Below, piece after piece: positions 1-64,000 of a DNA stretch of 64,000 nucleotides. Origin of the DNA: Chloroflexota bacterium (GTDB lineage Bacteria > Chloroflexota > Anaerolineae > UBA7937 > B3-Chlor); contig JAUVXJ010000002.1 of NCBI GenBank assembly GCA_030603665.1, positions 310,001-374,000 on the forward strand. Reading direction: 5' to 3'. Position 1 is the stretch's first letter. Every line of letters begins with the position of its first letter. The notes beneath the pieces were generated by a model. That model did no database searches. It was not told where the DNA came from and saw only the letters and a list, made by a program, of their open reading frames with translations. A program made the position numbers and the translations under genes.

Positions 1-357
1 GAAGACGAGAGAGTCGTACAGGTTGACCAGGGATGAGGTGCTGGAGAAATCGGACCCCACCGCAGGGTCGATGTAGGTAGGCCAGGCAAAAGTGGCCCTG
101 AACACCCTCTTCTCTGGTGGTGGTGGCGGCGTGGTGGCCGTGGGTTCGGGCGGTGGCGAGGTAGCCGTGGCCTCCGGGGGTGGCGGAGCGGCCGTAGCCT
201 CTGGGGGTGGCGGCGTAGCTGTGGCCTCAGGCGGCGGCGGAGGCGTGGTGGGCTCAGGCGGCGGTGGAGTCTCGGCAGGAGCCCCGCAACCGGCTAGCAC
301 CATAGCCACTACAATCAGAAGACTCAAGGTGATCCACAAGCATCGTTTGGTAGACAT
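1..357 (-). CDS. ABC transporter substrate-binding lipoprotein (SBP_bac_5 type), partial
   Basis: The first 119 codons are visible and the rest lies beyond the left edge. The ATG at 357 follows an excellent Shine-Dalgarno (AAAGGAGG). Residues 1-22 are a lipoprotein signal ending in lipobox LAGC, so the mature protein should be membrane-anchored outside the cell. A Pro/Glu/Thr-rich linker follows, about 60 residues long and encoded partly by 27-bp tandem repeats. The mature domain begins with FRATFAWPTYIDPAVGSD, typical of the first strand of peptide/nickel-type family 5 binding proteins. It lies 72 bp downstream of the M29-like peptidase and is probably the last visible gene of the XRE-cupin operon, so peptide or amino-compound uptake is a reasonable inference. 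The ligand cannot be told from this fragment. Confidence 0.8.
   Translation of the reverse strand, partial: MSTKRCLWITLSLLIVVAMVLAGCGAPAETPPPPEPTTPPPPPEATATPPPPEATAAPPPPEATATSPPPEPTATTPPPPPEKRVFRATFAWPTYIDPAVGSDFSSTSSLVNLYDSLVF
150..230. repeat. 27-bp tandem repeat (3 units) in the lipoprotein linker
   Basis: Three direct 27-bp units lie at 150-176, 177-203 and 204-230, with diverged partial units on both sides. On the minus strand each encodes a nine-residue Pro-Glu-Ala-Thr-type repeat of the linker between the lipid anchor and the binding domain. Copy number in such repeats often varies by slippage. Confidence 0.8.
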
Positions 358-429
358 CTCTCCTCCTTTAGCTCCGTGCTTCGTGACTAGGTGGCCGAAA
401 AACCTGTCTCCGCTATCACCTCCTTTCTT

Positions 430-1500
430 TCAATACCCTGAAACGCCCATCTCTTTGCACAACTCAACCAACCGGGGATGCACATACATCCCCTCATTCT
501 CCAACTGCACCTCGTCCGCCCAGACTGACGGACTGGTCACGATGCCATCAGTGTGGCTGGCTGCCCCCGCCCGCGTTCGGCCTATGCCGAACTGCATGCA
601 GCCGAAAAGCCTCTCGTCCTCCAGGATTCGTCCCGTCAGGCAGGTCACCCCGGGGTTGAAACCGTAGCAGGAGTGATCGACAAGGTACATCATAGAGTCG
701 TCGAAGCTATCCAGCCATCGCTGAAAGGTCCTCGCCTCCGCTCCTCCGTCGATCCCCACGACACGACCCTTCTCGATAGCAATGCTGACTGGGTTTGACA
801 ACAGCCCCAGCTCCGCGGGTGGCCAGATGGCCCCGTCGAAGACCAGGGTGCCATTGAACGTGTCGGCGAGCTCCTCAAACCAGGATTGGCCAGCCAGCAT
901 CTGAGAGTAGCCCCCGCCCTCTCCCGCGCCCATCTGAGTGAAGGTGGGCGGCGCCTGGGGATCGGGCTGCACGATCAGGTCGGTTCCCGCTGGGCTCGTG
1001 ATGTGTATCTCCTTGGCCTGGTGGGAGAGCTCATAGAGAGCATTGGCCATCTCGTCCAGGAGAGGGTAGTTCACCTTGCCAATGGTCCGTACCATCATGG
1101 CCACGTCCATGCCCGACAGACAGAAGTACCGACAGCCGGCGGCGATGGCCTCCCGCTGGGCATTGCTGTAGAGGATGTAGGTCACGGCGAACTCTATCCA
1201 GACATCCGCTCCGATCAAGGCTCGCGCCACTGGCGGTGGTGGGTCCTGGCACGGGTTGGGCAGGGTCTCGTACCAAATGATGGTGGGCGTGGCGCCAGCG
1301 GCATATGCCGCCTGTGCCGTAGCCCGCACGACACGCTCATCGCTGGAGGTATCGGCGGTGATCACCACCTGCTCACCCGGCTGCACGGGCATTGCCTCCT
1401 CCACCAGCTTCCGCGCCGCCGCAGCTAGCTCTAGCGACAAGTACTCTGCTCCGGTCTCCGTTCCCACGGCCGGTGCCATATCTTCAGTCTCCTTCTTCAC
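430..1500 (-). CDS. M29-like aminopeptidase (or NicX-like iron dioxygenase fold)
   Basis: This 356-residue protein resembles the peptidase M29 / thermophilic aminopeptidase family. An N-terminal alpha/beta region begins with AAARKLVEEA and carries PGEQVVITAD. The C-terminal half carries the family's metal-binding His-x-Asp pair in SHTDG (H316, D318). M29 enzymes are cobalt- or zinc-dependent exopeptidases of about 370-410 residues. NicX-type 2,5-dihydroxypyridine dioxygenases share the fold and the His-x-Asp ligands, so oxidative ring cleavage is the alternative. The start overlaps the end of the upstream XRE-cupin gene by 17 bp, suggesting translational coupling and control by that regulator. 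The neighbouring peptide-type binding lipoprotein favours a peptidase. Confidence 0.75.
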   Translation of the reverse strand: MKKETEDMAPAVGTETGAEYLSLELAAAARKLVEEAMPVQPGEQVVITADTSSDERVVRATAQAAYAAGATPTIIWYETLPNPCQDPPPPVARALIGADVWIEFAVTYILYSNAQREAIAAGCRYFCLSGMDVAMMVRTIGKVNYPLLDEMANALYELSHQAKEIHITSPAGTDLIVQPDPQAPPTFTQMGAGEGGGYSQMLAGQSWFEELADTFNGTLVFDGAIWPPAELGLLSNPVSIAIEKGRVVGIDGGAEARTFQRWLDSFDDSMMYLVDHSCYGFNPGVTCLTGRILEDERLFGCMQFGIGRTRAGAASHTDGIVTSPSVWADEVQLENEGMYVHPRLVELCKEMGVSGY

Positions 1501-2104
1501 CTAACATAGAGTGGACAATAGAGGGAGAGAAAGCCCAGATCAGGGTGCATTCTCTGCCCGATGCGTTGCGCCATGTATGGGGCTGGCCACCCTGGTAGTG
1601 GATGCTATCACCCTCCCTTAGGGTGAAAACCTCCTCCCCCACGCCAACCTCCAGCTGGGCCTCCAAGATGAAGGCAAACTCCTCCCCAGAATGGGGACCG
1701 GCATCGATCTCCATATCTGGCCAGCAGATCACCCTATACGGCTCGAACATGCCCTTGACCGCTTCCGACGACAGGATCTCGAACGTGATCTTCGTGCTCC
1801 CATCGCCGAACTCGTCACCTCGCCCCTTTCTCACCACCTCCCAGACCGGAGCGGGATGCTCGAAGAAGGACCTCATTTCCACTCCCAAGGCCTCCGCGAC
1901 GGATGATAGAGCGGCAAGAGACGGCTTTGCCTTGTTCCGTTCGATCTGAGAGAGATAGCTGGCCGATAGACCCACCATGTCGCCCAATTGGGCCAGCGTG
2001 ATCCCCTGCTCGGTGCGGAGAGCCTTCAGCCGCCTTCCCAGGCTCTCCGCCTCACCCTCGGCCTTCGCCCTGGTTCCCTTCGCCGCAAGCAGTCTCAGAT
2101 CCAC
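1484..2104 (-). CDS. XRE-family regulator with C-terminal cupin domain
   Basis: A 206-residue transcription factor. Residues about 22-76 form a Cro/C1-type helix-turn-helix (GITLAQLGDMVGLSASYLSQ), and residues about 115-195 form a double-stranded beta-helix cupin with PHSGEEFAFILEG-like and GDSIHYQGGQPH motifs. In this family the cupin senses a small ligand and the HTH binds the promoter. The GTG start at 2104 has GGAGGAG about 10 nt upstream. It lies 90 bp after a second regulator of the same architecture and overlaps the peptidase gene, so it probably controls this peptide/amino-compound operon. The ligand is unknown. Confidence 0.85.
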   Translation of the reverse strand: MDLRLLAAKGTRAKAEGEAESLGRRLKALRTEQGITLAQLGDMVGLSASYLSQIERNKAKPSLAALSSVAEALGVEMRSFFEHPAPVWEVVRKGRGDEFGDGSTKITFEILSSEAVKGMFEPYRVICWPDMEIDAGPHSGEEFAFILEAQLEVGVGEEVFTLREGDSIHYQGGQPHTWRNASGRECTLIWAFSPSIVHSMLGEEGD

Positions 2105-2194
2105 CTTCTCTTGACTCCTCCGAGCAGCCGGGAGAGGATTTCATCCAAACCTCTCCTCTCGAGGCCGCTAGACTGCTCCAACCCAACCAGGCGG

Positions 2195-2758
2195 CTAGAA
2201 GACCGGGGGCGTGAGTACCCACAGTGCGGTGACCGCCTCCGTCCCGGGATTCTCCAAGCGATGCTTGACTGTGGCCATGAAATGTATGCTATCCCCTGGG
2301 AGCAGGTCGTACCGCTCTTCCTCGATCCAGAGCCTAAGTGTGCCTTCCAGAACATAGCCGAACTCCTCACCAGGGTGGGCACGATACTCATCGGCTGGAA
2401 GGGAACCATCGGTAGGCTCGATGGTCACCAGCAGGGATTCCATGACCCGATCAGCGAACTGAGTGGATAGCAGGGAGTAGATGATGGGAGAGCCTTCAAA
2501 GCGGAACGGCTCCCGCTCCTCGGCTCGCACTACCTTGGTGGGATTGATGACCGCAGGGAAGAAATGGGTGATGGGGACGCCCAAGGCCCCAGCGATGGAA
2601 TAAAGCATGGAGATGGAAGCGGCAGCCCGATTCCTCTCCAATTGCGACAGGAACCCCGCGCTGCAGCCACTCATCTCCGCCACTTCCTCCAGGGTGAGCC
2701 GTCTCTCCAGCCGGAGCTCCTTGATCCTCTGCCCTATCACGCCTATGGTAGTCTCCAT
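2195..2758 (-). CDS. XRE-family regulator with C-terminal cupin domain (second copy)
   Basis: A 187-residue paralogue of the neighbouring regulator. The HTH spans about residues 4-60 (RLTLEEVAEMSGCSAGFLSQ) and the cupin about residues 105-180 (HPGEEFGYVLEG, GDSIHFMATVKHR). A GTG at 2779 gives a longer frame but lies upstream of the predicted transcription start, so the ATG at 2758 is chosen. With a -10 box at 2770-2775 the leader would be only a few nucleotides, hence a nearly leaderless mRNA. It is first in the minus-strand operon and is the likely autoregulated gene. Confidence 0.85.
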   Translation of the reverse strand: METTIGVIGQRIKELRLERRLTLEEVAEMSGCSAGFLSQLERNRAAASISMLYSIAGALGVPITHFFPAVINPTKVVRAEEREPFRFEGSPIIYSLLSTQFADRVMESLLVTIEPTDGSLPADEYRAHPGEEFGYVLEGTLRLWIEEERYDLLPGDSIHFMATVKHRLENPGTEAVTALWVLTPPVF

Positions 2759-2769
2759 AGCTAACTTCC

Positions 2770-2798
2770 ATCTTACCACTTTTCTTGATCTTTGTCAA
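2770..2798 (-). promoter_or_regulatory. Promoter of the XRE-cupin operon
   Basis: Read on the minus strand: TTGACA (2798-2793), a 17-bp spacer, then TAAGAT (2775-2770). The -35 box is a perfect consensus. The -10 box ends 11 nt before the chosen ATG. Confidence 0.7.
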
Positions 2799-3054
2799 TA
2801 GGCAAATTTCTTAAATCACGGCAAACAAAGACCGCGTAAGGAGTTATGTCAATCTGTCGCTTGATTGCGACGCGACGTCGTGCGGTGCGACTCAAGAAGT
2901 GTGTCGTGATCCCCTCGTGCGGGCAAAGTCAGTGCAGGGTGGTAAGGGGCGGCAGTCAGAAGATTGAGCCCATCAGGAGATCGTTGACCGGGAGGCTGCG
3001 CCAGCAGGGCAGACGGATTCATGTCGGGCGCTAAGAGTCTTCGACCGGGCCGCC

Positions 3055-3909
3055 TCAATACACGTCGAGATCCTGGCCGGACACGACGTGTCCATCGTAC
3101 CGATCCCGGATCTCCGCGAGCAACTCCTCCTCCGTTGCGCCCCAAGAGAGCTGGTGGTAGAGGATCACCAGCCCCGGCCGTGCCTCCGCAGCGATCTCGG
3201 CCAGGTCACGAGTTGAGGTATGCATCTTGGAGTGGTATCTCCTCCAGGCTGGGGGAAGCAGCTCGAACCGGCTTGACGAGTAGACTTCGTGGATGAGGAC
3301 ATCGCAGCCTCGCACGGCTTTGACCACGGTCTCAGTTGGCGCCGTGTCCCCTGAGATGACGATGATCCGGTCTGGCGCGCGGAACTTGTAGCCGAAGGAA
3401 GGCAGCGAGCCATGCACCACCGGAAAGGCCTCCACTGTCACCTGATCGTCTTCGTAGACCACCCCTGACTTGATCTCGTGGGCCTGGGCCAGATACCCTC
3501 CCGCCTCAATGGGCTCCAATCCTGACAGACGGTCTCTGATGTCCTCTGAATAGGCAGCCAGAATGTGCTCGGTCATGGCTTGGGTGCCCGTGGGACCGTA
3601 CACCTCCAGAGGCTCCTCGCGGTCCAGCACCCAGGGGGTGAGAATCAGGTCCGGATAGCCCGCGGTGTGGTCCGAGTGGAGATGAGTCAGGAAGAGCCGC
3701 GTGAGCTTCTTCGGCTCCAGAGCCTCAATGCCCACAGCCTGAGCCGCCGTCGCCCGGCGCACCACCCCCGGACCGCAATCCACGAGGTAGGACGCGTCGC
3801 CCACAACAATGGCGACCGACGGACCAGAACGATCCGGCTCGGCGTTGGGCGTGCCCGTGCCCAGCAATACGACCCTGAGGCCTTTGCTCGCGTATGAAGC
3901 ATCCCCCAT
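3055..3909 (-). CDS. MBL-fold metallo-hydrolase (RNase Z / arylsulfatase-like)
   Basis: A 284-residue metallo-beta-lactamase-fold hydrolase. The first strand and loop read LRVVLLGTGTPN, followed by the zinc motif THLHSDH (H76, H78, D80, H81). Further candidate ligands lie in VVHGS, SGDTAP and the late HSKMHTS. This layout matches the RNase Z/ElaC-like or phosphodiesterase branch that acts on phosphodiesters or related esters. The ATG at 3909 is preferred over the more upstream ATG at 4059 because it has GGAAGGG about 8 nt before it and starts just before the first core strand. It stands alone on the minus strand between the XRE operon and the divergent glycosyltransferase cluster. The substrate cannot be told. 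Confidence 0.8.
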   Translation of the reverse strand: MGDASYASKGLRVVLLGTGTPNAEPDRSGPSVAIVVGDASYLVDCGPGVVRRATAAQAVGIEALEPKKLTRLFLTHLHSDHTAGYPDLILTPWVLDREEPLEVYGPTGTQAMTEHILAAYSEDIRDRLSGLEPIEAGGYLAQAHEIKSGVVYEDDQVTVEAFPVVHGSLPSFGYKFRAPDRIIVISGDTAPTETVVKAVRGCDVLIHEVYSSSRFELLPPAWRRYHSKMHTSTRDLAEIAAEARPGLVILYHQLSWGATEEELLAEIRDRYDGHVVSGQDLDVY

Positions 3910-4038
3910 GACAGACCCTTCCAGCCCCGACTGACCGCAATACGGTGTCGCACTTGGTATTGTCGCAGGTATCACCCTCAGGGTCAAACGGCCCTTCGCA
4001 AACGGGGTCATCGCGCCCTCCGCAGCGTCTGCTATTCT

Positions 4039-4067
4039 TTGTGAGTGTGCCATCGGCATGGTATAAT
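4039..4067 (+). promoter_or_regulatory. Promoter of the GT-C membrane glycosyltransferase cluster
   Basis: TTGTGA (4039-4044), a 17-bp spacer, then a perfect TATAAT (4062-4067) preceded by TG (extended -10). It lies 80 bp before the first gene. Genes follow closely on the same strand up to 19.7 kb, so this could drive a very long transcript. Confidence 0.7.
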
Positions 4068-4146
4068 TCCTGCAGCCTCGCCAAGGCGAAGACTAGCTTA
4101 GAGTGGCTGCTTGGGTTCCGGTTCTGCGCAGCCAGACGGTATCACC

Positions 4147-6438
4147 ATGAACAGACTCATCCGGATCCCCAGGTTCGACCGGGGGTATCTAGTTGTCATA
4201 CTCCTGTCCCTGCCCGTCCTCTGGCCCCTCTTGGAGCCAGCCTACTTGAGTTCTCACGACGGGCTCCATCACCTTTACCGCCTCCTTGACCTGGACTGGT
4301 CCATTCGGGGCGGCGCCCTATACCCCCGCTGGCTGCCCAACCTGGGCTTCGGCTACGGCTACGCCGTGCTCAACTACTACGCCCCTCTCAGCTACTACGT
4401 GGCCGAGTTCTTCCGCCTTTTCGGGGCTGGCTATATAGATGCCCTCAAGCTTACTTACGCCGCCGGGTTCCTCGCTTCCGGCGTGACTATGTACCTTTTC
4501 ACGAAGGAGCACATGGGGCGCTTGCCTGCCATCCTGGCCGGCCTGGTTTATGTCTACCTGCCCTACCACCTGGCGGACGGGTACGTGCGGGGCGCTCTGG
4601 CCGAGTTCCTGGCCTTTCCCTTCTTTCCCCTTATCCTGTGGTGCTTCTACAGGCTCATCACGCAGAAGAAGCTGGAATACATCGCCTGGAGCGCTCTCTC
4701 CCTAGCCGGTCTCTTGGTCACCCACAACCTGCTGACCCTCATCTTCGCCCCCCTCCTGGTGGCTTACATCGGGTTCATCTGGTTCAGGGAACGCGATCGC
4801 AGAGTGCTTTTCTACTGCGCAGTGGCTCTGCTCCTTGCCTTCGGGCTGGGCGCCTTCTACTGGCTGCCAGGCTTCGCGGAATCGAAGTGGGCGCGGCTGG
4901 GCCTGGTGGGCCCTCGGGCCACAGACTACATCCCTAAGCTGATCACCATGGAGGACTTCTTTTCCCCCTACCTTCTCTATCGTTACTTCCCAGAGCAGGG
5001 GGTGTGGCTGGAGCATCCCATCAGCTGGCTCCAGTTCGGGCTGCTGTGTCTCTCCCTGGCCGTGCCGTTGCGACTGCGGCATCCTTCGTGGAATCACGCG
5101 CGGCGTCACATCATCTTCTTCTTGTGGGCGACCTTCGTCTCCCTGTTCATGCTCTTTGTATACTCCCGCCCCTTGTGGGACCATATCCCGCTGATCCCAT
5201 ACCTCCAGTATCCCTTTCGCTTCCTGACCTTGACCAGCTTCACCAGCGCCTTCGCTATCGGGTCCCTGCCCCTACTCCTGGTTGACGGCTCCTCAGAGCA
5301 GATGAAAGCATCCTGGAGCGCCAGAGGCCTCTGGTTACGAGGCCTGGTCCTGACCGTGATCATCGTGGCAGCCCTCATGATCACTGCCTTGCCTGGACTT
5401 CCCATTGGCCCGCAGCATCTGCCCGATCACGAGGAGCCTCTTACGGAGGACACGGTCAACTTCGCCACCATGGCCGAGTACGAATACTTGGTGGGTCTAT
5501 GGGCTAGACTTTGGCCCGATCCCTGGCTGCTGGAGTACCTGCCGGCCTGGGTCGAGGAGGAGCCAGCGGCCATCTTCCTTCCCGTGGAGAAAGAGCCTCT
5601 GGAGCCGGTAGATCTGGGACCTCAACAGGTGCCCCGCGTCACCCTACATGGGCGCGGACCTCTGTCCATGGATCTTACCGTCGTCACGTCCGAACCCATG
5701 ACCCTTTCCTTCCACAGTTTCTACGTGCCCAACTGGGGCGTCTATGTGGATGGCCACAAGCAGGTAGCATATCCCCTCGGAAGGATGGGGTTGTTGGCCG
5801 TGGATATGCCCTCTGGAGAACACCACATCGTAGTGCGGTTCGAGAACACGCCCGCGGAACTCGCGGCCACGATCATCTCCCTGGCCAGCCTGGCGGTGGT
5901 ACTAGCCGTACTCGTTGTCACCAGACGGTGGAAGGCGCTGGGGGCGGGACTTCTATTCTGCCTACTTCTCGCCTCTCTCACAGCCTGGCACGTCTATTCG
6001 TCGCCCTCCACTCAGCACCCTGTGTTTCTGAACGCGAACCTGGGCGATCAATTCAAGCTGGTGGGCTATCATCTGGATAGGGAGTCCTACCGGCCGGGCG
6101 ATACCATCAATGTGACCCTCTACTGGCTTGCCTTACAGGAGATGGATAAGGACTACAAGGTATTCGTCCACCTCACGGATGAGGCCGAGTCGCGTCTGAT
6201 CGCCCAAAGCGACCGCTGGCCCGTCTACAACTTCTCGCCCACCACCCGCTGGGAAGCGGGCGAGATAGTCTGGGACAGACACGAGATTCAGATACCTCTC
6301 GACGAAGAACCAGGAATCTATCGCCTCGCGGCCGGGGCATACCTGTTGGACACCATGCGGAATCTAGACGTTGTGGATGAGAACGGTGATCCTCAAGGGG
6401 TACTTGTGCCCTTGGGCACCACAGAGATCAAGCGGTGA
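4147..6438 (+). CDS. PTPS-related polytopic membrane protein (GT-C-like) with one beta-sandwich module
   Basis: A 763-residue membrane protein. About ten transmembrane segments occupy residues 12-430. An early extracytoplasmic loop carries SSHDGLHHLYR, followed by WLPNLGFGYGYAVLNYYAP, as in 6-pyruvoyl-tetrahydropterin-synthase-related membrane proteins, a GT-C-like family of uncertain substrate. Residues about 505-570 form an extracytoplasmic beta-rich stretch, followed by one or two more membrane spans. Residues about 635-763 are one copy of the cluster's shared beta-sandwich module (PGDTINVTLYW, VFVHLTD, GEIVWDRHEI). A TTG at 4111 is an alternative start, but the ATG at 4147 sits at the usual distance before the first membrane span. 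First gene of the seven-gene cluster. Confidence 0.75.
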   Translation: MNRLIRIPRFDRGYLVVILLSLPVLWPLLEPAYLSSHDGLHHLYRLLDLDWSIRGGALYPRWLPNLGFGYGYAVLNYYAPLSYYVAEFFRLFGAGYIDALKLTYAAGFLASGVTMYLFTKEHMGRLPAILAGLVYVYLPYHLADGYVRGALAEFLAFPFFPLILWCFYRLITQKKLEYIAWSALSLAGLLVTHNLLTLIFAPLLVAYIGFIWFRERDRRVLFYCAVALLLAFGLGAFYWLPGFAESKWARLGLVGPRATDYIPKLITMEDFFSPYLLYRYFPEQGVWLEHPISWLQFGLLCLSLAVPLRLRHPSWNHARRHIIFFLWATFVSLFMLFVYSRPLWDHIPLIPYLQYPFRFLTLTSFTSAFAIGSLPLLLVDGSSEQMKASWSARGLWLRGLVLTVIIVAALMITALPGLPIGPQHLPDHEEPLTEDTVNFATMAEYEYLVGLWARLWPDPWLLEYLPAWVEEEPAAIFLPVEKEPLEPVDLGPQQVPRVTLHGRGPLSMDLTVVTSEPMTLSFHSFYVPNWGVYVDGHKQVAYPLGRMGLLAVDMPSGEHHIVVRFENTPAELAATIISLASLAVVLAVLVVTRRWKALGAGLLFCLLLASLTAWHVYSSPSTQHPVFLNANLGDQFKLVGYHLDRESYRPGDTINVTLYWLALQEMDKDYKVFVHLTDEAESRLIAQSDRWPVYNFSPTTRWEAGEIVWDRHEIQIPLDEEPGIYRLAAGAYLLDTMRNLDVVDENGDPQGVLVPLGTTEIKR

Positions 6439-6481
6439 AGCCTTCTTTGCAGGCAGTTAGCGCACGAAACCGGAGACGGAG

Positions 6482-9436
6482 ATGAGCAGAGTGCAGTCCC
6501 TCCTGAGGAACGAGTGGGTTCTTCTGGGACTTGTGATAGCGATCTCCATCTTCTTCAGGTTCTATCGACTTGATACCATCCCCCTGGGTCTTCATTCCGA
6601 CGAGGCGGTGATGGGCTATCATGCTCGTCACGTCCTGCAAGCGAAGCAGTTTCCCATCTTCTTCGAGGAGAACCGCGGTCAAGAGCCGATGAAGATGTAC
6701 TTGACGGCTCTGCTCCTGCCTCTACTTGGAGAGACTGCCATTGCCATTCGCACCGTCTCCGCCCTGGCAGGGGTCATGACCGTGGCTTTGCTCTACCTGC
6801 TTGTGAAGGAGCTCTTCCCCGAGGAGGACGGCCAAGGAATGCCTTCTTCTATCGGATTGATGGCCGCTCTGTGGCTTGCCTTGTCCTATTGGCACGTGAG
6901 CTACAGTCGACTAGGAATGGAGCCGATCCTCCTGCCCCTGTTTGTCACCATCACCATCTACTTCACCTGGCGAGGCATCAGGTCCGGAAGAAACCTGGAC
7001 TATGCGCTGTCTGGTCTCTTCCTGGGATTGAGTCTCTACACTTACCGGGCTGCCAGGCTGTTTCCTCTTGTGTTTCTTGTGTATGCCGCCGCTTGTTTCT
7101 TGCTGTCGCGACGCCTGCCTAGGCGCCAGTTCGCCAATTGGGTGATCCTCTTCGCGGTCGCTGCGCTGGTCTTTGCCCCTCTGGGGTACTTCGCCCTCAC
7201 CAATTGGGATGTCTACTTCACAAGGGCAGGTGACGTCACGGTCTTCAACCCTGAGCTGAACCAAGGCTCGCCTGTGCGGGCGCTGCTGAAGAGCACAGTG
7301 CAAACAATGGCATCCTTCCTCGTGCTACCAGATCCCAACTGGCGGCAGAATCCGGCCGCTCGCCCCCTTCTGGATCCCGTCACCGGTGTCCTCTTCCTGG
7401 TGGGCTTGGGCATCACCCTTTTCAGATGGCGACGGCCAAACTACCTCTTTATCCTGGTATGGCTGTTCGTGATGGCACTGCCTGCCACCCTGACGGCCTC
7501 TGGCATGCCCCACTCCTCTCGCAGCATCGGCCTCGTGCCGGTGGCTTGCATCCTGCCCGCCATTGGGCTGCATGAGCTTTGCCAATTGCTGAAGAGACGA
7601 AGTCCCTCCAGAGTGATGCTACAGCTTTCCCGGCTCGCAGTCGTCATGGTGTTCTTGCTTGTGGGCGCGTTCACCTACTGGGACTACTTCACAGCCTGGA
7701 GCAGGGACGAGCTACCTCCCGCCTTTGATATGGCCTTTGTGGAAGCGGCCGAGGTCATGAATGTCGTCTCCCAGCCAGATGGCGTCTGGATCCTGCCACT
7801 CACCCCCCTGGCCGACCCAGGCTCCGTTCACTACACCGTGGAATTCCTCTATCAGGGCGACGCACCCCACCATTTCCTGCGCGTAGACGAGGACACTGTC
7901 GCTGAGGAACTGACGGCTATCGCCAAAGGGAGAGACAAGGTATCCGTCGTGGAGTGGGATCCGGCCGTTCTCGGTGGAGCGTATCTCTACCATGCTGACC
8001 CTAAAGGCGTCCTTTCGTATCTGCTCAGCAAGCACGGGGCGGCAAGGGACGAGGGTGGGTTCCACGCCTTCGATGTCCTGAGCTACGGATTGCCTGCCGG
8101 TGTGCATTTCGCCATCGCCGATTCCTTCGAGCCGGTGAACGCCGCTTTCGGCGATCAGATAGCGCTGACAGGGGTGGCGCACGGGGGCTCCGCAGTCGAT
8201 GAAACCGGCGAGACCGCAGACCTGGGGCCACCTGCGGTCCGCTCTGGGGAGCAGGCATGGGTCGCCTTGCGCTGGGAGGCCGTGACCACGCCATCCGCAG
8301 ACTACAAGGCGGCCGCCTACCTCGTGGATAGCCGCGATCGTGTCCTGGCCCAGATGGACAAGGTTTTGCTCAGCAGCCAGATGGAGACCACGACCCAGTG
8401 GGTGTCTGGTCAGGAGGAGATGGACTACTATACTCTGTCCATTCCACCCGCCACTCCACCTGGAGAGTACCAAATCGAGGTGGCGGTCTACGAGGCCGAG
8501 ACCTCGGCCAGACTCCCCGTGCTGGACGCAGAAGGTAGGATGACTGGCCAGAGCAAGAGAGTGGGCTCTATTCAAATCGTCAAGCCGCTTGTCCCCCCTC
8601 AGGTGAAACCGCAGACAGAGATAGCCGACGGCGAGCTCGCGCCCGGCATCAGATTGCTGGGATACGACCTCCCGCTGCGCGAGGTAGAGCCCGGAGGCGT
8701 CCTGCGGCTGGCGCTCTACTGGAATGCTCTCCATGACGTAGAAGAGGACTACGTACTGTCCCTCGAGCTTCGAGACCAAGCGGGACAAGTCCAGATGCAC
8801 TACGAAGAGCGCCCCGTCGATGACAGCTACCCCACCACGCAATGGGAGGAGGGAGAGATTCTGCGGGACTGGCACGATGTCCCGGTGCCCCCAGACACAC
8901 CTCAAGAGGAGTACGAGCTTGTCGTCATTGTGTTGGAGGGCGACGGGGTGCAGGGTCAGGCAAGCCTGGGGTCCGTGGCAGTCAAGGGCCGGCCGCACTA
9001 TTACACAGTTCCCGACATCCAGCACCCCTCCGAGGTCACAGTGGGTGAGAACATCCGGCTGCTGGGGTATGCCCTGGAGAGGGAGCAAGTCAAGCCTGGT
9101 GACACGATCAGACTGACCCTGTACTGGCAGGCCCTCGCGCGTATGGAGACCTCCTACACAGTGTTCACTCATCTCCTCGACGCTGAGCACGGGATCCGCG
9201 GGCAGAAGGACAGCATCCCGGGCAACGGGGCGCTTCCCACCACAAGCTGGGTCGAAGGGGAAGTAATCACAGACCTTTACGAGCTGGTGGTCGACGCTGA
9301 TGCTCCGTCAGGCAGCTACGTTCTGGAGATAGGGGCCTACGACGCAGCGACGGGTCTGCGACTGTCTCTCCACGACGCATCGGGAGAACCCCTGGGCGAC
9401 CGTTTACTGCTGGAGTCCACGGTAGATGTGCAGTAG
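6482..9436 (+). CDS. GT39-like (GT-C) membrane glycosyltransferase with three C-terminal beta-sandwich modules (A-B-C)
   Basis: A 984-residue protein. Residues 1-430 contain about 10-12 membrane spans of the ArnT/PMT (GT39) fold. The first extracytoplasmic loop carries the acidic pair D40-E41 (HSDEAVMGY), the site that binds the metal and lipid-phosphate donor in GT-C enzymes. EPMKMYL and SYWHVSYSRLG follow, as in its paralogues. Such enzymes use a polyprenyl-phosphate sugar and act on the outer membrane face. The tail holds module A (about 545-705, with WVALRW and MDYYTLSIPPATPPGEY), module B (about 712-855, GYDLPLREVEPGG) and module C (about 855-984, TSYTVFTHLLD). It lies 43 bp after the previous gene, with GGAG before the ATG. 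Acceptor and sugar are unknown. Confidence 0.8.
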   Translation: MSRVQSLLRNEWVLLGLVIAISIFFRFYRLDTIPLGLHSDEAVMGYHARHVLQAKQFPIFFEENRGQEPMKMYLTALLLPLLGETAIAIRTVSALAGVMTVALLYLLVKELFPEEDGQGMPSSIGLMAALWLALSYWHVSYSRLGMEPILLPLFVTITIYFTWRGIRSGRNLDYALSGLFLGLSLYTYRAARLFPLVFLVYAAACFLLSRRLPRRQFANWVILFAVAALVFAPLGYFALTNWDVYFTRAGDVTVFNPELNQGSPVRALLKSTVQTMASFLVLPDPNWRQNPAARPLLDPVTGVLFLVGLGITLFRWRRPNYLFILVWLFVMALPATLTASGMPHSSRSIGLVPVACILPAIGLHELCQLLKRRSPSRVMLQLSRLAVVMVFLLVGAFTYWDYFTAWSRDELPPAFDMAFVEAAEVMNVVSQPDGVWILPLTPLADPGSVHYTVEFLYQGDAPHHFLRVDEDTVAEELTAIAKGRDKVSVVEWDPAVLGGAYLYHADPKGVLSYLLSKHGAARDEGGFHAFDVLSYGLPAGVHFAIADSFEPVNAAFGDQIALTGVAHGGSAVDETGETADLGPPAVRSGEQAWVALRWEAVTTPSADYKAAAYLVDSRDRVLAQMDKVLLSSQMETTTQWVSGQEEMDYYTLSIPPATPPGEYQIEVAVYEAETSARLPVLDAEGRMTGQSKRVGSIQIVKPLVPPQVKPQTEIADGELAPGIRLLGYDLPLREVEPGGVLRLALYWNALHDVEEDYVLSLELRDQAGQVQMHYEERPVDDSYPTTQWEEGEILRDWHDVPVPPDTPQEEYELVVIVLEGDGVQGQASLGSVAVKGRPHYYTVPDIQHPSEVTVGENIRLLGYALEREQVKPGDTIRLTLYWQALARMETSYTVFTHLLDAEHGIRGQKDSIPGNGALPTTSWVEGEVITDLYELVVDADAPSGSYVLEIGAYDAATGLRLSLHDASGEPLGDRLLLESTVDVQ

Positions 9437-9460
9437 CGTGAGCGCCGCTGAGGTCCCCTG

Positions 9461-11566
9461 ATGAATAAGACCACAAAGCTGGACATCCTCGCTATCCTGA
9501 TCCTCGTCCTCATCGCCGTCTTCTTCCGCTTCCATCACCTGCAAGAGCTGCCCATTGGACTGTGGCGTGATGAGGCAGCCAATGGTCTAGAGGCACTCCG
9601 CGTCCTCGACGGCGACCTGGCTATCTTCTATGGGACGCGCGAGCCGATGTTCATCTATCTTGTCGCCTTGTCCGTCGGCCTCTTGGGGAGGAACCCCCTC
9701 GCCATTCGTCTCGTCGCAGCCATCGCTGGGACCGCCACCATACCGGTCACCTATCTCCTCTTCAAGGAGGTCTTCAGATGGACCGATCACAGGGTGCGGC
9801 TTCTGGCCTTCCTGACCAGTACCTGGCTAGCCACGTCCTACTGGCACCTCAACTTCAGCCGGCTGGGCTTCCGAGGCGTTCTCCTCCCGCTCTTCGCATC
9901 TCTGTCCTTCTACCTCTTTTGGCGCGGCTGGAACCAGCTCGAACATGGCGCATCGCGGCATCGCACAACCCTGGCTTGGTTCGCCGTCTCCGGACTCTGC
10001 TTCGGCCTCACCTTCTACACCTACACCCCCAGTCGCTTCCTCCCTCTGGTATTGCTTCCGTTCGTTGGGCAGGCGGTGTGGGGGGCCTGGTCCCGCAGAT
10101 CTGAGGCTGAGCAAAAGAGCGATCGCACCGCTCCAGCCAAGCCCCTGGCGGCTCTGTTTGTGTTCTCGGCGTCCTGTCTCCTCATCTTCGCGCCCCTTGG
10201 CGTGCATTTCGTGGCGGACCCCGGGAGCTTCTTCGTCCGGCGCGGTGTCTCCGTTTTCAGCGCTACGGACGACCAGCCCCTGACCACCCTCCTGGCCGAG
10301 AACGTAGTTCACCAGCTTGGCATGTTTGGATTCCTCGCGGATCCCAATACCAGGCACAACCCTGCGGGACGACCGGCATTCGATCTCTTCACCCTTGCGT
10401 TCTTCATGGTCGGCTTCGCACTGAGCCTGCGCCGCTCGAGGAAGCTGCCCTACCTGTTCTGTATAGGCTGGTTCCTCATCATGCTGCTTCCAGCCATCCT
10501 GACCTACCCTGAACTACCCCACTACCTGCGTGCTATCGGCGCCCTCCCGGTGGCCTGCGTATTCCCTGCCTTGGGAGCCGAGGCCGCCTGGGACTGGGTG
10601 CGAGCCAGAACCGAGTCCTTGAAGATGAGATCTGCCTTCGCTGTCATCCTGGGTCTCTGCCTCGCCTTCTCAGCTGTGCTGACCTACCGTGACTACTTCA
10701 CCCCGCGGGTGGAAGAGATCGAACTGGTCAAGGCCTTCGATCCACGGTTCGTGGAAACGGCCGCTCTGATGAATGAGTTGGACGAACCTGGCGCGGTGTG
10801 GATTGTCCCCCTCGGGCCTCACGACGAGCAGAGGATGGCCTACTTCGTCATCGACTTCCTGTACCAGGGTCAGGCACCCCTGCGCTACGTGCACGCGGAT
10901 GAAGAAGCAGTGGCGCGGGAACTCTCCGCATCCAGCCAGGGCAGCGAACGAGCGATGGTGCTGCGTACGACAGAGCACTACCTGACACAGCCATGGTATG
11001 ATCTCTACGCTGACTCGCGGGGGCTGATACCATTCCTATTCGACAAGCACACTCGCCGGTCGGAGACCAAACACTTCGCCAACGTCGACGTTCTGGTCTA
11101 TCAACTCCCGGAAGGCGTGGTGTTCTCCATGCCCAGTGGCCTCCAACCGCAGAAGATAGACTTCGGCGACAGTCTGAAACTGACCGGCATTGCCTCAGGG
11201 TTGAGCTCGGGAGAGCCACGCCAGGCCTGGGTTGCTCTGCAGTGGCAGGTGTCTGCGACCCCAGGCGCTGACTACGGCACGGAGATCGCTCTGATCGACG
11301 AGCAAGGCGAACGGGCAGGAACTATTCACGAGCTCCTCCTCAGCGGTGAGTTGCAGCCCACAAACCGGTGGGATCCCTGGCAGCAAGAGACCAGCTACCA
11401 CAGTTTCACTGGTTTGCCCGATGCTTCCCGAGGCGGATATAGTATACAAGTGTCGGTGTACCCCGTGGATGTGGACAACGGCTGGGAGTTTGCTGGCCCC
11501 ACCGCCGAAGGGGGGACAAGCCTGACAGTGGGTAGCATCTTGCCCACTGTTGCCATATTGGACTAG
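9461..11566 (+). CDS. GT39-like (GT-C) membrane glycosyltransferase with a single A-type module
   Basis: A 701-residue paralogue. The membrane domain (about residues 1-430) has D37-E38 in WRDEAANG, REPMFIYLV, and SYWHLNFSRLG, so the GT39 catalytic landmarks are present. The tail stops after one A-type module (about 560-701, WVALQWQ and LPDASRGGY). Modules B and C of its neighbours are absent and there is no sign of a frameshift, so it may be a natural short form or a deletion product. Start ATG with GAGG about 7 nt upstream, 24 bp after the preceding gene. Confidence 0.8.
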   Translation: MNKTTKLDILAILILVLIAVFFRFHHLQELPIGLWRDEAANGLEALRVLDGDLAIFYGTREPMFIYLVALSVGLLGRNPLAIRLVAAIAGTATIPVTYLLFKEVFRWTDHRVRLLAFLTSTWLATSYWHLNFSRLGFRGVLLPLFASLSFYLFWRGWNQLEHGASRHRTTLAWFAVSGLCFGLTFYTYTPSRFLPLVLLPFVGQAVWGAWSRRSEAEQKSDRTAPAKPLAALFVFSASCLLIFAPLGVHFVADPGSFFVRRGVSVFSATDDQPLTTLLAENVVHQLGMFGFLADPNTRHNPAGRPAFDLFTLAFFMVGFALSLRRSRKLPYLFCIGWFLIMLLPAILTYPELPHYLRAIGALPVACVFPALGAEAAWDWVRARTESLKMRSAFAVILGLCLAFSAVLTYRDYFTPRVEEIELVKAFDPRFVETAALMNELDEPGAVWIVPLGPHDEQRMAYFVIDFLYQGQAPLRYVHADEEAVARELSASSQGSERAMVLRTTEHYLTQPWYDLYADSRGLIPFLFDKHTRRSETKHFANVDVLVYQLPEGVVFSMPSGLQPQKIDFGDSLKLTGIASGLSSGEPRQAWVALQWQVSATPGADYGTEIALIDEQGERAGTIHELLLSGELQPTNRWDPWQQETSYHSFTGLPDASRGGYSIQVSVYPVDVDNGWEFAGPTAEGGTSLTVGSILPTVAILD

Positions 11567-11638
11567 GGTGGGTCTGAAGAAGAGGGTGAGCCAACTGACA
11601 GCTCATTTCCTCGTCCACTCTCTGCGGGAGGGCAGCTA

Positions 11639-13732
11639 TTGATCAGGGACGCGATGTGGAACCGATGGTTCTGGGCGCTGTTGATACTGACGCTCATCGT
11701 CGTCTTCCTTGCCTATCAGTGGACCGGTTCCTACTCCCTCGACATCGGGGCCATCAAAGCGGACGATGATCTGTTCATCGCGGGTTTCCACCAGCGTGAG
11801 AGCAGCCCACATGACGACTATCGCTGGACCGGACCGCGCGCCCTAGTGAGCTTCCTGGGCCTGGGGCGCGGGCGACCCTGGACATTGACCCTACACCTCA
11901 GTGGCTACCGACCTCCCGGACAGCCCTCTCCCCAGGTGAGCCTCGGCGTTAACGGCCATCCTCTGGCGCAGTTTGCCGCCCACGACGGGATGGCGGAGCA
12001 CCAGTTCACCATTGATGCCTCGATGATTGACTGGTCGGGCGACCTCCTGGTCGAGATCGCGCCTGATGTCTTCATCCCAGAATCCGACTCACGGCAGCTT
12101 GGCGTCCTGGTGAGCAGGATCACCGTCACTCCTGCCGGACCAGGGATTCTCGTTCCCTCGCCCATCACCCTGCTGCTCATCGCTGGCTCGCTAGCCGTTC
12201 TCTTCTTCTTCTTGCGATGGATGGGTGCATCGGCCGCGCTCTCGTTCTGGATAAGCTTACTTCCAACGGCGGCGCTTGGCTTTGTGGTCGCCCTGCATCG
12301 CCAATACGCCAGTTGGTATGCATTGAGTGTCCTGCTCCTCTTGATGGCCGCGACGATATCCGGTGTGGCTCTCCACACCCTCCTACAGAAGGCGGCCCGC
12401 AGATTCCGATGGCAGGCTCTCGCAGACATGAACACTAGACCTTTGCTTGGCATACTGCTCCTGGCTCTGGCCTGCAATCTCGCCCTGCTGCCTACACCTG
12501 GGTTCGTGGGCGACATGGGGATCTTCATGCGCTGGTCCTGGAAACTGACCACAGGTGGGCTTCACACCGCCTATCTACCCGTCGCCCCGGTGGAGCCCAT
12601 CGACTACCCGCCCCTAATTCCGTACCTGCTCTCGATTATGGGAGCGCTGTACCAGCGGATATTCGACCCGTCCTTCCCCTACCCGCCGGAGCGGAGCACA
12701 CTCCTCTTCTACTCCCTGCTGAAACTGCCCACCATCGCCGCTGACATCGGAACCGGCGTGATCATCTTCCTCTTCATGAGGCGCAGAACGAGTCAACGCC
12801 TTGCTCTGCTCTCGATGGCTGCCTATCTTTTCAATCCTGCCATCCTCTTTGCTTCTGCCTATGGTGGACAGACCGATGCCATCTACTCGTTCTTCGCGGT
12901 GCTGGCGGTGGTCCTTATCCTAGAGCGGCGCGTGATCGGAGCATGGTCGAGCATCGCCCTGGCTGTCTTGAGCAAGCCCCAAGGAGCCTTCTTCCTTCCC
13001 CTGATCCTCTTTCTAACATGGAAGCGGTTGGGAGTTCGGCCCGTGCTCAAGGGACTGGCGGTGGCGATAGTCGTCGTGCTTCTCGTCTTCTCCCCCTTCC
13101 TGTACCGTGGTACGGGAGACAGTCTGGCGGAATACCTCTTCTCCGTAGGTCGTCTAGACATACCAGGGATGCCGGCCTATACCACACTCGCCGCCCACAA
13201 CCTGTGGTGGGTGTTGGGTGCCGGGGCCGAGGTGGTTGACATAGGTGGACCATGGTCCGAGATGCCATTCATCGGCACACTACTTGCGCCTCGGATCTTG
13301 GGACTCACGCTCATGGTCATTTTGTACACGCTCGGCCTATACGCACTCTGGAAGAGTGATGACGAATTGCTGGTCCCAGTTGTGGCCGCTTTTGTCGGCT
13401 TTGCGTGCTTCATGACCCTCACCCAGGTGCACGCACGCTATGCGTTTTCGATGCTTCCGTTCCTATCAATGGCATTGGCTACGGCGAAGAGGTGGAGAAT
13501 CATCTACCTGGTGCTCACCATCACCTTCCTCACCAATATGGCTCTGCATGACGCCGCCCTCCTCGACATGCTCGGTCTCCTGGAACACGAGCGACTGCTC
13601 GACCCCATCAAGTACCTCAACGCCCTGGTCAACGTTGGCGTACTAGTCTATTGGGCCGTGGTTCTGTCGGCTGGTTGGCGTTCCGGACAGGTGGCCGTGA
13701 GTAGGATCCGCCAAGAAGAAGGGACAGCATAG
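11639..13732 (+). CDS. GT-C mannosyltransferase-like membrane protein with N-terminal beta-sandwich
   Basis: A 697-residue protein unlike its neighbours in layout. After a signal anchor (residues about 8-27) comes an extracytoplasmic beta-rich domain (about 30-165), then about 12 membrane spans. The catalytic-type loop has GDMGIFMRWSW, and a later loop has IDYPPLIPYLLS, as in GT87/PIG-M-like polyprenyl-phosphate mannosyltransferases. No C-terminal module is present. The TTG start at 11639 has GGGAGGG 6 nt upstream, and an in-frame ATG at 11654 with AGGGA is the alternative. The loop Asp suggests an active transferase, but the sugar is inferred only from family resemblance. Confidence 0.75.
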   Translation: MIRDAMWNRWFWALLILTLIVVFLAYQWTGSYSLDIGAIKADDDLFIAGFHQRESSPHDDYRWTGPRALVSFLGLGRGRPWTLTLHLSGYRPPGQPSPQVSLGVNGHPLAQFAAHDGMAEHQFTIDASMIDWSGDLLVEIAPDVFIPESDSRQLGVLVSRITVTPAGPGILVPSPITLLLIAGSLAVLFFFLRWMGASAALSFWISLLPTAALGFVVALHRQYASWYALSVLLLLMAATISGVALHTLLQKAARRFRWQALADMNTRPLLGILLLALACNLALLPTPGFVGDMGIFMRWSWKLTTGGLHTAYLPVAPVEPIDYPPLIPYLLSIMGALYQRIFDPSFPYPPERSTLLFYSLLKLPTIAADIGTGVIIFLFMRRRTSQRLALLSMAAYLFNPAILFASAYGGQTDAIYSFFAVLAVVLILERRVIGAWSSIALAVLSKPQGAFFLPLILFLTWKRLGVRPVLKGLAVAIVVVLLVFSPFLYRGTGDSLAEYLFSVGRLDIPGMPAYTTLAAHNLWWVLGAGAEVVDIGGPWSEMPFIGTLLAPRILGLTLMVILYTLGLYALWKSDDELLVPVVAAFVGFACFMTLTQVHARYAFSMLPFLSMALATAKRWRIIYLVLTITFLTNMALHDAALLDMLGLLEHERLLDPIKYLNALVNVGVLVYWAVVLSAGWRSGQVAVSRIRQEEGTA

Positions 13733-13804
13733 AAGCATGTGCCCAGAGATGGCGCACCAGCCGCATTTGTGCAAGAGAGACGTGCTCGAGACAGGAGCCT
13801 GACC

Positions 13805-16723
13805 GTGCAAACCTCAAGACGAGAGCTGCTGCTCCTGATACTGATTACGGCTGTTGCCGCCTGTCTCAGGTTCTACAAGCTTGACGAGATACCACCGGGT
13901 CTGAGTGGGGATACGGCCTACAAAGGCGTCGCTGCCAATCGCATCTTGGACGGTGAGTACCCTATCTTCTTCGAGGAGAGTTGGGGCGGCATCGAGCCGA
14001 TGTATATGTACCTGCTGGCGGGCTTCTTCACGCTCTTCGGCTCCACGCCCCTGGCTATCAAGGTACTGTCAGCCGTCATCGGGACGATCACCATACCCGC
14101 CTTCTATTTGCTGGTCAGAGAGCTGCTCAAGTTGAGGATTACAGCACTCCTGGCAGCTGTTTGGCTTGCCATCTCTTTCTGGCATATCAGCTATAGCCGC
14201 TTGGGGTGGGAGATCATCCTGGCGCCTCTTTTCGTCATTGTGACCATCTACTTCCTGTGGCGGGGATTGAGGACCAATCATTGGAGGGAATTCCTCTGCG
14301 CCGGGCTGGCTCTTGGCGCAAGCCTGTACACCTACCAGGCACTCAGGTTCCTGCCCATACTGGTGGTCCTCTATCTTGCACTTCGGGCTCTGCTCGAGAA
14401 GGGGTTCTGGAGAGAGTATCGAGCCAAGGCCGCTGTGTGCGTGGTGATCGCCGTGTTGGTCTTCGCTCCCCTGGGAGCGTATTTCGTTACCCACTCGGAC
14501 ACATTCCTTCGGCGTGCGAGCGAGGTCTCCATCTTCAATCCGGAGAAGAACCCCCAGGGGGCCCTCCACTCCTTTCTTGTCAGCGCAATCAGGATGATTG
14601 GCGCCTACAACCTCCAGGGCGACCCTTACTGGCGCCACAACCTACCTGGACGCCCCGCCTTCGACGTGCTCACGTCAGCCTTCTTCTTCGTGGGGTTGGG
14701 CCTGAGCGTGCTCCGGTGGAGGGAGCGTTCTTACTCTCTCCTGCTGCTGTGGCTACTGGTCATGTCTCTTCCCCCTATCCTCACCCCGCCGCGAGACGTG
14801 CCCCACTTCTCCCGCTCTATCGGAGCCCTTCCCGCCGCGTGTGTCTTTCCGGCCATAGGACTCGAGGGCGCGTGGCGTTGGGTGCGGACTAGATGGCCCT
14901 CCAGTCGGGCCAAGACCATCGCTGCCTGCGGCGTGGCTGCCCTCCTCGTGGCCAGTGCTGCCCTCACCATGCGCGACTACTTCGTACTTTGGGCTGGAAA
15001 CTCCGAGCTGCGGGATCACTATTTCGACGGTGAGTTCGTTGATCTGGCCACAGCGATGAACCAGCTAGATGACCCGGATGGCGTGTGGATTCTGCCCCTC
15101 AGCCCTCTGGCCTCCGCCTACGATGAGGCGGGCCATCACACGGTCGAGTTTCTCTACCGTGGGCAAGCGCCGCTGAACTTCCTTAGCCTGGATGATTCAA
15201 CGGCAGCTGGCGAGCTCGCTGAACTGACGGGCGATCATGCCAAGGTACTCCTCGTTGATCCCAAGAGCTACGTGTTGGAGGAGGCCTACAACTACATAGA
15301 CGCAGATCCGAAGCGACTGGCGCCCTTCCTGCTTGGCAAGTATGGACAGAAGCTGGCACACTACGAATTCGACGCCTTCGACGTCCAGGTCTACACTCTG
15401 CCGACCGGTAGCAGCTTGGAGATCGCCGACCATTTGGACCCTCAGTCCGCCAACTTCGCCGGACAGTTGCTCCTCACGGCGGCTGACTTCGGCGTCTACG
15501 CCGCAGGGAACCCGGGGCAAAGGACGCTTCCCTCTGGCGGGGAGGCGTGGGTCGTGCTTGGGTGGAGCTCTCTCGCAGAGCCGACGACGGACTACAGCGT
15601 GGCACTCTATCTATTGGATCAACGAGAGCGCGTGGTCGGGCAAGTTGACAAACTCCTGCTTGGCAACAACATGCGGGGCACTTCTCATTGGACGCTTGGG
15701 CAGGAGGAGATGGACTACTATGTCCTGCCCAACTTGCCAGCGACGCCCCCAGGAGACTATCATCTCCAAGTGGTGGTCTACGATCCCTCGACCATGACCA
15801 GGCTGGCCCTACAGGATGACGGTGGAAACGTGCTGGGGTATGGGCACACCGTGGACGTAGTCCAGATCATCGAACCACCATCGCCACCAGCGGTCCAGCC
15901 AACGCACATAGTAGACGACGGAGCCTTGGCCCCTGGACTCAGCCTACTGGGTTTTGACCTGCCTCGCGGAGAGGTCAACCCGGGCGACACTGTGGAGATA
16001 GCCCTGTACTGGAAGGCAGTGACAGACGTGGCCCTGGACTATGTGATCCTGATGGAACTGAGGGATGCCCAGGGCCGCACCTTGGCATACGAGGAAAGCA
16101 GACCGGCTTACGGCACCTACCCCACCACACTCTGGAACAAGGGTGTGGTTGTCCGCGACTGGCACGACGTACCGGTGGAGCCCGACGCTCCCGCCGGGCA
16201 GTATGAACTCTACGTGGAACTCATCAGGGATGGTTTACCGATTGGGGAACTGGCCCTAGGCCCGGTCAGCGTTTCGGGCAGAGCTCGATCCTTCGAAGTG
16301 CCCCCCATGGAGCATGAACTGGGGTGGCTACTGGGCGACGGGGTGCGGCTACTCGGATATGACATGGACAAGGGTGCGAGGGTGGGAGCAACTCTGAGAC
16401 TGACCCTCTACTGGCAGTGCGAAACCGAGATGACCAAATCCTATACCGTGTTCACCCACTTGCTGGACAGCGACCACGTGATCAGAGGTCAGCAGGACAG
16501 ACTGCCCGGAGTTCCACAAGCGCCGACGACGAGCTGGATTGAGGGGGAGGTCATCGCCGATCCGTACGAGATAGCGGTGGACCCGGCGGCCCCAGGGGGC
16601 GAATACGTCGTGGAGATAGGCATGTATCATGCAGCTACGATGGAGCGTCTGCGTGTCTATGATGCCCAAGGTGCCATCCAGGGTGATAGCATCCTTCTGC
16701 AGACGGTGCACGTTGAACGGTAG
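13805..16723 (+). CDS. GT39-like (GT-C) membrane protein with three modules; acidic pair altered to Asp-Thr
   Basis: A 972-residue paralogue with a GT39-type membrane domain (about 8-420) and modules A (about 530-690), B (about 700-845) and C (about 846-972). The first-loop acidic pair seen as DE in the paralogues is DT here (LSGDTAYKG, D36-T37), while IEPMYMYLL and SFWHISYSRLG are kept. Loss of the second acid could reduce or change activity. The GTG at 13805 has AGGAG 7 nt upstream and places the first span normally. A GTG at 13739 would add 22 poorly supported residues. It follows the previous gene by about 70 bp. Confidence 0.78.
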   Translation: MQTSRRELLLLILITAVAACLRFYKLDEIPPGLSGDTAYKGVAANRILDGEYPIFFEESWGGIEPMYMYLLAGFFTLFGSTPLAIKVLSAVIGTITIPAFYLLVRELLKLRITALLAAVWLAISFWHISYSRLGWEIILAPLFVIVTIYFLWRGLRTNHWREFLCAGLALGASLYTYQALRFLPILVVLYLALRALLEKGFWREYRAKAAVCVVIAVLVFAPLGAYFVTHSDTFLRRASEVSIFNPEKNPQGALHSFLVSAIRMIGAYNLQGDPYWRHNLPGRPAFDVLTSAFFFVGLGLSVLRWRERSYSLLLLWLLVMSLPPILTPPRDVPHFSRSIGALPAACVFPAIGLEGAWRWVRTRWPSSRAKTIAACGVAALLVASAALTMRDYFVLWAGNSELRDHYFDGEFVDLATAMNQLDDPDGVWILPLSPLASAYDEAGHHTVEFLYRGQAPLNFLSLDDSTAAGELAELTGDHAKVLLVDPKSYVLEEAYNYIDADPKRLAPFLLGKYGQKLAHYEFDAFDVQVYTLPTGSSLEIADHLDPQSANFAGQLLLTAADFGVYAAGNPGQRTLPSGGEAWVVLGWSSLAEPTTDYSVALYLLDQRERVVGQVDKLLLGNNMRGTSHWTLGQEEMDYYVLPNLPATPPGDYHLQVVVYDPSTMTRLALQDDGGNVLGYGHTVDVVQIIEPPSPPAVQPTHIVDDGALAPGLSLLGFDLPRGEVNPGDTVEIALYWKAVTDVALDYVILMELRDAQGRTLAYEESRPAYGTYPTTLWNKGVVVRDWHDVPVEPDAPAGQYELYVELIRDGLPIGELALGPVSVSGRARSFEVPPMEHELGWLLGDGVRLLGYDMDKGARVGATLRLTLYWQCETEMTKSYTVFTHLLDSDHVIRGQQDRLPGVPQAPTTSWIEGEVIADPYEIAVDPAAPGGEYVVEIGMYHAATMERLRVYDAQGAIQGDSILLQTVHVER

Positions 16724-16759
16724 ACCGGTCATCCAAGATCGCCAGGAGAGCTGATCAAC

Positions 16760-19735
16760 ATGTCGCGAGGTCGAAGCTGGGGCAGGGCCGACTCCAAGAA
16801 GATGGAGTACCTGGCTCTCTGCCTGATCGTGCTCCTGGGGGCGATCCTGCGTTTCTACCGGCTGGAGTCCATACCCGTCGGCCTCAGCGGCGACGAGGGA
16901 GCCGACGGCCTGGGAGCAAGACGCATCCTGAGTGGCGAGGAACTCCCCATCTTCATCACCGAGGACTTCGGAGAGGAGCCGATGCACACCTACATGGTGG
17001 CCCTCTCCTTTGCCCTGTGGGGCGTCCAGCTGTGGGCTATTCGCTTCGTCTCTGTTTTCGTTGGCATCATCACCATTCCCGTGATCTTCTGGCTGGCTAA
17101 GGAGTTGCTTCGACAAGAAGGGCGCGGACCCTCGCTTGTACCCATCCTTTCAGCCTTCTTTCTCTCCACCTCTTACTGGCACATTATCTACAGCCGCGCA
17201 GGGCTGGAAGTGGTCGCACTGCCTCTCTTCTCCTGCGCACTGCTGTACTTCCTCTGGCGAGGAATCCGCACCGACAGACGATGGACATTCGTCGTATCCG
17301 GCCTCATACTCGGAGCGAGCCTCTATTCCTATCGCGGAGCGCGCTTCTTGCCCATCCTTCTCTCCGTCTTCTTCGGAGGATGGGTGATCATCAGCCGGGA
17401 ATTCAGACGCCGCCACCTCGTCAATCTGGTCCTCGTGGCCCTGGTGGCGGCCGTCGTGTGCGCTCCTCTGGGCTTATATGCCCTTGCATATCCGGACATC
17501 TTCTTCGCTCGCGAAATGCACGTCTCAATCTTCAACGCTGAGTGGGGCCGAGGCTCGCCTCTCCAGGCTTTTGGCTACGCTGTGGTCAAGACCCTGGGTA
17601 TGTTCAACTTCCAGGGCGACCCGCAGTTCGATCGCAATCCCGGGCGAAGACCGGTCCTTGACCCCATCAGTTCCCTGTGTTTCCTGGTCGGTCTAGCCAT
17701 CGCCCTTTGGCGCTGGAAACGCCCCCACTGGCTGTTCATCGTCGTCTGGTTCCTGGTCATGGCTCTGCCCGGGGCTTTCACCGCCGAGGCTCTCCCCCAT
17801 TTCCACCGTGCCATAGGGGCGCTTCCACCCCTATGTCTGTTGTGCGCTGTGGGAGTATCGTGGGTGAAACAACGTCTGGAGAGCGGTATCACCTGGAGCG
17901 GAGCTCGTGCTACCTCGTGGGCATTCCTGTGCCTGATCCTCGTGTCGACCACCGCGCTCAGCTATCGAGACTACTTCCTCCCCTGGCAAAGACAGCTCGA
18001 TGAGGGTCAGATCATCGGCCGCAGTTTCATGGAGGCTGCAGAGGTGATGAACGCCACCCGCATACCGGGCGGCGTCTGGATCTTGCCCGCTTCGTCTCTG
18101 CGACCACGCAACCTTCCCTACTATGAGGCCAGTTTCCTCTACGACGGTCCTGAGCCCGAGTACACGCTCAACGTTGACGAGAGGACCGCCCCGGCCGAGC
18201 TCTCGGAGATAACACAGGGCCACCAGCGAGCTGCCGTGATCAACTGGAAGGAGTATGTGCTGGAAGAGGCCTATCTCTCGCTGGACTCCGATCCCAAGGG
18301 ACTGCTTGACTTTCTCTTCAGGAAATACGGCAGGCACATCCGCACGGAACCTCACCAGAGCTTCGACCTGGTACTTTACGAGATCCCCCCTGCCACAGAC
18401 TTCGCCATCGCCCAATCGCCGGAGCCCTCAACCGCCCATTTCGGGGGCCAACTCCAGCTCCAGGGCGTGGCCTACGGTGGCTCCTCGTTGCACCCCACCA
18501 GCACCGCGGAAGAAGTGGAGAGCCAGACACTGCCCTCGGGCAAATCAGGGTGGGTAGTCTTACAGTGGCAAGCACTCCAAGACATGGATCTTGACTACAA
18601 GGTGGCTGTGTACCTCCTCGACCCAAGGGGCCGAGTAGCTGGCCAGGTGGATAAGCTGCTGCTCAGCAACTACCTGGAACCCACATCGTTCTGGCAGCCA
18701 GACCAGGAGGAGATGGACTACTACACACTGCCCTCCATGCCAGCCACTCCCCCTGGTGAGTACACCGTTGTGGTCGCCGTGTATGACGCAGAGAGCGGAG
18801 CCAGACTGCCGATCGTCGATGCCGCAACCGACGCCAGCACAAACAGCCTGACCGTGGGCAAACTCCAGGTTGTCAGGCCGCTGGCGCCTCCCCAGGTAGA
18901 ACCCATGGAGCAACTTCCCGCTGACCAAGCGGATATCGCCCCCAGCCTACAACTCCTGGGCTATGACCTTCCTGCTAGAGCCGCCAGTCCCGGCGAAACC
19001 GTGAGAATCGCCCTCTACTGGCAGGCCACCGAGGATCTGACCCACGACTACCTCTTCTCAGTGCAGCTGAGAGACGAAGAAAGACACATCTGGCTGGAAC
19101 AAGAGGGTCGGCCCGTCGATGACACTTATCCGACGACAGAGTGGAAGGACGGGGAGATCATCAAAGACTGGCACGACCTGCGCCTGCCCCCCGATACCTC
19201 GCCCGGCAGCCACGAACTCCTGCTCAAGATCACTGAGGGAGGAGAGGCAGTTGGGGAGACAACCCTCGGCTACCTTGAGGTGGAAGGACGGCCGAGGGTG
19301 TTCTCCGTTCCCGAGATACAGCATCCCATGGAAATGAGACTCGGAGACGGCGCTCTGTTCCTTGGCTACGACTTGATCAGCGATGCGGCCAGACCGGGCG
19401 CTGCCCTGCAGCTCATCCTGTACTGGCAAGCCCTGGAGGAGATGGCGGTGTCCTACACCGTCTTCGCCCATGTCCTGGACGCAGAAGAGCAGGTGTGGGG
19501 CCAGATGGACAGCGTTCCCTTGAGAGGAGAAGCCCCCACGACGAGCTGGGTAGCGGGTGAGGTGATCTCTGACCCCTACGAAATCATGGTGGACGCGGAT
19601 ACTCCCGCAGGTGACTACGTCATCGAGATCGGCATGTATGACGCCAGCACGGGGCGCCGCCTACTGGTGTCCACAGATGAGGCACAGGCGGAGGCAGACC
19701 GTCTCCTCCTCGGGGAGGTACAGATAGTCCAATGA
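16760..19735 (+). CDS. GT39-like (GT-C) membrane glycosyltransferase with three C-terminal modules (A-B-C)
   Basis: A 991-residue paralogue. The membrane domain (about 17-430) carries D45-E46 (LSGDEGADG), GEEPMHTYMV and SYWHIIYSRAG. The tail contains module A (about 560-715, WVVLQWQ and MDYYTLPSMPATPPGEY), module B (about 725-865) and module C (about 866-991, SYTVFAHVLD, GEVISDPYEI). The final ~120 residues are nearly the same as those of the next gene, for example QMDSVPLRGEAPTTSWV, pointing to recent duplication or gene conversion. AGGAGAG precedes the ATG. Predicted to transfer a sugar from polyprenyl phosphate outside the cell; acceptor unknown. Confidence 0.8.
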   Translation: MSRGRSWGRADSKKMEYLALCLIVLLGAILRFYRLESIPVGLSGDEGADGLGARRILSGEELPIFITEDFGEEPMHTYMVALSFALWGVQLWAIRFVSVFVGIITIPVIFWLAKELLRQEGRGPSLVPILSAFFLSTSYWHIIYSRAGLEVVALPLFSCALLYFLWRGIRTDRRWTFVVSGLILGASLYSYRGARFLPILLSVFFGGWVIISREFRRRHLVNLVLVALVAAVVCAPLGLYALAYPDIFFAREMHVSIFNAEWGRGSPLQAFGYAVVKTLGMFNFQGDPQFDRNPGRRPVLDPISSLCFLVGLAIALWRWKRPHWLFIVVWFLVMALPGAFTAEALPHFHRAIGALPPLCLLCAVGVSWVKQRLESGITWSGARATSWAFLCLILVSTTALSYRDYFLPWQRQLDEGQIIGRSFMEAAEVMNATRIPGGVWILPASSLRPRNLPYYEASFLYDGPEPEYTLNVDERTAPAELSEITQGHQRAAVINWKEYVLEEAYLSLDSDPKGLLDFLFRKYGRHIRTEPHQSFDLVLYEIPPATDFAIAQSPEPSTAHFGGQLQLQGVAYGGSSLHPTSTAEEVESQTLPSGKSGWVVLQWQALQDMDLDYKVAVYLLDPRGRVAGQVDKLLLSNYLEPTSFWQPDQEEMDYYTLPSMPATPPGEYTVVVAVYDAESGARLPIVDAATDASTNSLTVGKLQVVRPLAPPQVEPMEQLPADQADIAPSLQLLGYDLPARAASPGETVRIALYWQATEDLTHDYLFSVQLRDEERHIWLEQEGRPVDDTYPTTEWKDGEIIKDWHDLRLPPDTSPGSHELLLKITEGGEAVGETTLGYLEVEGRPRVFSVPEIQHPMEMRLGDGALFLGYDLISDAARPGAALQLILYWQALEEMAVSYTVFAHVLDAEEQVWGQMDSVPLRGEAPTTSWVAGEVISDPYEIMVDADTPAGDYVIEIGMYDASTGRRLLVSTDEAQAEADRLLLGEVQIVQ

Positions 19736-19869
19736 TGGGTGCCAGGCGGTCCCGCCCAGCCAGGAGGCCGTTGAAGACCAACACGATACATAGTGGTGGA
19801 GTTGCTGGGCATGCAGTTGCCCTGCATCCAACCAAGACAGCCGGAGATCGCCGGTTTCCTGGTGCCTAG

Positions 19870-22704
19870 ATGATGTCTGCTGCCGTAGACACTCTCGTGC
19901 AATTCGCTGGCCCCGTGCTCGCCGGTCTGGCAGCGGCTGCTTTGGCCCACAGATGGCGACATAGAATCCAGGCTGGGATAGACCGCTGCAAGTCACTCAT
20001 CCCACCACGGCGAGCCTCCAGGGCCTCCTTGGTCTTCATCACCATAGTCTACATCGCAACCTTCTCCACGCTCTCCTTGGTGGCGCACTTCAACTTCCAT
20101 ACCCACAACGATCTGGCGATACATGCTCAAGTCATGTGGAACACGACTCAGGGCCGTTGGTTCGATACCACCCTCCTGGAGGACCGCCCAACCAACTACC
20201 TGGGCCACCACTTCTCGCCGGCTCTCCTGCTTCTCATGCCTCTCTACATCCTTTGGCCCGATGCAGCCTTGCTGTTAGTGGCGCAAACCTTCATTCTTGC
20301 GTTAGGGGTGGTGCCCATCTATCTCTATGCTCGTCGTGTGACCGGTAGCGAGATGGTCGCCGCCGCCCTGTCTGCAGCCTATTTGCTCTACCCTGCCCTG
20401 CACTACACCAATCTGTTTGATTTCCACGAGATTGTGTTGGCCGTACCGCTGCTCTCCTTCACGGCATACTGGTTGCTGACCGGGCGGTATCGCCTGTTCT
20501 TCGTCTTCTTGGCGTTGTCCCTGTTGGTGAAGGAAGAAATGATCCTCGTGGCCCTAGCCTTTCCCTGCTATCTCATCCTGGTGCAGAGGAAACGCCGCCT
20601 GGGACTCATGGCATTGCTTCTGGTCTTGCTCTCGGGTTTCCTGATCATAGGTGTAGCCATGCCCGCCCTGAGGGGAGATGCGTACTTTCCAAAGGGGCGC
20701 TACGACTACTTGGGCGCCACCGTCGGCGAAGTGGCCCGCTCGTTGGTGCTCAATCCCGCACTGGTCTTCCAGCACCTTGTGATACCAGCCAAGATCGAGT
20801 TCCTCTTGCTTCTACTCGTGCCTCTCGGTCTACTGCCCTTGTTGGGTCTCGACACGCTGATCTTCGCCCTACCCACTCTAGCGTATCTTCTGCTAAGTGA
20901 CTACGAACCACAGTATTCCATCACCTACCATTATGCCTCCCCTATGATCCCATTCCTGTTCTTGGCTGCCGCGACGGGAATAGGGCGACTGATGCGCTGG
21001 AGTGGGGGCTCCCTGGCAGTTGCCGCATCCGCCTTTGTTCTGGCTGCCAGCTTGGCGAGCTATCTACTCCACAGCCCAGGACCTCTAGCCAGGCATTTCA
21101 ACGAGAACAATGAATACGCCATCTGGCCGCACCTGCGCTCGGGCTACAGTGCTCTTGCCGCCATTCCCCCCGAGGCGCCGCTAATGACACCAGAGGAGTT
21201 CGCCCCCCATCTGGCGCAGAGAGAGCAAATCTACATCGAGAACGAGAACTACCTCCCTGTTGAATACATCCTACAGGAGACTGTGGCGCGGACGGCGAGT
21301 CCTCGCTATCCAGCTTTGATTCCAGACAGCAGAGGATTGCTCTACCCCTATTCCGAAACCGTCTTTGACCAGGATGGATACTGGGTTCGACGGTACGTGG
21401 AGTCTGTCCCCATCTCCCACGACGTGGTGGTGAGTTTTGACGACACACTAACCCTGCTGGCATATCAGTGGCGAGACGATCAAGGCCGCCCCCTTGCCCA
21501 AATAGTACCCGGAGCATACCTGGATCTATTGGTCGCCTGGAGGGCCGAGGGTCAGGCACTGGAGAGATACACCTTCTTCGTTCATCTCCTGGATCCGCAG
21601 TTCCATCGCCTGTCGCAAGTGGACCAGGAGGTGGAGGGGGGGGTCTATCCCACCGATCTGTGGGAGCCCGGGATGGTGGTTGCCGACCACTACAGGCTGA
21701 GCGTGCCCTGGGGCACCCCACCCGGCGAATACCACGTTCTCATCGGGGCCTACTCCAGCAGCAGCGGGCAGCGCCTGCCCCCAAAGTGTGGTGCGTGCGT
21801 CGTGCGAGACAACGCCCTCATTCTGGCCCCAGTTCAAGTGGTCAGACCCGCCTCTCAAGCGCCGCCGGGAGCCGTATCTCCCCAGCACCCCTTGAACATA
21901 CGCTTCAATAGCGAGATCGAGTTAGTTGGCTTTGATCTTGGATTGACTTCCATGCAACCAGGGGACACGGTCCCCCTCATCCTGACTTGGCGCGCCCTGG
22001 CCGATGTCACAGACACATATGCGATTTCGCTCGTGCTCGACCAGACGGATGGTGCCACCAGGCTGAGGTGTCTGGAGGAGCCAATCGGTCTCACGTACCC
22101 TTCCAGCGGATGGAAACGCTCCGAAGTCGTGCGGGACTGGCACGACATACATGTGCCCCTCGACGCGCCGCCGGGCAAGCACGAGCTCCTGCTGGAGGTC
22201 CGCCGGGGAGATGAGGTGATCGGCGAAACAAGCTTGGGACACGTCACAGTCTCTGGACGGATCCGGCAATTCGCTCTTCCCGAGATAGAGCACCCCACGG
22301 CAGCCAGAATCGGCGAGGGAGCGCTGCTTCTGGGATACGACCTCAGCAGCCAGGGGATAAGACCGGGCGACACGTTACGGTTCACCCTCTACTGGCAAGC
22401 TCTCGAGGAAATGCCCGTCTCGTACACAGTGTTCACTCACCTCCTGGACAAGGAAGGGCAGATCTGGGGCCAGATGGACAGCGTTCCTCTCAGAGGCGAA
22501 GCCCCCACCACAAGCTGGGTGACAGGAGAAATCATCTCTGACCAGTATGACATAGTCGTGGACCCAGAGGCCCCACCAGGCAACTACGTGATCGAAATCG
22601 GCGTGTATGACCCCAGCACGGGGCAGCGTTTGCCCGTCTTCGCGAACGGCCATAGCGAAGAGGGAGACAGGCTTCTGCTCGAGGAGGTCAAGATACTGCC
22701 GTGA
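19870..22704 (+). CDS. DUF2079-family polytopic membrane protein with three beta-sandwich modules
   Basis: A 944-residue protein. The membrane domain (about 8-430) matches DUF2079: HFNFHTHNDLAIHAQVMWN, LGHHFSPALLLLMPLY, and LFDFHEI followed by VKEEMI. DUF2079 proteins are GT-C-like and usually sit in glycan loci, but no reaction is assigned. The tail begins with a diverged module (about 495-655) and continues with module B (about 675-815) and module C (about 820-944). Module C is almost identical to that of the preceding GT39-like protein, although the membrane domains are unrelated, which suggests the tail moves between enzymes. The 134-bp gap before it is the largest inside the cluster. Confidence 0.78.
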   Translation: MMSAAVDTLVQFAGPVLAGLAAAALAHRWRHRIQAGIDRCKSLIPPRRASRASLVFITIVYIATFSTLSLVAHFNFHTHNDLAIHAQVMWNTTQGRWFDTTLLEDRPTNYLGHHFSPALLLLMPLYILWPDAALLLVAQTFILALGVVPIYLYARRVTGSEMVAAALSAAYLLYPALHYTNLFDFHEIVLAVPLLSFTAYWLLTGRYRLFFVFLALSLLVKEEMILVALAFPCYLILVQRKRRLGLMALLLVLLSGFLIIGVAMPALRGDAYFPKGRYDYLGATVGEVARSLVLNPALVFQHLVIPAKIEFLLLLLVPLGLLPLLGLDTLIFALPTLAYLLLSDYEPQYSITYHYASPMIPFLFLAAATGIGRLMRWSGGSLAVAASAFVLAASLASYLLHSPGPLARHFNENNEYAIWPHLRSGYSALAAIPPEAPLMTPEEFAPHLAQREQIYIENENYLPVEYILQETVARTASPRYPALIPDSRGLLYPYSETVFDQDGYWVRRYVESVPISHDVVVSFDDTLTLLAYQWRDDQGRPLAQIVPGAYLDLLVAWRAEGQALERYTFFVHLLDPQFHRLSQVDQEVEGGVYPTDLWEPGMVVADHYRLSVPWGTPPGEYHVLIGAYSSSSGQRLPPKCGACVVRDNALILAPVQVVRPASQAPPGAVSPQHPLNIRFNSEIELVGFDLGLTSMQPGDTVPLILTWRALADVTDTYAISLVLDQTDGATRLRCLEEPIGLTYPSSGWKRSEVVRDWHDIHVPLDAPPGKHELLLEVRRGDEVIGETSLGHVTVSGRIRQFALPEIEHPTAARIGEGALLLGYDLSSQGIRPGDTLRFTLYWQALEEMPVSYTVFTHLLDKEGQIWGQMDSVPLRGEAPTTSWVTGEIISDQYDIVVDPEAPPGNYVIEIGVYDPSTGQRLPVFANGHSEEGDRLLLEEVKILP

Positions 22705-22782
22705 ACGTACGCAGCCAGCATCGCTCGCTGACCCGCGGCATCGACGCTTGACAGTTTGCACCATGCATTGAAGACCTGATGT

Positions 22783-22811
22783 TTGACTGAGGCACTGGGA
22801 GCTAGTATAAT
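22783..22811 (+). promoter_or_regulatory. Promoter of the cytoplasmic glycosyltransferase genes
   Basis: TTGACT (22783-22788), a 17-bp spacer, then TATAAT (22806-22811), 72 bp before the GT4 gene. It separates the membrane-enzyme block from the soluble transferases. Confidence 0.7.
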
Positions 22812-22883
22812 GAGGCGAGTCTTCAACCTCCTCGCGGAGGCCGTGCTCAAGGTGGAGGCCAAGATGAGGAGAGCGGTAGCTAC

Positions 22884-23990
22884 ATGCGCATCGGGATTGA
22901 TGCCCGACTGGTCCACTATAGCCGAGCGGGTATCGGGCAATACATAGCTGGCCTGATAAAGGGATTAAGTGAGTGCGATGAGGACAATGAGTTTGTCCTC
23001 CTCCAGAGTCGCAAGGACAAATCCATCCTGGCTGACACGTCCAACTTCACCAGGAAATCCCTCTGGACCCCCAGCCACCATCGGCTAGAGCAGCTGGTTC
23101 TGCCCATCGAGATCAGCCCGCTGCGTCTCAATGTACTTCACAGTCCTGATTTCATCCCGCCGTTTCGGCGTGACTACAAATCAGTGATCACCGTCCACGA
23201 TCTGGCCTTTCTTCTCTACCCTCATTTCCTCACGGAAGAGAGCGCCCGATACTACGGCCAGATAGACCAAGCGGTGAGACACGCTGACCACATCATCGCC
23301 GATTCCGTCAGCACCAAGCGTGATATCATCAACTTCTTGGGCGTACCCGAAGCCAAGATCACAGTCATCTACGCAGCGGCAGATCGCGTCTATCGCCCCA
23401 TCGAAGATGAAGATCTCCTCGATCAGACGCAGCGACGTTACGGCCTTGACAAGCCATTCATACTCTTCGTCAGCACCATTGAGCCCAGGAAGAACCTGCC
23501 AACCCTCTTGCGCGCCTTTCGCCGACTGCTGGATCACTACAAACTAGAGGTGCAGCTGGCCGTGGCGGGACAACGCGGTTGGTTCTGCGGCGAGGTCTTC
23601 GCAGTAGCCGAGGAACTGGAGCTGGGGGATACTGTCGTCTTCCTGGGCCATGTGCCCGAAGATGACCTAGTGGTGCTGTATAACGCGGCTCGCATGCACG
23701 TGCACCCTTCCTTCTACGAAGGCTTTGGACTTCCGCCCCTAGAAGCCATGACCTGCGGCACCCCCACCATCGTAGCCAACGTATCCTCGCTCCCTGAGGT
23801 GGTAGGCGACGCCGCGCTGCTGGTCGGGCCAGAGCACACCGAGGGCTGGACTGTGGCCATGTGGCGGCTCCTCACCGACGACTCGCTCCATGCGGAGTTG
23901 GCGGAGAAAGGTCTTAGGCGAGCCAGGCTATTCTCCTGGGAGAAGGCTGCCCGACGCACACTCGAGCTCTACAGTCGATTGGCCGGATGA
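22884..23990 (+). CDS. Glycosyltransferase family 4
   Basis: A 368-residue cytoplasmic GT-B retaining glycosyltransferase. The N-terminal Rossmann domain starts with MRIGIDARLV and contains a Gly-rich loop (SRAGIGQY). The C-terminal domain holds the nucleotide-sugar motif EGFGLPPLE (E279 and E287, the E-x7-E signature) and FVSTIEPRKNLPTLLRAF. The family commonly adds mannose or rhamnose to lipid-linked glycans from NDP-sugars at the inner membrane face. Its stop overlaps the next start (ATGA), so the two transferases are translationally coupled. Length is normal. Confidence 0.88.
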   Translation: MRIGIDARLVHYSRAGIGQYIAGLIKGLSECDEDNEFVLLQSRKDKSILADTSNFTRKSLWTPSHHRLEQLVLPIEISPLRLNVLHSPDFIPPFRRDYKSVITVHDLAFLLYPHFLTEESARYYGQIDQAVRHADHIIADSVSTKRDIINFLGVPEAKITVIYAAADRVYRPIEDEDLLDQTQRRYGLDKPFILFVSTIEPRKNLPTLLRAFRRLLDHYKLEVQLAVAGQRGWFCGEVFAVAEELELGDTVVFLGHVPEDDLVVLYNAARMHVHPSFYEGFGLPPLEAMTCGTPTIVANVSSLPEVVGDAALLVGPEHTEGWTVAMWRLLTDDSLHAELAEKGLRRARLFSWEKAARRTLELYSRLAG

Positions 23991-25201
23991 GCCCGAAACT
24001 TCTCTTCCTGACACCCGACCTTCCGTATCCTCCGCATCAAGGAGCCGCTATCCGAACCTTCAACCTGATCAAGAACCTGGGCTCCACACACGAGATTCAT
24101 CTTCTTTCTTTCGTCCAGGGCAACCACGAGTCACCGCGAATCGAGGCCCTGCGTCAGTACTGTACCAGCGCGGAGACCGTTCCCTACCCCCACCGCTCGA
24201 CATGGCGTCGAGCGGCTTCAGTCCTCTTCTCTCCCAGCCCGGATATGGCTTTGCGCCTTCCCTCCTCTCATTTCGCCAATCAGTTACGGCTTCTTCTTTC
24301 GCGTGAGCGCTTTGATTTCGTCCAGATAGAAGCCATCGAGATGGCGCAGTATGGACTTGCCATCAAGGGAATGGAGTTATCATCTCCGCCCATCGTCGTC
24401 TTCGACGACATCAACGCCGAGTACCTGCTCCAAAGAAGGGCCTTCGAAGCAGACATCAGGCAGCCCACCCGCTGGCTAGGAGCGCTGTACTCGTTCATCC
24501 AATGGCGCAAGCTGCAGCGCTACGAACAGGATGTCTGCCGGCGGTTGGACAGAATCGTAGTCGTCTCTGACGCCGACGCCAAGGCGCTCCAGCGACTACT
24601 TCCGAGTTTGCCGTTCACGGTCGTGCCCAACGGCGTCGACACACAGTACTTCCAATCTGGCGACCCCAGGGACGAGTCGGATACGACGCTCGTCTTCACC
24701 GGCAAGATGGATTTCCGACCCAACGTTGATGCCGCACTATGGTTTGCGAAGGAGGTGCTGCCCCTCATCCGAGTGGAGATCCCAGATGCCATGGTGAAGG
24801 TTGTGGGACGAAACCCTCACCCTCGACTGCAGGCCCTGCAGCAAACACCGAACGTGATACTCACGGGCTACGTTGACGACGTGCGGCCTTACATCCGGGA
24901 GGCCGCGGTCTATGTGGTTCCTCTGAGAGTAGGCGGTGGAACCCGCCTCAAGATCCTGGAAGCAATGTCCATGTCCAAGGCGATAGTGTCCACATCTCTG
25001 GGAAGCGAAGGAATAGAAGTGGGACACGGCCGCGACTTGGTGATCGCTGATGAACCTGCATCTTTTTCCAGAGCTGTCATCGACCTGATGAGGGATGGCG
25101 AACAGCGCAGGAGACTGGGCCTGGCCGCCCGCAGTCTCGCACAGTCCAAGCACGACTGGCAACACATCGCACCCTTGCTGGAGCGCGTGTATGAAGGCTA
25201 G
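23987..25201 (+). CDS. Glycosyltransferase family 4 (GT-B)
   Basis: A 404-residue GT-B glycosyltransferase. The N-terminal domain begins with LLFLTPDLPYPPHQGAAIR, typical of sugar transferases annotated for PEP-CTERM/XrtA or capsule loci. The C-terminal domain has VPNGVDTQYF, VFTGKMDFRPNVDA and VPLRVGGGTRLKILEAM, where the last Glu is the nucleotide-sugar contact. ATGA overlap with the upstream GT4 gene and an 11-bp overlap with the downstream GT9 gene make a tight three-gene unit. Specificity cannot be told from sequence. Confidence 0.88.
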   Translation: MSPKLLFLTPDLPYPPHQGAAIRTFNLIKNLGSTHEIHLLSFVQGNHESPRIEALRQYCTSAETVPYPHRSTWRRAASVLFSPSPDMALRLPSSHFANQLRLLLSRERFDFVQIEAIEMAQYGLAIKGMELSSPPIVVFDDINAEYLLQRRAFEADIRQPTRWLGALYSFIQWRKLQRYEQDVCRRLDRIVVVSDADAKALQRLLPSLPFTVVPNGVDTQYFQSGDPRDESDTTLVFTGKMDFRPNVDAALWFAKEVLPLIRVEIPDAMVKVVGRNPHPRLQALQQTPNVILTGYVDDVRPYIREAAVYVVPLRVGGGTRLKILEAMSMSKAIVSTSLGSEGIEVGHGRDLVIADEPASFSRAVIDLMRDGEQRRRLGLAARSLAQSKHDWQHIAPLLERVYEG

Positions 25202-26363
25202 GGTGCGAACCCCGATTCTACGCACAGTGGCCTGGGCCACCAGACCTCTCTCACAGCGAGGCGCATCCCTGTCACCCACCGCGCCTCTCCGCATCCTGCT
25301 CATCCGGCCCGATCACATAGGAGACGTACTCTTTGCGACTCCAGCCATCCGAAGTCTGCGTTCATCTCTCCCTGACGCCCACATCGCCTGTATGGTTGGA
25401 CCCTGGGCCATCGAGGTCGTGCAGCACAACCAATGCTTGGATCAGGTGACCACCTGTCCTTTCCCCGGATTCACGCGACACCCCAAGAGACATCTGCTGG
25501 AGCCTTATTCGGTGCTCTGGAGTTATGCCCGAGCGCTCAGGGGCCAGTTCTTCGACATGGCCCTGATACTGCGCTTCGACCACTGGTGGGGAGCTATGCT
25601 GGCCTATTGGGCAGGGATCCCCCGCCGAATCGGCTATGCGCTGCCACCCGTGTCCCCCTTCCTCACAGAGAGTCTGCCATACAGCAGCGACAGGCACGAA
25701 GTGGAACAGAACATGCGTATGGTCGAAGCCATCGTAGGCAGAGAACTGGCGTACCCCGGCCCCCTGGAGTTCACCCCACAGCCAGATGACGTCAGGACGG
25801 CTGCTCGGCTCCTTGCAGGTGCGGAGGCCGATGGAGGATACTTATGCGTTCACCCAGGAGCGGGTGCTCCCGTCAAGCTGTGGCGGCAGGAGGCCTTCGC
25901 CCAGGTGGGCGACACACTAGCCAGGCAGTACGGCCTTCGGGTGGTCATCACGGGTACTGCGGGTGAGCGGCACCTGACTCAGAGTATTGCCGAGCGGATG
26001 AAAACCGACCCCCTCTTGATCATGGGTGAGACCAATCTGGGAGAACTGGCGGCTGTCATGGCACGATGCAGACTGGTAATTGGCGTAGATAGCGGCCCGC
26101 TACACCTGGCTGTCTCTCAAGGGGTCCCCACCGTTCACCTCTTCGGCCCAGTCGATCATCGCGCTTTCGGACCCTGGGGTGATTCCAATAGACACCTCGT
26201 TGTGGTAGCGAACACTGACTGCATCCCCTGCAACCGGCTCGACTACGGTCCAGACGAGTTAGAAGATCATCCCTGCGTGCGTTCCATCTCAGTGGATCAA
26301 GTGTTGGAGGCGGCCGACTCTCTCCTCAGGAATGATAGCCATCCTGGTAGAGGGATGGTATAA
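25191..26363 (+). CDS. Glycosyltransferase family 9 (heptosyltransferase-like)
   Basis: A 390-residue GT-B protein of family 9. After a short N-terminal extension it reads LRILLIRPDHIGDVLFATPAI, the family's donor-site loop. The C-terminal domain has CVHPGAGAPVKLW, GVDSGPLHLAVSQGVPTVHLFGP and a late Cys pair. The family uses ADP-heptose or related donors. An ADP-heptose-type adenylyltransferase gene lies at 49.1 kb in this window, which makes a heptose donor plausible. The start at 25191 has GGAG 7 nt upstream and overlaps the previous gene by 11 bp; a longer open frame from 25095 lies inside that gene and is rejected. Confidence 0.87.
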   Translation: MKARVRTPILRTVAWATRPLSQRGASLSPTAPLRILLIRPDHIGDVLFATPAIRSLRSSLPDAHIACMVGPWAIEVVQHNQCLDQVTTCPFPGFTRHPKRHLLEPYSVLWSYARALRGQFFDMALILRFDHWWGAMLAYWAGIPRRIGYALPPVSPFLTESLPYSSDRHEVEQNMRMVEAIVGRELAYPGPLEFTPQPDDVRTAARLLAGAEADGGYLCVHPGAGAPVKLWRQEAFAQVGDTLARQYGLRVVITGTAGERHLTQSIAERMKTDPLLIMGETNLGELAAVMARCRLVIGVDSGPLHLAVSQGVPTVHLFGPVDHRAFGPWGDSNRHLVVVANTDCIPCNRLDYGPDELEDHPCVRSISVDQVLEAADSLLRNDSHPGRGMV

Positions 26364-26365
26364 TA
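26360..26365 (+). promoter_or_regulatory. Extended -10 promoter before the methyltransferase gene
   Basis: TGGTATAAT gives an extended -10 (TATAAT at 26360-26365), 28 bp before the start codon. No good -35 box is visible at the expected distance. It overlaps the end of the GT9 gene. Confidence 0.5.
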
Positions 26366-26393
26366 GCACACAATCCTAGATCTGGGAGCAAGC

Positions 26394-27161
26394 ATGCCAA
26401 GAAGACTGACCACGCAACAACTGGAAGAAGACTCTCATTGGTGGTTCGCCAGCAGAACGCACGCTTTGCTGGGATTGCTGGACAGAGAGGTGCCCGGCAA
26501 CAACCTGTCTGTACTTGATGTCGGTTGCGGCGCAGGAAACATGATTCACCATCTCAGCCGCTACGGAACGGTCATCGGTATCGACAACAACCCCGTACCC
26601 TTGGAGATTGCGCACCAGCGGGGCTACGATGCCCGGCTGGCCGACGCTGAAGACATGCCATTTGAGGATGGATCATTCCATCTGGTGACCGCGCTGGACG
26701 TCATTGAGCACTGCGACGACGAGCTGCAGATTCTCAGGGAATGCCATCGCGTCTGCACCGACGGTGGCTGGATAGCGATCACAGTGCCAGCTTTCCAATG
26801 GTTGTGGAGCAACAACGATGTGATCAATGATCATAAGCGTCGGTACTCGCGGTCAGACCTGCGTGCCCGGGTGACTGAGGCCGGGTTTGCTGTCAGTCGC
26901 CTGACGTATAACAATTTCTTCGTCTTTCCCGTGGCAGCACCGTTGATCCTGGCTAGGAGAAGGGCCGAGAAAGAGCCCGATCTGGCCACACCATCCACCG
27001 ATGGAGAGGCCTACCAGGTGGAGATGGAGCCCACTTCACCGCCCGTGAATGCGGTCTTGACTGGCGTTGGAAGGCTTGAGGCCAACGTACTGCACTACAC
27101 CGATCTGCCCCTGGGCACATCTATCATCTGCATCGCTCGCAAGAATGGCGCATCCAGATGA
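26394..27161 (+). CDS. Class I SAM-dependent methyltransferase
   Basis: A 255-residue methyltransferase. Motif I is VLDVGCGAGNMIHHL (about residues 40-54), followed by the acidic end of strand 2 (GIDNN), ADAEDMPF (motif II region) and ALDVIEHCDD. This is the Methyltransf_11 type common in glycan loci, where it may methylate a sugar or lipid carrier. The N-terminal stretch (EEDSHWWFASRTHALLGLL) resembles that of other surface-polysaccharide methyltransferases. GGGAG lies 5 nt before the ATG. The substrate is inferred from neighbours only. Confidence 0.85.
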   Translation: MPRRLTTQQLEEDSHWWFASRTHALLGLLDREVPGNNLSVLDVGCGAGNMIHHLSRYGTVIGIDNNPVPLEIAHQRGYDARLADAEDMPFEDGSFHLVTALDVIEHCDDELQILRECHRVCTDGGWIAITVPAFQWLWSNNDVINDHKRRYSRSDLRARVTEAGFAVSRLTYNNFFVFPVAAPLILARRRAEKEPDLATPSTDGEAYQVEMEPTSPPVNAVLTGVGRLEANVLHYTDLPLGTSIICIARKNGASR

Positions 27162-27271
27162 CACCGTGAGCTGATGCCTGGAGTCAGAGGCCTGTGAGGA
27201 TGCTGACCACAGCTGGCGCGAGGGGCGATGCGATCCATGGATCTCAAGACCACAACGTGGAAGACTAACTG

Positions 27272-28555
27272 ATGATGGAAGAATTCGTCATCGAGGGCGG
27301 ACACCCGCTAGAGGGTACCGTAGTCCCTAGCGGAAACAAGAACGCAGCGCTGCCCATGTTGGCCGCCGCGCTTCTCACCGATCAGAGAGTAGTGTTGCGG
27401 AATGTACCTCAGATCGAGGATATCCGCACCATGGTGGAGATTATCGCGGCCCTGGGAGTGGACATCCAGGAGACAGCTGACCACGAAGTGATAGTGGACG
27501 CCAGGAACGTCAGAACCACGGATCTGGATCCCGAATTGTGCAAGCGAATAAGGGCGTCCATACTCCTGGCTGGACCACTACTAGCGCGCTGCGGCCAGAT
27601 CAAGCTCCCTCCGCCTGGAGGGGATGTGATCGGCAGAAGACGGGTGGACACGCATGTGATGGCCCTGAGAACCCTTGGGGCCGAGATCGACATAGACTAC
27701 GGCTACACGATGAGAACGAATGGTCTCAAGGGTCAAGAGATATTCCTGGATGAGGCCAGTGTCACGGGGACCGAGAACGCCCTCATGGCTGCGTGTACAG
27801 CCGCGGGCAGGACCGTCATCAAGAACGCGGCATCGGAGCCCCACGTGCAGGAACTAGCGCTGTTCCTCAACAAGCTTGGAGCCAGGATATCCAACATCGG
27901 CACAAACACACTCACTGTCGACGGGGTAGACAGACTTCACGGAGGAGAACACGAGGTTGGCCCCGATCACATCGAAATCGGTAGTCTCATCGGCGCGGCG
28001 GCGGTCACCAACGGCGAGATTCTAATCAAGGAGACAGTACCGGCACACCTGCAGATGACTCTGCTCACTTTCAAGAGGCTGGGGATTGAGGTGGAGATCC
28101 GAGGACAGGATTTCCATGTGCCGCGCGGGCAAAGCCTGAAGATCGTTGCTGACGCTCATGGGGTGATTCCCACGATTGACGACGCACCCTGGCCGGGCTT
28201 CCCGGCTGACCTGATGAGCATCGCTACTGTAGTCGCCACCCGCTGCGAGGGCACCATCTTGATGTTCGAAAAGATGTATGAGAGCCGCATGTTCTTCGTT
28301 GACAAGCTCTGCTCTATGGGGGCCCACATCATCCTCTGCGATCCGCATCGGGCCATAGTCACGGGCCCAGCCGAACTTCACGGTGAGACGCTGACCAGTC
28401 CGGACATCCGCGCTGGAATGGCCATGCTTATCGCGGCTCTCTGCGCCGAGGGTACGAGTACTATCAAGAACATCGCCCAGATAGATCGCGGCTATGAGAG
28501 AATCGACGACAAGCTTCGGTCCTTGGGGGCTCGCATCAAGCGCGTGACACACTAG
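27272..28555 (+). CDS. murA: UDP-N-acetylglucosamine 1-carboxyvinyltransferase
   Basis: A 427-residue MurA/EPSP-synthase-fold enzyme. It catalyses the first committed peptidoglycan step, enolpyruvyl transfer from phosphoenolpyruvate to UDP-GlcNAc, in the cytoplasm. Landmarks: PSGNKNAALPM near the N-terminus (K23 equals the PEP/UDP-contacting Lys), PPPGGDVIGRRRVDTH, and AGMAMLIAALCAEG near the end. The loop residue that is Cys115 in E. coli MurA is Asp here (D118), a change known to make MurA insensitive to fosfomycin. The ATG at 27272 has GGAAG 8 nt upstream. The folK gene follows after 19 bp. Confidence 0.93.
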   Translation: MMEEFVIEGGHPLEGTVVPSGNKNAALPMLAAALLTDQRVVLRNVPQIEDIRTMVEIIAALGVDIQETADHEVIVDARNVRTTDLDPELCKRIRASILLAGPLLARCGQIKLPPPGGDVIGRRRVDTHVMALRTLGAEIDIDYGYTMRTNGLKGQEIFLDEASVTGTENALMAACTAAGRTVIKNAASEPHVQELALFLNKLGARISNIGTNTLTVDGVDRLHGGEHEVGPDHIEIGSLIGAAAVTNGEILIKETVPAHLQMTLLTFKRLGIEVEIRGQDFHVPRGQSLKIVADAHGVIPTIDDAPWPGFPADLMSIATVVATRCEGTILMFEKMYESRMFFVDKLCSMGAHIILCDPHRAIVTGPAELHGETLTSPDIRAGMAMLIAALCAEGTSTIKNIAQIDRGYERIDDKLRSLGARIKRVTH

Positions 28556-28574
28556 GCCTCGGGGCAAGGGGCGG

Positions 28575-29078
28575 ATGGCCACGGTCTACCTGAGTCTAGG
28601 ATCGAACCTGGGCAATCGAGCGCTCAACATCTACGCAGCGCTGAGGCACCTGGGAGCGGGGATTCGACTGGAGGAGATCTCATCGTTGTATGAGACCGAG
28701 CCAGTGGGACTGAAGGATCAACCCTGGTTCCTCAATCTGGTCTGCTGCGGCGAGACTGAGCTGTCGCCCGAGGCCTTGCTAGACCTCGCGAAGAGGATTG
28801 AGCAGCACTTGGGCCGAAGGGAAGCTGTACGGTTTGGCCCTCGCATCATCGACATAGACATCCTCTTGTACGACGACCTGCTGCTCAACACACCCCACCT
28901 GCAGATACCGCATCCTCGACTTCACGAGCGAGCTTTCGTGCTGACTCCTCTGACCGAGCTCGCACCCGACCTGGTCCATCCAGCTCTCAACGTCAGCGTG
29001 CGGAAGCTCCAGGAGGGGGCGTCTTCCATGGAGACGATCCGGCTCTATCACTTCAGGGATGAACAAGCCAGTGATTGA
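28575..29078 (+). CDS. folK: 2-amino-4-hydroxy-6-hydroxymethyldihydropteridine diphosphokinase
   Basis: A 167-residue HPPK that transfers pyrophosphate from ATP to hydroxymethyldihydropterin in folate synthesis. It has YLSLGSNLGNR at the N-terminus, YETEPVG, the substrate loop DQPWFLNLV, and the signature RFGPRIIDIDILLYDD followed by IPHPRLHERAFVLTPL. Length is normal for a monofunctional enzyme; the C-terminal ~20 residues extend a little past the usual end. It follows murA by 19 bp (AAGGGG before the ATG) and overlaps the convergent deacetylase gene by 26 bp at their 3' ends. No other folate genes are in the window. Confidence 0.95.
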   Translation: MATVYLSLGSNLGNRALNIYAALRHLGAGIRLEEISSLYETEPVGLKDQPWFLNLVCCGETELSPEALLDLAKRIEQHLGRREAVRFGPRIIDIDILLYDDLLLNTPHLQIPHPRLHERAFVLTPLTELAPDLVHPALNVSVRKLQEGASSMETIRLYHFRDEQASD

Positions 29079-30075
29079 GCCAGTGATCGAAATCATTGAG
29101 GTCGTACGTTCCTCGGACGCGGATTCTCTTCATCTCGAACGGTGTTTCCGACGACTGCAGCGAACCCGCCTCCACGGTGACCGCCCCCCAGTACCCAGCT
29201 GACTTGACCACGTCTATCGTCAACTGATCGTACTGCCCAGAAGGATAGGAGAAGAACCGAACCGACTCCTGTGTTCGAGCCTCTATCGCCTCCCTAGATC
29301 CAAGCACCTGCCAGACGAGGTAGTCATAGGACTTCCCCCACAGGCTCGGATGGGTATAGCTGTGGCTGCCAATCTCCATCCCGTTGGCGTGCAGGAATTC
29401 TATCTCAGACCAGGACATGTATTCGGGTCTCTCCTCGTCAGCGAAACGCGTGATCACGAAGAAGGTGCCCACGAAACCGTACTTCTTGAGCAGAGGATAG
29501 GCGTTCGAGTACTGATCCTCAAAGCCGTCATCGAAGGTCAAGACGACAGGCTTGGCTGGCAGCGCGCGGCCAACCTGGAGGTGCATGGCCAGGTCGGTGA
29601 GGGTGATCGGTTGGTAGCCGCGCTCTACCAGGTGACGCAGCTGAGCCTCAAACCTGGCGGGCGATACAGAGAGATCCCGGCGGATGGAGTCGGCGCTGGC
29701 ATCAGGTACGCCCACATGATGATACATGAGGATCGGAATCACAACTCTCCTTGGTGTGCCGTCAGGCGTTGGTAGAGGAACAGCCGTGGGCGTGGGGACC
29801 AGCCTGCGTATCGCGGTCGGCTCCAAGTCAGCGCTAGATTGAACCCCCGTTGCCGGCTCTGGAGAGGGACCCGGCTGCCGTCTGAGAAGCGGGCGCACGG
29901 GACCTGCGAGGACCCCATAGCGAGATCGGTCCTCGCCCTCGCGCGGCTGCACCGCTGAGTCGAGATCACGCCCCTTGCCCTCCACCTGAGCCTGTACCAG
30001 CAACGCCGTCGCTGTCACCAGTAAACTCAGCAGAAGGACCGAGACCATGCGCCGTCTACCGTAGCGATGTGTCAA
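29053..30075 (-). CDS. Membrane-anchored polysaccharide deacetylase (NodB-type)
   Basis: A 340-residue protein: a signal anchor (RYGRRRMVSVLLLSLL), a low-complexity linker (about 30-110), then a NodB domain. The domain has LMYHHVG, the metal Asp-Asp in VLTFDDGFEDQ, the His pair SHSYTHPSL and FFSYPSGQYD. Such enzymes deacetylate N-acetyl sugars in peptidoglycan or surface glycan outside the cell. Upstream ATGs are rejected: the one at 30120 lies inside the predicted -10 box. The TTG at 30075 follows GGAGAGG and gives a proper charged n-region. It is convergent with folK. Confidence 0.85.
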   Translation of the reverse strand: MTHRYGRRRMVSVLLLSLLVTATALLVQAQVEGKGRDLDSAVQPREGEDRSRYGVLAGPVRPLLRRQPGPSPEPATGVQSSADLEPTAIRRLVPTPTAVPLPTPDGTPRRVVIPILMYHHVGVPDASADSIRRDLSVSPARFEAQLRHLVERGYQPITLTDLAMHLQVGRALPAKPVVLTFDDGFEDQYSNAYPLLKKYGFVGTFFVITRFADEERPEYMSWSEIEFLHANGMEIGSHSYTHPSLWGKSYDYLVWQVLGSREAIEARTQESVRFFSYPSGQYDQLTIDVVKSAGYWGAVTVEAGSLQSSETPFEMKRIRVRGTYDLNDFDHWLNHWLVHP

Positions 30076-30115
30076 TGCCGAAAACCTCTCCTTCACTCGT
30101 GGAAAACTGTCCGAG

Positions 30116-30144
30116 AGCATATCCCATCGCAGGGAAGGTGTCAA
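30116..30144 (-). promoter_or_regulatory. Promoter of the polysaccharide deacetylase gene
   Basis: Minus strand: TTGACA (30144-30139), a 17-bp spacer, TATGCT (30121-30116). The transcript would begin near 30110 and carry GGAGAGG ahead of the TTG start. Confidence 0.65.
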
Positions 30145-30193
30145 GTACTCAGCCTTCCTCTCATGAAGGCGCCCGCGAGCATCCCACCGCTGT

Positions 30194-30222
30194 TTGCCGA
30201 GCATCGTTAGAGGTGCTAGAAT
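30194..30222 (+). promoter_or_regulatory. Promoter of the RpiR-family regulator
   Basis: TTGCCG (30194-30199), a 17-bp spacer, TAGAAT (30217-30222), 51 bp before the ATG. It is divergent from the deacetylase promoter, about 50 bp away, so the RpiR protein may act on both. Confidence 0.6.
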
Positions 30223-30273
30223 ACGCGCCAGGAGGCAATCGACTGGCTCTCCAACTTCAGAAAGGGGTGTTGA

Positions 30274-31152
30274 ATGTTTCAAGAGAGGATTGCACAACAC
30301 TACGCCAGACTTGGGAGGAATCAGAAGAAGATCGCCGACTTCCTCACCCAAAGATACCATGAAGCTGCTTTCATCAATGCGTTCGCCCTCTCCCAGCGCC
30401 TTGAGGTGGACCCTGCGACTGTGACCAGGTTCGCCCAGAGGCTTGGTTATGCAGGCTACCCCGAACTCCTGCATGAAATCCAGGAAATGGTCAAGAAGGA
30501 ACTCAACGTATCCTACGAGCCATCGGTGGAGAAAGGTGATGAGGAAGCCCTGTTTCTGACAGCACTGGCGCAGGAAAAGGAGAACCTGGAACGCGCTATC
30601 ACCCACGTGCGAGGGGAGACGGTGACCGCAGTCATCTCAGCAATGCGTGAAGCCGAGACCATCTATGTAGTGGCACACGGCATGGCCCGGGGTCCGGCGC
30701 AGGCTTTCGTGGCACAGCTTCGCGGCCTGTTGGGCATGTCCGCTCAATTGGTACCGGCAGATCATCTTAACGCAGCCCTGGGCCTCTCAAGTGTGAGCGA
30801 GCCGGACGTCGTCGTCGGAGTGAGCCTCGCAGCCTTGCACGACGACACAGCCCAATTATTGAGGCTGGCGCGCTCCCGAGGCGCCATGACCATTGGCTTC
30901 TCCACATCCCACACGTCTCCAACAGCCTCCAGTGCCGAGCTGAGCCTGGTCTGCCCTGGAGAGTCAACGATCGGCATGCCCTCTGCCGCGTCGCTGACTG
31001 CCATTCTGAGTGCCCTTGCGCACGTACTCGTATCGCAGGACCCCAGGAAGCTGGATGACACGAAGGAAGGTGTCCTGAGAAATATGAACTGGATCCTGGA
31101 GAGAAGAGGAGAGAAGCAGATCCAAGAGGGCGAAATCCTAAGACAGCTCTAG
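30274..31152 (+). CDS. RpiR/MurR-family transcriptional regulator
   Basis: A 292-residue regulator. Residues about 1-77 are an RpiR-type HTH (KKIADFLTQ ... SQRLEVDPATVTRFAQRLGYAGYPE), and residues about 115-250 are a SIS domain that binds phosphosugars (AETIYVVAHGMARGPAQAF). Known relatives sense sugar phosphates such as MurNAc-6-phosphate. The gene is divergent from a polysaccharide deacetylase and near murA, so control of wall or amino-sugar metabolism is a reasonable inference. AAAGGGG lies 6 nt before the ATG. Confidence 0.88.
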   Translation: MFQERIAQHYARLGRNQKKIADFLTQRYHEAAFINAFALSQRLEVDPATVTRFAQRLGYAGYPELLHEIQEMVKKELNVSYEPSVEKGDEEALFLTALAQEKENLERAITHVRGETVTAVISAMREAETIYVVAHGMARGPAQAFVAQLRGLLGMSAQLVPADHLNAALGLSSVSEPDVVVGVSLAALHDDTAQLLRLARSRGAMTIGFSTSHTSPTASSAELSLVCPGESTIGMPSAASLTAILSALAHVLVSQDPRKLDDTKEGVLRNMNWILERRGEKQIQEGEILRQL

Positions 31153-31250
31153 CGAGTGGGCATTCTAGCGGTCACTTGCGCCCACCCAGACGGACTCCGA
31201 GCTGAGCCTTCTCAAGGAATTAGCTCGGTCGGTCTTGAGGGCGCGGCGTT

Positions 31251-32534
31251 CTATGTCTCCACAAAGTAGGAACTACAAGCCTGATCTATCAACTCTCTCG
31301 TCAGAGCAGGCTCCACTCCCTGGTAGTGCGCGATATCAATGATCTGATCCACGATGTCTCGAGGATGGACCGCCCTCAGCTCCCGTTTGACCTTCAAGTA
31401 GTACTCACGCATCAGATACATGAACCCCTCCTGGTCAAAGGGCACATTCCGTTCAGCCGCCACGCGCCTGAAGATATCGTAGAACTCGCGCTCACTCGGG
31501 TTGCCCACCTCTATCTTGTGCCGGATGCGCCGGAGAAAGGCCTCATCCACGAGAGCCTTGGGGTCTATGTTGGTAGAGAACACGATAAGCTGATCAAACG
31601 GTATCTCGATTTTCTTCCCGGTGTGCAGAGTCAGATAGTCGACTCTCGTCTCCAGGGGAACGATCCAGCGGTTCAGCAAGTCTCTGGGCCGGACCTGTTG
31701 CCGCCCGAAATCGTCGATCAGGAACATCCCACCGTTGGCTTTCATCTGGAACGGCGCTTCGTAGAATTTGGACGTGTCGTCGTAGACCAGGTCCAGGCTT
31801 TCCAGAGTCAGTTCGCCACCGGTGACCACGATCGGTCTGTTGATCAGTATCCATCGCCCGTCACGGCGTCCACCCTCGGACCGCGTTGACCCCTGTGCCT
31901 CTACGCCCTCCGCTTCCTGATGGTTCAACTCGTCGAAGACCTTGATGATGTGTCCGTCCACTTCCACGGCATAGGGAAGGTAGATCTCACCCCCAAGCAT
32001 GGAAGCCATGGCCCTCGCGATCACGGTTTTCCCGTTGCCCGGAGGACCGAAGAGGAAGATGGACCGACCAGAGTTGACGGCCGGCCCTACCTTCATCAGC
32101 ATACTGGAGTTGACCACCAGGTGCGACAGCGCACTCTCTACTTGCTCTCGGCTGACAACCACGTCCCCGATCGTCTGACTCCTCATCGCCTTCTGATAGG
32201 CTTCCAGAGTCACCGGAGCAGGCCCCACGTACTGACTGCGATTCAGGGCCTCTCTGACACGCTCGATTCCAGCAGAGGCGATGGAGTACCGAAATGCTCG
32301 CTCGTCGAAGCCCTTGCTGCCGGTTATGCTCACTAATTGCTCACGCTTCAGGAAGGTGAGTGCCTCTTCCACCACCCCGCTGAACGGAAGCCTGAGCTGT
32401 TCGGCGATATCCTGACCACTCAACTCTCCCACCGAGTATATGGTCTTCAAGGCCAAATCGCTCAAGAAGCCCCTGCTCATTCCAGTCTCTTCGATAGAGC
32501 GAGGCTCAAGCAGCAGCCCCCTGGCGTTCTGCAT
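31251..32534 (-). CDS. AAA+ ATPase with N-terminal winged-helix domain
   Basis: A 427-residue cytoplasmic ATPase of unknown role. Residues about 25-100 look like a winged helix (GELSGQDIAEQLRLPFSGVVEEALTF is the helical part, not quoted further). The AAA+ core follows with Walker A GPPGNGKT (165-172), Walker B GGMFLIDDFGRQ (about 262-273), a sensor-like VFSTNIDP and an arginine-finger region AFLRRIRHK. The C-terminal ~100 residues form a helical lid. Related proteins occur in Chloroflexota and other phyla without an established function. The ATG at 32534 is preferred over GTG 32540 because GGGAGG lies 5 nt upstream. It is monocistronic and divergent from the LCP gene. Confidence 0.75.
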   Translation of the reverse strand: MQNARGLLLEPRSIEETGMSRGFLSDLALKTIYSVGELSGQDIAEQLRLPFSGVVEEALTFLKREQLVSITGSKGFDERAFRYSIASAGIERVREALNRSQYVGPAPVTLEAYQKAMRSQTIGDVVVSREQVESALSHLVVNSSMLMKVGPAVNSGRSIFLFGPPGNGKTVIARAMASMLGGEIYLPYAVEVDGHIIKVFDELNHQEAEGVEAQGSTRSEGGRRDGRWILINRPIVVTGGELTLESLDLVYDDTSKFYEAPFQMKANGGMFLIDDFGRQQVRPRDLLNRWIVPLETRVDYLTLHTGKKIEIPFDQLIVFSTNIDPKALVDEAFLRRIRHKIEVGNPSEREFYDIFRRVAAERNVPFDQEGFMYLMREYYLKVKRELRAVHPRDIVDQIIDIAHYQGVEPALTRELIDQACSSYFVET

Positions 32535-32572
32535 GTCCACCTCCCGTTCGGTCTCGCTGATGGCTCCTGTGT

Positions 32573-32601
32573 ATTGTACCCAATCTCATGCCTGGTGCCA
32601 A
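32573..32601 (-). promoter_or_regulatory. Promoter of the AAA+ ATPase gene
   Basis: Minus strand: TTGGCA (32601-32596), a 17-bp spacer, TACAAT (32578-32573), about 39 bp before the ATG. The -35 box overlaps an arm of an 11-bp inverted repeat. Confidence 0.65.
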
Positions 32602-32919
32602 CACCACTGGACGCACCTGGTATCCACACGTGGACATCTGCAGTGCCCAGGGAGGCGGGCGTGGTATCCGGTGTTGGCACGCACGCAGCGCCGCTGCCCG
32701 CCGCACACGTCGGAGGGGTCAATGAGGGACGCTCTGAAGGTCCCCGTTATCGCGCGCCAAACGATGCCGCACACCTGAGCCGGCGACCATCTCCCGATGG
32801 AAGGTTGCGCGCCAGTACGTGACGCCAGAAGCGGGTGGCACCAGCAGGCGAGCTGTGCGAGTCCGGGATGCTCACGGCATGATGCCACCCTTGATCGTGA
32901 GGGATGCTGCCTGGCGGCG

Positions 32920-32948
32920 TTGCCGCCGTCACCTGGGTACGGTATAAT
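32920..32948 (+). promoter_or_regulatory. Promoter of the LCP gene
   Basis: TTGCCG (32920-32925), a 17-bp spacer, TATAAT (32943-32948), 47 bp before the ATG. Confidence 0.68.
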
Positions 32949-32995
32949 GTGCGGCGATCGCCGGTCCAAGCGCGGAGAATAGACAGCAACACTCG

Positions 32996-34009
32996 ATGGC
33001 AGAAGACGGAACAGTCAACTATCTCGCCAGAGTCCTGGCCAGCGCCCTCTACACCCTGTTCTTGATAGGCGGCCTCGTCGGTGCCTATCTGTTCTATAGC
33101 TCAGTCAGGGATATCGTTGCCTACTCCCCTTTGTCCCCTGGGCTACAACTCCCCATCAGTGGCGACCCGGTCTCTCCTCCCGAGAGTGTACCCGACTGGA
33201 GCCAGAGGGAACGCGTCAACATACTGCTACTGGGGGTGGATCAACGGCCCAATGAGGAGGGGCCGTGGCGTTCCGATACGATGATTGTCATCACCGTCGA
33301 TCCAAAATCGATGGCCGCTGGCGCGCTCTCGATTCCACGTGATCTCTATCTCGAGATACCCGGGTACGGCGAGCGACGCGTCAACATGGCCCACTTCCTG
33401 GGCGATGCCTATGACTACCCGGGCGGAGGTCCAGCCCTGGCGATGGACACTATCGAGTACAACTTCGGCATCCCCATGCACTACTATATCCGCATCAATT
33501 TCCAGGGCTTTCGAGAGATGGTGGACTATCTGGGCGGCGTAACCATCAACGTGGAAGAGGAGATATGGGACTATCGATATCCCGATGGGAAGTACGGCTA
33601 CACGACGGTCCACATTCCTGCAGGCACCCAGATCATGGATGGACGAATGACACTACAGTACGCCCGCACTCGCCACAGTGGGACGGACTTCGATCGGCTC
33701 CGGCGACAGCAACAGGTGCTCATGGCGATAAGGAAGAAGGCCCTGCGACTCGATTTGATTCCGAAGATACCGATGTTGGCGAGCACCATGGGCAACGCCG
33801 TGAGTACGAACCTCCAGCTGGGAGAAGTGATTTCCCTGGCTCAAATCGCCTCACAGATAGATGCCGAAGACATTCGCTTCGCGGTCATTGACGAGACAAT
33901 GACAGTCCCCATAGTCCTCGACGACGGCGCGGATGTGCTGTTTCCCGAGCGGGAGAAGATCCGCCAGGCACTAGAGGAGATCTTTCACCCCACCGCAGCC
34001 GATCAGTAA
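32996..34009 (+). CDS. LytR-CpsA-Psr (LCP) family glycopolymer transferase
   Basis: A 337-residue membrane-anchored enzyme. One membrane span (about 13-33) precedes an extracytoplasmic LCP domain (about 75-250). Motifs: NILLLGVDQRP, RSDTMIVITVDP, LSIPRDLYLEIP, and the late FDRLRRQQQV with the Arg residues that hold the polyprenyl pyrophosphate. LCP enzymes move a glycan from its lipid carrier to peptidoglycan or protein, so this one could complete the assembly of a glycan made by the transferase cluster. It has its own promoter and a strong terminator downstream. Confidence 0.9.
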   Translation: MAEDGTVNYLARVLASALYTLFLIGGLVGAYLFYSSVRDIVAYSPLSPGLQLPISGDPVSPPESVPDWSQRERVNILLLGVDQRPNEEGPWRSDTMIVITVDPKSMAAGALSIPRDLYLEIPGYGERRVNMAHFLGDAYDYPGGGPALAMDTIEYNFGIPMHYYIRINFQGFREMVDYLGGVTINVEEEIWDYRYPDGKYGYTTVHIPAGTQIMDGRMTLQYARTRHSGTDFDRLRRQQQVLMAIRKKALRLDLIPKIPMLASTMGNAVSTNLQLGEVISLAQIASQIDAEDIRFAVIDETMTVPIVLDDGADVLFPEREKIRQALEEIFHPTAADQ

Positions 34010-34241
34010 CAACAGGGCCAGTCGCCCCTCCTGCGACACATCCCTTCGCGCACAACTGGCCACGCATCTGTCCACAATCTGCTCGGCTCTAGAATCCAAG
34101 CGTTTCAACAAGTATCTGGAAGCACGGTGCGTGGAGATCCGATCACCTTGGCCCCACCATGGGGCGCCCCTGGCCGTCGAACGGCTGGCTCGCCGAGGTA
34201 GCGAACCGCCTAGAGAGAGTGGGCGCTACAACAACAGAAGA

Positions 34242-34272
34242 CAGCACACCGACTCCTTGAGTCGGTGTGCTG
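34242..34272. terminator. Bidirectional Rho-independent terminator
   Basis: A perfect 13-bp stem (CAGCACACCGACT / AGTCGGTGTGCTG) with a 5-nt loop. It lies between the 3' ends of the LCP gene and the convergent linker protein. The minus-strand side continues with a T-rich tract (TCTTCTGTTGTTG); the plus side is less T-rich (TTCTG). Confidence 0.75.
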
Positions 34273-34326
34273 TTCTGCGCAAGCCCGTGGCTGGAACACG
34301 CCTCGTCCCAGCCAGAGCGAAGCCAT

Positions 34327-35064
34327 CTATGACGTTCGCTTGAAGTCTATGCGCACCGAGTTGAGATTGCAGCCGTTGTTTGTCGTCGTGGTGAATGTCA
34401 CCACCGGAGACACGCCCGTGCCTCCCTCCATAACCTGACAGTTCCAGGTTGCGTCCCTGGGTTGATCGTACAGATACACTTCCCATCCAGCCGGACCATA
34501 CTCTGGATGCCCCCCGGAGACGGACGGCCCCTCGAACCCGCCGCTCCAGCACCGGATGCTCACCCCCGGAAACGGTATCCCTTGTGCATCGTATACCTGG
34601 CCTCCGACACCCAGCCAGTCACACCCCGCCTCGTTCTTATCATTGGGGAGCATGTATGTGTAGCCATGCTGGACATAGGGCCAGGGCGTCGGGCTGGGCG
34701 TTGGCGTATGGGTATGGGTAGCCGTGGGTGGTGGCGCGGGCTTTCGGGTAGCCGTGGGCGTGAACGTCGGAGTTGGAGTGTCCGTCGTTGTAGGCGTAAC
34801 AGTTGGGGTTTCCGTCGGTACCGGTGTGTCCGTGGGCGTCGCTGTGTGAGTGGGCGTCCACGTCGGAGGGAAAGTAGCCACGGTATCCTCCGGCCGAGTC
34901 GCCGTGGGGGATGCCACCGCCACCTCACGCGGTGGCGGGAAGGGGTTCAGGGGCATGTATGGATTTATGTAAATGGTCAGGTAGCAGAGGCAAGTCATGA
35001 CGGTTAGCGCAAGAAACACCACAGTCGCAAACAGAGCCACCCTCTCGTCTATCTGACTCAGCAT
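34327..35064 (-). CDS. Membrane-anchored Thr-Pro linker protein with C-terminal Cys-containing beta domain
   Basis: A 245-residue protein not assigned to a known enzyme family. Residues 9-33 are a membrane anchor, about 50-130 a Thr/Pro-rich linker (for example TPTPSPTP), and about 135-245 a compact globular domain (GCDWLGVGGQVYDAQGIPF ... VYLYDQPRDATWNCQV) like a carboxypeptidase-regulatory/CNA-B-type sandwich. The Cys residues could form a disulphide outside the cell. A second protein of the same layout lies at 42.6-43.3 kb. It follows the TPR-like gene by 46 bp and ends at a strong terminator. A surface-exposed structural or binding role is inferred. Confidence 0.65.
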   Translation of the reverse strand: MLSQIDERVALFATVVFLALTVMTCLCYLTIYINPYMPLNPFPPPREVAVASPTATRPEDTVATFPPTWTPTHTATPTDTPVPTETPTVTPTTTDTPTPTFTPTATRKPAPPPTATHTHTPTPSPTPWPYVQHGYTYMLPNDKNEAGCDWLGVGGQVYDAQGIPFPGVSIRCWSGGFEGPSVSGGHPEYGPAGWEVYLYDQPRDATWNCQVMEGGTGVSPVVTFTTTTNNGCNLNSVRIDFKRTS

Positions 35065-35110
35065 CGCGCCCTACCCCCTTTCCACACCGCTGCCCTCCGA
35101 CTATCACCGC

Positions 35111-36451
35111 CTACTCGTTCCAGGCTAGACTGAAGCGCGGCGTGCTGCCCTCATAGCGAACCTCCGGATGCAATGACGGGTCCCCAGCTTCGGTGAGCCT
35201 ATCGGTCACTGCTGTCAACTCAGAGATTAGTTCCTCCGCAGGATAGCCTGGATAGAGCCCCAGCTCTCCCTGCAAGATCTCCAGGCGCAAGATGTCAAAC
35301 CATGCGCGATCCTTGGCTGTCTCGTCGCCGAACGTAGCAATCTGCTCTCCATAGATGTCGTGAAGCTCCCCTCGGGCCTCGTTCAGCTCCGCCGCGACGC
35401 CTATCACGTCCTCGGACCAGGCAGGCACCAGTTCGAGCCCGTATGCGCCCAAGGCTATCCTGTACTTGATGAGCAACCAATCCGCTCTTGCCTCCGCAAT
35501 GCCTATCCTGAGCACCATAGAGGATGCCGCGGCGAGTTCGTCGTCGTAGGCGGTACTCCGCGCCTTGTCCTCATTCACCAGAGCCTGGGTGACCTCTGTC
35601 GCCAATTCCTGCGGGATCGCTGCTCCGTTGGATGAGTTTTGCAAGAACTCTATGAGTTCCAGCACTGCTTCAACGCGTCTTTCCTCGTACGAAGCCACCA
35701 TAGCCGTCGTTGGCGCAGGGATATGGGCAAGGAAGTTCGCTGATGGTTGTTCCACATGCCCTTCGGGTTCGGTCTCCGTCCCCTCTGTCGAGTACAGTAT
35801 TTCCTCCTGGAGAGAGCGACTCTCAGCGGCCTTTTCCCGTTCCCCAAGCGCGGCGTATTCTACGGCGAGTCGATCAAGGATGCCCGCACGATGAGGATCC
35901 TTGACAAACGGACTATGGAGAGCCAAAGCGAAAGCTTGATCTAGATTGACCAGCGCTTCCGCCCGGCGGCCCACGGCGGCGAAACCTCCGCCGATCTCCA
36001 AGAAGGAGAGGGCTCTTGTGGAATCAGACAACGTCGGGCTCATCGTCGTTATCAGACTTGCTCGCTCGTAGCACATCTGAGCGCCCGCCTGGTCGCCCAC
36101 AGCAGCATAGCTCTCCTCAAGTAGAAGCAGATTCCCAACCTGCTCGCCGTGAGACAACTGAGTGCTGAAGAAGATGGTGACATGGGCTGTCTGCAACTCG
36201 CCTTCATCCAACGCCTTGTTCACCACATCCAGGTCGCCGGCGCCAGCCAGCGTCGCTAGTGCCAGAGTCGGCTCAACTCGGTCCGGCTGCAGCTGCCCAA
36301 CCGGTGCGCTGGGGTTCGAGGAACCAAAGAAGCGGAGATAGAGATAACCTGCGCCACTGATTATGCCAACAACCACCAAAAGGGCCAGGAGCAGGAGAAT
36401 GCCCCGTGACAACCAGGCCCTGCTCATGCTACCCCGACTAGTTTGCACCAT
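35111..36451 (-). CDS. Membrane-anchored TPR-like protein of unknown function
   Basis: A 446-residue protein with an N-terminal membrane span (about 14-42) and a largely helical exterior part. Residues about 100-225 contain TPR-like helix pairs (LEESYAAVGDQAGAQMCYERA, LEIGGGFAAVGRRAEALVNL start two of them). A second helical region (about 255-430) has no recognised family. TPR domains usually serve as protein-interaction scaffolds. The first ATG (36451) and the ATG at 36427 are both possible starts. It is first of a two-gene unit with the linker protein downstream. Confidence 0.6.
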   Translation of the reverse strand: MVQTSRGSMSRAWLSRGILLLLALLVVVGIISGAGYLYLRFFGSSNPSAPVGQLQPDRVEPTLALATLAGAGDLDVVNKALDEGELQTAHVTIFFSTQLSHGEQVGNLLLLEESYAAVGDQAGAQMCYERASLITTMSPTLSDSTRALSFLEIGGGFAAVGRRAEALVNLDQAFALALHSPFVKDPHRAGILDRLAVEYAALGEREKAAESRSLQEEILYSTEGTETEPEGHVEQPSANFLAHIPAPTTAMVASYEERRVEAVLELIEFLQNSSNGAAIPQELATEVTQALVNEDKARSTAYDDELAAASSMVLRIGIAEARADWLLIKYRIALGAYGLELVPAWSEDVIGVAAELNEARGELHDIYGEQIATFGDETAKDRAWFDILRLEILQGELGLYPGYPAEELISELTAVTDRLTEAGDPSLHPEVRYEGSTPRFSLAWNE

Positions 36452-36512
36452 TGTTCACATCCACTCCGGATATCCTGCAACGAGGCGCCCTCTGTACGCC
36501 TCGCATTGTTCA

Positions 36513-36541
36513 AGTATACCAGATCAAGAACCCTCTGTCTA
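36513..36541 (-). promoter_or_regulatory. Promoter of the TPR-like gene
   Basis: Minus strand: TAGACA (36541-36536), a 17-bp spacer, TATACT (36518-36513) with an extended TG before it. The remaining ~190 bp back to the PpiC gene show no gene. Confidence 0.6.
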
Positions 36542-36733
36542 GCATGTCCGAGAGACGGAGAGACTCACACGGCAAGCCACCGTTGGCCTCCTCAGCACGA
36601 CATCGCTGAGTAGAGGCACGGATCTGCATATCAACGCAGGGTCCGCTCTGAACACCGTGGAGGCCACCCCGAGCGCCCTGTCGATAGGCCACACCTCATC
36701 CCGGGCAAGCCCCACCCCACCCCACCCTGCGGA

Positions 36734-37633
36734 TCACTCAAGGAAGCGCTCTATCGCGGCGTCTTGCCTGCGATCCTGCAACCACTGCATGAACATCTGC
36801 TGCCTGAGGCTCTCGAACACCTCGACAGTCATCTCTCGATCTTCCCGGCCCAAGACCTGTATGATGTGGAATCCGAATTGAGACTCCACAATCTCACTAA
36901 CCGCTCCGACCTCCAGGCTGAAGGCGACTTCCTCGACCTCGGGAGGCATCACCCCCCGTGGGAAGAAACCTACGTCTCCTCCCCTCTCTCGCGAACTGAT
37001 GTCTTCGGAGTACTCCTTTGCCAGGTAGGCAAAATCCTCTCCGGCCTGGAGTCTGGCGAGTACCTCCTGGGCCCTTTCCCTGGTGGGCAGGAGGATGTGC
37101 CGGGCTTGAACCTGTTCCGCCACTGAGCTGATGGATGCGGTGACGGTGCTGTAGACAGCCTCGCTAAGCAGCTGGTTCAGCAGCATTTGCCGGAAGTCCT
37201 CGTACGCTGTGTCCATGGCCTGCAAGGACTGATTGAACTGCTCCTCGCCACCAGACTGCTCGATGATATCCAGGATACTGGCCTCCAGTTCGGATTCGGA
37301 GATATTGACGCCCATCTCCGCGGCGGCCTGCTGGATAAGTGTCTGATCTATCATCTGCTCCAGGACCTGGCGGCGCGCCTGAGCCAACCTCTCACGCCCT
37401 TCCTCGCTCTGGGGATCGAGACCTTCCTGCGCAAAGAAAGCCTCAACCTGTGCCACCTGTTTCTCATACTCCTCAGCGGTTATCGGTTCACCGTTGACCA
37501 AGGCGGCCAGCCCTTCGACCGGGCTGGGCGTCGCCGCTTCCGTCTCCACCGGAGTAGTCTGGCCTCCACACCCGGAAGCAAGACCAGTCAGTACCAATAG
37601 TGCTAGCGCCGCGGAGCAAATGGACTTGTGCAT
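36734..37633 (-). CDS. PpiC/SurA-type peptidyl-prolyl isomerase lipoprotein
   Basis: A 299-residue extracytoplasmic folding factor of the PrsA/SurA type. A lipoprotein signal ends in LASGC. A SurA-N-like helical domain follows (about 40-160, beginning LVNGEPITAEEYEKQVAQ), then a parvulin domain (about 175-265: QARHILLPT, YSEDISSRERGGDVGFFPRG, FGFHIIQV). Parvulins of this class help secreted proteins fold at the membrane, which suits the many exported proteins nearby. The ATG at 37633 has AGGAGG 7 nt upstream; the longer frame from 37702 would put 23 residues before the signal and overlaps the promoter. Confidence 0.88.
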   Translation of the reverse strand: MHKSICSAALALLVLTGLASGCGGQTTPVETEAATPSPVEGLAALVNGEPITAEEYEKQVAQVEAFFAQEGLDPQSEEGRERLAQARRQVLEQMIDQTLIQQAAAEMGVNISESELEASILDIIEQSGGEEQFNQSLQAMDTAYEDFRQMLLNQLLSEAVYSTVTASISSVAEQVQARHILLPTRERAQEVLARLQAGEDFAYLAKEYSEDISSRERGGDVGFFPRGVMPPEVEEVAFSLEVGAVSEIVESQFGFHIIQVLGREDREMTVEVFESLRQQMFMQWLQDRRQDAAIERFLE

Positions 37634-37673
37634 TCTGCCGCCTCCTTCCCACCAGATCGCGCTCCAAAGACCC

Positions 37674-37702
37674 ATTATCACATGTAAACAGGTATTGTGC
37701 AA
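37674..37702 (-). promoter_or_regulatory. Promoter of the PpiC lipoprotein gene
   Basis: Minus strand: TTGCAC (37702-37697), a 17-bp spacer, GATAAT (37679-37674), 41 bp before the ATG. Confidence 0.62.
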
Positions 37703-37861
37703 CCGAGGTAGAGAGAGGACGTCGAAGTGCGATAGGGAGCGGAGCTATAGTCTGAATCGACACCCGTCCCGGCCGTAACCAAGAGGCACCCACCAGCGAT
37801 CGAGGGGATTCCCGCCCTTGCCGGACTCGGGCAGGAGGTCCACCCTCCGCACTCTCAGCGT

Positions 37862-37891
37862 TTGACAAGCCTGGAGCCGCCAGGTTATAAT
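37862..37891 (+). promoter_or_regulatory. Near-consensus promoter upstream of a candidate structured RNA
   Basis: TTGACA (37862-37867), an 18-bp spacer, TATAAT (37886-37891). Both boxes are perfect, making this the best promoter in the window, yet no convincing protein gene starts within 250 bp. The predicted transcript starts near 37898. Confidence 0.7.
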
Positions 37892-37897
37892 GTTAGG

Positions 37898-38055
37898 ATG
37901 TGCGACCCGAAAGAACCTAACCCGTCCGTCTGGTGGACGGCCCTGGGCTCTCTCAGTGGCGGGTCAAGGGGGATGCTCCAAACAGCCTCGGATGGCTGGA
38001 CTGGGATGGCCAGAGCACAGCCTGTGGACTGGGAGATTGGTAAGCTAGATTACAT
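37898..38055 (+). ncRNA. Candidate structured RNA / leader (two consecutive three-way junctions)
   Basis: Pairing by eye gives a first domain with closing stem GACCCG/CGGGTC (37904-37909 with 37960-37965) around hairpins CCGTCC/GGACGG (37922-37927 with 37935-37940) and CTGGG/CTCAG (37943-37947 with 37952-37956). A second domain has TGCTC/GAGCA (37974-37978 with 38013-38017) around CAGCC/GGCTG (37983-37987 with 37994-37998) and CTGG/CCAG (38001-38004 with 38010-38013, one base shared with the closing stem). It matches no riboswitch motif I could recall (checked glycine, c-di-GMP, TPP, M-box, hammerhead). It could be a cis-acting leader of the glycosidase gene or a free small RNA. Confidence 0.35.
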
Positions 38056-38085
38056 TTGCTGAGCGGGAGTCGTTTATGATAGAAT
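38056..38085 (+). promoter_or_regulatory. Second promoter, proximal to the GH18-like/GH-A gene
   Basis: TTGCTG (38056-38061), an 18-bp spacer, TAGAAT (38080-38085), 75 bp before the ATG. With the upstream promoter it would give two transcripts, only one carrying the structured region. Confidence 0.5.
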
Positions 38086-38160
38086 ACGCTCCAATCGACC
38101 TGTGATCACTAGGGCTGTTGCATCACATCCCATCGTGGCTGAAAGGAGTTGGTGAGTTTC

Positions 38161-41076
38161 ATGGAACAAGGGATGAATCCCGCGTTTCTGAGGAGCTTGG
38201 AGACCCTGGTAGAAGGTAAGTGGGCCGGACGCATCGTGGCCTTTGTCATGATCCCGGCCCTTCTTATGGCGAGTCTTCTTCTGCCGCCCATAGCTCTTCC
38301 GGAACGCCTGCTCTCCGCCGGATACACAACCATTACCAAGGCCGGTGGCTCTGTTCTGGACCCGGATGGCACGCAGCTGACTGTACCGCCCGAATCGGTA
38401 TCGGGCAGCGTGCAAGTCCAGTTTGTCTCCATTCCCAGGTCCGACTTCCTGGCTGGAACCAGCGGAGATGCCAACATCGCTAGGGCGATACCAAGCAGTC
38501 TGGAGATGAAAAGCCCACTGTACACGTTCTCCGTCAGAGGAGAGATGCCAAAGCAGGTGACTCTCTCCATACCCATTCCCAACGATGCTGAACCGCTCAC
38601 TACCCTGGACTTCTACGCCTGGACAGGGCGCGAATGGCAATGGATTCCCAAAGTGGTCTACCTGGAGGACGACCTTCTGGAGACAAACCTCTCTGTCATT
38701 CCGCAGGCAGTTGCGGTGATGCAGACCATGCCTCTCGTACCTTCCGTTTCTGCTCCCCTCCCGGCCGGACAGTCCTTGCCGGTGGAAGCGAGGGATATCC
38801 TGGTCGAGGTCGAGGCTGAGTCGCTCCCAGTCCAGAGCGATGGGATCGATGGTAGCAGCACGGTCTTCGCCGCAAGCGGCCTCTTGGAGCAGCCGGGGGA
38901 AGGCACGTCATATATCGTCCTCCCCACATTGCGCAACGAGATGGATGGTACCGTCCGCAGCGATCTGGTCAACAATATTCTGGTCAGCGAAGATCTCCGG
39001 AGTAAGCATGTCGACGATATCGTCAACCTCGTTGTCCAGAACATGTATCCGGGTATCAACCTTGACTATCGTGGAATGGACCCAGGGCTGAGGGACCAGT
39101 TCTCAACTTTCGTGAATGAACTGGCCGCCGAACTGCACGCTAACCACAAGATCCTGGCGGTCACGGTTGAGACCCCGACCCAGATCGCTGAAGATCGTTG
39201 GGACACTGGACCCTACGACTGGCAGGCCATTGGCCGCGCAGCTGACACACTGAAGGTTCCAGGGCTCTTGCGCCCCGATGCCTACCGGCCTGGCGGTCAG
39301 ATGGAAGCGCTACTGGACTACGCGGTGAACAACGTCGACAGATACAAGATACAGGTCATCCTGCCCGGCTATAGCACCGACTGGGTGGGGGACACCGTGA
39401 CCCAGAGAACGTACGCAGAGACCCTGCAGTTGCTCAGTGGGGACCCAGTCCTGCCCGAAGGTAGGGATACCTTCGCTCCTGGCGAACAGATCACGGTGCA
39501 GCTTGCGGGAGGCCCATCGTCCGTCAGCTTCGACCAGCAGACGCAATACTACTGGTTCACGTATGCGGACGACAGAGGCGAGCACACTGTTTATCTAGAG
39601 AACGCCACCAGCCTGGCTCACAAGCTGGACCTGGTGAGCAGCTACAATCTCAAGGGAGTAAGCGTCGATGGTTTGCTGCTGGAGGGTAGCGACCAGCAGA
39701 TGTGGGACGTCCTTCAGAATTACCTGAATTCGGTGACGCCTGACGCTGATACGCAGTTCGCAGTAGTCTGGACGGTGGAGAGTGCCGTTGGTGCGAGCCT
39801 CACACAAGAGGTGGGTTCCCTGTCCGAACCGGTCTTCGCGTGGACAGCGCCCCTCGAGGGAGGCGAGTACTCCATCTCTGCCGCTATCTCGGACGACGGC
39901 GGCGCGACGGCGAGCACCCAGGGCGGCAGCGTGTCGTTCACCGTCTCAGAACCCACACCGACGCCCGCGCCAACGCCCACGCCATCTCCGACCCCCACGC
40001 CTAGATCGACGGGCGGGACAACAACCCCCGCACCCGCCCCAGCACCTCCTTCGGCGCCTCCTCCTCCGGGTACAGGCTTCAGCTACGGGGCACAGCTAGC
40101 CCGGGTGAGTCCCAGCACTTTGGGGCACATGAACAATCTTGGATTCACATGGATCAAACTCCAGATTCGATGGGAATATGAATCGGAATCGGGCGCCTTC
40201 GACTTCGCAAGCCTGGACGGTGCGGTATCGATGGCCAATGGAGCGGGCAAGAAGCTGCTCTTCTCCGTGGTTACAACCCCCAAGTGGGCTCGGGCCAGAA
40301 CGGAGGGACACGGTCCTCCCGATGACCCCAACACCTACGGCAACTTCGTTGCCACCATCTCCCAGCGCTACTGCGGCAAGGTGTATGCCATCGAGGTGTG
40401 GAACGAGCAGAACCTGCTCACAGAGTGGAACACCGGTAGAGGAATAAATGCTAAGGAGTACATGGACCTGCTGAAGATAGCTTACCAGCGCATCAAAGCA
40501 GCGTGTCCGGGCATGATCGTAGTGTCAGGGGCGCCCACTCCCACCGGGCTGAGCGATGGTGTCACGGCCATTGACGATGCGGAGTACCTGCGCAGGATGT
40601 ACAACAACGGGTTGAAGAACTACTGCGACGCGGTGGGCGTGCACCCCAGCGGGTTTGACAAGGCAGCCAATGATACCTCCGCAGCGTGTCGCGCTAGTGG
40701 CGGCACACGTTGCCACCGCTCCTGGTTCTTTTCTAGCACAATCCAAACTTACCACGACGTGATGGTGCAGAACGGAGATGGCAACAAGAAACTGTGGGCC
40801 ACTGAGTTCGGCTGGGCAACCATAGAGAACATGGCGGATGCTCCCAACCCTGGCTATGATTACGCAGCCGTTAATACAGAGGCGAGTCAGGCTGAGAATC
40901 TGGTCAAGGCCATGCAGATCGCCAAGGCGAGCGGCTATATGGGCGTGATGTTCGTCTGGCAGCTTGATTTCGCCCCTGAGGTGGGCGCCTGGTGGGAGGG
41001 GTCGAAGTTCGGCTTGCTCAGGGCGGATGGCAGTCCCAGACCGGCATATCAAGCCCTCGCCAGCATGCCCAAATAG
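38161..41076 (+). CDS. Exported GH18-like / clan GH-A glycosidase fusion
   Basis: A 971-residue membrane-anchored protein. A span at about 23-43 is followed by a beta domain (about 58-190, AGGSVLDPDGTQLTVPPES). A GH18-like barrel (about 245-530) has its catalytic motif as GINLDYRG, where the acid Glu is replaced by Arg (R304). A beta region and a Thr-Pro linker (about 600-635) lead to a clan GH-A barrel (about 640-971) with acid/base E749 (VWNEQN) and nucleophile E882 (TEFGW), resembling GH39-like enzymes. The first barrel probably binds glycan without cleaving it and the second should be active. AGGAG lies 12 nt before the ATG; GTG 38152 is possible. A terminator follows. Confidence 0.72.
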   Translation: MEQGMNPAFLRSLETLVEGKWAGRIVAFVMIPALLMASLLLPPIALPERLLSAGYTTITKAGGSVLDPDGTQLTVPPESVSGSVQVQFVSIPRSDFLAGTSGDANIARAIPSSLEMKSPLYTFSVRGEMPKQVTLSIPIPNDAEPLTTLDFYAWTGREWQWIPKVVYLEDDLLETNLSVIPQAVAVMQTMPLVPSVSAPLPAGQSLPVEARDILVEVEAESLPVQSDGIDGSSTVFAASGLLEQPGEGTSYIVLPTLRNEMDGTVRSDLVNNILVSEDLRSKHVDDIVNLVVQNMYPGINLDYRGMDPGLRDQFSTFVNELAAELHANHKILAVTVETPTQIAEDRWDTGPYDWQAIGRAADTLKVPGLLRPDAYRPGGQMEALLDYAVNNVDRYKIQVILPGYSTDWVGDTVTQRTYAETLQLLSGDPVLPEGRDTFAPGEQITVQLAGGPSSVSFDQQTQYYWFTYADDRGEHTVYLENATSLAHKLDLVSSYNLKGVSVDGLLLEGSDQQMWDVLQNYLNSVTPDADTQFAVVWTVESAVGASLTQEVGSLSEPVFAWTAPLEGGEYSISAAISDDGGATASTQGGSVSFTVSEPTPTPAPTPTPSPTPTPRSTGGTTTPAPAPAPPSAPPPPGTGFSYGAQLARVSPSTLGHMNNLGFTWIKLQIRWEYESESGAFDFASLDGAVSMANGAGKKLLFSVVTTPKWARARTEGHGPPDDPNTYGNFVATISQRYCGKVYAIEVWNEQNLLTEWNTGRGINAKEYMDLLKIAYQRIKAACPGMIVVSGAPTPTGLSDGVTAIDDAEYLRRMYNNGLKNYCDAVGVHPSGFDKAANDTSAACRASGGTRCHRSWFFSSTIQTYHDVMVQNGDGNKKLWATEFGWATIENMADAPNPGYDYAAVNTEASQAENLVKAMQIAKASGYMGVMFVWQLDFAPEVGAWWEGSKFGLLRADGSPRPAYQALASMPK

Positions 41077-41103
41077 CGGACACGTTGTGACACTGCCAAA
41101 CTA

Positions 41104-41138
41104 GGAGCATGGGCTCCTTCTGCCCATGCTCCGTTTTT
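41104..41138 (+). terminator. Rho-independent terminator after the GH18/GH-A gene
   Basis: An 11-bp perfect stem (GGAGCATGGGC / GCCCATGCTCC, 41104-41114 with 41122-41132), a 7-nt loop, then GTTTTT. It separates the two glycosidase genes. Confidence 0.9.
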
Positions 41139-41217
41139 CTGCTTCTGACAGCACGCGTCATTGGAGTCAGATGCGCCGCAGCTAGCAAGGATAGAAACGC
41201 AAGGAGGGAACTGCCTC

Positions 41218-42573
41218 TTGAACGCAACGCCGGCACAAAGACTTTCTGTCAGCCGAGCAGGCTGTGCAGCCCTGGCCATCGTGGTCGTGCTAATCTGCGC
41301 GTTGGCCGGTGGGTTCGTGTTCGCAAGCATGATCGGGCTGCTGCCGTCCTCAGTAACGCCGGAGGCCACGCCGACTGCTCTTCCTAGCGCAACGCCCGAA
41401 GCGACATCTGAGGCATCCACGCCGACGGTTCCTCGGTCATCACCGACTGCACCCGTGAATGTCGAGACGCCTCCGGTGGACACTCCAGTCGCACCAGCTG
41501 GGGCTACTCCGTCGCCCTCGTCACCAGGGACCGGCTTCGACTATGGCATCCAGGTTCACCTCTTCCATCTGGACGCGGGATACGTGTCCCAGCTGGTGAA
41601 CAACATGCAGTTCAGATGGATCAAGCACCAGATAGAGTGGAAGGAATTCGAGCCCACCAAGGGGCAGTATCTGTGGGATCCCATCGACGGCGTGGTAGAT
41701 GCGGCTCACAACGCAGGCCTCAACCTGCTGCTCAGCGTGGTGAAGGCACCGGACTGGGCCAGAGGCGGGCAGACAGCAGAAGACGGACCGCCTGTCAATC
41801 ATGAGGACTACGGCGACTTCGTGGCAGCCTTGGCCCAGAGGTACTGTGGGGAAGTACAGGCCTTCGAGATCTGGAACGAACAGAATCTGAGACGGGAGTG
41901 GAATACGGGGCGACCGTTGAGCGCCGCGGAGTACGTAGACCTGCTACGTGTGGCGCATGATCGCATCAAGGCAGAGTGCCCTACCGCCATCGTTGTCTCG
42001 GGTGGTCCCACTCCAGTGGGCTACACGAGCGCTACAGCAATAGATGATTTCGAGTACCTCAGGCAGATGTACGAGGCGGGACTGGGCAGGTACTGCGACG
42101 CGGTTGGCGTGCATCCCAGTGGATTCAACAACCCTCCCGACTGGCACTACCCACCTGCGTACAGTGAGGCTGGCGATTCGGAGTCGTTCAGAGGCAATCG
42201 CCAGTTCTACTTCCTGAACACCATCGAGGGCTACCACGATATCATGATGCAGTTCGGTGACACAGAGCGCAAACTGTGGGCCACCGAGTTCGGGTGGGCA
42301 TGCATCGAAAACCTGACCGAGAGACCGTCTGAGGGCTACGAGTACGCAGCGGACAACACGGATATGGAACAGGCAGAGTACCTGGTGACTGCCCTTCAGA
42401 TCGCCCGGAACAAGGGCTACATGGGCGTGATGTTTGTGTGGAACCTCAATTTCGCACCCGCTGGGGGAGCAACTGACGAGCGCGCCGCGTTCGGCATCCT
42501 GCTCGATGATTGGTCGGAACGACCTGCCTATCAGACTCTGGCCGCAGCGAGGGCAACGGGAGAGCTCCCATAG
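41218..42573 (+). CDS. Membrane-anchored clan GH-A glycosidase
   Basis: A 451-residue protein: a membrane anchor (about 17-43), a Thr/Pro/Ala-rich linker (about 45-105), and one GH-A barrel (about 110-445). The acid/base is E221 (IWNEQN) and the nucleophile E357 (TEFGW). The barrel closely matches the C-terminal barrel of the preceding gene (DAVGVHPSGF, KLWATEFGW and GYMGVMFVW occur in both), so the two are paralogues. GH39-like exo-glycosidase action on a surface or external glycan is the likely role. The TTG at 41218 has AAGGAGG 10 nt upstream; TTG 41161 lacks one. Confidence 0.78.
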   Translation: MNATPAQRLSVSRAGCAALAIVVVLICALAGGFVFASMIGLLPSSVTPEATPTALPSATPEATSEASTPTVPRSSPTAPVNVETPPVDTPVAPAGATPSPSSPGTGFDYGIQVHLFHLDAGYVSQLVNNMQFRWIKHQIEWKEFEPTKGQYLWDPIDGVVDAAHNAGLNLLLSVVKAPDWARGGQTAEDGPPVNHEDYGDFVAALAQRYCGEVQAFEIWNEQNLRREWNTGRPLSAAEYVDLLRVAHDRIKAECPTAIVVSGGPTPVGYTSATAIDDFEYLRQMYEAGLGRYCDAVGVHPSGFNNPPDWHYPPAYSEAGDSESFRGNRQFYFLNTIEGYHDIMMQFGDTERKLWATEFGWACIENLTERPSEGYEYAADNTDMEQAEYLVTALQIARNKGYMGVMFVWNLNFAPAGGATDERAAFGILLDDWSERPAYQTLAAARATGELP

Positions 42574-42583
42574 CAGAGCGGGT

Positions 42584-43258
42584 CTACTGCACCCGCTCCC
42601 AATCGACGCCCTGACTACAGCTGGGGTCGTAGTACACGTCCACTGCGGGGCTGACGGGCTGTCCGTCGTTGTCTAAGATCACCAAGTGAAACAGGCCAGC
42701 CTCGGAACCCATGGTGAACTCGTACTTCCCCGCCTGCGGTGGCCCCTCGGATTGCTTGCTGCCGGTCCAACCAAAGTCGTTGTAGAGCCGCAAGTTTGCC
42801 CAGGCCAGACCGTTGCCGCCTGCGTCATACACCGAGCCCCCTATGATGCCCCCCTTGTTGCAGTCCTGCTCGTCTCGGGTAACGCGGTACTGATAGGACC
42901 CAGAGGGCGGGACTGGTCCCGGACCGGTGCTCGTCTCAGTCGCAGTGGGAGAAACACTGGGCGTCGGCGACGGTGGTGGAGTCGGAGTGGACGGCGGCAC
43001 GGGCGTAGCCGTTGGGACAACAGGTGTGGATAGCTCAGAACCCGGAGAATGAGTCTCCGCGGGGGTGTCTGTAGGGACAGGGCTCGAGCCCCCGGGTACG
43101 GTCCCTGTCGCCTCCATCGGGGTTCCACTTTCTATCGCTACCCCTGGCGATTCTCTACCGCTGGTCAAAGCAGAAAAAGCCGCGAAAGCACCCACACACA
43201 TCACGAGCAGCACGAAGAAGAATGCCATTGCGGAGCCTCTGCTTTGCATGGAAGTCAC
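42584..43258 (-). CDS. Membrane-anchored Thr-Pro linker protein with C-terminal beta domain (second)
   Basis: A 224-residue protein of unknown function with a span (about 10-32), a Ser/Thr/Pro linker (about 45-120), and a C-terminal domain with CNKGGIIGGSVYDAGGNGLAW and a late Cys. The layout and the G-x-VYDA-x-G core match the protein at 34.3-35.1 kb. The N-terminal start may be GTG 43258 or ATG 43249; neither has a strong Shine-Dalgarno. It is convergent with the GH-A glycosidase (10-bp gap). Confidence 0.62.
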   Translation of the reverse strand: MTSMQSRGSAMAFFFVLLVMCVGAFAAFSALTSGRESPGVAIESGTPMEATGTVPGGSSPVPTDTPAETHSPGSELSTPVVPTATPVPPSTPTPPPSPTPSVSPTATETSTGPGPVPPSGSYQYRVTRDEQDCNKGGIIGGSVYDAGGNGLAWANLRLYNDFGWTGSKQSEGPPQAGKYEFTMGSEAGLFHLVILDNDGQPVSPAVDVYYDPSCSQGVDWERVQ

Positions 43259-43321
43259 TCATCCGTCTCGCGATCCTTGAGATTGGCAGGCGGCGTCTGC
43301 CTGCCCATCGCGAGCGACGTT

Positions 43322-43350
43322 ATCATACTCTGCCGAGTCCAGAAAGGCAA
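43322..43350 (-). promoter_or_regulatory. Promoter of the second linker-protein gene
   Basis: Minus strand: TTGCCT (43350-43345), a 17-bp spacer, TATGAT (43327-43322), about 65 bp before the start. It is back to back with the tRNA promoter. Confidence 0.6.
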
Positions 43351-43363
43351 ACAGACTGGTCAG

Positions 43364-43392
43364 TTGCGCTTTGCAGGGTGAGGTGTTATGAT
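43364..43392 (+). promoter_or_regulatory. Promoter of tRNA-Val and probably the histidine kinase
   Basis: TTGCGC (43364-43369), a 17-bp spacer, TATGAT (43387-43392), 11 bp before the mature tRNA 5' end. Confidence 0.65.
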
Positions 43393-43403
43393 CTCCTGCG
43401 ATC

Positions 43404-43477
43404 GGGCGAGTAGCTCAGCTGGTCAGAGCGCGCGGTTCACATCCGCGAGGTCGTAGGTTCGAGTCCTATCTCGCCCA
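43404..43477 (+). tRNA. tRNA-Val (anticodon CAC)
   Basis: A 74-nt cloverleaf: acceptor GGGCGAG/CTCGCCC, D stem GCTC/GAGC, anticodon stem CGCGG/CCGCG around loop TTCACAT (anticodon CAC), T arm GTAGG-TTCGAGT-CCTAT, discriminator A. All stems pair fully. The 3' CCA is not encoded. It reads GTG codons. No terminator is visible before the histidine kinase gene 38 bp downstream. Confidence 0.97.
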
Positions 43478-43515
43478 CTGTCTTTGTCCACTTGGCTTGT
43501 GTGGGTGACGCAGCT

Positions 43516-45237
43516 ATGCCCAAGCAGGGGAAAGTCAGTGCCGAATGGTGGATTAGCCACCTACGGTGGGCACTGCTAGTCGCCGTCTTGATCATCAGTA
43601 CCCAGGACCCCGCTCAGAGAGCCCGGATCTTCCCCATCATCGTGGTACTGCTGGCAGGTGCGATCTACAATTTGGTGGTAGTGCTCCTGCTGCACTTTGA
43701 GCGTCCGTTCCGCTGGTTCAAAGAAGTGACTCTGGGCTTGGACACCTTTCTCATAGTGGTTCTCGCCTATCTCTCAGGCCAAGCCTCCTACTTTCTGCTC
43801 TCTCTATTCCCCATCATTGTGGCCGCCATGCAGTTCGGCATGGAGATAAGCATCCTCGTGGCCAGCCTGGTCACGGCAGCGCACAGCGGCTTCGTGTTCT
43901 TGCTTCAACCCTGGCTGGCGGCTGGTCAAGCCCTGCTCGCCACCACCGTCAGTATCCTGGCACTGTTCATCGCGGCACTCGTGACCAGCTTGCTCCGACC
44001 CAAGGCACAGGCTCCGGTGGACCAGGCGGAGCTTGAGCTGCCTCCGAGCGCTGCCTACCGAGAGCGGTTCAGGGCCATCTATGAGATGACAGGCGAACTG
44101 ATCAGCTCGCTGAACTATCAGCTTATCCTTGACAAGATGCTGGATGTCGGTCTTGCCGACTATAAGGAAAGTGGGCAGAGGAGTCTACAACGCCCGGTAG
44201 GCATGGTCCTGTTCTTTGACGAAGAGCAGGACAGCCTGTACGTCGCAGCATCGCGCAATCTCAGCAAGACCGATGAACTCAAGCGGCTGAAGGGGGACAC
44301 GGGTCTCATAGGCCACGTCCTTTCCCGGGGCGAACCGGCGAGAAGCAGCCGTCCCAGTACGGATCGTGAGTTGTCCGCTTTTCGCGCCGTGCGCCGCTGT
44401 CGCTCGGTTCTGTGCATCCCCCTGAGGGCTGGTCTGGAGCTATACGGAGTAGCACTCTTCGCTAGCCCAGAGGTCGACGCCTACGGTGACGCATACATGG
44501 AACTGATAACTGCCTTCTGCAACCAGGCGAGCATAGCCTTGCAGAACGCCGAGCTGTATCAGAACCTACAAGCGGAGAGAAAGAGGGTTCTCTTCAGCGA
44601 CGAGGAGCTGCGAAGGCAGTTGGCCCGCGAACTGCACGATGGTCCGACTCAGAGCGTATCCTCGATCGCTATGCGTCTGGACTTCGTGCGCACGCTCCTG
44701 GACTCGAATCCAGCCCAAGCCAGGCGAGAGCTGGACAAGCTGGAAAGGCTGGCCGGCCAGGCGGTTAAGGAAGTGCGCACCATGCTTTTCAGCATGCGCC
44801 CCATGATCCTCGAGACTCAGGGGCTAGCCGCCGCGCTCGCGCAATACGCGGACCGCGTCAGGCAGACCGACTATGTCGATGTCGTCCTCAATGCTGACAA
44901 GCTCGCCGAGCGCCCGGTGCCACTTGTGGAAGGAGCTACCTTCTTTATCCTTGAAGAAGCGATCAACAACGCCAAGAAGCACGCCGACCCGCAGCACATC
45001 TGGGTCACTCTCCGAAGTAACAACGGTGAGCTCTTCGCCGAGGTGAGAGACGATGGCCAGGGATTCGATGTCGTCGAGGTCGAGGGTTCCTACGACCAAC
45101 GAACCAGCTTGGGCCTGATCAACATGCGTGAGCGAGCCCGCCTGATTAACGGCCTGCTGACCATCGAATCAAAGCCCATGGAGGGCACGACGGTCACACT
45201 CACCGCGCCCCTCAGCGGGGAGGAGGAGCCTCGATAG
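43516..45237 (+). CDS. NarL-type sensor histidine kinase with GAF domain
   Basis: A 573-residue sensor kinase. About six membrane spans (residues 15-160) are followed by a GAF domain (about 195-350), a HisKA_3 dimerisation helix with phospho-acceptor H374 (ARELHDGPTQ), and an HATPase_c domain (EEAINNAKKH N-box, DDGQGF G1 box). It should phosphorylate a NarL/LuxR-type response regulator, but none lies next to it, so the partner is elsewhere. The ATG at 43516 is chosen over TTG 43492, which sits close to the tRNA 3' end. Probably co-transcribed with tRNA-Val. Confidence 0.88.
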   Translation: MPKQGKVSAEWWISHLRWALLVAVLIISTQDPAQRARIFPIIVVLLAGAIYNLVVVLLLHFERPFRWFKEVTLGLDTFLIVVLAYLSGQASYFLLSLFPIIVAAMQFGMEISILVASLVTAAHSGFVFLLQPWLAAGQALLATTVSILALFIAALVTSLLRPKAQAPVDQAELELPPSAAYRERFRAIYEMTGELISSLNYQLILDKMLDVGLADYKESGQRSLQRPVGMVLFFDEEQDSLYVAASRNLSKTDELKRLKGDTGLIGHVLSRGEPARSSRPSTDRELSAFRAVRRCRSVLCIPLRAGLELYGVALFASPEVDAYGDAYMELITAFCNQASIALQNAELYQNLQAERKRVLFSDEELRRQLARELHDGPTQSVSSIAMRLDFVRTLLDSNPAQARRELDKLERLAGQAVKEVRTMLFSMRPMILETQGLAAALAQYADRVRQTDYVDVVLNADKLAERPVPLVEGATFFILEEAINNAKKHADPQHIWVTLRSNNGELFAEVRDDGQGFDVVEVEGSYDQRTSLGLINMRERARLINGLLTIESKPMEGTTVTLTAPLSGEEEPR

Positions 45238-45282
45238 TGCGATCCGCCCCGCGTGCCACACCTTATCATCGACAGGCGCCCG

Positions 45283-46089
45283 ATGTCGAACCTTGAACTC
45301 CTAGGAGCGCTGTTTGACTACAGGCTCGAGCTGGCTCTCTGGGTATTGTGCTCTATCCTCGTCTACGGACTCGGCGTCAACCTGTTGCATCGCGTTCGTC
45401 GTGCCCCGTCAAGTCGCTTCGGTCGCTATCTTACAGCACTTGAAGGCTGGCCGCACAGCCTGTGGCTGTTCCAAGGCCTGCGCTTTCTGTACTACCTCTT
45501 CATCCCCTACCTGGCTCTGACACGGGGAGTGACCAGTCCCATCCTCATGGGCATGTGGGGCATACACTGGTTCCAGCCCCAGTGGAGTGCAGAGCTGGCC
45601 TTGGGGGTGGCGCTTGGCCTGGGAGCGCTGCTCTTCCTACTGTGGAGCTGGCGTCACTCTCTTCTGATCACAAACGGGATGGAGCCTGGTGCGCAGGCCA
45701 CACCGTACCTGTTTCAGCGCAGGGTTCTTGCAGTACCTTGGGGCTGGGGCCTGATCGCGCTGGACATCCTGTACCTTGAGATGCATTGGGCGTTCTACCG
45801 GAGCGCCACGATCCGGGCGCTAGGGAGCTACTACGGGGTCTTCGCCGGCTTCCTGCTTGTCCTGGCGGAATGGGGGCTCAATCCAGCACTACGTCAAGGG
45901 GTCAGTGTCGCCAAGCGCGATGGGGAAACGATCACTACCATAGCCACAGCCTTCAGCATCAGCGTCATCTACTACTTCACGACCAATCTGTGGCTGTGCA
46001 TCGCGATCCACTTGATGATCCAGTTTGGACTGCTATCGTTCTTGGCGTTATCTCGTGGACTAGTTGATCACGAAGGAAAGCACGACTAA
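45283..46089 (+). CDS. Polytopic membrane protein of unknown function
   Basis: A 268-residue protein with about seven hydrophobic segments (for example LELALWVLCSILVYGLGVNL, and TNLWLCIAIHLMIQFGLLSF near the end). The last pair of helices with a His is loosely like CPBP-type intramembrane proteases, but the Glu-Glu and His motifs needed for that call are not clear. It follows the histidine kinase by 45 bp and may share its transcript. The start is uncertain: the ATG at 45283 is used, GTG 45253 is possible. Its 3' end overlaps the convergent small membrane gene by 30 bp. Confidence 0.6.
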   Translation: MSNLELLGALFDYRLELALWVLCSILVYGLGVNLLHRVRRAPSSRFGRYLTALEGWPHSLWLFQGLRFLYYLFIPYLALTRGVTSPILMGMWGIHWFQPQWSAELALGVALGLGALLFLLWSWRHSLLITNGMEPGAQATPYLFQRRVLAVPWGWGLIALDILYLEMHWAFYRSATIRALGSYYGVFAGFLLVLAEWGLNPALRQGVSVAKRDGETITTIATAFSISVIYYFTTNLWLCIAIHLMIQFGLLSFLALSRGLVDHEGKHD

Positions 46090-46296
46090 GGCGGCCAACA
46101 ACGTGCCTGCAATGATGGCAATCCTCTTCAGGTCGTCATACACATAAGCGTATTGCTCAGCGAAGTCCAGGGGAGAGCTGCCTCCAAGTCCGCCTATCCT
46201 GGTCTCGGCTGTCCTCTCGGCCGCTGGAGCGGTTCCGGTCCTCCCGGTGTCCCTGGCCGTTGTTCTACGGCGTGCACGACGCGATTTCTTAGCCAT
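46060..46296 (-). CDS. Small basic single-span membrane protein
   Basis: A 78-residue protein: a very basic N-terminus (MAKKSRRARRRTTAR), a short linker, and a C-terminal membrane span (IAIIAGTLLAALVVLSFVI). It lies 18 bp after the sortase gene with AGGAGAGGAAG ahead of the ATG, so it is translated as the second gene of that operon. The tail-anchor layout would leave the basic part in the cytoplasm. Function unknown; a sortase-associated factor or a simple hypothetical protein. Confidence 0.7.
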   Translation of the reverse strand: MAKKSRRARRRTTARDTGRTGTAPAAERTAETRIGGLGGSSPLDFAEQYAYVYDDLKRIAIIAGTLLAALVVLSFVIN

Positions 46297-46314
46297 TCTC
46301 TGTCTTCCTCTCCT

Positions 46315-47355
46315 CTACTGATTGGCGAGCTCGGCGATGACCACGAGTCGATGGGTGTCGATCAAGTACGGGTGGCAAGTGATAAGCGTCAGCGTCGAAT
46401 TGGGGGTCGGTTCAAGGAGACTCACCTCTGTTGGTTCGACCACCATCTTGGCCACCACCACATAGCTATGTGGGGTATCGCCCGTATAGACGATCACTTC
46501 GTCTCCAATACTGACGTCCTCGAGGTACCTGAAGATCTCTCCGTACACATCGTTGTGCCCAGAGATAACCATATTGCCCCTCTCACCGGGGTTCCCCGAG
46601 CCAATCCGATGCCCGGCACCCATCTTCAGTTCCTCCCAGCCGTCCCCTTCCACCACGGGTGCGTCAACGCCGATCCCTTCAATCAAGATCCTCGATGCTT
46701 GCCGAGGCCCGGGTGTCGGAATGGGAATGGAGGCACCAGGTTCCACGAGGTGAAGATACTGACCGGGCACCGCACCCTCCGTTGCAGGACGATGGCTGCC
46801 GCCAGGCAGCATCTGCGCTGGTGCCGCAACAGGAGTGGTCATATGCTCGGATCCCAGGGCCTCCGCGACCTCCTTGTTCAAGAGACGCAGGTCGGACAGG
46901 GAGCTGAAAATCACGAAGATCAGCCCGGCTAGGGCAGCCAATTCCAGGAGAAGGAGCAACCTGTCGCGCAATCTGGGGAAACCCTTCAGCCAGAACCTCT
47001 TGTTTATCCTGGACAGCAAGGAGACAGCATCGTCCACCACGCGGCCTTCCGGGACGATCTTCACCGTCTTGAACGCGGTACCTTCGTCTCCAACGGCATG
47101 CTCCGTAGATGCTACACGCATCGTGGGCGTGCGCGAAGGGTCTGCTTCAGGCGTGCGTCCCCGCTTCTGATACGCGGCAAGCCCAGCTGAGCTCTCCCTT
47201 CTCCCCCGCGCAACTTCAGCGAGATCACTGGGTTCACAGTCTTCCCCATCGGCGACGCGTCGAAACCGCTTGAGCGCTCGAGCGCGGCGCTTGGCCTCCA
47301 GGATCTCCTCCAGCTCCTCTATGCTAAGATCATCCAGTGAAGACCCACCACTCAT
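46315..47355 (-). CDS. Sortase (class D/E type) with long N-terminal cytoplasmic region
   Basis: A 346-residue cysteine transpeptidase. Residues 1-125 are a charged, probably cytoplasmic region (LDDLSIEELEEILEAKRRAR), a membrane span lies at about 128-150, and a sortase beta-barrel follows (about 195-346). Catalytic residues: H267 (VISGHND), C327 (LTLITCHP) and R336 (THRLVV). Such sortases attach secreted proteins to the wall or to each other. No protein with a clear LPxTG-type sorting tail is in this window. The ATG at 47355 has GAGGGG 7 nt upstream; GTG 47376 is the alternative. The long cytoplasmic part is unusual. Confidence 0.85.
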   Translation of the reverse strand: MSGGSSLDDLSIEELEEILEAKRRARALKRFRRVADGEDCEPSDLAEVARGRRESSAGLAAYQKRGRTPEADPSRTPTMRVASTEHAVGDEGTAFKTVKIVPEGRVVDDAVSLLSRINKRFWLKGFPRLRDRLLLLLELAALAGLIFVIFSSLSDLRLLNKEVAEALGSEHMTTPVAAPAQMLPGGSHRPATEGAVPGQYLHLVEPGASIPIPTPGPRQASRILIEGIGVDAPVVEGDGWEELKMGAGHRIGSGNPGERGNMVISGHNDVYGEIFRYLEDVSIGDEVIVYTGDTPHSYVVVAKMVVEPTEVSLLEPTPNSTLTLITCHPYLIDTHRLVVIAELANQ

Positions 47356-47408
47356 GGCACAACCCCTCGAAGGCACAACGCTGAGGCTATCCCAGCATCT
47401 TATGTAAA

Positions 47409-47436
47409 ATTATACCAAGGGTCGAAGAATAGTCAA
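47409..47436 (-). promoter_or_regulatory. Promoter of the sortase operon
   Basis: Minus strand: TTGACT (47436-47431), a 16-bp spacer, TATAAT (47414-47409) with TG before it (extended -10). It is 54 bp before the ATG. Confidence 0.68.
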
Positions 47437-47487
47437 GCGGGGCTTCAAGCACTGCTTTTCGGCAAGCTGACCAAGCAGAAGCGCCTC

Positions 47488-49116
47488 TCACGACTTCGCA
47501 CGCCACGGTCCGGACACCAGCCTGTGCCACACCATCTTCCACAGGTATTCTACGTCCTCCAGCCGCAATAGCCAGATCAGCACGCCATAGCTCATCATCC
47601 CCAGAGCGCCCCCGACCAGCACCACGAGCAACTCGCCCCAGGTCGTGGAGAAGGCGCCCAGGCCAGCCAGGAGCGGGATGCTCATGAAGACGACCATGCC
47701 GGTACCCAGAGACGCTGAGAGCACCTTGAGCGCCGTTCTAGGCAAACTTTGGCCTCGCAGCCCGTCGAAGTACCGATGGGCCAGGTAGAGCATCACCAGG
47801 GCATGCGTGCTCAATTGTGCCGAGTTTGCCAGTACCAGACCCAACATACCCAACGGGGCGATCAGCAGGAGTGCCACCACCAGGTATACGAGAACGCTGA
47901 GCACGCCCACCAATACGGGGGTTCTGGTGTCCTTCCTGGCGTAGAACGCGAAGATGAGAAGCTGGTCAATGGCAGCAAAGGGAAGCCCTATCAAGTAGAG
48001 GCGCAGGGCCTCGGCCGTGCGCACTGTATCATCAGGCCGGAAAGCCCCATGCTCGAACACCAAGGCTATCACCGGGGTCGACAGGACCAGAAGTCCCACG
48101 GTCGCCGGGGCGATGAGCAGCAGGACGACGCGAAGGCCCATTCCCAACGTCTTGCGGAAGCGAACCATGTCTGCTGACGAGGCCAACCGGGATAGAGATG
48201 GCAGCACGGCTGTGGAGACAGCCACTGCTACAAGCCCCAGAGGGAACTGGATGAGCGTCGTGGCGTTCTGCATCCAGGCGATGCTTTGTTCGCCCGTGCG
48301 CGATGCCAGATTCCGGTCGATGGCGATGCCCACCTGACTCACTAACAGACCGAGCGCCACAGGCAGATACAGGCGGCCCATGCGTCTCAGGCCTGGATGT
48401 CGCAGATCCAGCGCAAGCGAAAACCTGACGTCACGCAGCCCAGGGAACTGGATTGCCAGTTGAAGAATGGAACCCACAAGCACGCCCAGAGCCAGGCTGG
48501 CAATGCCGACCCGGTGTCCGAGGACTAAGGCCGCGACCACGATGCCCGCGTTGAAAGCGCTGGCCCCAAGAGCTGGATAGACGAACCGCTTGCTGGCGTA
48601 CAGTAGCCCGGTGGATGCTCCAGCCAGACCCAGAAAGAGCACAGCGGGCATCATTAGCCGCATGAGCCTGGTAGTCTCCGCGAGCAAGACAGGGTCGAAA
48701 CCGCCACCTAGCAGCCAGGCCACGGCAGGAGCGGCAAGTTCCAGCACTAGGACGATCGCGGAGAACGCAACAGCCGCGAGAGTAAACAACGCACTGACCA
48801 GCCGCCATAGCTCCTCTCGCTTCGCGGGAACCATGTAGTCGCTGAACACTGGGACGAGGGCGGCACTGATCATGCCTCCGATGAGCAGATCGTAGATCAT
48901 CGTGGGCACAATGGAGGCTACTCGAAAGGCGCTGACCATTCCCGTGGCGCCGAAGAGATGCGAGATGACGGTCTCTCGAACGAGGCCCAAGGCCCGGCTG
49001 CTGATGTTGCCCATGGCCACGATCACAGCTGCCTGGGCTATGTCCCTACCTTCGTCAGCCCCGGACTCGTCCTGATCCGGCGATACCTCGGCCACCGATA
49101 CAACCCCGGGGCTCAC
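47488..49116 (-). CDS. murJ: Lipid II flippase MurJ
   Basis: A 542-residue MviN/MurJ protein with about 14 membrane spans. The first region reads GNISSRALGLVRETVISHLFGATG, with the family's Arg residues, then SALVPVFSDYM-like and AWMQNATTLIQFPLGLVAVAVSTAVLPSLS starts (family signature). MurJ moves lipid-linked peptidoglycan precursor outward. Its GTG start overlaps the stop of the adenylyltransferase gene by 4 bp, so the two are co-translated. Length is normal. Confidence 0.92.
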   Translation of the reverse strand: MSPGVVSVAEVSPDQDESGADEGRDIAQAAVIVAMGNISSRALGLVRETVISHLFGATGMVSAFRVASIVPTMIYDLLIGGMISAALVPVFSDYMVPAKREELWRLVSALFTLAAVAFSAIVLVLELAAPAVAWLLGGGFDPVLLAETTRLMRLMMPAVLFLGLAGASTGLLYASKRFVYPALGASAFNAGIVVAALVLGHRVGIASLALGVLVGSILQLAIQFPGLRDVRFSLALDLRHPGLRRMGRLYLPVALGLLVSQVGIAIDRNLASRTGEQSIAWMQNATTLIQFPLGLVAVAVSTAVLPSLSRLASSADMVRFRKTLGMGLRVVLLLIAPATVGLLVLSTPVIALVFEHGAFRPDDTVRTAEALRLYLIGLPFAAIDQLLIFAFYARKDTRTPVLVGVLSVLVYLVVALLLIAPLGMLGLVLANSAQLSTHALVMLYLAHRYFDGLRGQSLPRTALKVLSASLGTGMVVFMSIPLLAGLGAFSTTWGELLVVLVGGALGMMSYGVLIWLLRLEDVEYLWKMVWHRLVSGPWRAKS

Positions 49117-49607
49117 TCGCCCGTCCCAGTATGATGGGCCAGCATATTCGAGACCAGGCTGCTTGTGGAACGATCGGGGATGAGCGACGTCAGATACACC
49201 CGTCCACCATACTGGGCCACCATCCTGGCCTCAGGCAGTTCCTCGATGCGGTAGTTGCCGCCCTTGACGTAGATGTCCGGCTTCAGTGTCCCTACCAGTC
49301 CCTCCGCGGTGCTCTCGCTGAAGATCACCACGTAGTCAACGCACTCCAGAGATGCCAGGATCTCAGCACGCTCCTCTTGCACCACGAATGGGCGCCCGGG
49401 CCCCTTCACGCCTCGAGTGGACCGGTCATCATTCAGCCCCACGATCAGCAGATCGCCCTGCTGGCTGGCCTCCTTGAGATAGCGAACATGCCCCACGTGC
49501 AGCAGGTCGAAGCAGCCGTTCGTGAAGACCACCTTCTTACCCTGCACTGCCGCCTCTGCCCGCAAGGCGGAGGCATCCACCAACGAGACCACCAACCCGC
49601 TCATCAT
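49113..49607 (-). CDS. HldE/RfaE-type sugar-phosphate adenylyltransferase (C-terminal domain only)
   Basis: A 164-residue cytidylyltransferase-like enzyme matching the adenylyltransferase half of HldE, which makes ADP-glycero-manno-heptose from heptose-1-phosphate and ATP. Motifs: VFTNGCFDLLHVGH (HxGH, H37/H40), VGLNDDRSTRGVKGPGRP, and KGGNYRIEELPE. No kinase half is fused or adjacent. The ATG at 49607 follows GGGGAGAGAGG; the longer frame from 49799 has no support and crosses the promoter. Together with the GT9 gene at 25.2 kb it suggests a heptose-containing glycan. Genes of this family occur in monoderms too, so lipopolysaccharide is not implied. Confidence 0.88.
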   Translation of the reverse strand: MMSGLVVSLVDASALRAEAAVQGKKVVFTNGCFDLLHVGHVRYLKEASQQGDLLIVGLNDDRSTRGVKGPGRPFVVQEERAEILASLECVDYVVIFSESTAEGLVGTLKPDIYVKGGNYRIEELPEARMVAQYGGRVYLTSLIPDRSTSSLVSNMLAHHTGTGE

Positions 49608-49635
49608 CGCCTCTCTCCCCACAAAGAACCAGAGT

Positions 49636-49664
49636 ATTGTATAGCGTTTACGGCCTTGGGTCAA
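49636..49664 (-). promoter_or_regulatory. Promoter of the adenylyltransferase-murJ operon
   Basis: Minus strand: TTGACC (49664-49659), a 17-bp spacer, TACAAT (49641-49636), 29 bp before the ATG. Confidence 0.68.
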
Positions 49665-49834
49665 GCCCGTGCGCCAGCAAAGGCTGGATGAGAACCGTGA
49701 GACAGGGACGTCTCGCGGCGGCGAAGCGGCCGAGCCAGTGACCGTAGGAGAGGTGTAAGAGGCATGCCAGAGGCAGGTCCCACTTCGTAGCCTGGGCAAG
49801 TCCTGTTCAGTAGCCCGCCTTCTCTATGCTATGC

Positions 49835-49840
49835 TATAAT
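49835..49840 (+). promoter_or_regulatory. Extended -10 promoter of the M23 peptidase gene
   Basis: TGCTATAAT (TATAAT at 49835-49840). The expected start site is near 49847, where an in-frame GTG also lies. No good -35 box is seen. Confidence 0.55.
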
Positions 49841-49885
49841 GGGCGCGTGAGCGGCGGGCGCCAAGAGTGGAGTTCAAGGACGAAA

Positions 49886-50854
49886 ATGCTGGCCGTTGCT
49901 CTCTTGGGCAGCGGTCTCATATTGATCTGTTTGCTCATCACGGTGGTCTATTCCGCATGGCCGATGGGCACGCTTGCCGCTATACTGCAAACCACCTCCA
50001 CCCCAACACCCATTCCAACGGCCACCCCCTCTTTCACACCCACCCCCATTCCCCTACCCACTGCGACCTACACCCATACGCCAACGCCGGAGATGGCCCA
50101 ACCTCAGGCTCACCAGTTGCTGGGCCGCCCGTTCGACGACGAGCATAGCAACGAGCCAAGCCGTCACTATCCCTATGGATCCACTGCCGGAGGGAAGTAT
50201 CGCGTTCACCGCGGTGCCGACTTTCCAAACCCTTCTGGCGTCCCAGTACTCGCCGCTGCCAGGGGGCGAGTCATCGTAGCTGGAACCGATCGCCGAGTCG
50301 TGTTTGGCGAGCGGGTGGGTTTCTACGGCAATGTGGTCATCGTCCAGCTTGAGCAGACGCATCGCGGTCAGAAGATCTACGTGCTCTACGGCCACCTGTC
50401 GAACGTGCGCGTTCAATTCCTCCAGGAGGTAGATGAAGGTGACCTGATTGGCGAGGTGGGTATGACCGGCGTCGCCATAGGCCCTCACCTGCATCTAGAA
50501 GTGCGGGTGGGTCAGAACAGCTACGAGCACACCAGGAATCCTGAACTCTGGTTGCGCCCCCTCCCTGAAAAGGGCACTGTGGCGGGCCTGCTCGTCGACG
50601 CACAGGGCCAGCCGATCCCTGGGCACGCTTTGACTTTCTACCGCAGTGAAACACCTGATCGGCGGTGGCAAGATGCAGCGACCTACCCCTTGAGTGAGGT
50701 CAATGTTGATGGCGAATGGCCGGAGAACTTCGTGGTGGGCGATGTCCCGGCCGGACAGTACCTGATCAACACCTATGTGAATGGTCGCCTCTACACCGAG
50801 GAGGTCACGGTGCGCGCAGGTGAGATCGCCTATGTCACCATGGTGTCCACATAG
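49886..50854 (+). CDS. Membrane-anchored M23-family metallopeptidase
   Basis: A 322-residue LytM/M23-type protein. A hydrophobic anchor (about 1-25), a Thr-Pro linker (about 35-72), then the peptidase domain (about 85-230) with zinc residues H108 and D112 (HRGADF), YGHLSNV, and the HLHLE pair late in the domain. The last ~95 residues form an Ig-like or carboxypeptidase-regulatory-type beta domain. M23 enzymes cut peptidoglycan cross-bridges or act as activators. ATG 49886 has AAGGA 5 nt upstream. GTG 49847 would add 13 residues with Arg/Lys before the span and would be leaderless, so the true start is not settled. Confidence 0.85.
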   Translation: MLAVALLGSGLILICLLITVVYSAWPMGTLAAILQTTSTPTPIPTATPSFTPTPIPLPTATYTHTPTPEMAQPQAHQLLGRPFDDEHSNEPSRHYPYGSTAGGKYRVHRGADFPNPSGVPVLAAARGRVIVAGTDRRVVFGERVGFYGNVVIVQLEQTHRGQKIYVLYGHLSNVRVQFLQEVDEGDLIGEVGMTGVAIGPHLHLEVRVGQNSYEHTRNPELWLRPLPEKGTVAGLLVDAQGQPIPGHALTFYRSETPDRRWQDAATYPLSEVNVDGEWPENFVVGDVPAGQYLINTYVNGRLYTEEVTVRAGEIAYVTMVST

Positions 50855-50881
50855 CCCGCACCGGACGCTCAGTCCAGCATT

Positions 50882-50977
50882 CGGGTGAGGCCTTGCTCCA
50901 GGCGAGGCGGCGGCTGAGGGTGGGCCGTCTTCGTGCTCGGTGGGAACCCCACTCTGACAGTACTGAACCCTCACCCG
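50882..50977 (+). other. Possible structured element upstream of dnaX
   Basis: A perfect 9-bp closing stem (CGGGTGAGG 50882-50890 with CCTCACCCG 50969-50977) encloses about 78 nt that can form hairpins CTTGC/GCGAG and GTGGG/CCCAC and contains the palindrome CAGTACTG. The size and position (just before dnaX-ybaB-recR) recall the SRP RNA gene in other bacteria, but the conserved SRP apical motif is missing. Strand is assumed from the direction of dnaX. Confidence 0.3.
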
Positions 50978-51024
50978 CACCAAGCTCAGAGCGGGCGGCT
51001 AACCCCGAATCCAGTGCCTGAACC

Positions 51025-51053
51025 TTGCAATTGTCCCCTGGTGATGATAAACT
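51025..51053 (+). promoter_or_regulatory. Possible promoter of the dnaX-ybaB-recR operon
   Basis: TTGCAA (51025-51030), a 17-bp spacer, TAAACT (51048-51053), 75 bp before the GTG. Confidence 0.5.
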
Positions 51054-51128
51054 AGACCCGGTCCTGGTTGAGGTCTCTCACCACAAGTTTCAGATCCCGC
51101 ACCGGCCACTCACCCGAGGAGACTCAGC

Positions 51129-52760
51129 GTGGCGCATGCATTCTACCGCAAGTGGCGTCCCCAGACCTTTAAGGAAGTAGTGGGTCAGGAGCACGTGACG
51201 CAAACCCTGAGCAATGCTGTGAGCAGCTCTCGCATCGTTCACGCCTACCTGTTTAGCGGGCCGCGCGGAACTGGCAAGACTTCCACGGCACGGATACTGG
51301 CCAAGGCGGCAAACTGTCTGGCCGAGGGCGGCGACAAGCCATGTGCCAAATGTGCGATGTGCCAGGCTATTGACGAAGGTAGATCCATGGACCTGATCGA
51401 GATAGATGCTGCCTCACACACGGGGGTTGATGACATAAGAGATCTCCGAGATAAGATCAGCTTCTCTCCCTCAGAAGCAAGATTCAAATTCTACATTATC
51501 GACGAAGTACACATGCTCTCTTCCTCGGCTTTCAACGCTCTGCTCAAGACCCTGGAAGAACCGCCACCGCATGCCATTCTGGTTCTGGCCACCACCGAAC
51601 CCCACAAGATACCAGGCACGGTCCTCTCACGTTGCCAGCGCTTCGAGTTCCGTCTCATTCCGTTCAACGCGATGATCAACCGACTGCAAGACATCGCCGG
51701 CAGGGAGGGGCTGGAAGTCAGTGAAGCCGCTCTTGATCTGATAGCGCGTCAGTCCACGGGCAGCATGCGAGACGCTGAGAGCCTCCTCGACCAACTCGCC
51801 TCTTACGGAGGCCCTGAGATCACGTTGGACCAGGTCCAGACCATGTTGGGTCTCGCCACGTCTCAGGCGGTCAAGGAGTTGGTGGACCACCTGGCAACAC
51901 AAGACGTGGCGGCTGGACTGGGCAAGATTGGCCATGCTGTCGCCGATGGAGCGGACCCGCGCCAGCTGAACAACGATTTGCTGAGCTACCTGCGCGGTCT
52001 CCTGCTGATGAAGACGACTGACCGTGGTCCTGCGAACATGACCGCGGAGCAACAGAGTGAATTGGCGCGGCAAGCAGCGCACTTCTCGCTCGACAGGCTG
52101 GTACGCACCATCAAGCTCTTCAGTCGGGCTGCACTGGATGTCAAGGGCTCAACGCAACCGCAGTTGCCCCTGGAACTGGCCTTCGTGGAGGCCGTGCTCT
52201 CTGAGGAATCAGATGATGTGCCTCGCCCCACCCCCTCGACAGGACCGGCGAAAGGGCCTTTGAAGATTGCTGAGCAGAGGGGCGCGGTTACGCCCGTTGG
52301 GACCTCACCGGAGCCACCAGCGGGCCGGCCAACGCCGGAGGAGACACCACGAGACGAGACCCCGCCAGAAAGCCGACCTCGCCTGGGCCAAGAGGCAACT
52401 GAGGGGGGTTTGGCAGGCTTGCTGGACACATGGAGCGAGATTGCGGCAAACATCAATCGCAGCAACAGAAACCTCGCCGCGGTCGTGAGGGATTGCCCTC
52501 CCGTGGCTGTAGAAGAAGACCTGGTCACCCTTTGTGCGCGTTCACGGTTTCACAAAGACCAGCTAGAGTCCGACCAAGCAAAGGAACTGGTGGGAAAGGC
52601 CGTCGGCGAATCGCTCGGCCAGCGATGCCGCATCAGATGCGTCCTGACACCTGACACTCCCAACCAAGGCACTAGAGAAGACGATCTCCAGCAACTCACT
52701 GAGGATCCCGTGATCAAGGCCGGACTGGAACTGGGAGGCCAGATTGGCACGGTGCGGTGA
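51129..52760 (+). CDS. dnaX: DNA polymerase III subunit gamma/tau
   Basis: A 543-residue clamp-loader ATPase. Walker A GPRGTGKT is at 44-51. The zinc module has C63, C72, C75 and C78. Walker B is FYIIDEVHML, followed by LLKTLEEPPPH, and sensor LATTEPHKIP with SRCQRFEF (the Arg finger region). Domain III and a Pro/Glu-rich linker (about 360-430) lead to a short C-terminal tau-like domain. No A-rich slippery site for gamma production was noticed. GTG start with GAGGAGA 7 nt upstream. First gene of the conserved dnaX-ybaB-recR block. Confidence 0.95.
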   Translation: MAHAFYRKWRPQTFKEVVGQEHVTQTLSNAVSSSRIVHAYLFSGPRGTGKTSTARILAKAANCLAEGGDKPCAKCAMCQAIDEGRSMDLIEIDAASHTGVDDIRDLRDKISFSPSEARFKFYIIDEVHMLSSSAFNALLKTLEEPPPHAILVLATTEPHKIPGTVLSRCQRFEFRLIPFNAMINRLQDIAGREGLEVSEAALDLIARQSTGSMRDAESLLDQLASYGGPEITLDQVQTMLGLATSQAVKELVDHLATQDVAAGLGKIGHAVADGADPRQLNNDLLSYLRGLLLMKTTDRGPANMTAEQQSELARQAAHFSLDRLVRTIKLFSRAALDVKGSTQPQLPLELAFVEAVLSEESDDVPRPTPSTGPAKGPLKIAEQRGAVTPVGTSPEPPAGRPTPEETPRDETPPESRPRLGQEATEGGLAGLLDTWSEIAANINRSNRNLAAVVRDCPPVAVEEDLVTLCARSRFHKDQLESDQAKELVGKAVGESLGQRCRIRCVLTPDTPNQGTREDDLQQLTEDPVIKAGLELGGQIGTVR

Positions 52761-52847
52761 GCCAGCGCTCCAGCCGGAACTGCCCTTGCCCGTAGCTGGT
52801 GCCGATGCAACCGCGCGTATACATCATCTCAGGAAGGAGCAAGTAGC

Positions 52848-53186
52848 GTGGCGAGAAAGAAGAAGACTCAATTCAAGGGCCCGGGCGGAGGCTCCCTCAA
52901 ACAGATTCAGGAATTGCAGACCAAAGTCTTGGAGGCTCAGCAAGCCCTGGGTGAGCAGACAGTGAGCACATCTGTGGGTGGGGGTGCGGTCACGGTCGTG
53001 ATGACAGGGCACCACAAGCTCCAATCCATTAGCATCTCGCCCGAGGTTGTCGACCCCGAGGACGTGGAGATGCTGCAAGATCTCATCATTGCCGCAGTGA
53101 ATGAAGCTTCCGACATGGCAGGCGAGATGGCAACCCAGAGCCTGGCCGGTCTCACAGGTGGGTTGGGGATACCGGGCTTAACGTAA
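52848..53186 (+). CDS. YbaB/EbfC family nucleoid-associated protein
   Basis: A 112-residue DNA-binding protein. The family is a small dimer with a basic N-terminus (ARKKKTQFKGPG) and the core KVLEAQQALGEQTVSTSVGG then VVMTGHHKLQSISISPEV, as in EbfC. It lies between dnaX and recR, the usual place, and is thought to help shape the nucleoid. The GTG start has AAGGAG 8 nt upstream. Confidence 0.93.
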   Translation: MARKKKTQFKGPGGGSLKQIQELQTKVLEAQQALGEQTVSTSVGGGAVTVVMTGHHKLQSISISPEVVDPEDVEMLQDLIIAAVNEASDMAGEMATQSLAGLTGGLGIPGLT

Positions 53187-53187
53187 G

Positions 53188-53787
53188 ATGCGATCAGTCC
53201 CGCGCTCCGTGGAGCGCCTCATCGAGGAGCTGAACCGCCTGCCGGGCATCGGTCCCAAGACGGCCTCACGGTTGACCTTTTACCTACTTCGCTCCCCGCA
53301 GGAGCAAGTCCAGGCTCTGGCCAGGGCCATCGGTGAAATGCACGAGATGGTCGTCACGTGTTCGGTGTGCTTCAACATCGCCGAGACAAGCCCTTGCCCG
53401 ATCTGCGATGACAGTCAGCGGGACCGCACCATGCTTTGCGTAGTCGAGGAGCCACTTGACGTCCTGGCTATCGAACGCATAAGACAATACGATGGCCTCT
53501 ATCACGTTCTGCACGGTGCGATCTCGCCCATTGAAGGCATGGGGCCCGAAGACCTCAAGATAGCGGAACTCGTGGAGCGCCTCGGCAAGAATCCAGTCGA
53601 AGAAGTCATCCTGGCCACGAATCCAAGTCTTGAGGGTGAGTCCACAGCCATGTACGTCTCTCGACAACTGGCGACACTGGGGATCCGAGTCACCCGGCTG
53701 GCCCAAGGCCTCCCAATGGGGGGCGACCTAGAATACGCGGATGAAGTCACCCTGACCCGGGCATTGGAGGGCAGAAGAGAGATTTGA
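53188..53787 (+). CDS. recR: Recombination mediator RecR
   Basis: A 199-residue protein of the RecFOR pathway. It has a helix-hairpin-helix (LNRLPGIGPKTASRLTFYLL), a four-Cys zinc finger (CSVCFNIAETSPCPIC), and a Toprim domain (MLCVVEEPLDVLAIERI ... ILATNPSLEGESTAMY). RecR with RecO/RecF loads RecA at gaps. It starts one base after the ybaB stop codon, so translation is coupled. Confidence 0.96.
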   Translation: MRSVPRSVERLIEELNRLPGIGPKTASRLTFYLLRSPQEQVQALARAIGEMHEMVVTCSVCFNIAETSPCPICDDSQRDRTMLCVVEEPLDVLAIERIRQYDGLYHVLHGAISPIEGMGPEDLKIAELVERLGKNPVEEVILATNPSLEGESTAMYVSRQLATLGIRVTRLAQGLPMGGDLEYADEVTLTRALEGRREI

Positions 53788-53869
53788 CAGCTGCCCATGA
53801 GGAATGAGGCAGCCCGGAGGACAGTGGTCGATCAGTCCGGGTTTGTCAGCATGATGACGGGAGGACAAG

Positions 53870-54697
53870 TTGGGAGAACTCGGCCAACTGCTACGTGAGG
53901 CCCGCGAGAAGAAAGGCTTGTCCATCGCGGACGTCGAAGCGGACACCAGAATAAGACAAGTCCAGATAGAGGCCCTGGAACAGGAGGAGTACAGTAAGGT
54001 TCCATCAGGTATCTATCGCAAGGGCCTGATACGGAACTACGCCCAGTACCTCGGGTTGGACCTCAAAAAGGTCACGGACTTGTATGACCCCGATGATGCA
54101 CCAACTGGCCCCGAGCCAGTCGTGGCGGAGGGGTTCGAACCGCCAAAGGGTATGGCCATTACATCTTGGCTGTTCATTGACATCTTTCTGGGCATACTGA
54201 TCGTGGCCGGTGCAGTCGTTGTGGGATCACTTGTCTACGACCGCTGGCGACCAAGTCTCCCATCACCCTCGTCCACACCAACTCGCGGCGCCAGTCTGGC
54301 CTCGCCCGTGCTCCAGCTCAGTCCCACCCATACGCCGTCGCCGACTTCGGCGCCCACTGAGATACCCTCAGGCCGGTTGCAGGTAGACGTGCAGATCATC
54401 GCTCGCACGTGGTTGGAGGTCTCCGTCGACGGTGAGCCAGCTTTTCGTGGACTGATCGAAGCTGGCACCAACTGGTCGTGGTTCGCCGAGAACAGTATTG
54501 CCATGCATGTGGGCAACGCAGGTGGGGTTCTCGTAACCCTCAACGGGCAAGAGTTGGGACCACTGGGAGAGACAGATCAAGTGGTGGACATAGAGTGGAC
54601 TTGGGACAACCTGTACGCCACGCCTGAGCCTGTACCCATCAACGGCACGCCCGTCGTCACCAGCACCGTGGTACTCACTCCAAGCCCGGGTCCGTAG
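53870..54697 (+). CDS. RodZ-like HTH membrane protein
   Basis: A 275-residue protein: a cytoplasmic HTH_25-type domain (about 1-70, LGQLLREAREKKGLSIADVE), a membrane span (about 95-123), a Ser/Thr/Pro linker (about 125-165), and a C-terminal DUF4115-type beta domain (about 165-250, IARTWLEVSVDGEPAFRG). RodZ proteins link MreB to the wall-synthesis machinery. No mreB gene is in the window. The TTG start has GGGAGG 5 nt upstream. It precedes rimO by 10 bp. Confidence 0.87.
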   Translation: MGELGQLLREAREKKGLSIADVEADTRIRQVQIEALEQEEYSKVPSGIYRKGLIRNYAQYLGLDLKKVTDLYDPDDAPTGPEPVVAEGFEPPKGMAITSWLFIDIFLGILIVAGAVVVGSLVYDRWRPSLPSPSSTPTRGASLASPVLQLSPTHTPSPTSAPTEIPSGRLQVDVQIIARTWLEVSVDGEPAFRGLIEAGTNWSWFAENSIAMHVGNAGGVLVTLNGQELGPLGETDQVVDIEWTWDNLYATPEPVPINGTPVVTSTVVLTPSPGP

Positions 54698-54707
54698 CGC
54701 CCCTCCC

Positions 54708-56027
54708 ATGCGATTCCACCTTGTCTCCCTTGGCTGTCCCAAGAACACAGTAGAAACCGAGGGCATGCGCGAGTTGCTTCTCGCCGCTGGTCACCAGCTC
54801 GCGCGCAGACCTCAAGACGCTGAGGTCCTCATCGTTAACACCTGCGGCTTCATCGACAGCGCCAGGGAAGAATCCCTAGACGTGCTTCGGGACCTGGCCG
54901 ACGTTAAGCGTCCCGACCAGTACCTGGTAGCCGCCGGATGCATGGCCGAGCGCTATGGATCAGCGATGGCAGAGGTGGCCCCTTCCGTCGATGCTATCAT
55001 CGGCACGAGACGATGGAAAGAGATAGCCAATCTTGTAGACGCGCTCCCACGCCATCTGGAAACGACCGCTCCTTGTCAGTTGCCACAGCCGCTCCCTGAG
55101 CGCTCGCTGGTCCACCCCATCCCTCGAAGTTGCCCAGGCCGGGCTACCGCCTATGTCAAGATCGCCGAGGGCTGCGACGGCCCCTGCGCCTTCTGTGCCA
55201 TACCTCAGATCAAAGGTCCCCTTCGCAGCAAACCCGGGGAGGCCATATTGACTGAGGTCGGCGAACTCGTGCACCAGGGCGTCAAGGAAATCATCTTCAT
55301 CGCTCAGGATACCACGGCGTACGGTCTCGACTTGGGAGGGCAGGAGACGCTGCCCAGCTTGATCACACAAACGCTGGCCGCCGTCCCCGATCTGTCCTGG
55401 CTGCGCCTGATGTACACCTACCCTCAGCGCATCACCCCTCAGCTTGTGGAGACCATGGCCTCTCACCCCGAGGTCCTTCACTACCTCGACCTGCCGCTGC
55501 AACACTCTGATCCGGAAGTATTGCGCCGCATGAACCGTCCCCACGACATCGACCACATCCGCTCGACCATAGCCGATTTGCGACAGGCTATGCCGGACAT
55601 CGCACTCCGCACATCTTTCATCGTGGGGTACCCCGGTGAGACGGAAGGGGAGTTTCGGAAACTGCTCGATTTCCTGGACGAGACCGCTTTCGACAGAGTG
55701 GGGATCTTCACCTACTCTCGTGAGGAAGGGACGGAGGCCAGCTTGCTGCCGGGGCAAGTCCCGCAGGAAGTGAAACAGGAACGGTACCAGCGCGCCATGG
55801 CTCTTCAACAGGAGATCTCTCTGGCAAAGAACAGGCAATTCATCGGTCGCCGCGTGCAGGTCCTCGTCGAAGGCACGGGAGACGACATCAGCGTGGGACG
55901 GTCCTACAGGGATGCACCGGAGGTCGATGGGATGGTGATCATCCACGACGAACTACCGGTGAACGAATTCGCCCTCGTGCGCATCACAGAAGCGCTGGAG
56001 TATGATCTGATCGGCACTCTAGGATAG
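54708..56027 (+). CDS. rimO: Ribosomal protein S12 methylthiotransferase RimO
   Basis: A 439-residue radical-SAM enzyme that adds a methylthio group to an Asp of ribosomal protein S12. The N-terminal UPF0004 domain holds the second-cluster Cys residues C10 (SLGCPKN), C46 (NTCGF) and C78 (AGCMA). The radical-SAM motif is C156-C160-C163 (CDGPCAFC). It is followed by LDLPLQHSDPEVLRRMNR and a C-terminal TRAM domain. SLGCPKN with VETEGM is characteristic of RimO rather than MiaB. It is convergent with cysK, 21 bp apart. Confidence 0.94.
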   Translation: MRFHLVSLGCPKNTVETEGMRELLLAAGHQLARRPQDAEVLIVNTCGFIDSAREESLDVLRDLADVKRPDQYLVAAGCMAERYGSAMAEVAPSVDAIIGTRRWKEIANLVDALPRHLETTAPCQLPQPLPERSLVHPIPRSCPGRATAYVKIAEGCDGPCAFCAIPQIKGPLRSKPGEAILTEVGELVHQGVKEIIFIAQDTTAYGLDLGGQETLPSLITQTLAAVPDLSWLRLMYTYPQRITPQLVETMASHPEVLHYLDLPLQHSDPEVLRRMNRPHDIDHIRSTIADLRQAMPDIALRTSFIVGYPGETEGEFRKLLDFLDETAFDRVGIFTYSREEGTEASLLPGQVPQEVKQERYQRAMALQQEISLAKNRQFIGRRVQVLVEGTGDDISVGRSYRDAPEVDGMVIIHDELPVNEFALVRITEALEYDLIGTLG

Positions 56028-56048
56028 AAGATCCAGCCGGCGATCGCA

Positions 56049-56972
56049 TCACTCGAAGAGAGCGGTGCTCAGATACCTCTCCCCTGTGTCTGGCAGGATT
56101 ACCACGATCAACTGTCCCTCACCGTCCGGCCTCTTCGCGACCTCCATGGCTGCGAAGGCAGCCGCTCCCGAGGAGATGCCTGCCAGGATCCCTTCCTCCC
56201 TGGCCAGCCGGCGAGCCATGGCCAGTGCGTCGCCATCCTCTACGGTGATGATCTCATCAATGACATCCATATCGAGCACGTCGGGGACAAACCCTGCACC
56301 TATCCCTTGAATGCCGTGGGGTCCCGGGTCCCCTCCCGATAGCACGGGGGAGTTGGCCGGTTCCACGGCTACCACCCGCAGCTCTGGCTTGCGCCCCTTC
56401 AGTGTTTGTCCAGCACCTGTGATGGTGCCGCCCGTGCCAACTCCCGCAACCAGCACATCTATGCCCCCGTCTGTGTCTCGCCAGATCTCCTCAGCGGTAG
56501 TCCGACGGTGAACTTCTGGATTAGCCGGATTCTTGAACTGCTGTGGAATGAAGTAGCGCGAATCCTTCTCCTCCAACTCCTCAGCGCGCCTCACTGCACC
56601 CGTCATCCCCTCGCTGCCGGGCGTCAAGATGAGCTCGGCTCCCAGGGCGAGGAGCAGCTTCCTGCGCTCAATGCTCATGGTCTCTGGCATGACCAAGATG
56701 AGCCTGTATTCCCTGACGGCGCACACGAAGGCGAGGCCTATTCCCGTGTTCCCGCTGGTCGGCTCCACGATGATCGTGTCTCGGCCGATCAGGCCCTCCT
56801 TCTCCGCAGCCTGGATCATGCTAAGGCCAATCCTGTCTTTGACGCTAGAGAAGGGATTGAAGGACTCCAGCTTGGCCAGCACAGTCGCCTCAACCCCGGC
56901 GTTCACTCTGTTCAGCCTGACCAACGGTGTATTACCAACGGTCTGACTGATGTCGTCGTAAACCTTTCCCAT
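56049..56972 (-). CDS. cysK: O-acetylserine sulfhydrylase (cysteine synthase A)
   Basis: A 307-residue PLP enzyme that makes cysteine from O-acetylserine and sulfide. PLP Lys K45 lies in [11 protein letters not shown], the substrate loop is PTSGNTG (71-77), and the phosphate-binding loop is [10 protein letters not shown]. Near the C-terminus [10 protein letters not shown] matches the Ser that faces the PLP ring nitrogen. GGAAGGAG precedes the ATG closely. It follows cysE by 11 bp, giving the two steps from serine to cysteine in one unit behind a metal-transport operon. Confidence 0.93.
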
Positions 56973-56983
56973 GTCTCCTTCCT

Positions 56984-57967
56984 TCAGTAGCCCACCTTGT
57001 ACTTGAGATCCGGCTCTTCAATGGTGACCACAGCATCAGCGGGCACCGAGTGGGTCAGCCACACAGAACCTCCGATCACAGATCGGGCTCCAATCACCGT
57101 ATCGCCTCCTAGAATCGTTGCGCTCGCGTAGATGATGACGTTGTCCCTCACCGTCGGGTGACGCTTGTATCCCCGCTCAAGGGCGCCGTCGGCCGTCGTC
57201 CTGAACCTGTACCCACCGAGCGTGACACCCTGGTAGATGGTCACGTCGTCGCCAATCTCGGTGGTCTCGCCGATTACCACACCGGTTCCGTGGTCGATGA
57301 AAAAGTTGGATCCTATCACGGCCCCTGGATGTATGTCAATGCCGGTCATTGCATGCGCATGCTCGGTCATCATCCGCGGTATGAACGGTACCTCGAGCAG
57401 CCAGAGTTCATGCGCCATGCGATAGATGGCAATCGCCACAAGGCCGGGGTAGCTGAGCACAACCTCCTCCAGGCATTTGGCTGCCGGATCCCGGTCGAAT
57501 GCTGCCTTGATGTCTCCCAGCAAGACCTTCCGCAGGTGAGGGATCCGGCCCAGGAAAGTGATCGCTTGCTCCTGTCCCAGCTTGTGGCACTCCTCGCACG
57601 GTCGGCCACCGTTCATACACCCGTGACGAAGGCTGACGGAAATTTGCATGGAGAGCATATCGACAAGCAGGGAGGCTCTACGGCGCACCTCCTGCTCCAG
57701 AGAATCGCTATCGACGAGCTCATGGTCAACAGGGCGCCCTGGCAGGAGCAACTCCAGCAAGTGCCCGACTATCTCGACCACTTGTCGGCGGGATGGAAAT
57801 GGTGCGTCGCCCTCCCCATCAATGACCGCCTCTCTGCAACTGGTGACAATGGCATCGACGATGGCGGCCAGCCGCCGCCTGGATCCCGCAGCCGGTTGAT
57901 GATCGGCATTCCGCATCTCCCTCTCCGAGTCAGGTTCTCCCACCAGTCCTCCCCGTTCAGGCATCAT
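56984..57967 (-). CDS. cysE: Serine O-acetyltransferase
   Basis: A 327-residue enzyme that acetylates serine with acetyl-CoA. The N-terminal ~200 residues are helical, longer than in E. coli CysE and like the EpsC/SATase long type. The left-handed beta-helix (about 205-310) holds [19 protein letters not shown] with the catalytic His residues, GVTLGGYRF and [14 protein letters not shown]. The insert [12 protein letters not shown] adds two close Cys. The start at 57967 overlaps the permease stop (ATGA), and a further ATG at 57916 is possible. Its position ties cysteine synthesis to the metal transporter. Confidence 0.9.
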
Positions 57968-58788
57968 AGGGCCGCTCGCAGGCGGTGTCTGGCAACTGTC
58001 TTGTAGAGTATCGATACCAGGTATCCTGCTGCACAGGTCAAGATGATCGTAGCGCCCGAGGTAAGATCGAGCAGATAGGATAGCCACAGTCCCATGGTGG
58101 TGAACACGGCACCCAGCGTGACTGAGATCAGCATCATTCGCTTGAGATTGACTGTGAACTGCTCGCCGATGGCCGCGGGCATGGTCAGCAGTGCAATCAC
58201 CAGAATCAATCCCACCACCTTCATCAGCATTACCACCGTAAGAGCAACGAGGCAGAAAAGCAGCAATTGGACGGCATCGACTCGCACATTGGCGGTGGAG
58301 GCGTAGGTCTCATCGAAGGAAATGGCCAGCAGCTCCTTGTAGAACGCCGCGACTAACACAAGGACCACAATGTCCAGCAGCGCCATGATCAACAGATCAC
58401 TCCACGGCACCGTCAGTATGTTGCCGAAGAGATAGCTCATCAGATCCGCCGCGTAGCCCGATGTCAAGTCTACGAAGATTATGCCCACAGCCATCCCAAT
58501 GGCCCACATCATGCCGATCACGGTGTCGGCTCGGTCGTGCGTCCTGCGTTTCACCACACCCATGGCTAGGGCGGCCCCTACGCTGAACAGGATAGCCCCC
58601 AGGACGGGATTGGCGCCCAGGTAGTACCCTAGTCCGATTCCCCCGTAAGCAGCGTGTGCGATGGCACCGCTGATGAACACGAAGCGGTTCACAACCACAT
58701 AGGTGCCAATGACTCCGCAGGCGACACTCACCAGCAGTCCCGCTATCAGGGCCCTTTGCATGAACTCGAGCTGGAGGACTTCCATCAT
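57964..58788 (-). CDS. Metal ABC transporter permease (ABC-3 / ZnuB-MntB type)
   Basis: A 274-residue membrane protein with about eight or nine spans. Family features: [41 protein letters not shown] and [13 protein letters not shown]-3 permeases import zinc or manganese. It overlaps the ATPase gene (stop/start) with a strong GGAGGAAGGAAG before the ATG at 58788, and its stop overlaps cysE. The upstream Fur-type regulator and Zur-like operator favour zinc, but manganese cannot be excluded. Confidence 0.9.
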
Positions 58789-59564
58789 CTTCCTTCCTCC
58801 TCTGCGCCGTGGAGGTCCAGCACCCGATGCGGCAGGCCATGCGCGATCAGCTCGATGGGACAATGGTAGGCCGCCTCAAGCATGTCCGGTGTGATCTCCT
58901 TGGACTCATGATAGATCAAGCGTGTATTAAGACAGGCCACTGTCTTCACATACGAGGAGACAACACCTATGTCGTGCGATACCAGAATGATCGTCACCTG
59001 CCGGTTCAACTCTCTCAGCAACTCATAGATGCTGCCCACTACTCGCGTGTCAACACTGGCAGTAGGCTCATCCAGAAGCAGTATCTTTGGATCGCTAGCG
59101 AGCGCCCGGGCCACATAGACACGCTGCCGCTCCCCTCCCGACAGCCGGCCTATCTGGCGGTCTCTGTACCCCAGCATGTCTACTTGCCGCAAGACGTCTC
59201 CCACAGCACACTTGTCTTCCTCGGAGTACCGCCGGAGCAACCCGCGTCGGCCCAGCCTGCCCATCATGGCTACGTCCCAAACGCTGATCGGAAAAGCGCG
59301 GTCGAATTCGGTGTACTGAGGCACATAGCCCACAAACCGCCGAGCCGCCCTTGGCGCCCGCCCGAGGATACTCACACGCCCGCGGGTGGGCTCCATCAAG
59401 CCCAGCATGATGCTGAGCAAAGTGGTCTTTCCGCCTCCATTGGGCCCGATGATGCCTATGAAATCCTGCTCCCTCACCGAAAGGTTGATGCCCTCCAAGA
59501 CGGGCACGCCATCGTACTGGAACCACACGTCCTCAAGCAGGATCACCTCGCGCCGGTCTGACAA
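58785..59564 (-). CDS. Metal ABC transporter ATP-binding protein (ZnuC-MntA type)
   Basis: A 259-residue ABC ATPase: Walker A GPNGGGKTT, Q-loop region YVPQYTEFDRAFPISV (typical for ZnuC/MntB-type systems), signature LSGGERQRV, Walker B ILLLDEPTASVD and switch His in LVSHDIG. It powers metal import with the neighbouring permease. The TTG start at 59564 is supported by GGAGGTG 5 nt upstream. The 3' end overlaps the permease start. The 236-bp gap to the binding-protein gene upstream contains no obvious gene or terminator. Confidence 0.93.
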   Translation of the reverse strand: MSDRREVILLEDVWFQYDGVPVLEGINLSVREQDFIGIIGPNGGGKTTLLSIMLGLMEPTRGRVSILGRAPRAARRFVGYVPQYTEFDRAFPISVWDVAMMGRLGRRGLLRRYSEEDKCAVGDVLRQVDMLGYRDRQIGRLSGGERQRVYVARALASDPKILLLDEPTASVDTRVVGSIYELLRELNRQVTIILVSHDIGVVSSYVKTVACLNTRLIYHESKEITPDMLEAAYHCPIELIAHGLPHRVLDLHGAEEEGR

Positions 59565-59800
59565 GCCTGCACCTCCTCTCTGGAAGAGCCAATCATCGAG
59601 CGTCGCAGCATGCGTGCGCCAATGTAGGGCGGCTGCCCATCACCATACCTTAGACAGGCGGTGCACCAGCCAACAGGCCGAACGACAGGGCGCTTTGCGC
59701 GCCGAGTCGACTTGTTGCGTCCGAGCACACCCAGAACCGCAGAGCACGGACACCGTTCCATTTGGCACCGCCTCCCCCTGACCCGACGCTGCGGCTTCAG

Positions 59801-60697
59801 CTACTGCTCCTGTTTCCCGAGCACCTCCGCAAAGGTGTCGGCCACTCGCGCGAGGTTCTCCATCCAATCCGGTGCGAGCGGGCTGATCAGCAGCACCCTC
59901 CCGTCAATCTCACGGGCGATGGTCTCCGCACTCTGGGTGCTGAACTCGGGTTGCGCGAAGATAACCTTGATGCCGTTGGCTCGTGCTATCCGGATCAACT
60001 CAGCCATCTCGGCCGCGCTGGGATCGCCACCCTCCACTCGTACCGGTATCATCTCCAGACCATAATCATGCGCAAAGTAGGACCAGGCAGGGTGGAAGAC
60101 TATGAACTTACGTGTCTCAAGGCCTGATAGCCCTCGTTCGATCCTGGTGTCCAATTCATCAAGATCGACCAGGAAAGCTTCCAGGTTGGCACGGTAGAAT
60201 CCCTCATAATCTCGGTCTAGCTCCACCAAGGCCTCGAATATCGTTCGCGCCTGCACCTTCACCAACCTCGGCGAGAGCCAGATGTGGGGGTCTCTTGCGT
60301 CGATGCGGTCGATCCCTTGAGACTGGTCCACTACCAGCATCACCTGGTTCAGAGCCCTGATGCGGCTCATCCAGGCATCATCAAAGGGCACACCGATCTG
60401 CACATACATGTCGGCCCCGGCAAGTGCCTCGACCTGGCTCGGCCTTGGCTCATAGGTGGCGGGGCTGAAGCCGGGCGGAACCATGACTTCCACGTCCACC
60501 CTGTCGCCGCCTATGCGCTCCACGAAGTACTTCTGGGGGACAATGCTGACCCACACGCTGATCACCTCTTCGGGAGCGCCAGGTGCTGACCGTTCCGGCG
60601 CAGAGCAAGCCCACAGTGCCACCGCCAGTCCCCCTGCAAGCAGGATGAGAAGCGCCGCACTCCTCGACTTTGCAGGTTTCTCCTTCACGCCCAGCAT
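59801..60697 (-). CDS. Metal ABC transporter substrate-binding lipoprotein (ZnuA/TroA family)
   Basis: A 298-residue cluster A-I binding protein. The signal ends near LWAC (lipobox). Metal-site landmarks: PGFSPATYEP, where the usual first His ligand (PHTYEP-type) is Ala; DPHIWLSP with the second His; and FHPAWSYFAHDYGL with the third. The late IFAQPEFSTQSAETIAREI is a family block. The altered first ligand suggests a changed site or a non-canonical metal geometry; similar variants occur in the wider family. It has no His-rich loop. The ATG at 60697 is chosen to give a normal signal; ATG 60784 would add 29 residues. Confidence 0.88.
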   Translation of the reverse strand: MLGVKEKPAKSRSAALLILLAGGLAVALWACSAPERSAPGAPEEVISVWVSIVPQKYFVERIGGDRVDVEVMVPPGFSPATYEPRPSQVEALAGADMYVQIGVPFDDAWMSRIRALNQVMLVVDQSQGIDRIDARDPHIWLSPRLVKVQARTIFEALVELDRDYEGFYRANLEAFLVDLDELDTRIERGLSGLETRKFIVFHPAWSYFAHDYGLEMIPVRVEGGDPSAAEMAELIRIARANGIKVIFAQPEFSTQSAETIAREIDGRVLLISPLAPDWMENLARVADTFAEVLGKQEQ

Positions 60698-60936
60698 CCG
60701 TGCAATGACGCCTCCCACGCCGTATCCACGCACGCGTCCCGGTGACTCTTGTTGACCGGGGCACAGGAGCTTCCGCTTCCCCATGTAACCATGCCGTCAC
60801 ATCGGCTGGTGACTCGTCTTCTGAGATCGTTTGGCGAGGCGTGGAGCGCCGGAGGGCTGTTGGTGATCGGGGGTCCCTCGGCCCCTCCCGCGCGCAGTAT
60901 GTGATCCCAGCCGGGAAGCTCCACTTCGTCACCCAC

Positions 60937-61353
60937 CTACTGGCAAGCGGGGCACAGACCCTCGAACTCCAGTAAGTGCGACGCCACGGTGAACCCCGTT
61001 TGCCGCGCTGTTTGCTCAATCAGCTCCGTCAGCCCTGCGCATGGAAAGTCCACCACATGATGACAGCCCTGGCAGACCAGGTGGTGTCCCGCTCTCTGCC
61101 GCACAGGCGCATATGCCTGACACCCCCCGCCCAGATGAACGCGCCGCACGAAACCCAGTTCACTCAGCAGATCCAGCGTCCTGTACACCGTGGTCAACCC
61201 CACACCAGATCGAATGCCCCGCGCTCGCTCTAACACCTGCAACGGTGTCAGGTGCTCAGTAGCCTCGCGCAGCACCCTGACCACAGCAAGCCGCTGTGGT
61301 GTAAGCTTATGGCCGTTGGCCCGCAGCTCCGCGGCCATTCCTATGTCTCTCAC
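60937..61353 (-). CDS. Fur-family metalloregulator (probably Zur)
   Basis: A 138-residue Fur-family repressor. The winged helix (about 10-80) reads KLTPQRLAVVRVLRE ... GVGLTTVYRTLDLLSELGFV. The metal/dimer domain has GHHLVCQGC and a C-terminal CPAC, the structural zinc Cys pairs. Lack of the Fur-type HHDHxxC string and its place at the head of a Zn/Mn-type ABC operon suggest Zur. GTG start with CGGAG 6 nt upstream. Its own promoter carries a 15-bp palindrome, so it likely represses itself and the transporter genes behind it. Confidence 0.88.
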   Translation of the reverse strand: MRDIGMAAELRANGHKLTPQRLAVVRVLREATEHLTPLQVLERARGIRSGVGLTTVYRTLDLLSELGFVRRVHLGGGCQAYAPVRQRAGHHLVCQGCHHVVDFPCAGLTELIEQTARQTGFTVASHLLEFEGLCPACQ

Positions 61354-61373
61354 ATCAGGCTCCGAGTGCTAAT

Positions 61374-61388
61374 TGAAAAAGTTTTTCA
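61374..61388. promoter_or_regulatory. Perfect 7-1-7 palindrome, probable Fur/Zur operator
   Basis: TGAAAAA-G-TTTTTCA, a 15-bp perfect inverted repeat just downstream of the predicted -10 box of the Fur-family gene. Fur, PerR and Zur boxes have the same 7-1-7 layout, and actinobacterial Zur boxes begin TGAAAA and end TTTTCA. Confidence 0.7.
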
Positions 61389-61397
61389 GTTGCCATC

Positions 61398-61427
61398 ATA
61401 ATAACAGGATCCGTGCCTTGTTGTCAA
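61398..61427 (-). promoter_or_regulatory. Promoter of the Fur-family/metal transport operon
   Basis: Minus strand: TTGACA (61427-61422), an 18-bp spacer, TATTAT (61403-61398). The predicted transcript starts at the edge of the operator palindrome. Confidence 0.65.
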
Positions 61428-61428
61428 G

Positions 61429-61466
61429 ATAAAAGAAGGGCATCGAATGCAAATGCCCGATGCCCT
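61429..61466 (-). terminator. Rho-independent terminator of the metallopeptidase operon
   Basis: A 9-bp stem (AGGGCATCG / CGATGCCCT) followed on the minus strand by TCTTTTA. It lies 31 bp after the metallopeptidase stop and just before the Fur-family promoter. Confidence 0.75.
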
Positions 61467-61496
61467 CCCAGGACGCACACCTGTGGACCGCGTCTG

Positions 61497-63449
61497 CTAC
61501 TCCAGGTAGATCGAATACTCGTAGCCTGCTACTTCCGTTGTGGCGGGGGCGAGGGCTGAAATGATCAGCGCAGCGCGGTCGACATCGGTCCCGAACCCCT
61601 GTATCACTAGCCGCCCCTCTTGCTTGTCGCCGAGCTCCATCTCCAGAACCCTGGTCTCGCTTCCGAAAGCGATGACTTGCACCAACCAATCCTGCGGCAC
61701 TGTGTTCGTTGAGCGAATGAAACCCTCTGCCTCCCAGCCTCCGTCCAGTTCAACGTCGTCCGTGTAGCGCAACTGGGGAATGGCGACGTCGTCAACGCAG
61801 AATCCCGGATCGTTGTAGGCATCGTCGGTAACGTACTCGAAGCGGATGAACACACTCTGGCCAACGTATGGGGCCAGATCCACCTGCTCTTTGACCCAGA
61901 CGGGCCCCTCTCCCCCCCCACTCGTGCCGGTGTATGCATGACCGAAACTGTTGCCGTAGGGGTTTGACTCCGTTGTGTGCTCACCTGAAAGGATGTGCCA
62001 CGTCTGACCGCCATCACTCGACGCCTCCACGTACGCGTGATCGTAGTCATCCTCAATGTCGTACCAGGTCCAGAACTCAAGGGTGGCAGCGTCCAGTAGA
62101 CTGAGGTCGAACTCCCGCGTGAGGGTCATGTTGCTTACGTCGCCTCGATTGGACCACCATTGGTAACGCCCGCTGTGCGGGTCATTGTCCACGAGTTTGG
62201 CTTGAGTCGAGCCAGTGAACTCCATGACCAGGTCTCCGCGACCAGGTGCCAGTTCGATGTAGTCAGCCGCATATTGATGGACGGTGCTTGCGCGACTGTC
62301 CGGATACCGGCGATGCCTGTGATCGATGGCCACAGTGTCCGGGAGGCTGATGCCTCGGTAGCCATACCGACCATCGCCGATGCCGGTGTCATTGAGGTAA
62401 TTGGCGATCAGCCAATCCTTGAACACGTCCTCCGAAGTAAGACCCAGCCCGTTCGCGGCCAGCACCTCATCGAGCCCTTCCATGCCGTCGGCCTCAGTGG
62501 CGGTCAGTTCTCTCATCAATTCCGGCCAGAAGCGCTCGGCGACATAGTACACGAACAGATGAGACGCATCGTAGTGGACACCTGCCTGCTCTATCTCGTC
62601 AGCCCACGCTGTGAGCTGCGTGTCAGGCTTTCTGAGAAACGCACTTATCCAGGCATCGTAGCCGTTTAGAGTCTCAGCAGTCTGGGCACTCCCCTCGTTG
62701 ACCCAGGTATCCTCATTGGGATCGACGTTCCAGTGTATCATGTGCTGGAACTCGTGAGCGAGGATGCTCTCATACCCTGCGGTACCCGGAGCGACGTAAG
62801 AGACGTTGATGTAGACCATCTCTTTCTCATTGCTGAAGGGGTTCACGCTTCGGGGATACTCATCATTGCTGGAATAGTAGCCACCCACACTGGGCAGGTT
62901 TGCATTCAATACGTGTATGTGCACATCATTGTCCACACCAGGGCTCCACTCCGACCCGAAGTAGCGGCGAGTTGTGGGATAGATGTGCTCCTCAAACATG
63001 TGAGCGGATGCTTCTAGACCCTCCTGATCGAGGGACAGACCCTCTTCCACCCAGTAGTAGGCGTGGGGAGTGGCATAGCGAAGCGTGGCTTCGATGGCAA
63101 AATACGATTCCGATAGCTCCTCGTCGTTGACCCAGAAGGTCTCCCTCTGTCCCAGGTCGTAGTGAGGAGCTACTTCATTCACTACTCGGGGCACGGGTCC
63201 AGTGTGGTTGAGCCTCTCTGCAAGAGCGTACAGATCTCTCTCGGGGATTGCGCTCTCGCGCAGCAGCTCAGCTGTCGACAGCGTCTCCTCGTCCACGGGC
63301 AGTCGCAACACGGTGGGCGTGATCTCTGGCTGCTCCAGAGATGACGCGACATCCCGGAATAATAGCATCGAGGCCAGCAGGACATCGAAGGCGAGACAGA
63401 CGCAGACACAACAGCTAAGTGTCAGTAGGGCGACGACGTACTTGCGCAA
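61497..63449 (-). CDS. Secreted M6-like (immune inhibitor A-type) metallopeptidase
   Basis: A 650-residue exported protein. A signal/anchor (about 5-32) is followed by a propeptide-like stretch and a zinc peptidase domain (about 90-390) with HEFQH (H232-H236) and WVNEGSAQ. The C-terminal region (about 400-565) is a MAM/jelly-roll-like beta domain (LEFWTWYDIEDDYDHAYVE) as found in InhA-type M6 enzymes, then a last beta domain (about 570-650). It should degrade or process proteins outside the cell. The TTG start has AAGGAGG 5 nt upstream. It follows the linker protein by 20 bp and ends at a terminator. Confidence 0.82.
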   Translation of the reverse strand: MRKYVVALLTLSCCVCVCLAFDVLLASMLLFRDVASSLEQPEITPTVLRLPVDEETLSTAELLRESAIPERDLYALAERLNHTGPVPRVVNEVAPHYDLGQRETFWVNDEELSESYFAIEATLRYATPHAYYWVEEGLSLDQEGLEASAHMFEEHIYPTTRRYFGSEWSPGVDNDVHIHVLNANLPSVGGYYSSNDEYPRSVNPFSNEKEMVYINVSYVAPGTAGYESILAHEFQHMIHWNVDPNEDTWVNEGSAQTAETLNGYDAWISAFLRKPDTQLTAWADEIEQAGVHYDASHLFVYYVAERFWPELMRELTATEADGMEGLDEVLAANGLGLTSEDVFKDWLIANYLNDTGIGDGRYGYRGISLPDTVAIDHRHRRYPDSRASTVHQYAADYIELAPGRGDLVMEFTGSTQAKLVDNDPHSGRYQWWSNRGDVSNMTLTREFDLSLLDAATLEFWTWYDIEDDYDHAYVEASSDGGQTWHILSGEHTTESNPYGNSFGHAYTGTSGGGEGPVWVKEQVDLAPYVGQSVFIRFEYVTDDAYNDPGFCVDDVAIPQLRYTDDVELDGGWEAEGFIRSTNTVPQDWLVQVIAFGSETRVLEMELGDKQEGRLVIQGFGTDVDRAALIISALAPATTEVAGYEYSIYLE

Positions 63450-63469
63450 GGCTGCCTCCTTCTTGTACG

Positions 63470-64000
63470 TCAGCCCTGCCGTACCACTACGGGGACTTCA
63501 CACGGGGGGAGATAGTTGCCATCGGTGGTCACGACAGTCAGGCGCAGCATGATTGGGCCCGACAACTCACCAGTATTCCAGTTGACCAGAACCCCATCTT
63601 CCACCGGGGAGTACTTGAGGTCGTCTATGACGTGATACTCGCTTGCACCTTGCCCAATGCTGAATTCTACCTTGTAGAACTGGAACGCATCACACTTGGC
63701 CGTCCCCGTAATCTCTACAAGTCCTTGCACCGTCTGATTGACACCCGGATAGGTGATCTTGGATAGGGGATCTGGACACGACGCAGATGCCACGATAGGA
63801 GTTGGGCTTGTCTCTGGCGTCGGGGTCCACGGTGGGGTGGGTCTTGAGAGAGGGCCCCTGGTGGGGGAGGCGGTGGGAGTCGGAACCAGAGGCGTGTCGG
63901 TGGGCGTAGGAAGCACCAAGGGTCCTGTGGGGGTACTGCTACCCATGGCAACACTTAGAGTCGGTGCCAGATAGACATCCACAAATGCCACAAGGCTGAC
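63470..64000 (-). CDS. Thr-Pro linker surface protein, 5' end missing
   Basis: The C-terminal 176 codons of a gene that begins beyond the right edge. The open frame continues to the last base, so the GTG at 63991 is not necessarily the start. The visible part is a hydrophobic-to-linker transition (VAFVDVYLAPTLSVAMG), a Thr/Pro-rich linker, and a C-terminal domain with CPDPLSKITYPGVNQTVQG and later Cys, resembling an Ig-like/DUF-type beta domain. It precedes the metallopeptidase by 20 bp and is probably its operon partner. Function unknown. Confidence 0.7.
   Translation of the reverse strand, partial: VSLVAFVDVYLAPTLSVAMGSSTPTGPLVLPTPTDTPLVPTPTASPTRGPLSRPTPPWTPTPETSPTPIVASASCPDPLSKITYPGVNQTVQGLVEITGTAKCDAFQFYKVEFSIGQGASEYHVIDDLKYSPVEDGVLVNWNTGELSGPIMLRLTVVTTDGNYLPPCEVPVVVRQG

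Follow-up and report, generated by a model that had tools for sequence, protein, structure and literature searches.

Introduction

Single enzymes in which a GT-C membrane part is joined to a binding module are already known, and include EmbC, AftD and GT136. In EmbC the C-terminal module binds the acceptor (PMC3044687), and the mycobacterial arabinosyltransferases EmbC and AftD are both GT-C proteins that attach to acceptor arabinan through their C-terminal modules (PMC3044687, PMC11127046). In GT136 ORF12, a GT-C ribosyltransferase of Citrobacter youngae, the membrane part is followed by a C-terminal Ig-like module that binds the acceptor O polysaccharide, yet is dispensable for activity under the conditions tested (PMC11127046). 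A further sugar-binding domain, Wzt_C (PF14524), which recognizes the terminal sugar of a polysaccharide, is a beta-sandwich that occupies a C-terminal place on a glycan-handling membrane system, the O-antigen ABC transporter, and its pocket contains Trp362 (PMC9445017).

The envelopes of Chloroflexota are poorly known, and no description of GT-C enzymes of this phylum was found in the open-access literature. Here, we analyze a seven-gene cluster in a 64,000-nucleotide stretch of a Chloroflexota genome (contig JAUVXJ010000002.1, positions 310,001 to 374,000), the whole of which is referred to as the window. The genome holds ~55 PMT_2-type frames, half of which carry a tail built from the module described below. 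On balance, we are inclined to think that this module is an extracytoplasmic, Wzt_C-like carbohydrate-binding domain placed on the tails of Chloroflexota GT-C proteins, and that its last copy holds the growing or acceptor glycan.

Results

A seven-gene cluster carries 14 copies of one module

The + strand of the window carries seven ORFs arranged head to tail (4111-22704), 6-134 nt apart. The first protein, p1 (4111-6438; 775 aa), is GT-C-like, matches PTPS_related (PF10131, E 7.8e-11) and has one C-terminal module of the terminal type (6037-6435; 156 bits); position 4147, at which the preliminary description began the cluster, is an inner ATG of this ORF. The PTPS_related part of p1 is separated from its module by a soluble stretch with weak similarity to YfhO (E 0.075) and by two further membrane segments. 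p2 (6482-9436; 984 aa) is a GT39-like PMT_2 protein (PF13231, E 6.9e-15) that ends in modules A (8147-8584), B (8627-8980) and C (9044-9433), the last of which is terminal and bears the full conserved site described below. The same layout is found in p5 (13739-16723; 994 aa; PMT_2, E 2.6e-14), with modules at 15470-15880, 15923-16276 and 16334-16720, and in p6 (16760-19735; 991 aa; PMT_2, E 7.7e-11), with modules at 18467-18880, 18938-19297 and 19343-19732; in both, terminal module C has the full site, and that of p6 is the copy modelled with AlphaFold. p3 (9461-11566; 701 aa; PMT_2, E 4.6e-6) has one divergent, degenerate module of A type lacking the site (11147-11554), and no module was detectable in p3 homologues of sister genera. 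p7 (19870-22704; 944 aa) is a DUF2079 protein (PF09852, E 2.5e-72) whose three modules comprise module 1 (21421-21849), module 2 of B type (21901-22266) and module C (22312-22701), a sister of p6 module C with 67% identity.

The remaining protein, p4 (11639-13732; 697 aa), is polytopic, and a search with the last module of p6 found no copy in it. The protein scan assigned p4 to no clear family, though in the genome search its frame scored 30.4 bits, enough to reach the cut-off for PMT_2. A soluble-looking stretch of ~140 residues lies between the first hydrophobic segment of p4 and its remaining membrane segments.

The last module of p6, used as the only seed against the seven cluster proteins, identified three copies each in p2, p5, p6 and p7 and one each in p1 and p3, so that the copies of this ~130-residue module, which the preliminary description had put at about 14 on six of seven consecutive polytopic proteins, number exactly 14. 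The p3 module was weak with this single seed (E 0.009), yet scored 116 bits with the family model. The description of four three-module proteins, three of them in A-B-C order, is also confirmed: the order is valid for p2, p5 and p6, and module 1 of p7, which is not of A type, carries a terminal-type site and groups with terminal modules in the tree. In the alignment of the cluster copies W28, Y38 and W69 are invariant and seven positions (G19, L26, L44, D46, T66, D77 and G90) are near-invariant, a conservation that goes beyond a shared hydrophobic pattern.

In the proteins scanned, no Pfam or NCBIfam model exceeded its cut-off on the module, and a sequence search of the PDB with the module gave weak matches only. 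We thus reject its identification with a known Pfam or NCBIfam domain; neither does it behave, in the Chloroflexota genomes searched, as a generic domain found on many unrelated proteins, since no curated family fits and nearly all carriers are GT-C-like.

Downstream of the cluster, and on the same strand, lie genes for two GT4 proteins, a GT9 protein and a methyltransferase (22884-27161), which account for cytoplasmic glycan steps. They are followed at 27272-34009 by an EPSP-synthase/MurA-type enzyme, a polysaccharide deacetylase and a LytR-CpsA-Psr protein, which point to envelope glycan assembly. Related clusters exist in two other genera of the same family. In G301 the order is p1, p2, p3, a p5-like gene, three p6-like genes, a p4-like gene and a shorter one-module gene, followed by a GT4 gene with 82% identity to that of the window; in G302 it is p1, p3, p5, p6, a p4-like gene and a one-module gene, followed by GT4, GT4, GT9 and methyltransferase. 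The first GT4 gene therefore adjoins the cluster in both sister genera, and all four downstream genes do so in one of them. No p7-like DUF2079 gene was found at the cluster position in G301 or G302.

The membrane parts resemble GT-C glycosyltransferases

The preliminary description had also noted that similar tails are attached to different membrane families, and Pfam agrees, with PMT_2 in p2, p3, p5 and p6, PTPS_related in p1 and DUF2079 in p7. The model of whole p6 (pLDDT 89.7, pTM 0.76) matched the folds of STT3 (7oci and 6ezn), ArnT (5f15, TM 0.60 by target) and AftD (6w98), and it is to this p6 model alone that the assignment of a polytopic GT-C fold refers. In GT-C enzymes the catalytic acid is located after the first helix. 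A conserved acid in the first outer loop is present here as well: D45, which follows TM1 of p6, is shared by at least 90% of the sequences in the 27-row p6 alignment.

These data bear on the possibility that the proteins are not active glycosyltransferases and that their tails serve, for example, to transport or sense surface glycans. No tested activity was found in the literature for DUF2079 or PTPS_related, and DUF2079 is named in no open paper searched, which leaves some room for such a role; but the likeness of the p6 model to STT3 and ArnT, the retention of D45 in the p6-related set and the position of the cluster beside GT4, GT4, GT9 and methyltransferase genes make it highly improbable in our estimation.

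The module is widespread in the genome and in the phylum

A profile search of the genome (4.19 Mb, 32 contigs), with carriers gathered from 18 contig stretches and the window, gave 64 matches, corresponding to about 64 copies on 36 proteins, and the proposal that the module is confined to this cluster was therefore rejected. Copies per carrier range from one to four. Polytopic proteins make up 35/36 carriers; in all of these the modules follow the main membrane part, and they almost always form the extreme C-terminus. GT-C type Pfam matches above cut-off (PMT_2, PTPS_related, DUF2079 or TMEM260-like) were obtained for 34/36, and one further carrier has a GT87 match slightly below cut-off. All three DUF2079 proteins of the genome have the module. 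The PMT_2 frames are divided, 28/55 with and 27/55 without it when counted by overlapping coordinates, which indicates that GT-C chemistry does not need the module.

The genome surveys were centred on this phylum, and their figures apply to Chloroflexota. The module is present in 87/301 genomes of the phylum sample and in 145/150 sampled relatives, the five negatives representing one family. Every complete carrier retrieved from other genomes is polytopic, with the module close to the C-terminus, and 43 of 57 such carriers scanned match PMT_2, the others matching PTPS_related, DUF2142, DUF6541 or TMEM260. One contig scan outside the phylum sample had a Chloroflexi MAG as its sole match, and a search of 72,556 plasmids gave only one doubtful match (25%, E 0.5). 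The preliminary description had treated the module as a property of the seven-gene cluster, a view that does not survive these results: with 30 further carriers in the same genome and others across the phylum, a cluster-specific scaffold is unlikely, and so is the suggested assembly of the seven enzymes into one complex.

Some carriers and lineages deserve separate mention. Two adjoining PTPS_related proteins of the same genome (C18:435446-441244; 933 aa and two modules each) have near-duplicate tails. In two PMT_2 proteins (C8:127789-130143 and C8:135180-137597), TPR repeats separate the membrane part from the module, a layout that we take to be reminiscent of eukaryotic TMTC proteins. Within the same class, the sampled genomes listed for families f2 and f5 and the single f12 genome are without the module, and nearly all other sampled families have it. 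A three-module frame of G209 (L170:4222-6579) was considered as a second soluble carrier and was not counted; its N-terminal part is arginine-rich and probably out of frame, owing to a frameshift or an assembly error.

The predicted module fold is closest to the Wzt carbohydrate-binding domain

AlphaFold modelling of p6 module C with 118 relatives gave a seven-stranded beta-sandwich (pLDDT 96.2, pTM 0.89). Its best solved matches in Foldseek are structures of the Aquifex Wzt carbohydrate-binding domain (6o14, 8dky and 8dl0), with E 3e-4 and TM 0.61-0.63 for the ligand-free 6o14 and for 8dky, which contains 3-O-methyl-mannose. The model thus has a Wzt-type beta-sandwich fold, as judged from its top PDB matches and TM values of up to 0.63, in a search that returned 1979 matches up to E 10, the Ig-like sandwich being a very common fold.

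At the sequence level and with an E limit of 0.1, 5/118 modules matched Pfam Wzt_C, the strongest with E 2.6e-5, and none of the scanned proteins exceeded the Pfam gathering cut-off. Scans of the window proteins (E up to 1) and of the genome's 30 remaining carriers (E up to 0.001) gave no Wzt_C match. An hhalign comparison of the module profile with 20 Chloroflexota Wzt_C domains gave E 2.7e-4 and a probability of only 42%; its score of 27.8 was equalled by none of 60 column shuffles (11.8 +/- 2.5, highest 24.5). Sequence evidence for kinship with Wzt_C is hence weak, though in agreement with the fold. No ABC-transporter nucleotide-binding domain was found ahead of the module, the carriers being polytopic GT-C-type proteins.

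A set of positions is kept mainly in terminal copies

Core positions are kept about equally in terminal and upstream modules. In contrast, nine positions (F42, H44, Q55, D57, T67, W70, G98, R107 and D120 in model numbering) are kept mainly in last or single modules, and probably form a putative surface site; strand spacing suggests that F42, H44, Q55 and D57 could lie on one hairpin face. As the nine positions had been picked from the comparison of terminal and upstream modules itself, they were re-scored on 36 later loci, a largely independent set of which few places overlap the first. There, terminal modules scored 8.70/9 and upstream modules 4.33 (p 1e-15), whereas the corresponding core scores were 8.66 and 8.07 (p 5e-4).

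This pattern bears on a purely structural role, in which the tails would be Ig-like spacers or lids that aid folding or shield the extracytoplasmic enzyme part, with no ligand. Upstream copies that have lost the site while keeping the core would suit such a role, as would the alpha/beta part that the p6 model places between the membrane domain and the tail (about 421-541). A pure spacer is nevertheless unlikely to retain a particular group of polar and aromatic residues mainly in its last copy, and would be unexpected on the Tat-exported protein described in the next section, so that we regard a structural role as quite unlikely.

Terminal modules cut across GT-C families

In a tree of 60 modules of the genome, in which many branches are weak, modules labelled 'last' cluster strongly (10 changes versus 19.4 when shuffled, 0/500), and those labelled PMT_2, TMEM260 or DUF2079 do not. 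Tails cut across GT-C families, and there is no one-to-one link between tail and family. Module C of p7 branches as the sister of module C of p6 and falls within the p6 group from the sister genera (100/93, and 97/90 in a terminal-only tree), despite the membrane parts of p6 and p7 belonging to different families. AU tests against a p6-only clade were mixed (p 0.10 and 0.03), and on these phylogenies it is likely that p7 received its terminal module as a copy from p6.

A single secreted carrier was found, a DUF3604 protein with a Tat signal and a PHP-like DLHVHT motif (G000:C8:138007-139623; L082:17508-19121), which ends in one terminal-type module with the full nine-position set. Five DUF3604 homologues, namely a paralogue in the same genome (63% identical) and proteins of G301, G303, G321 and G352, end without a module. 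The nearest kin of the DUF3604 module is located on a GT-C gene 2.8 kb upstream, and these relationships suggest that the module may have been copied from the neighbouring gene.

Among carriers of the genome without detectable membrane homology, terminal modules are 37.5% alike within a cluster versus 31.7% (permutation p 0.0002). Three other genomes gave no such signal in this test (p 0.57, 0.57 and 0.16), and a general rule that tails go with the gene cluster and not with the enzyme, which held in this genome only, was thus rejected.

The recurrence of the same positions on many enzymes suggests a shared ligand, and for this reason a docking function has to be weighed, in which the terminal module would act in a dockerin-like manner on a common protein or envelope scaffold, such as an S-layer protein, a wall polymer or a complex subunit, bringing various GT-C enzymes and now and then a secreted enzyme together in a single location, and its ligand would not be the acceptor. 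Such a function would account for a site that is near-invariant across GT-C families and genomes, for terminal modules that group by position and not by GT-C family, and for a secreted protein other than a glycosyltransferase that has a terminal-type module while its homologues have none. The best structural relatives of the module bind sugar, though, and the module is spread over many loci instead of being tied to one complex; we therefore judge docking to be unlikely. There is a bolder reading, which we rate as somewhat unlikely: the terminal module would be a mobile, phylum-wide recognition tag with one conserved site, copied between neighbours and steering unrelated GT-C families and occasional secreted enzymes to one common envelope ligand. 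If true, extracytoplasmic glycan assembly would here be served by a modular targeting system with a dockerin-like logic not described before.

Discussion

The preliminary description had proposed that the module does something common to all its carriers, and of the roles that it named the binding of an acceptor glycan is the best reading, since the fold is closest to a carbohydrate-binding domain and the module is extracytoplasmic and found on several GT-C families. Its placement outside the cytoplasm follows from the GT-C fold of the carriers and from the secreted carrier with a Tat signal. In acceptor-glycan binding, the membrane part would transfer a sugar from a polyprenyl-phosphate donor at the external face of the membrane, as the GT-C families and the p6 fold imply, and the tail would lie on the same side as the transfer reaction. 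Through the putative surface site (F42, H44, Q55, D57, T67, W70 and R107), the last module would then keep the glycan, whether growing or acceptor, close to the active site, and the upstream modules, in which this site is mostly lost, may serve as spacers or as sites of other specificity.

We infer sugar binding by the module, the identity of its ligand and its acceptor-holding role. Since a nearly identical site recurs on many enzymes, a shared component such as a common core or wall glycan is a more likely ligand than the product of each enzyme. The carriers presumably make different products, and for a near-invariant site on such enzymes a common partner fits as well as an acceptor glycan.

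If acceptor binding is the true role, it would mean for GT-C enzymology that this function can come from an exchangeable tail, and the module offers a case in which the passing of a binding module from one enzyme family to another can be tested. Its presence on many GT-C families, with one site in the last copy, provides a handle on what these enzymes act on, and a family model could name hundreds of unannotated protein tails.

The design had been thought to be without a described counterpart. The module family does appear to be undescribed so far, as do its occurrence across GT-C families and its arrangement in tandem tails, but the single enzymes mentioned in the Introduction combine GT-C parts with binding modules. 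RbmA of Vibrio cholerae (PF22021), a tandem FnIII biofilm protein, resembles the module in a profile match over one hairpin (E 0.018, under cut-off) and is also a fold match, its tandem having been found in the fold comparison of the whole p6 model; it is, in contrast, a secreted matrix protein without an enzyme part. Wzt_C shares with the module the beta-sandwich, the C-terminal place and a weak sequence and profile similarity, but is cytoplasmic, resides on an ABC ATPase and dimerizes by strand exchange, whereas the present module is extracytoplasmic, located on GT-C enzymes and often in tandem. Of the arabinosyltransferases, AftD ranks with the best matches to the p6 fold; the module of EmbC is a jelly-roll, lectin-like domain with a mixed subdomain, for which no sequence relation to the present module was found. 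Judged from its fold, its location and its conserved polar and aromatic residues, the Chloroflexota module most likely works as do those of EmbC and GT136 ORF12. The latter, to which it is likened by architecture, represents one enzyme with one module, whereas here the module occurs on many GT-C families, in one to four copies per protein and on dozens of proteins per genome.
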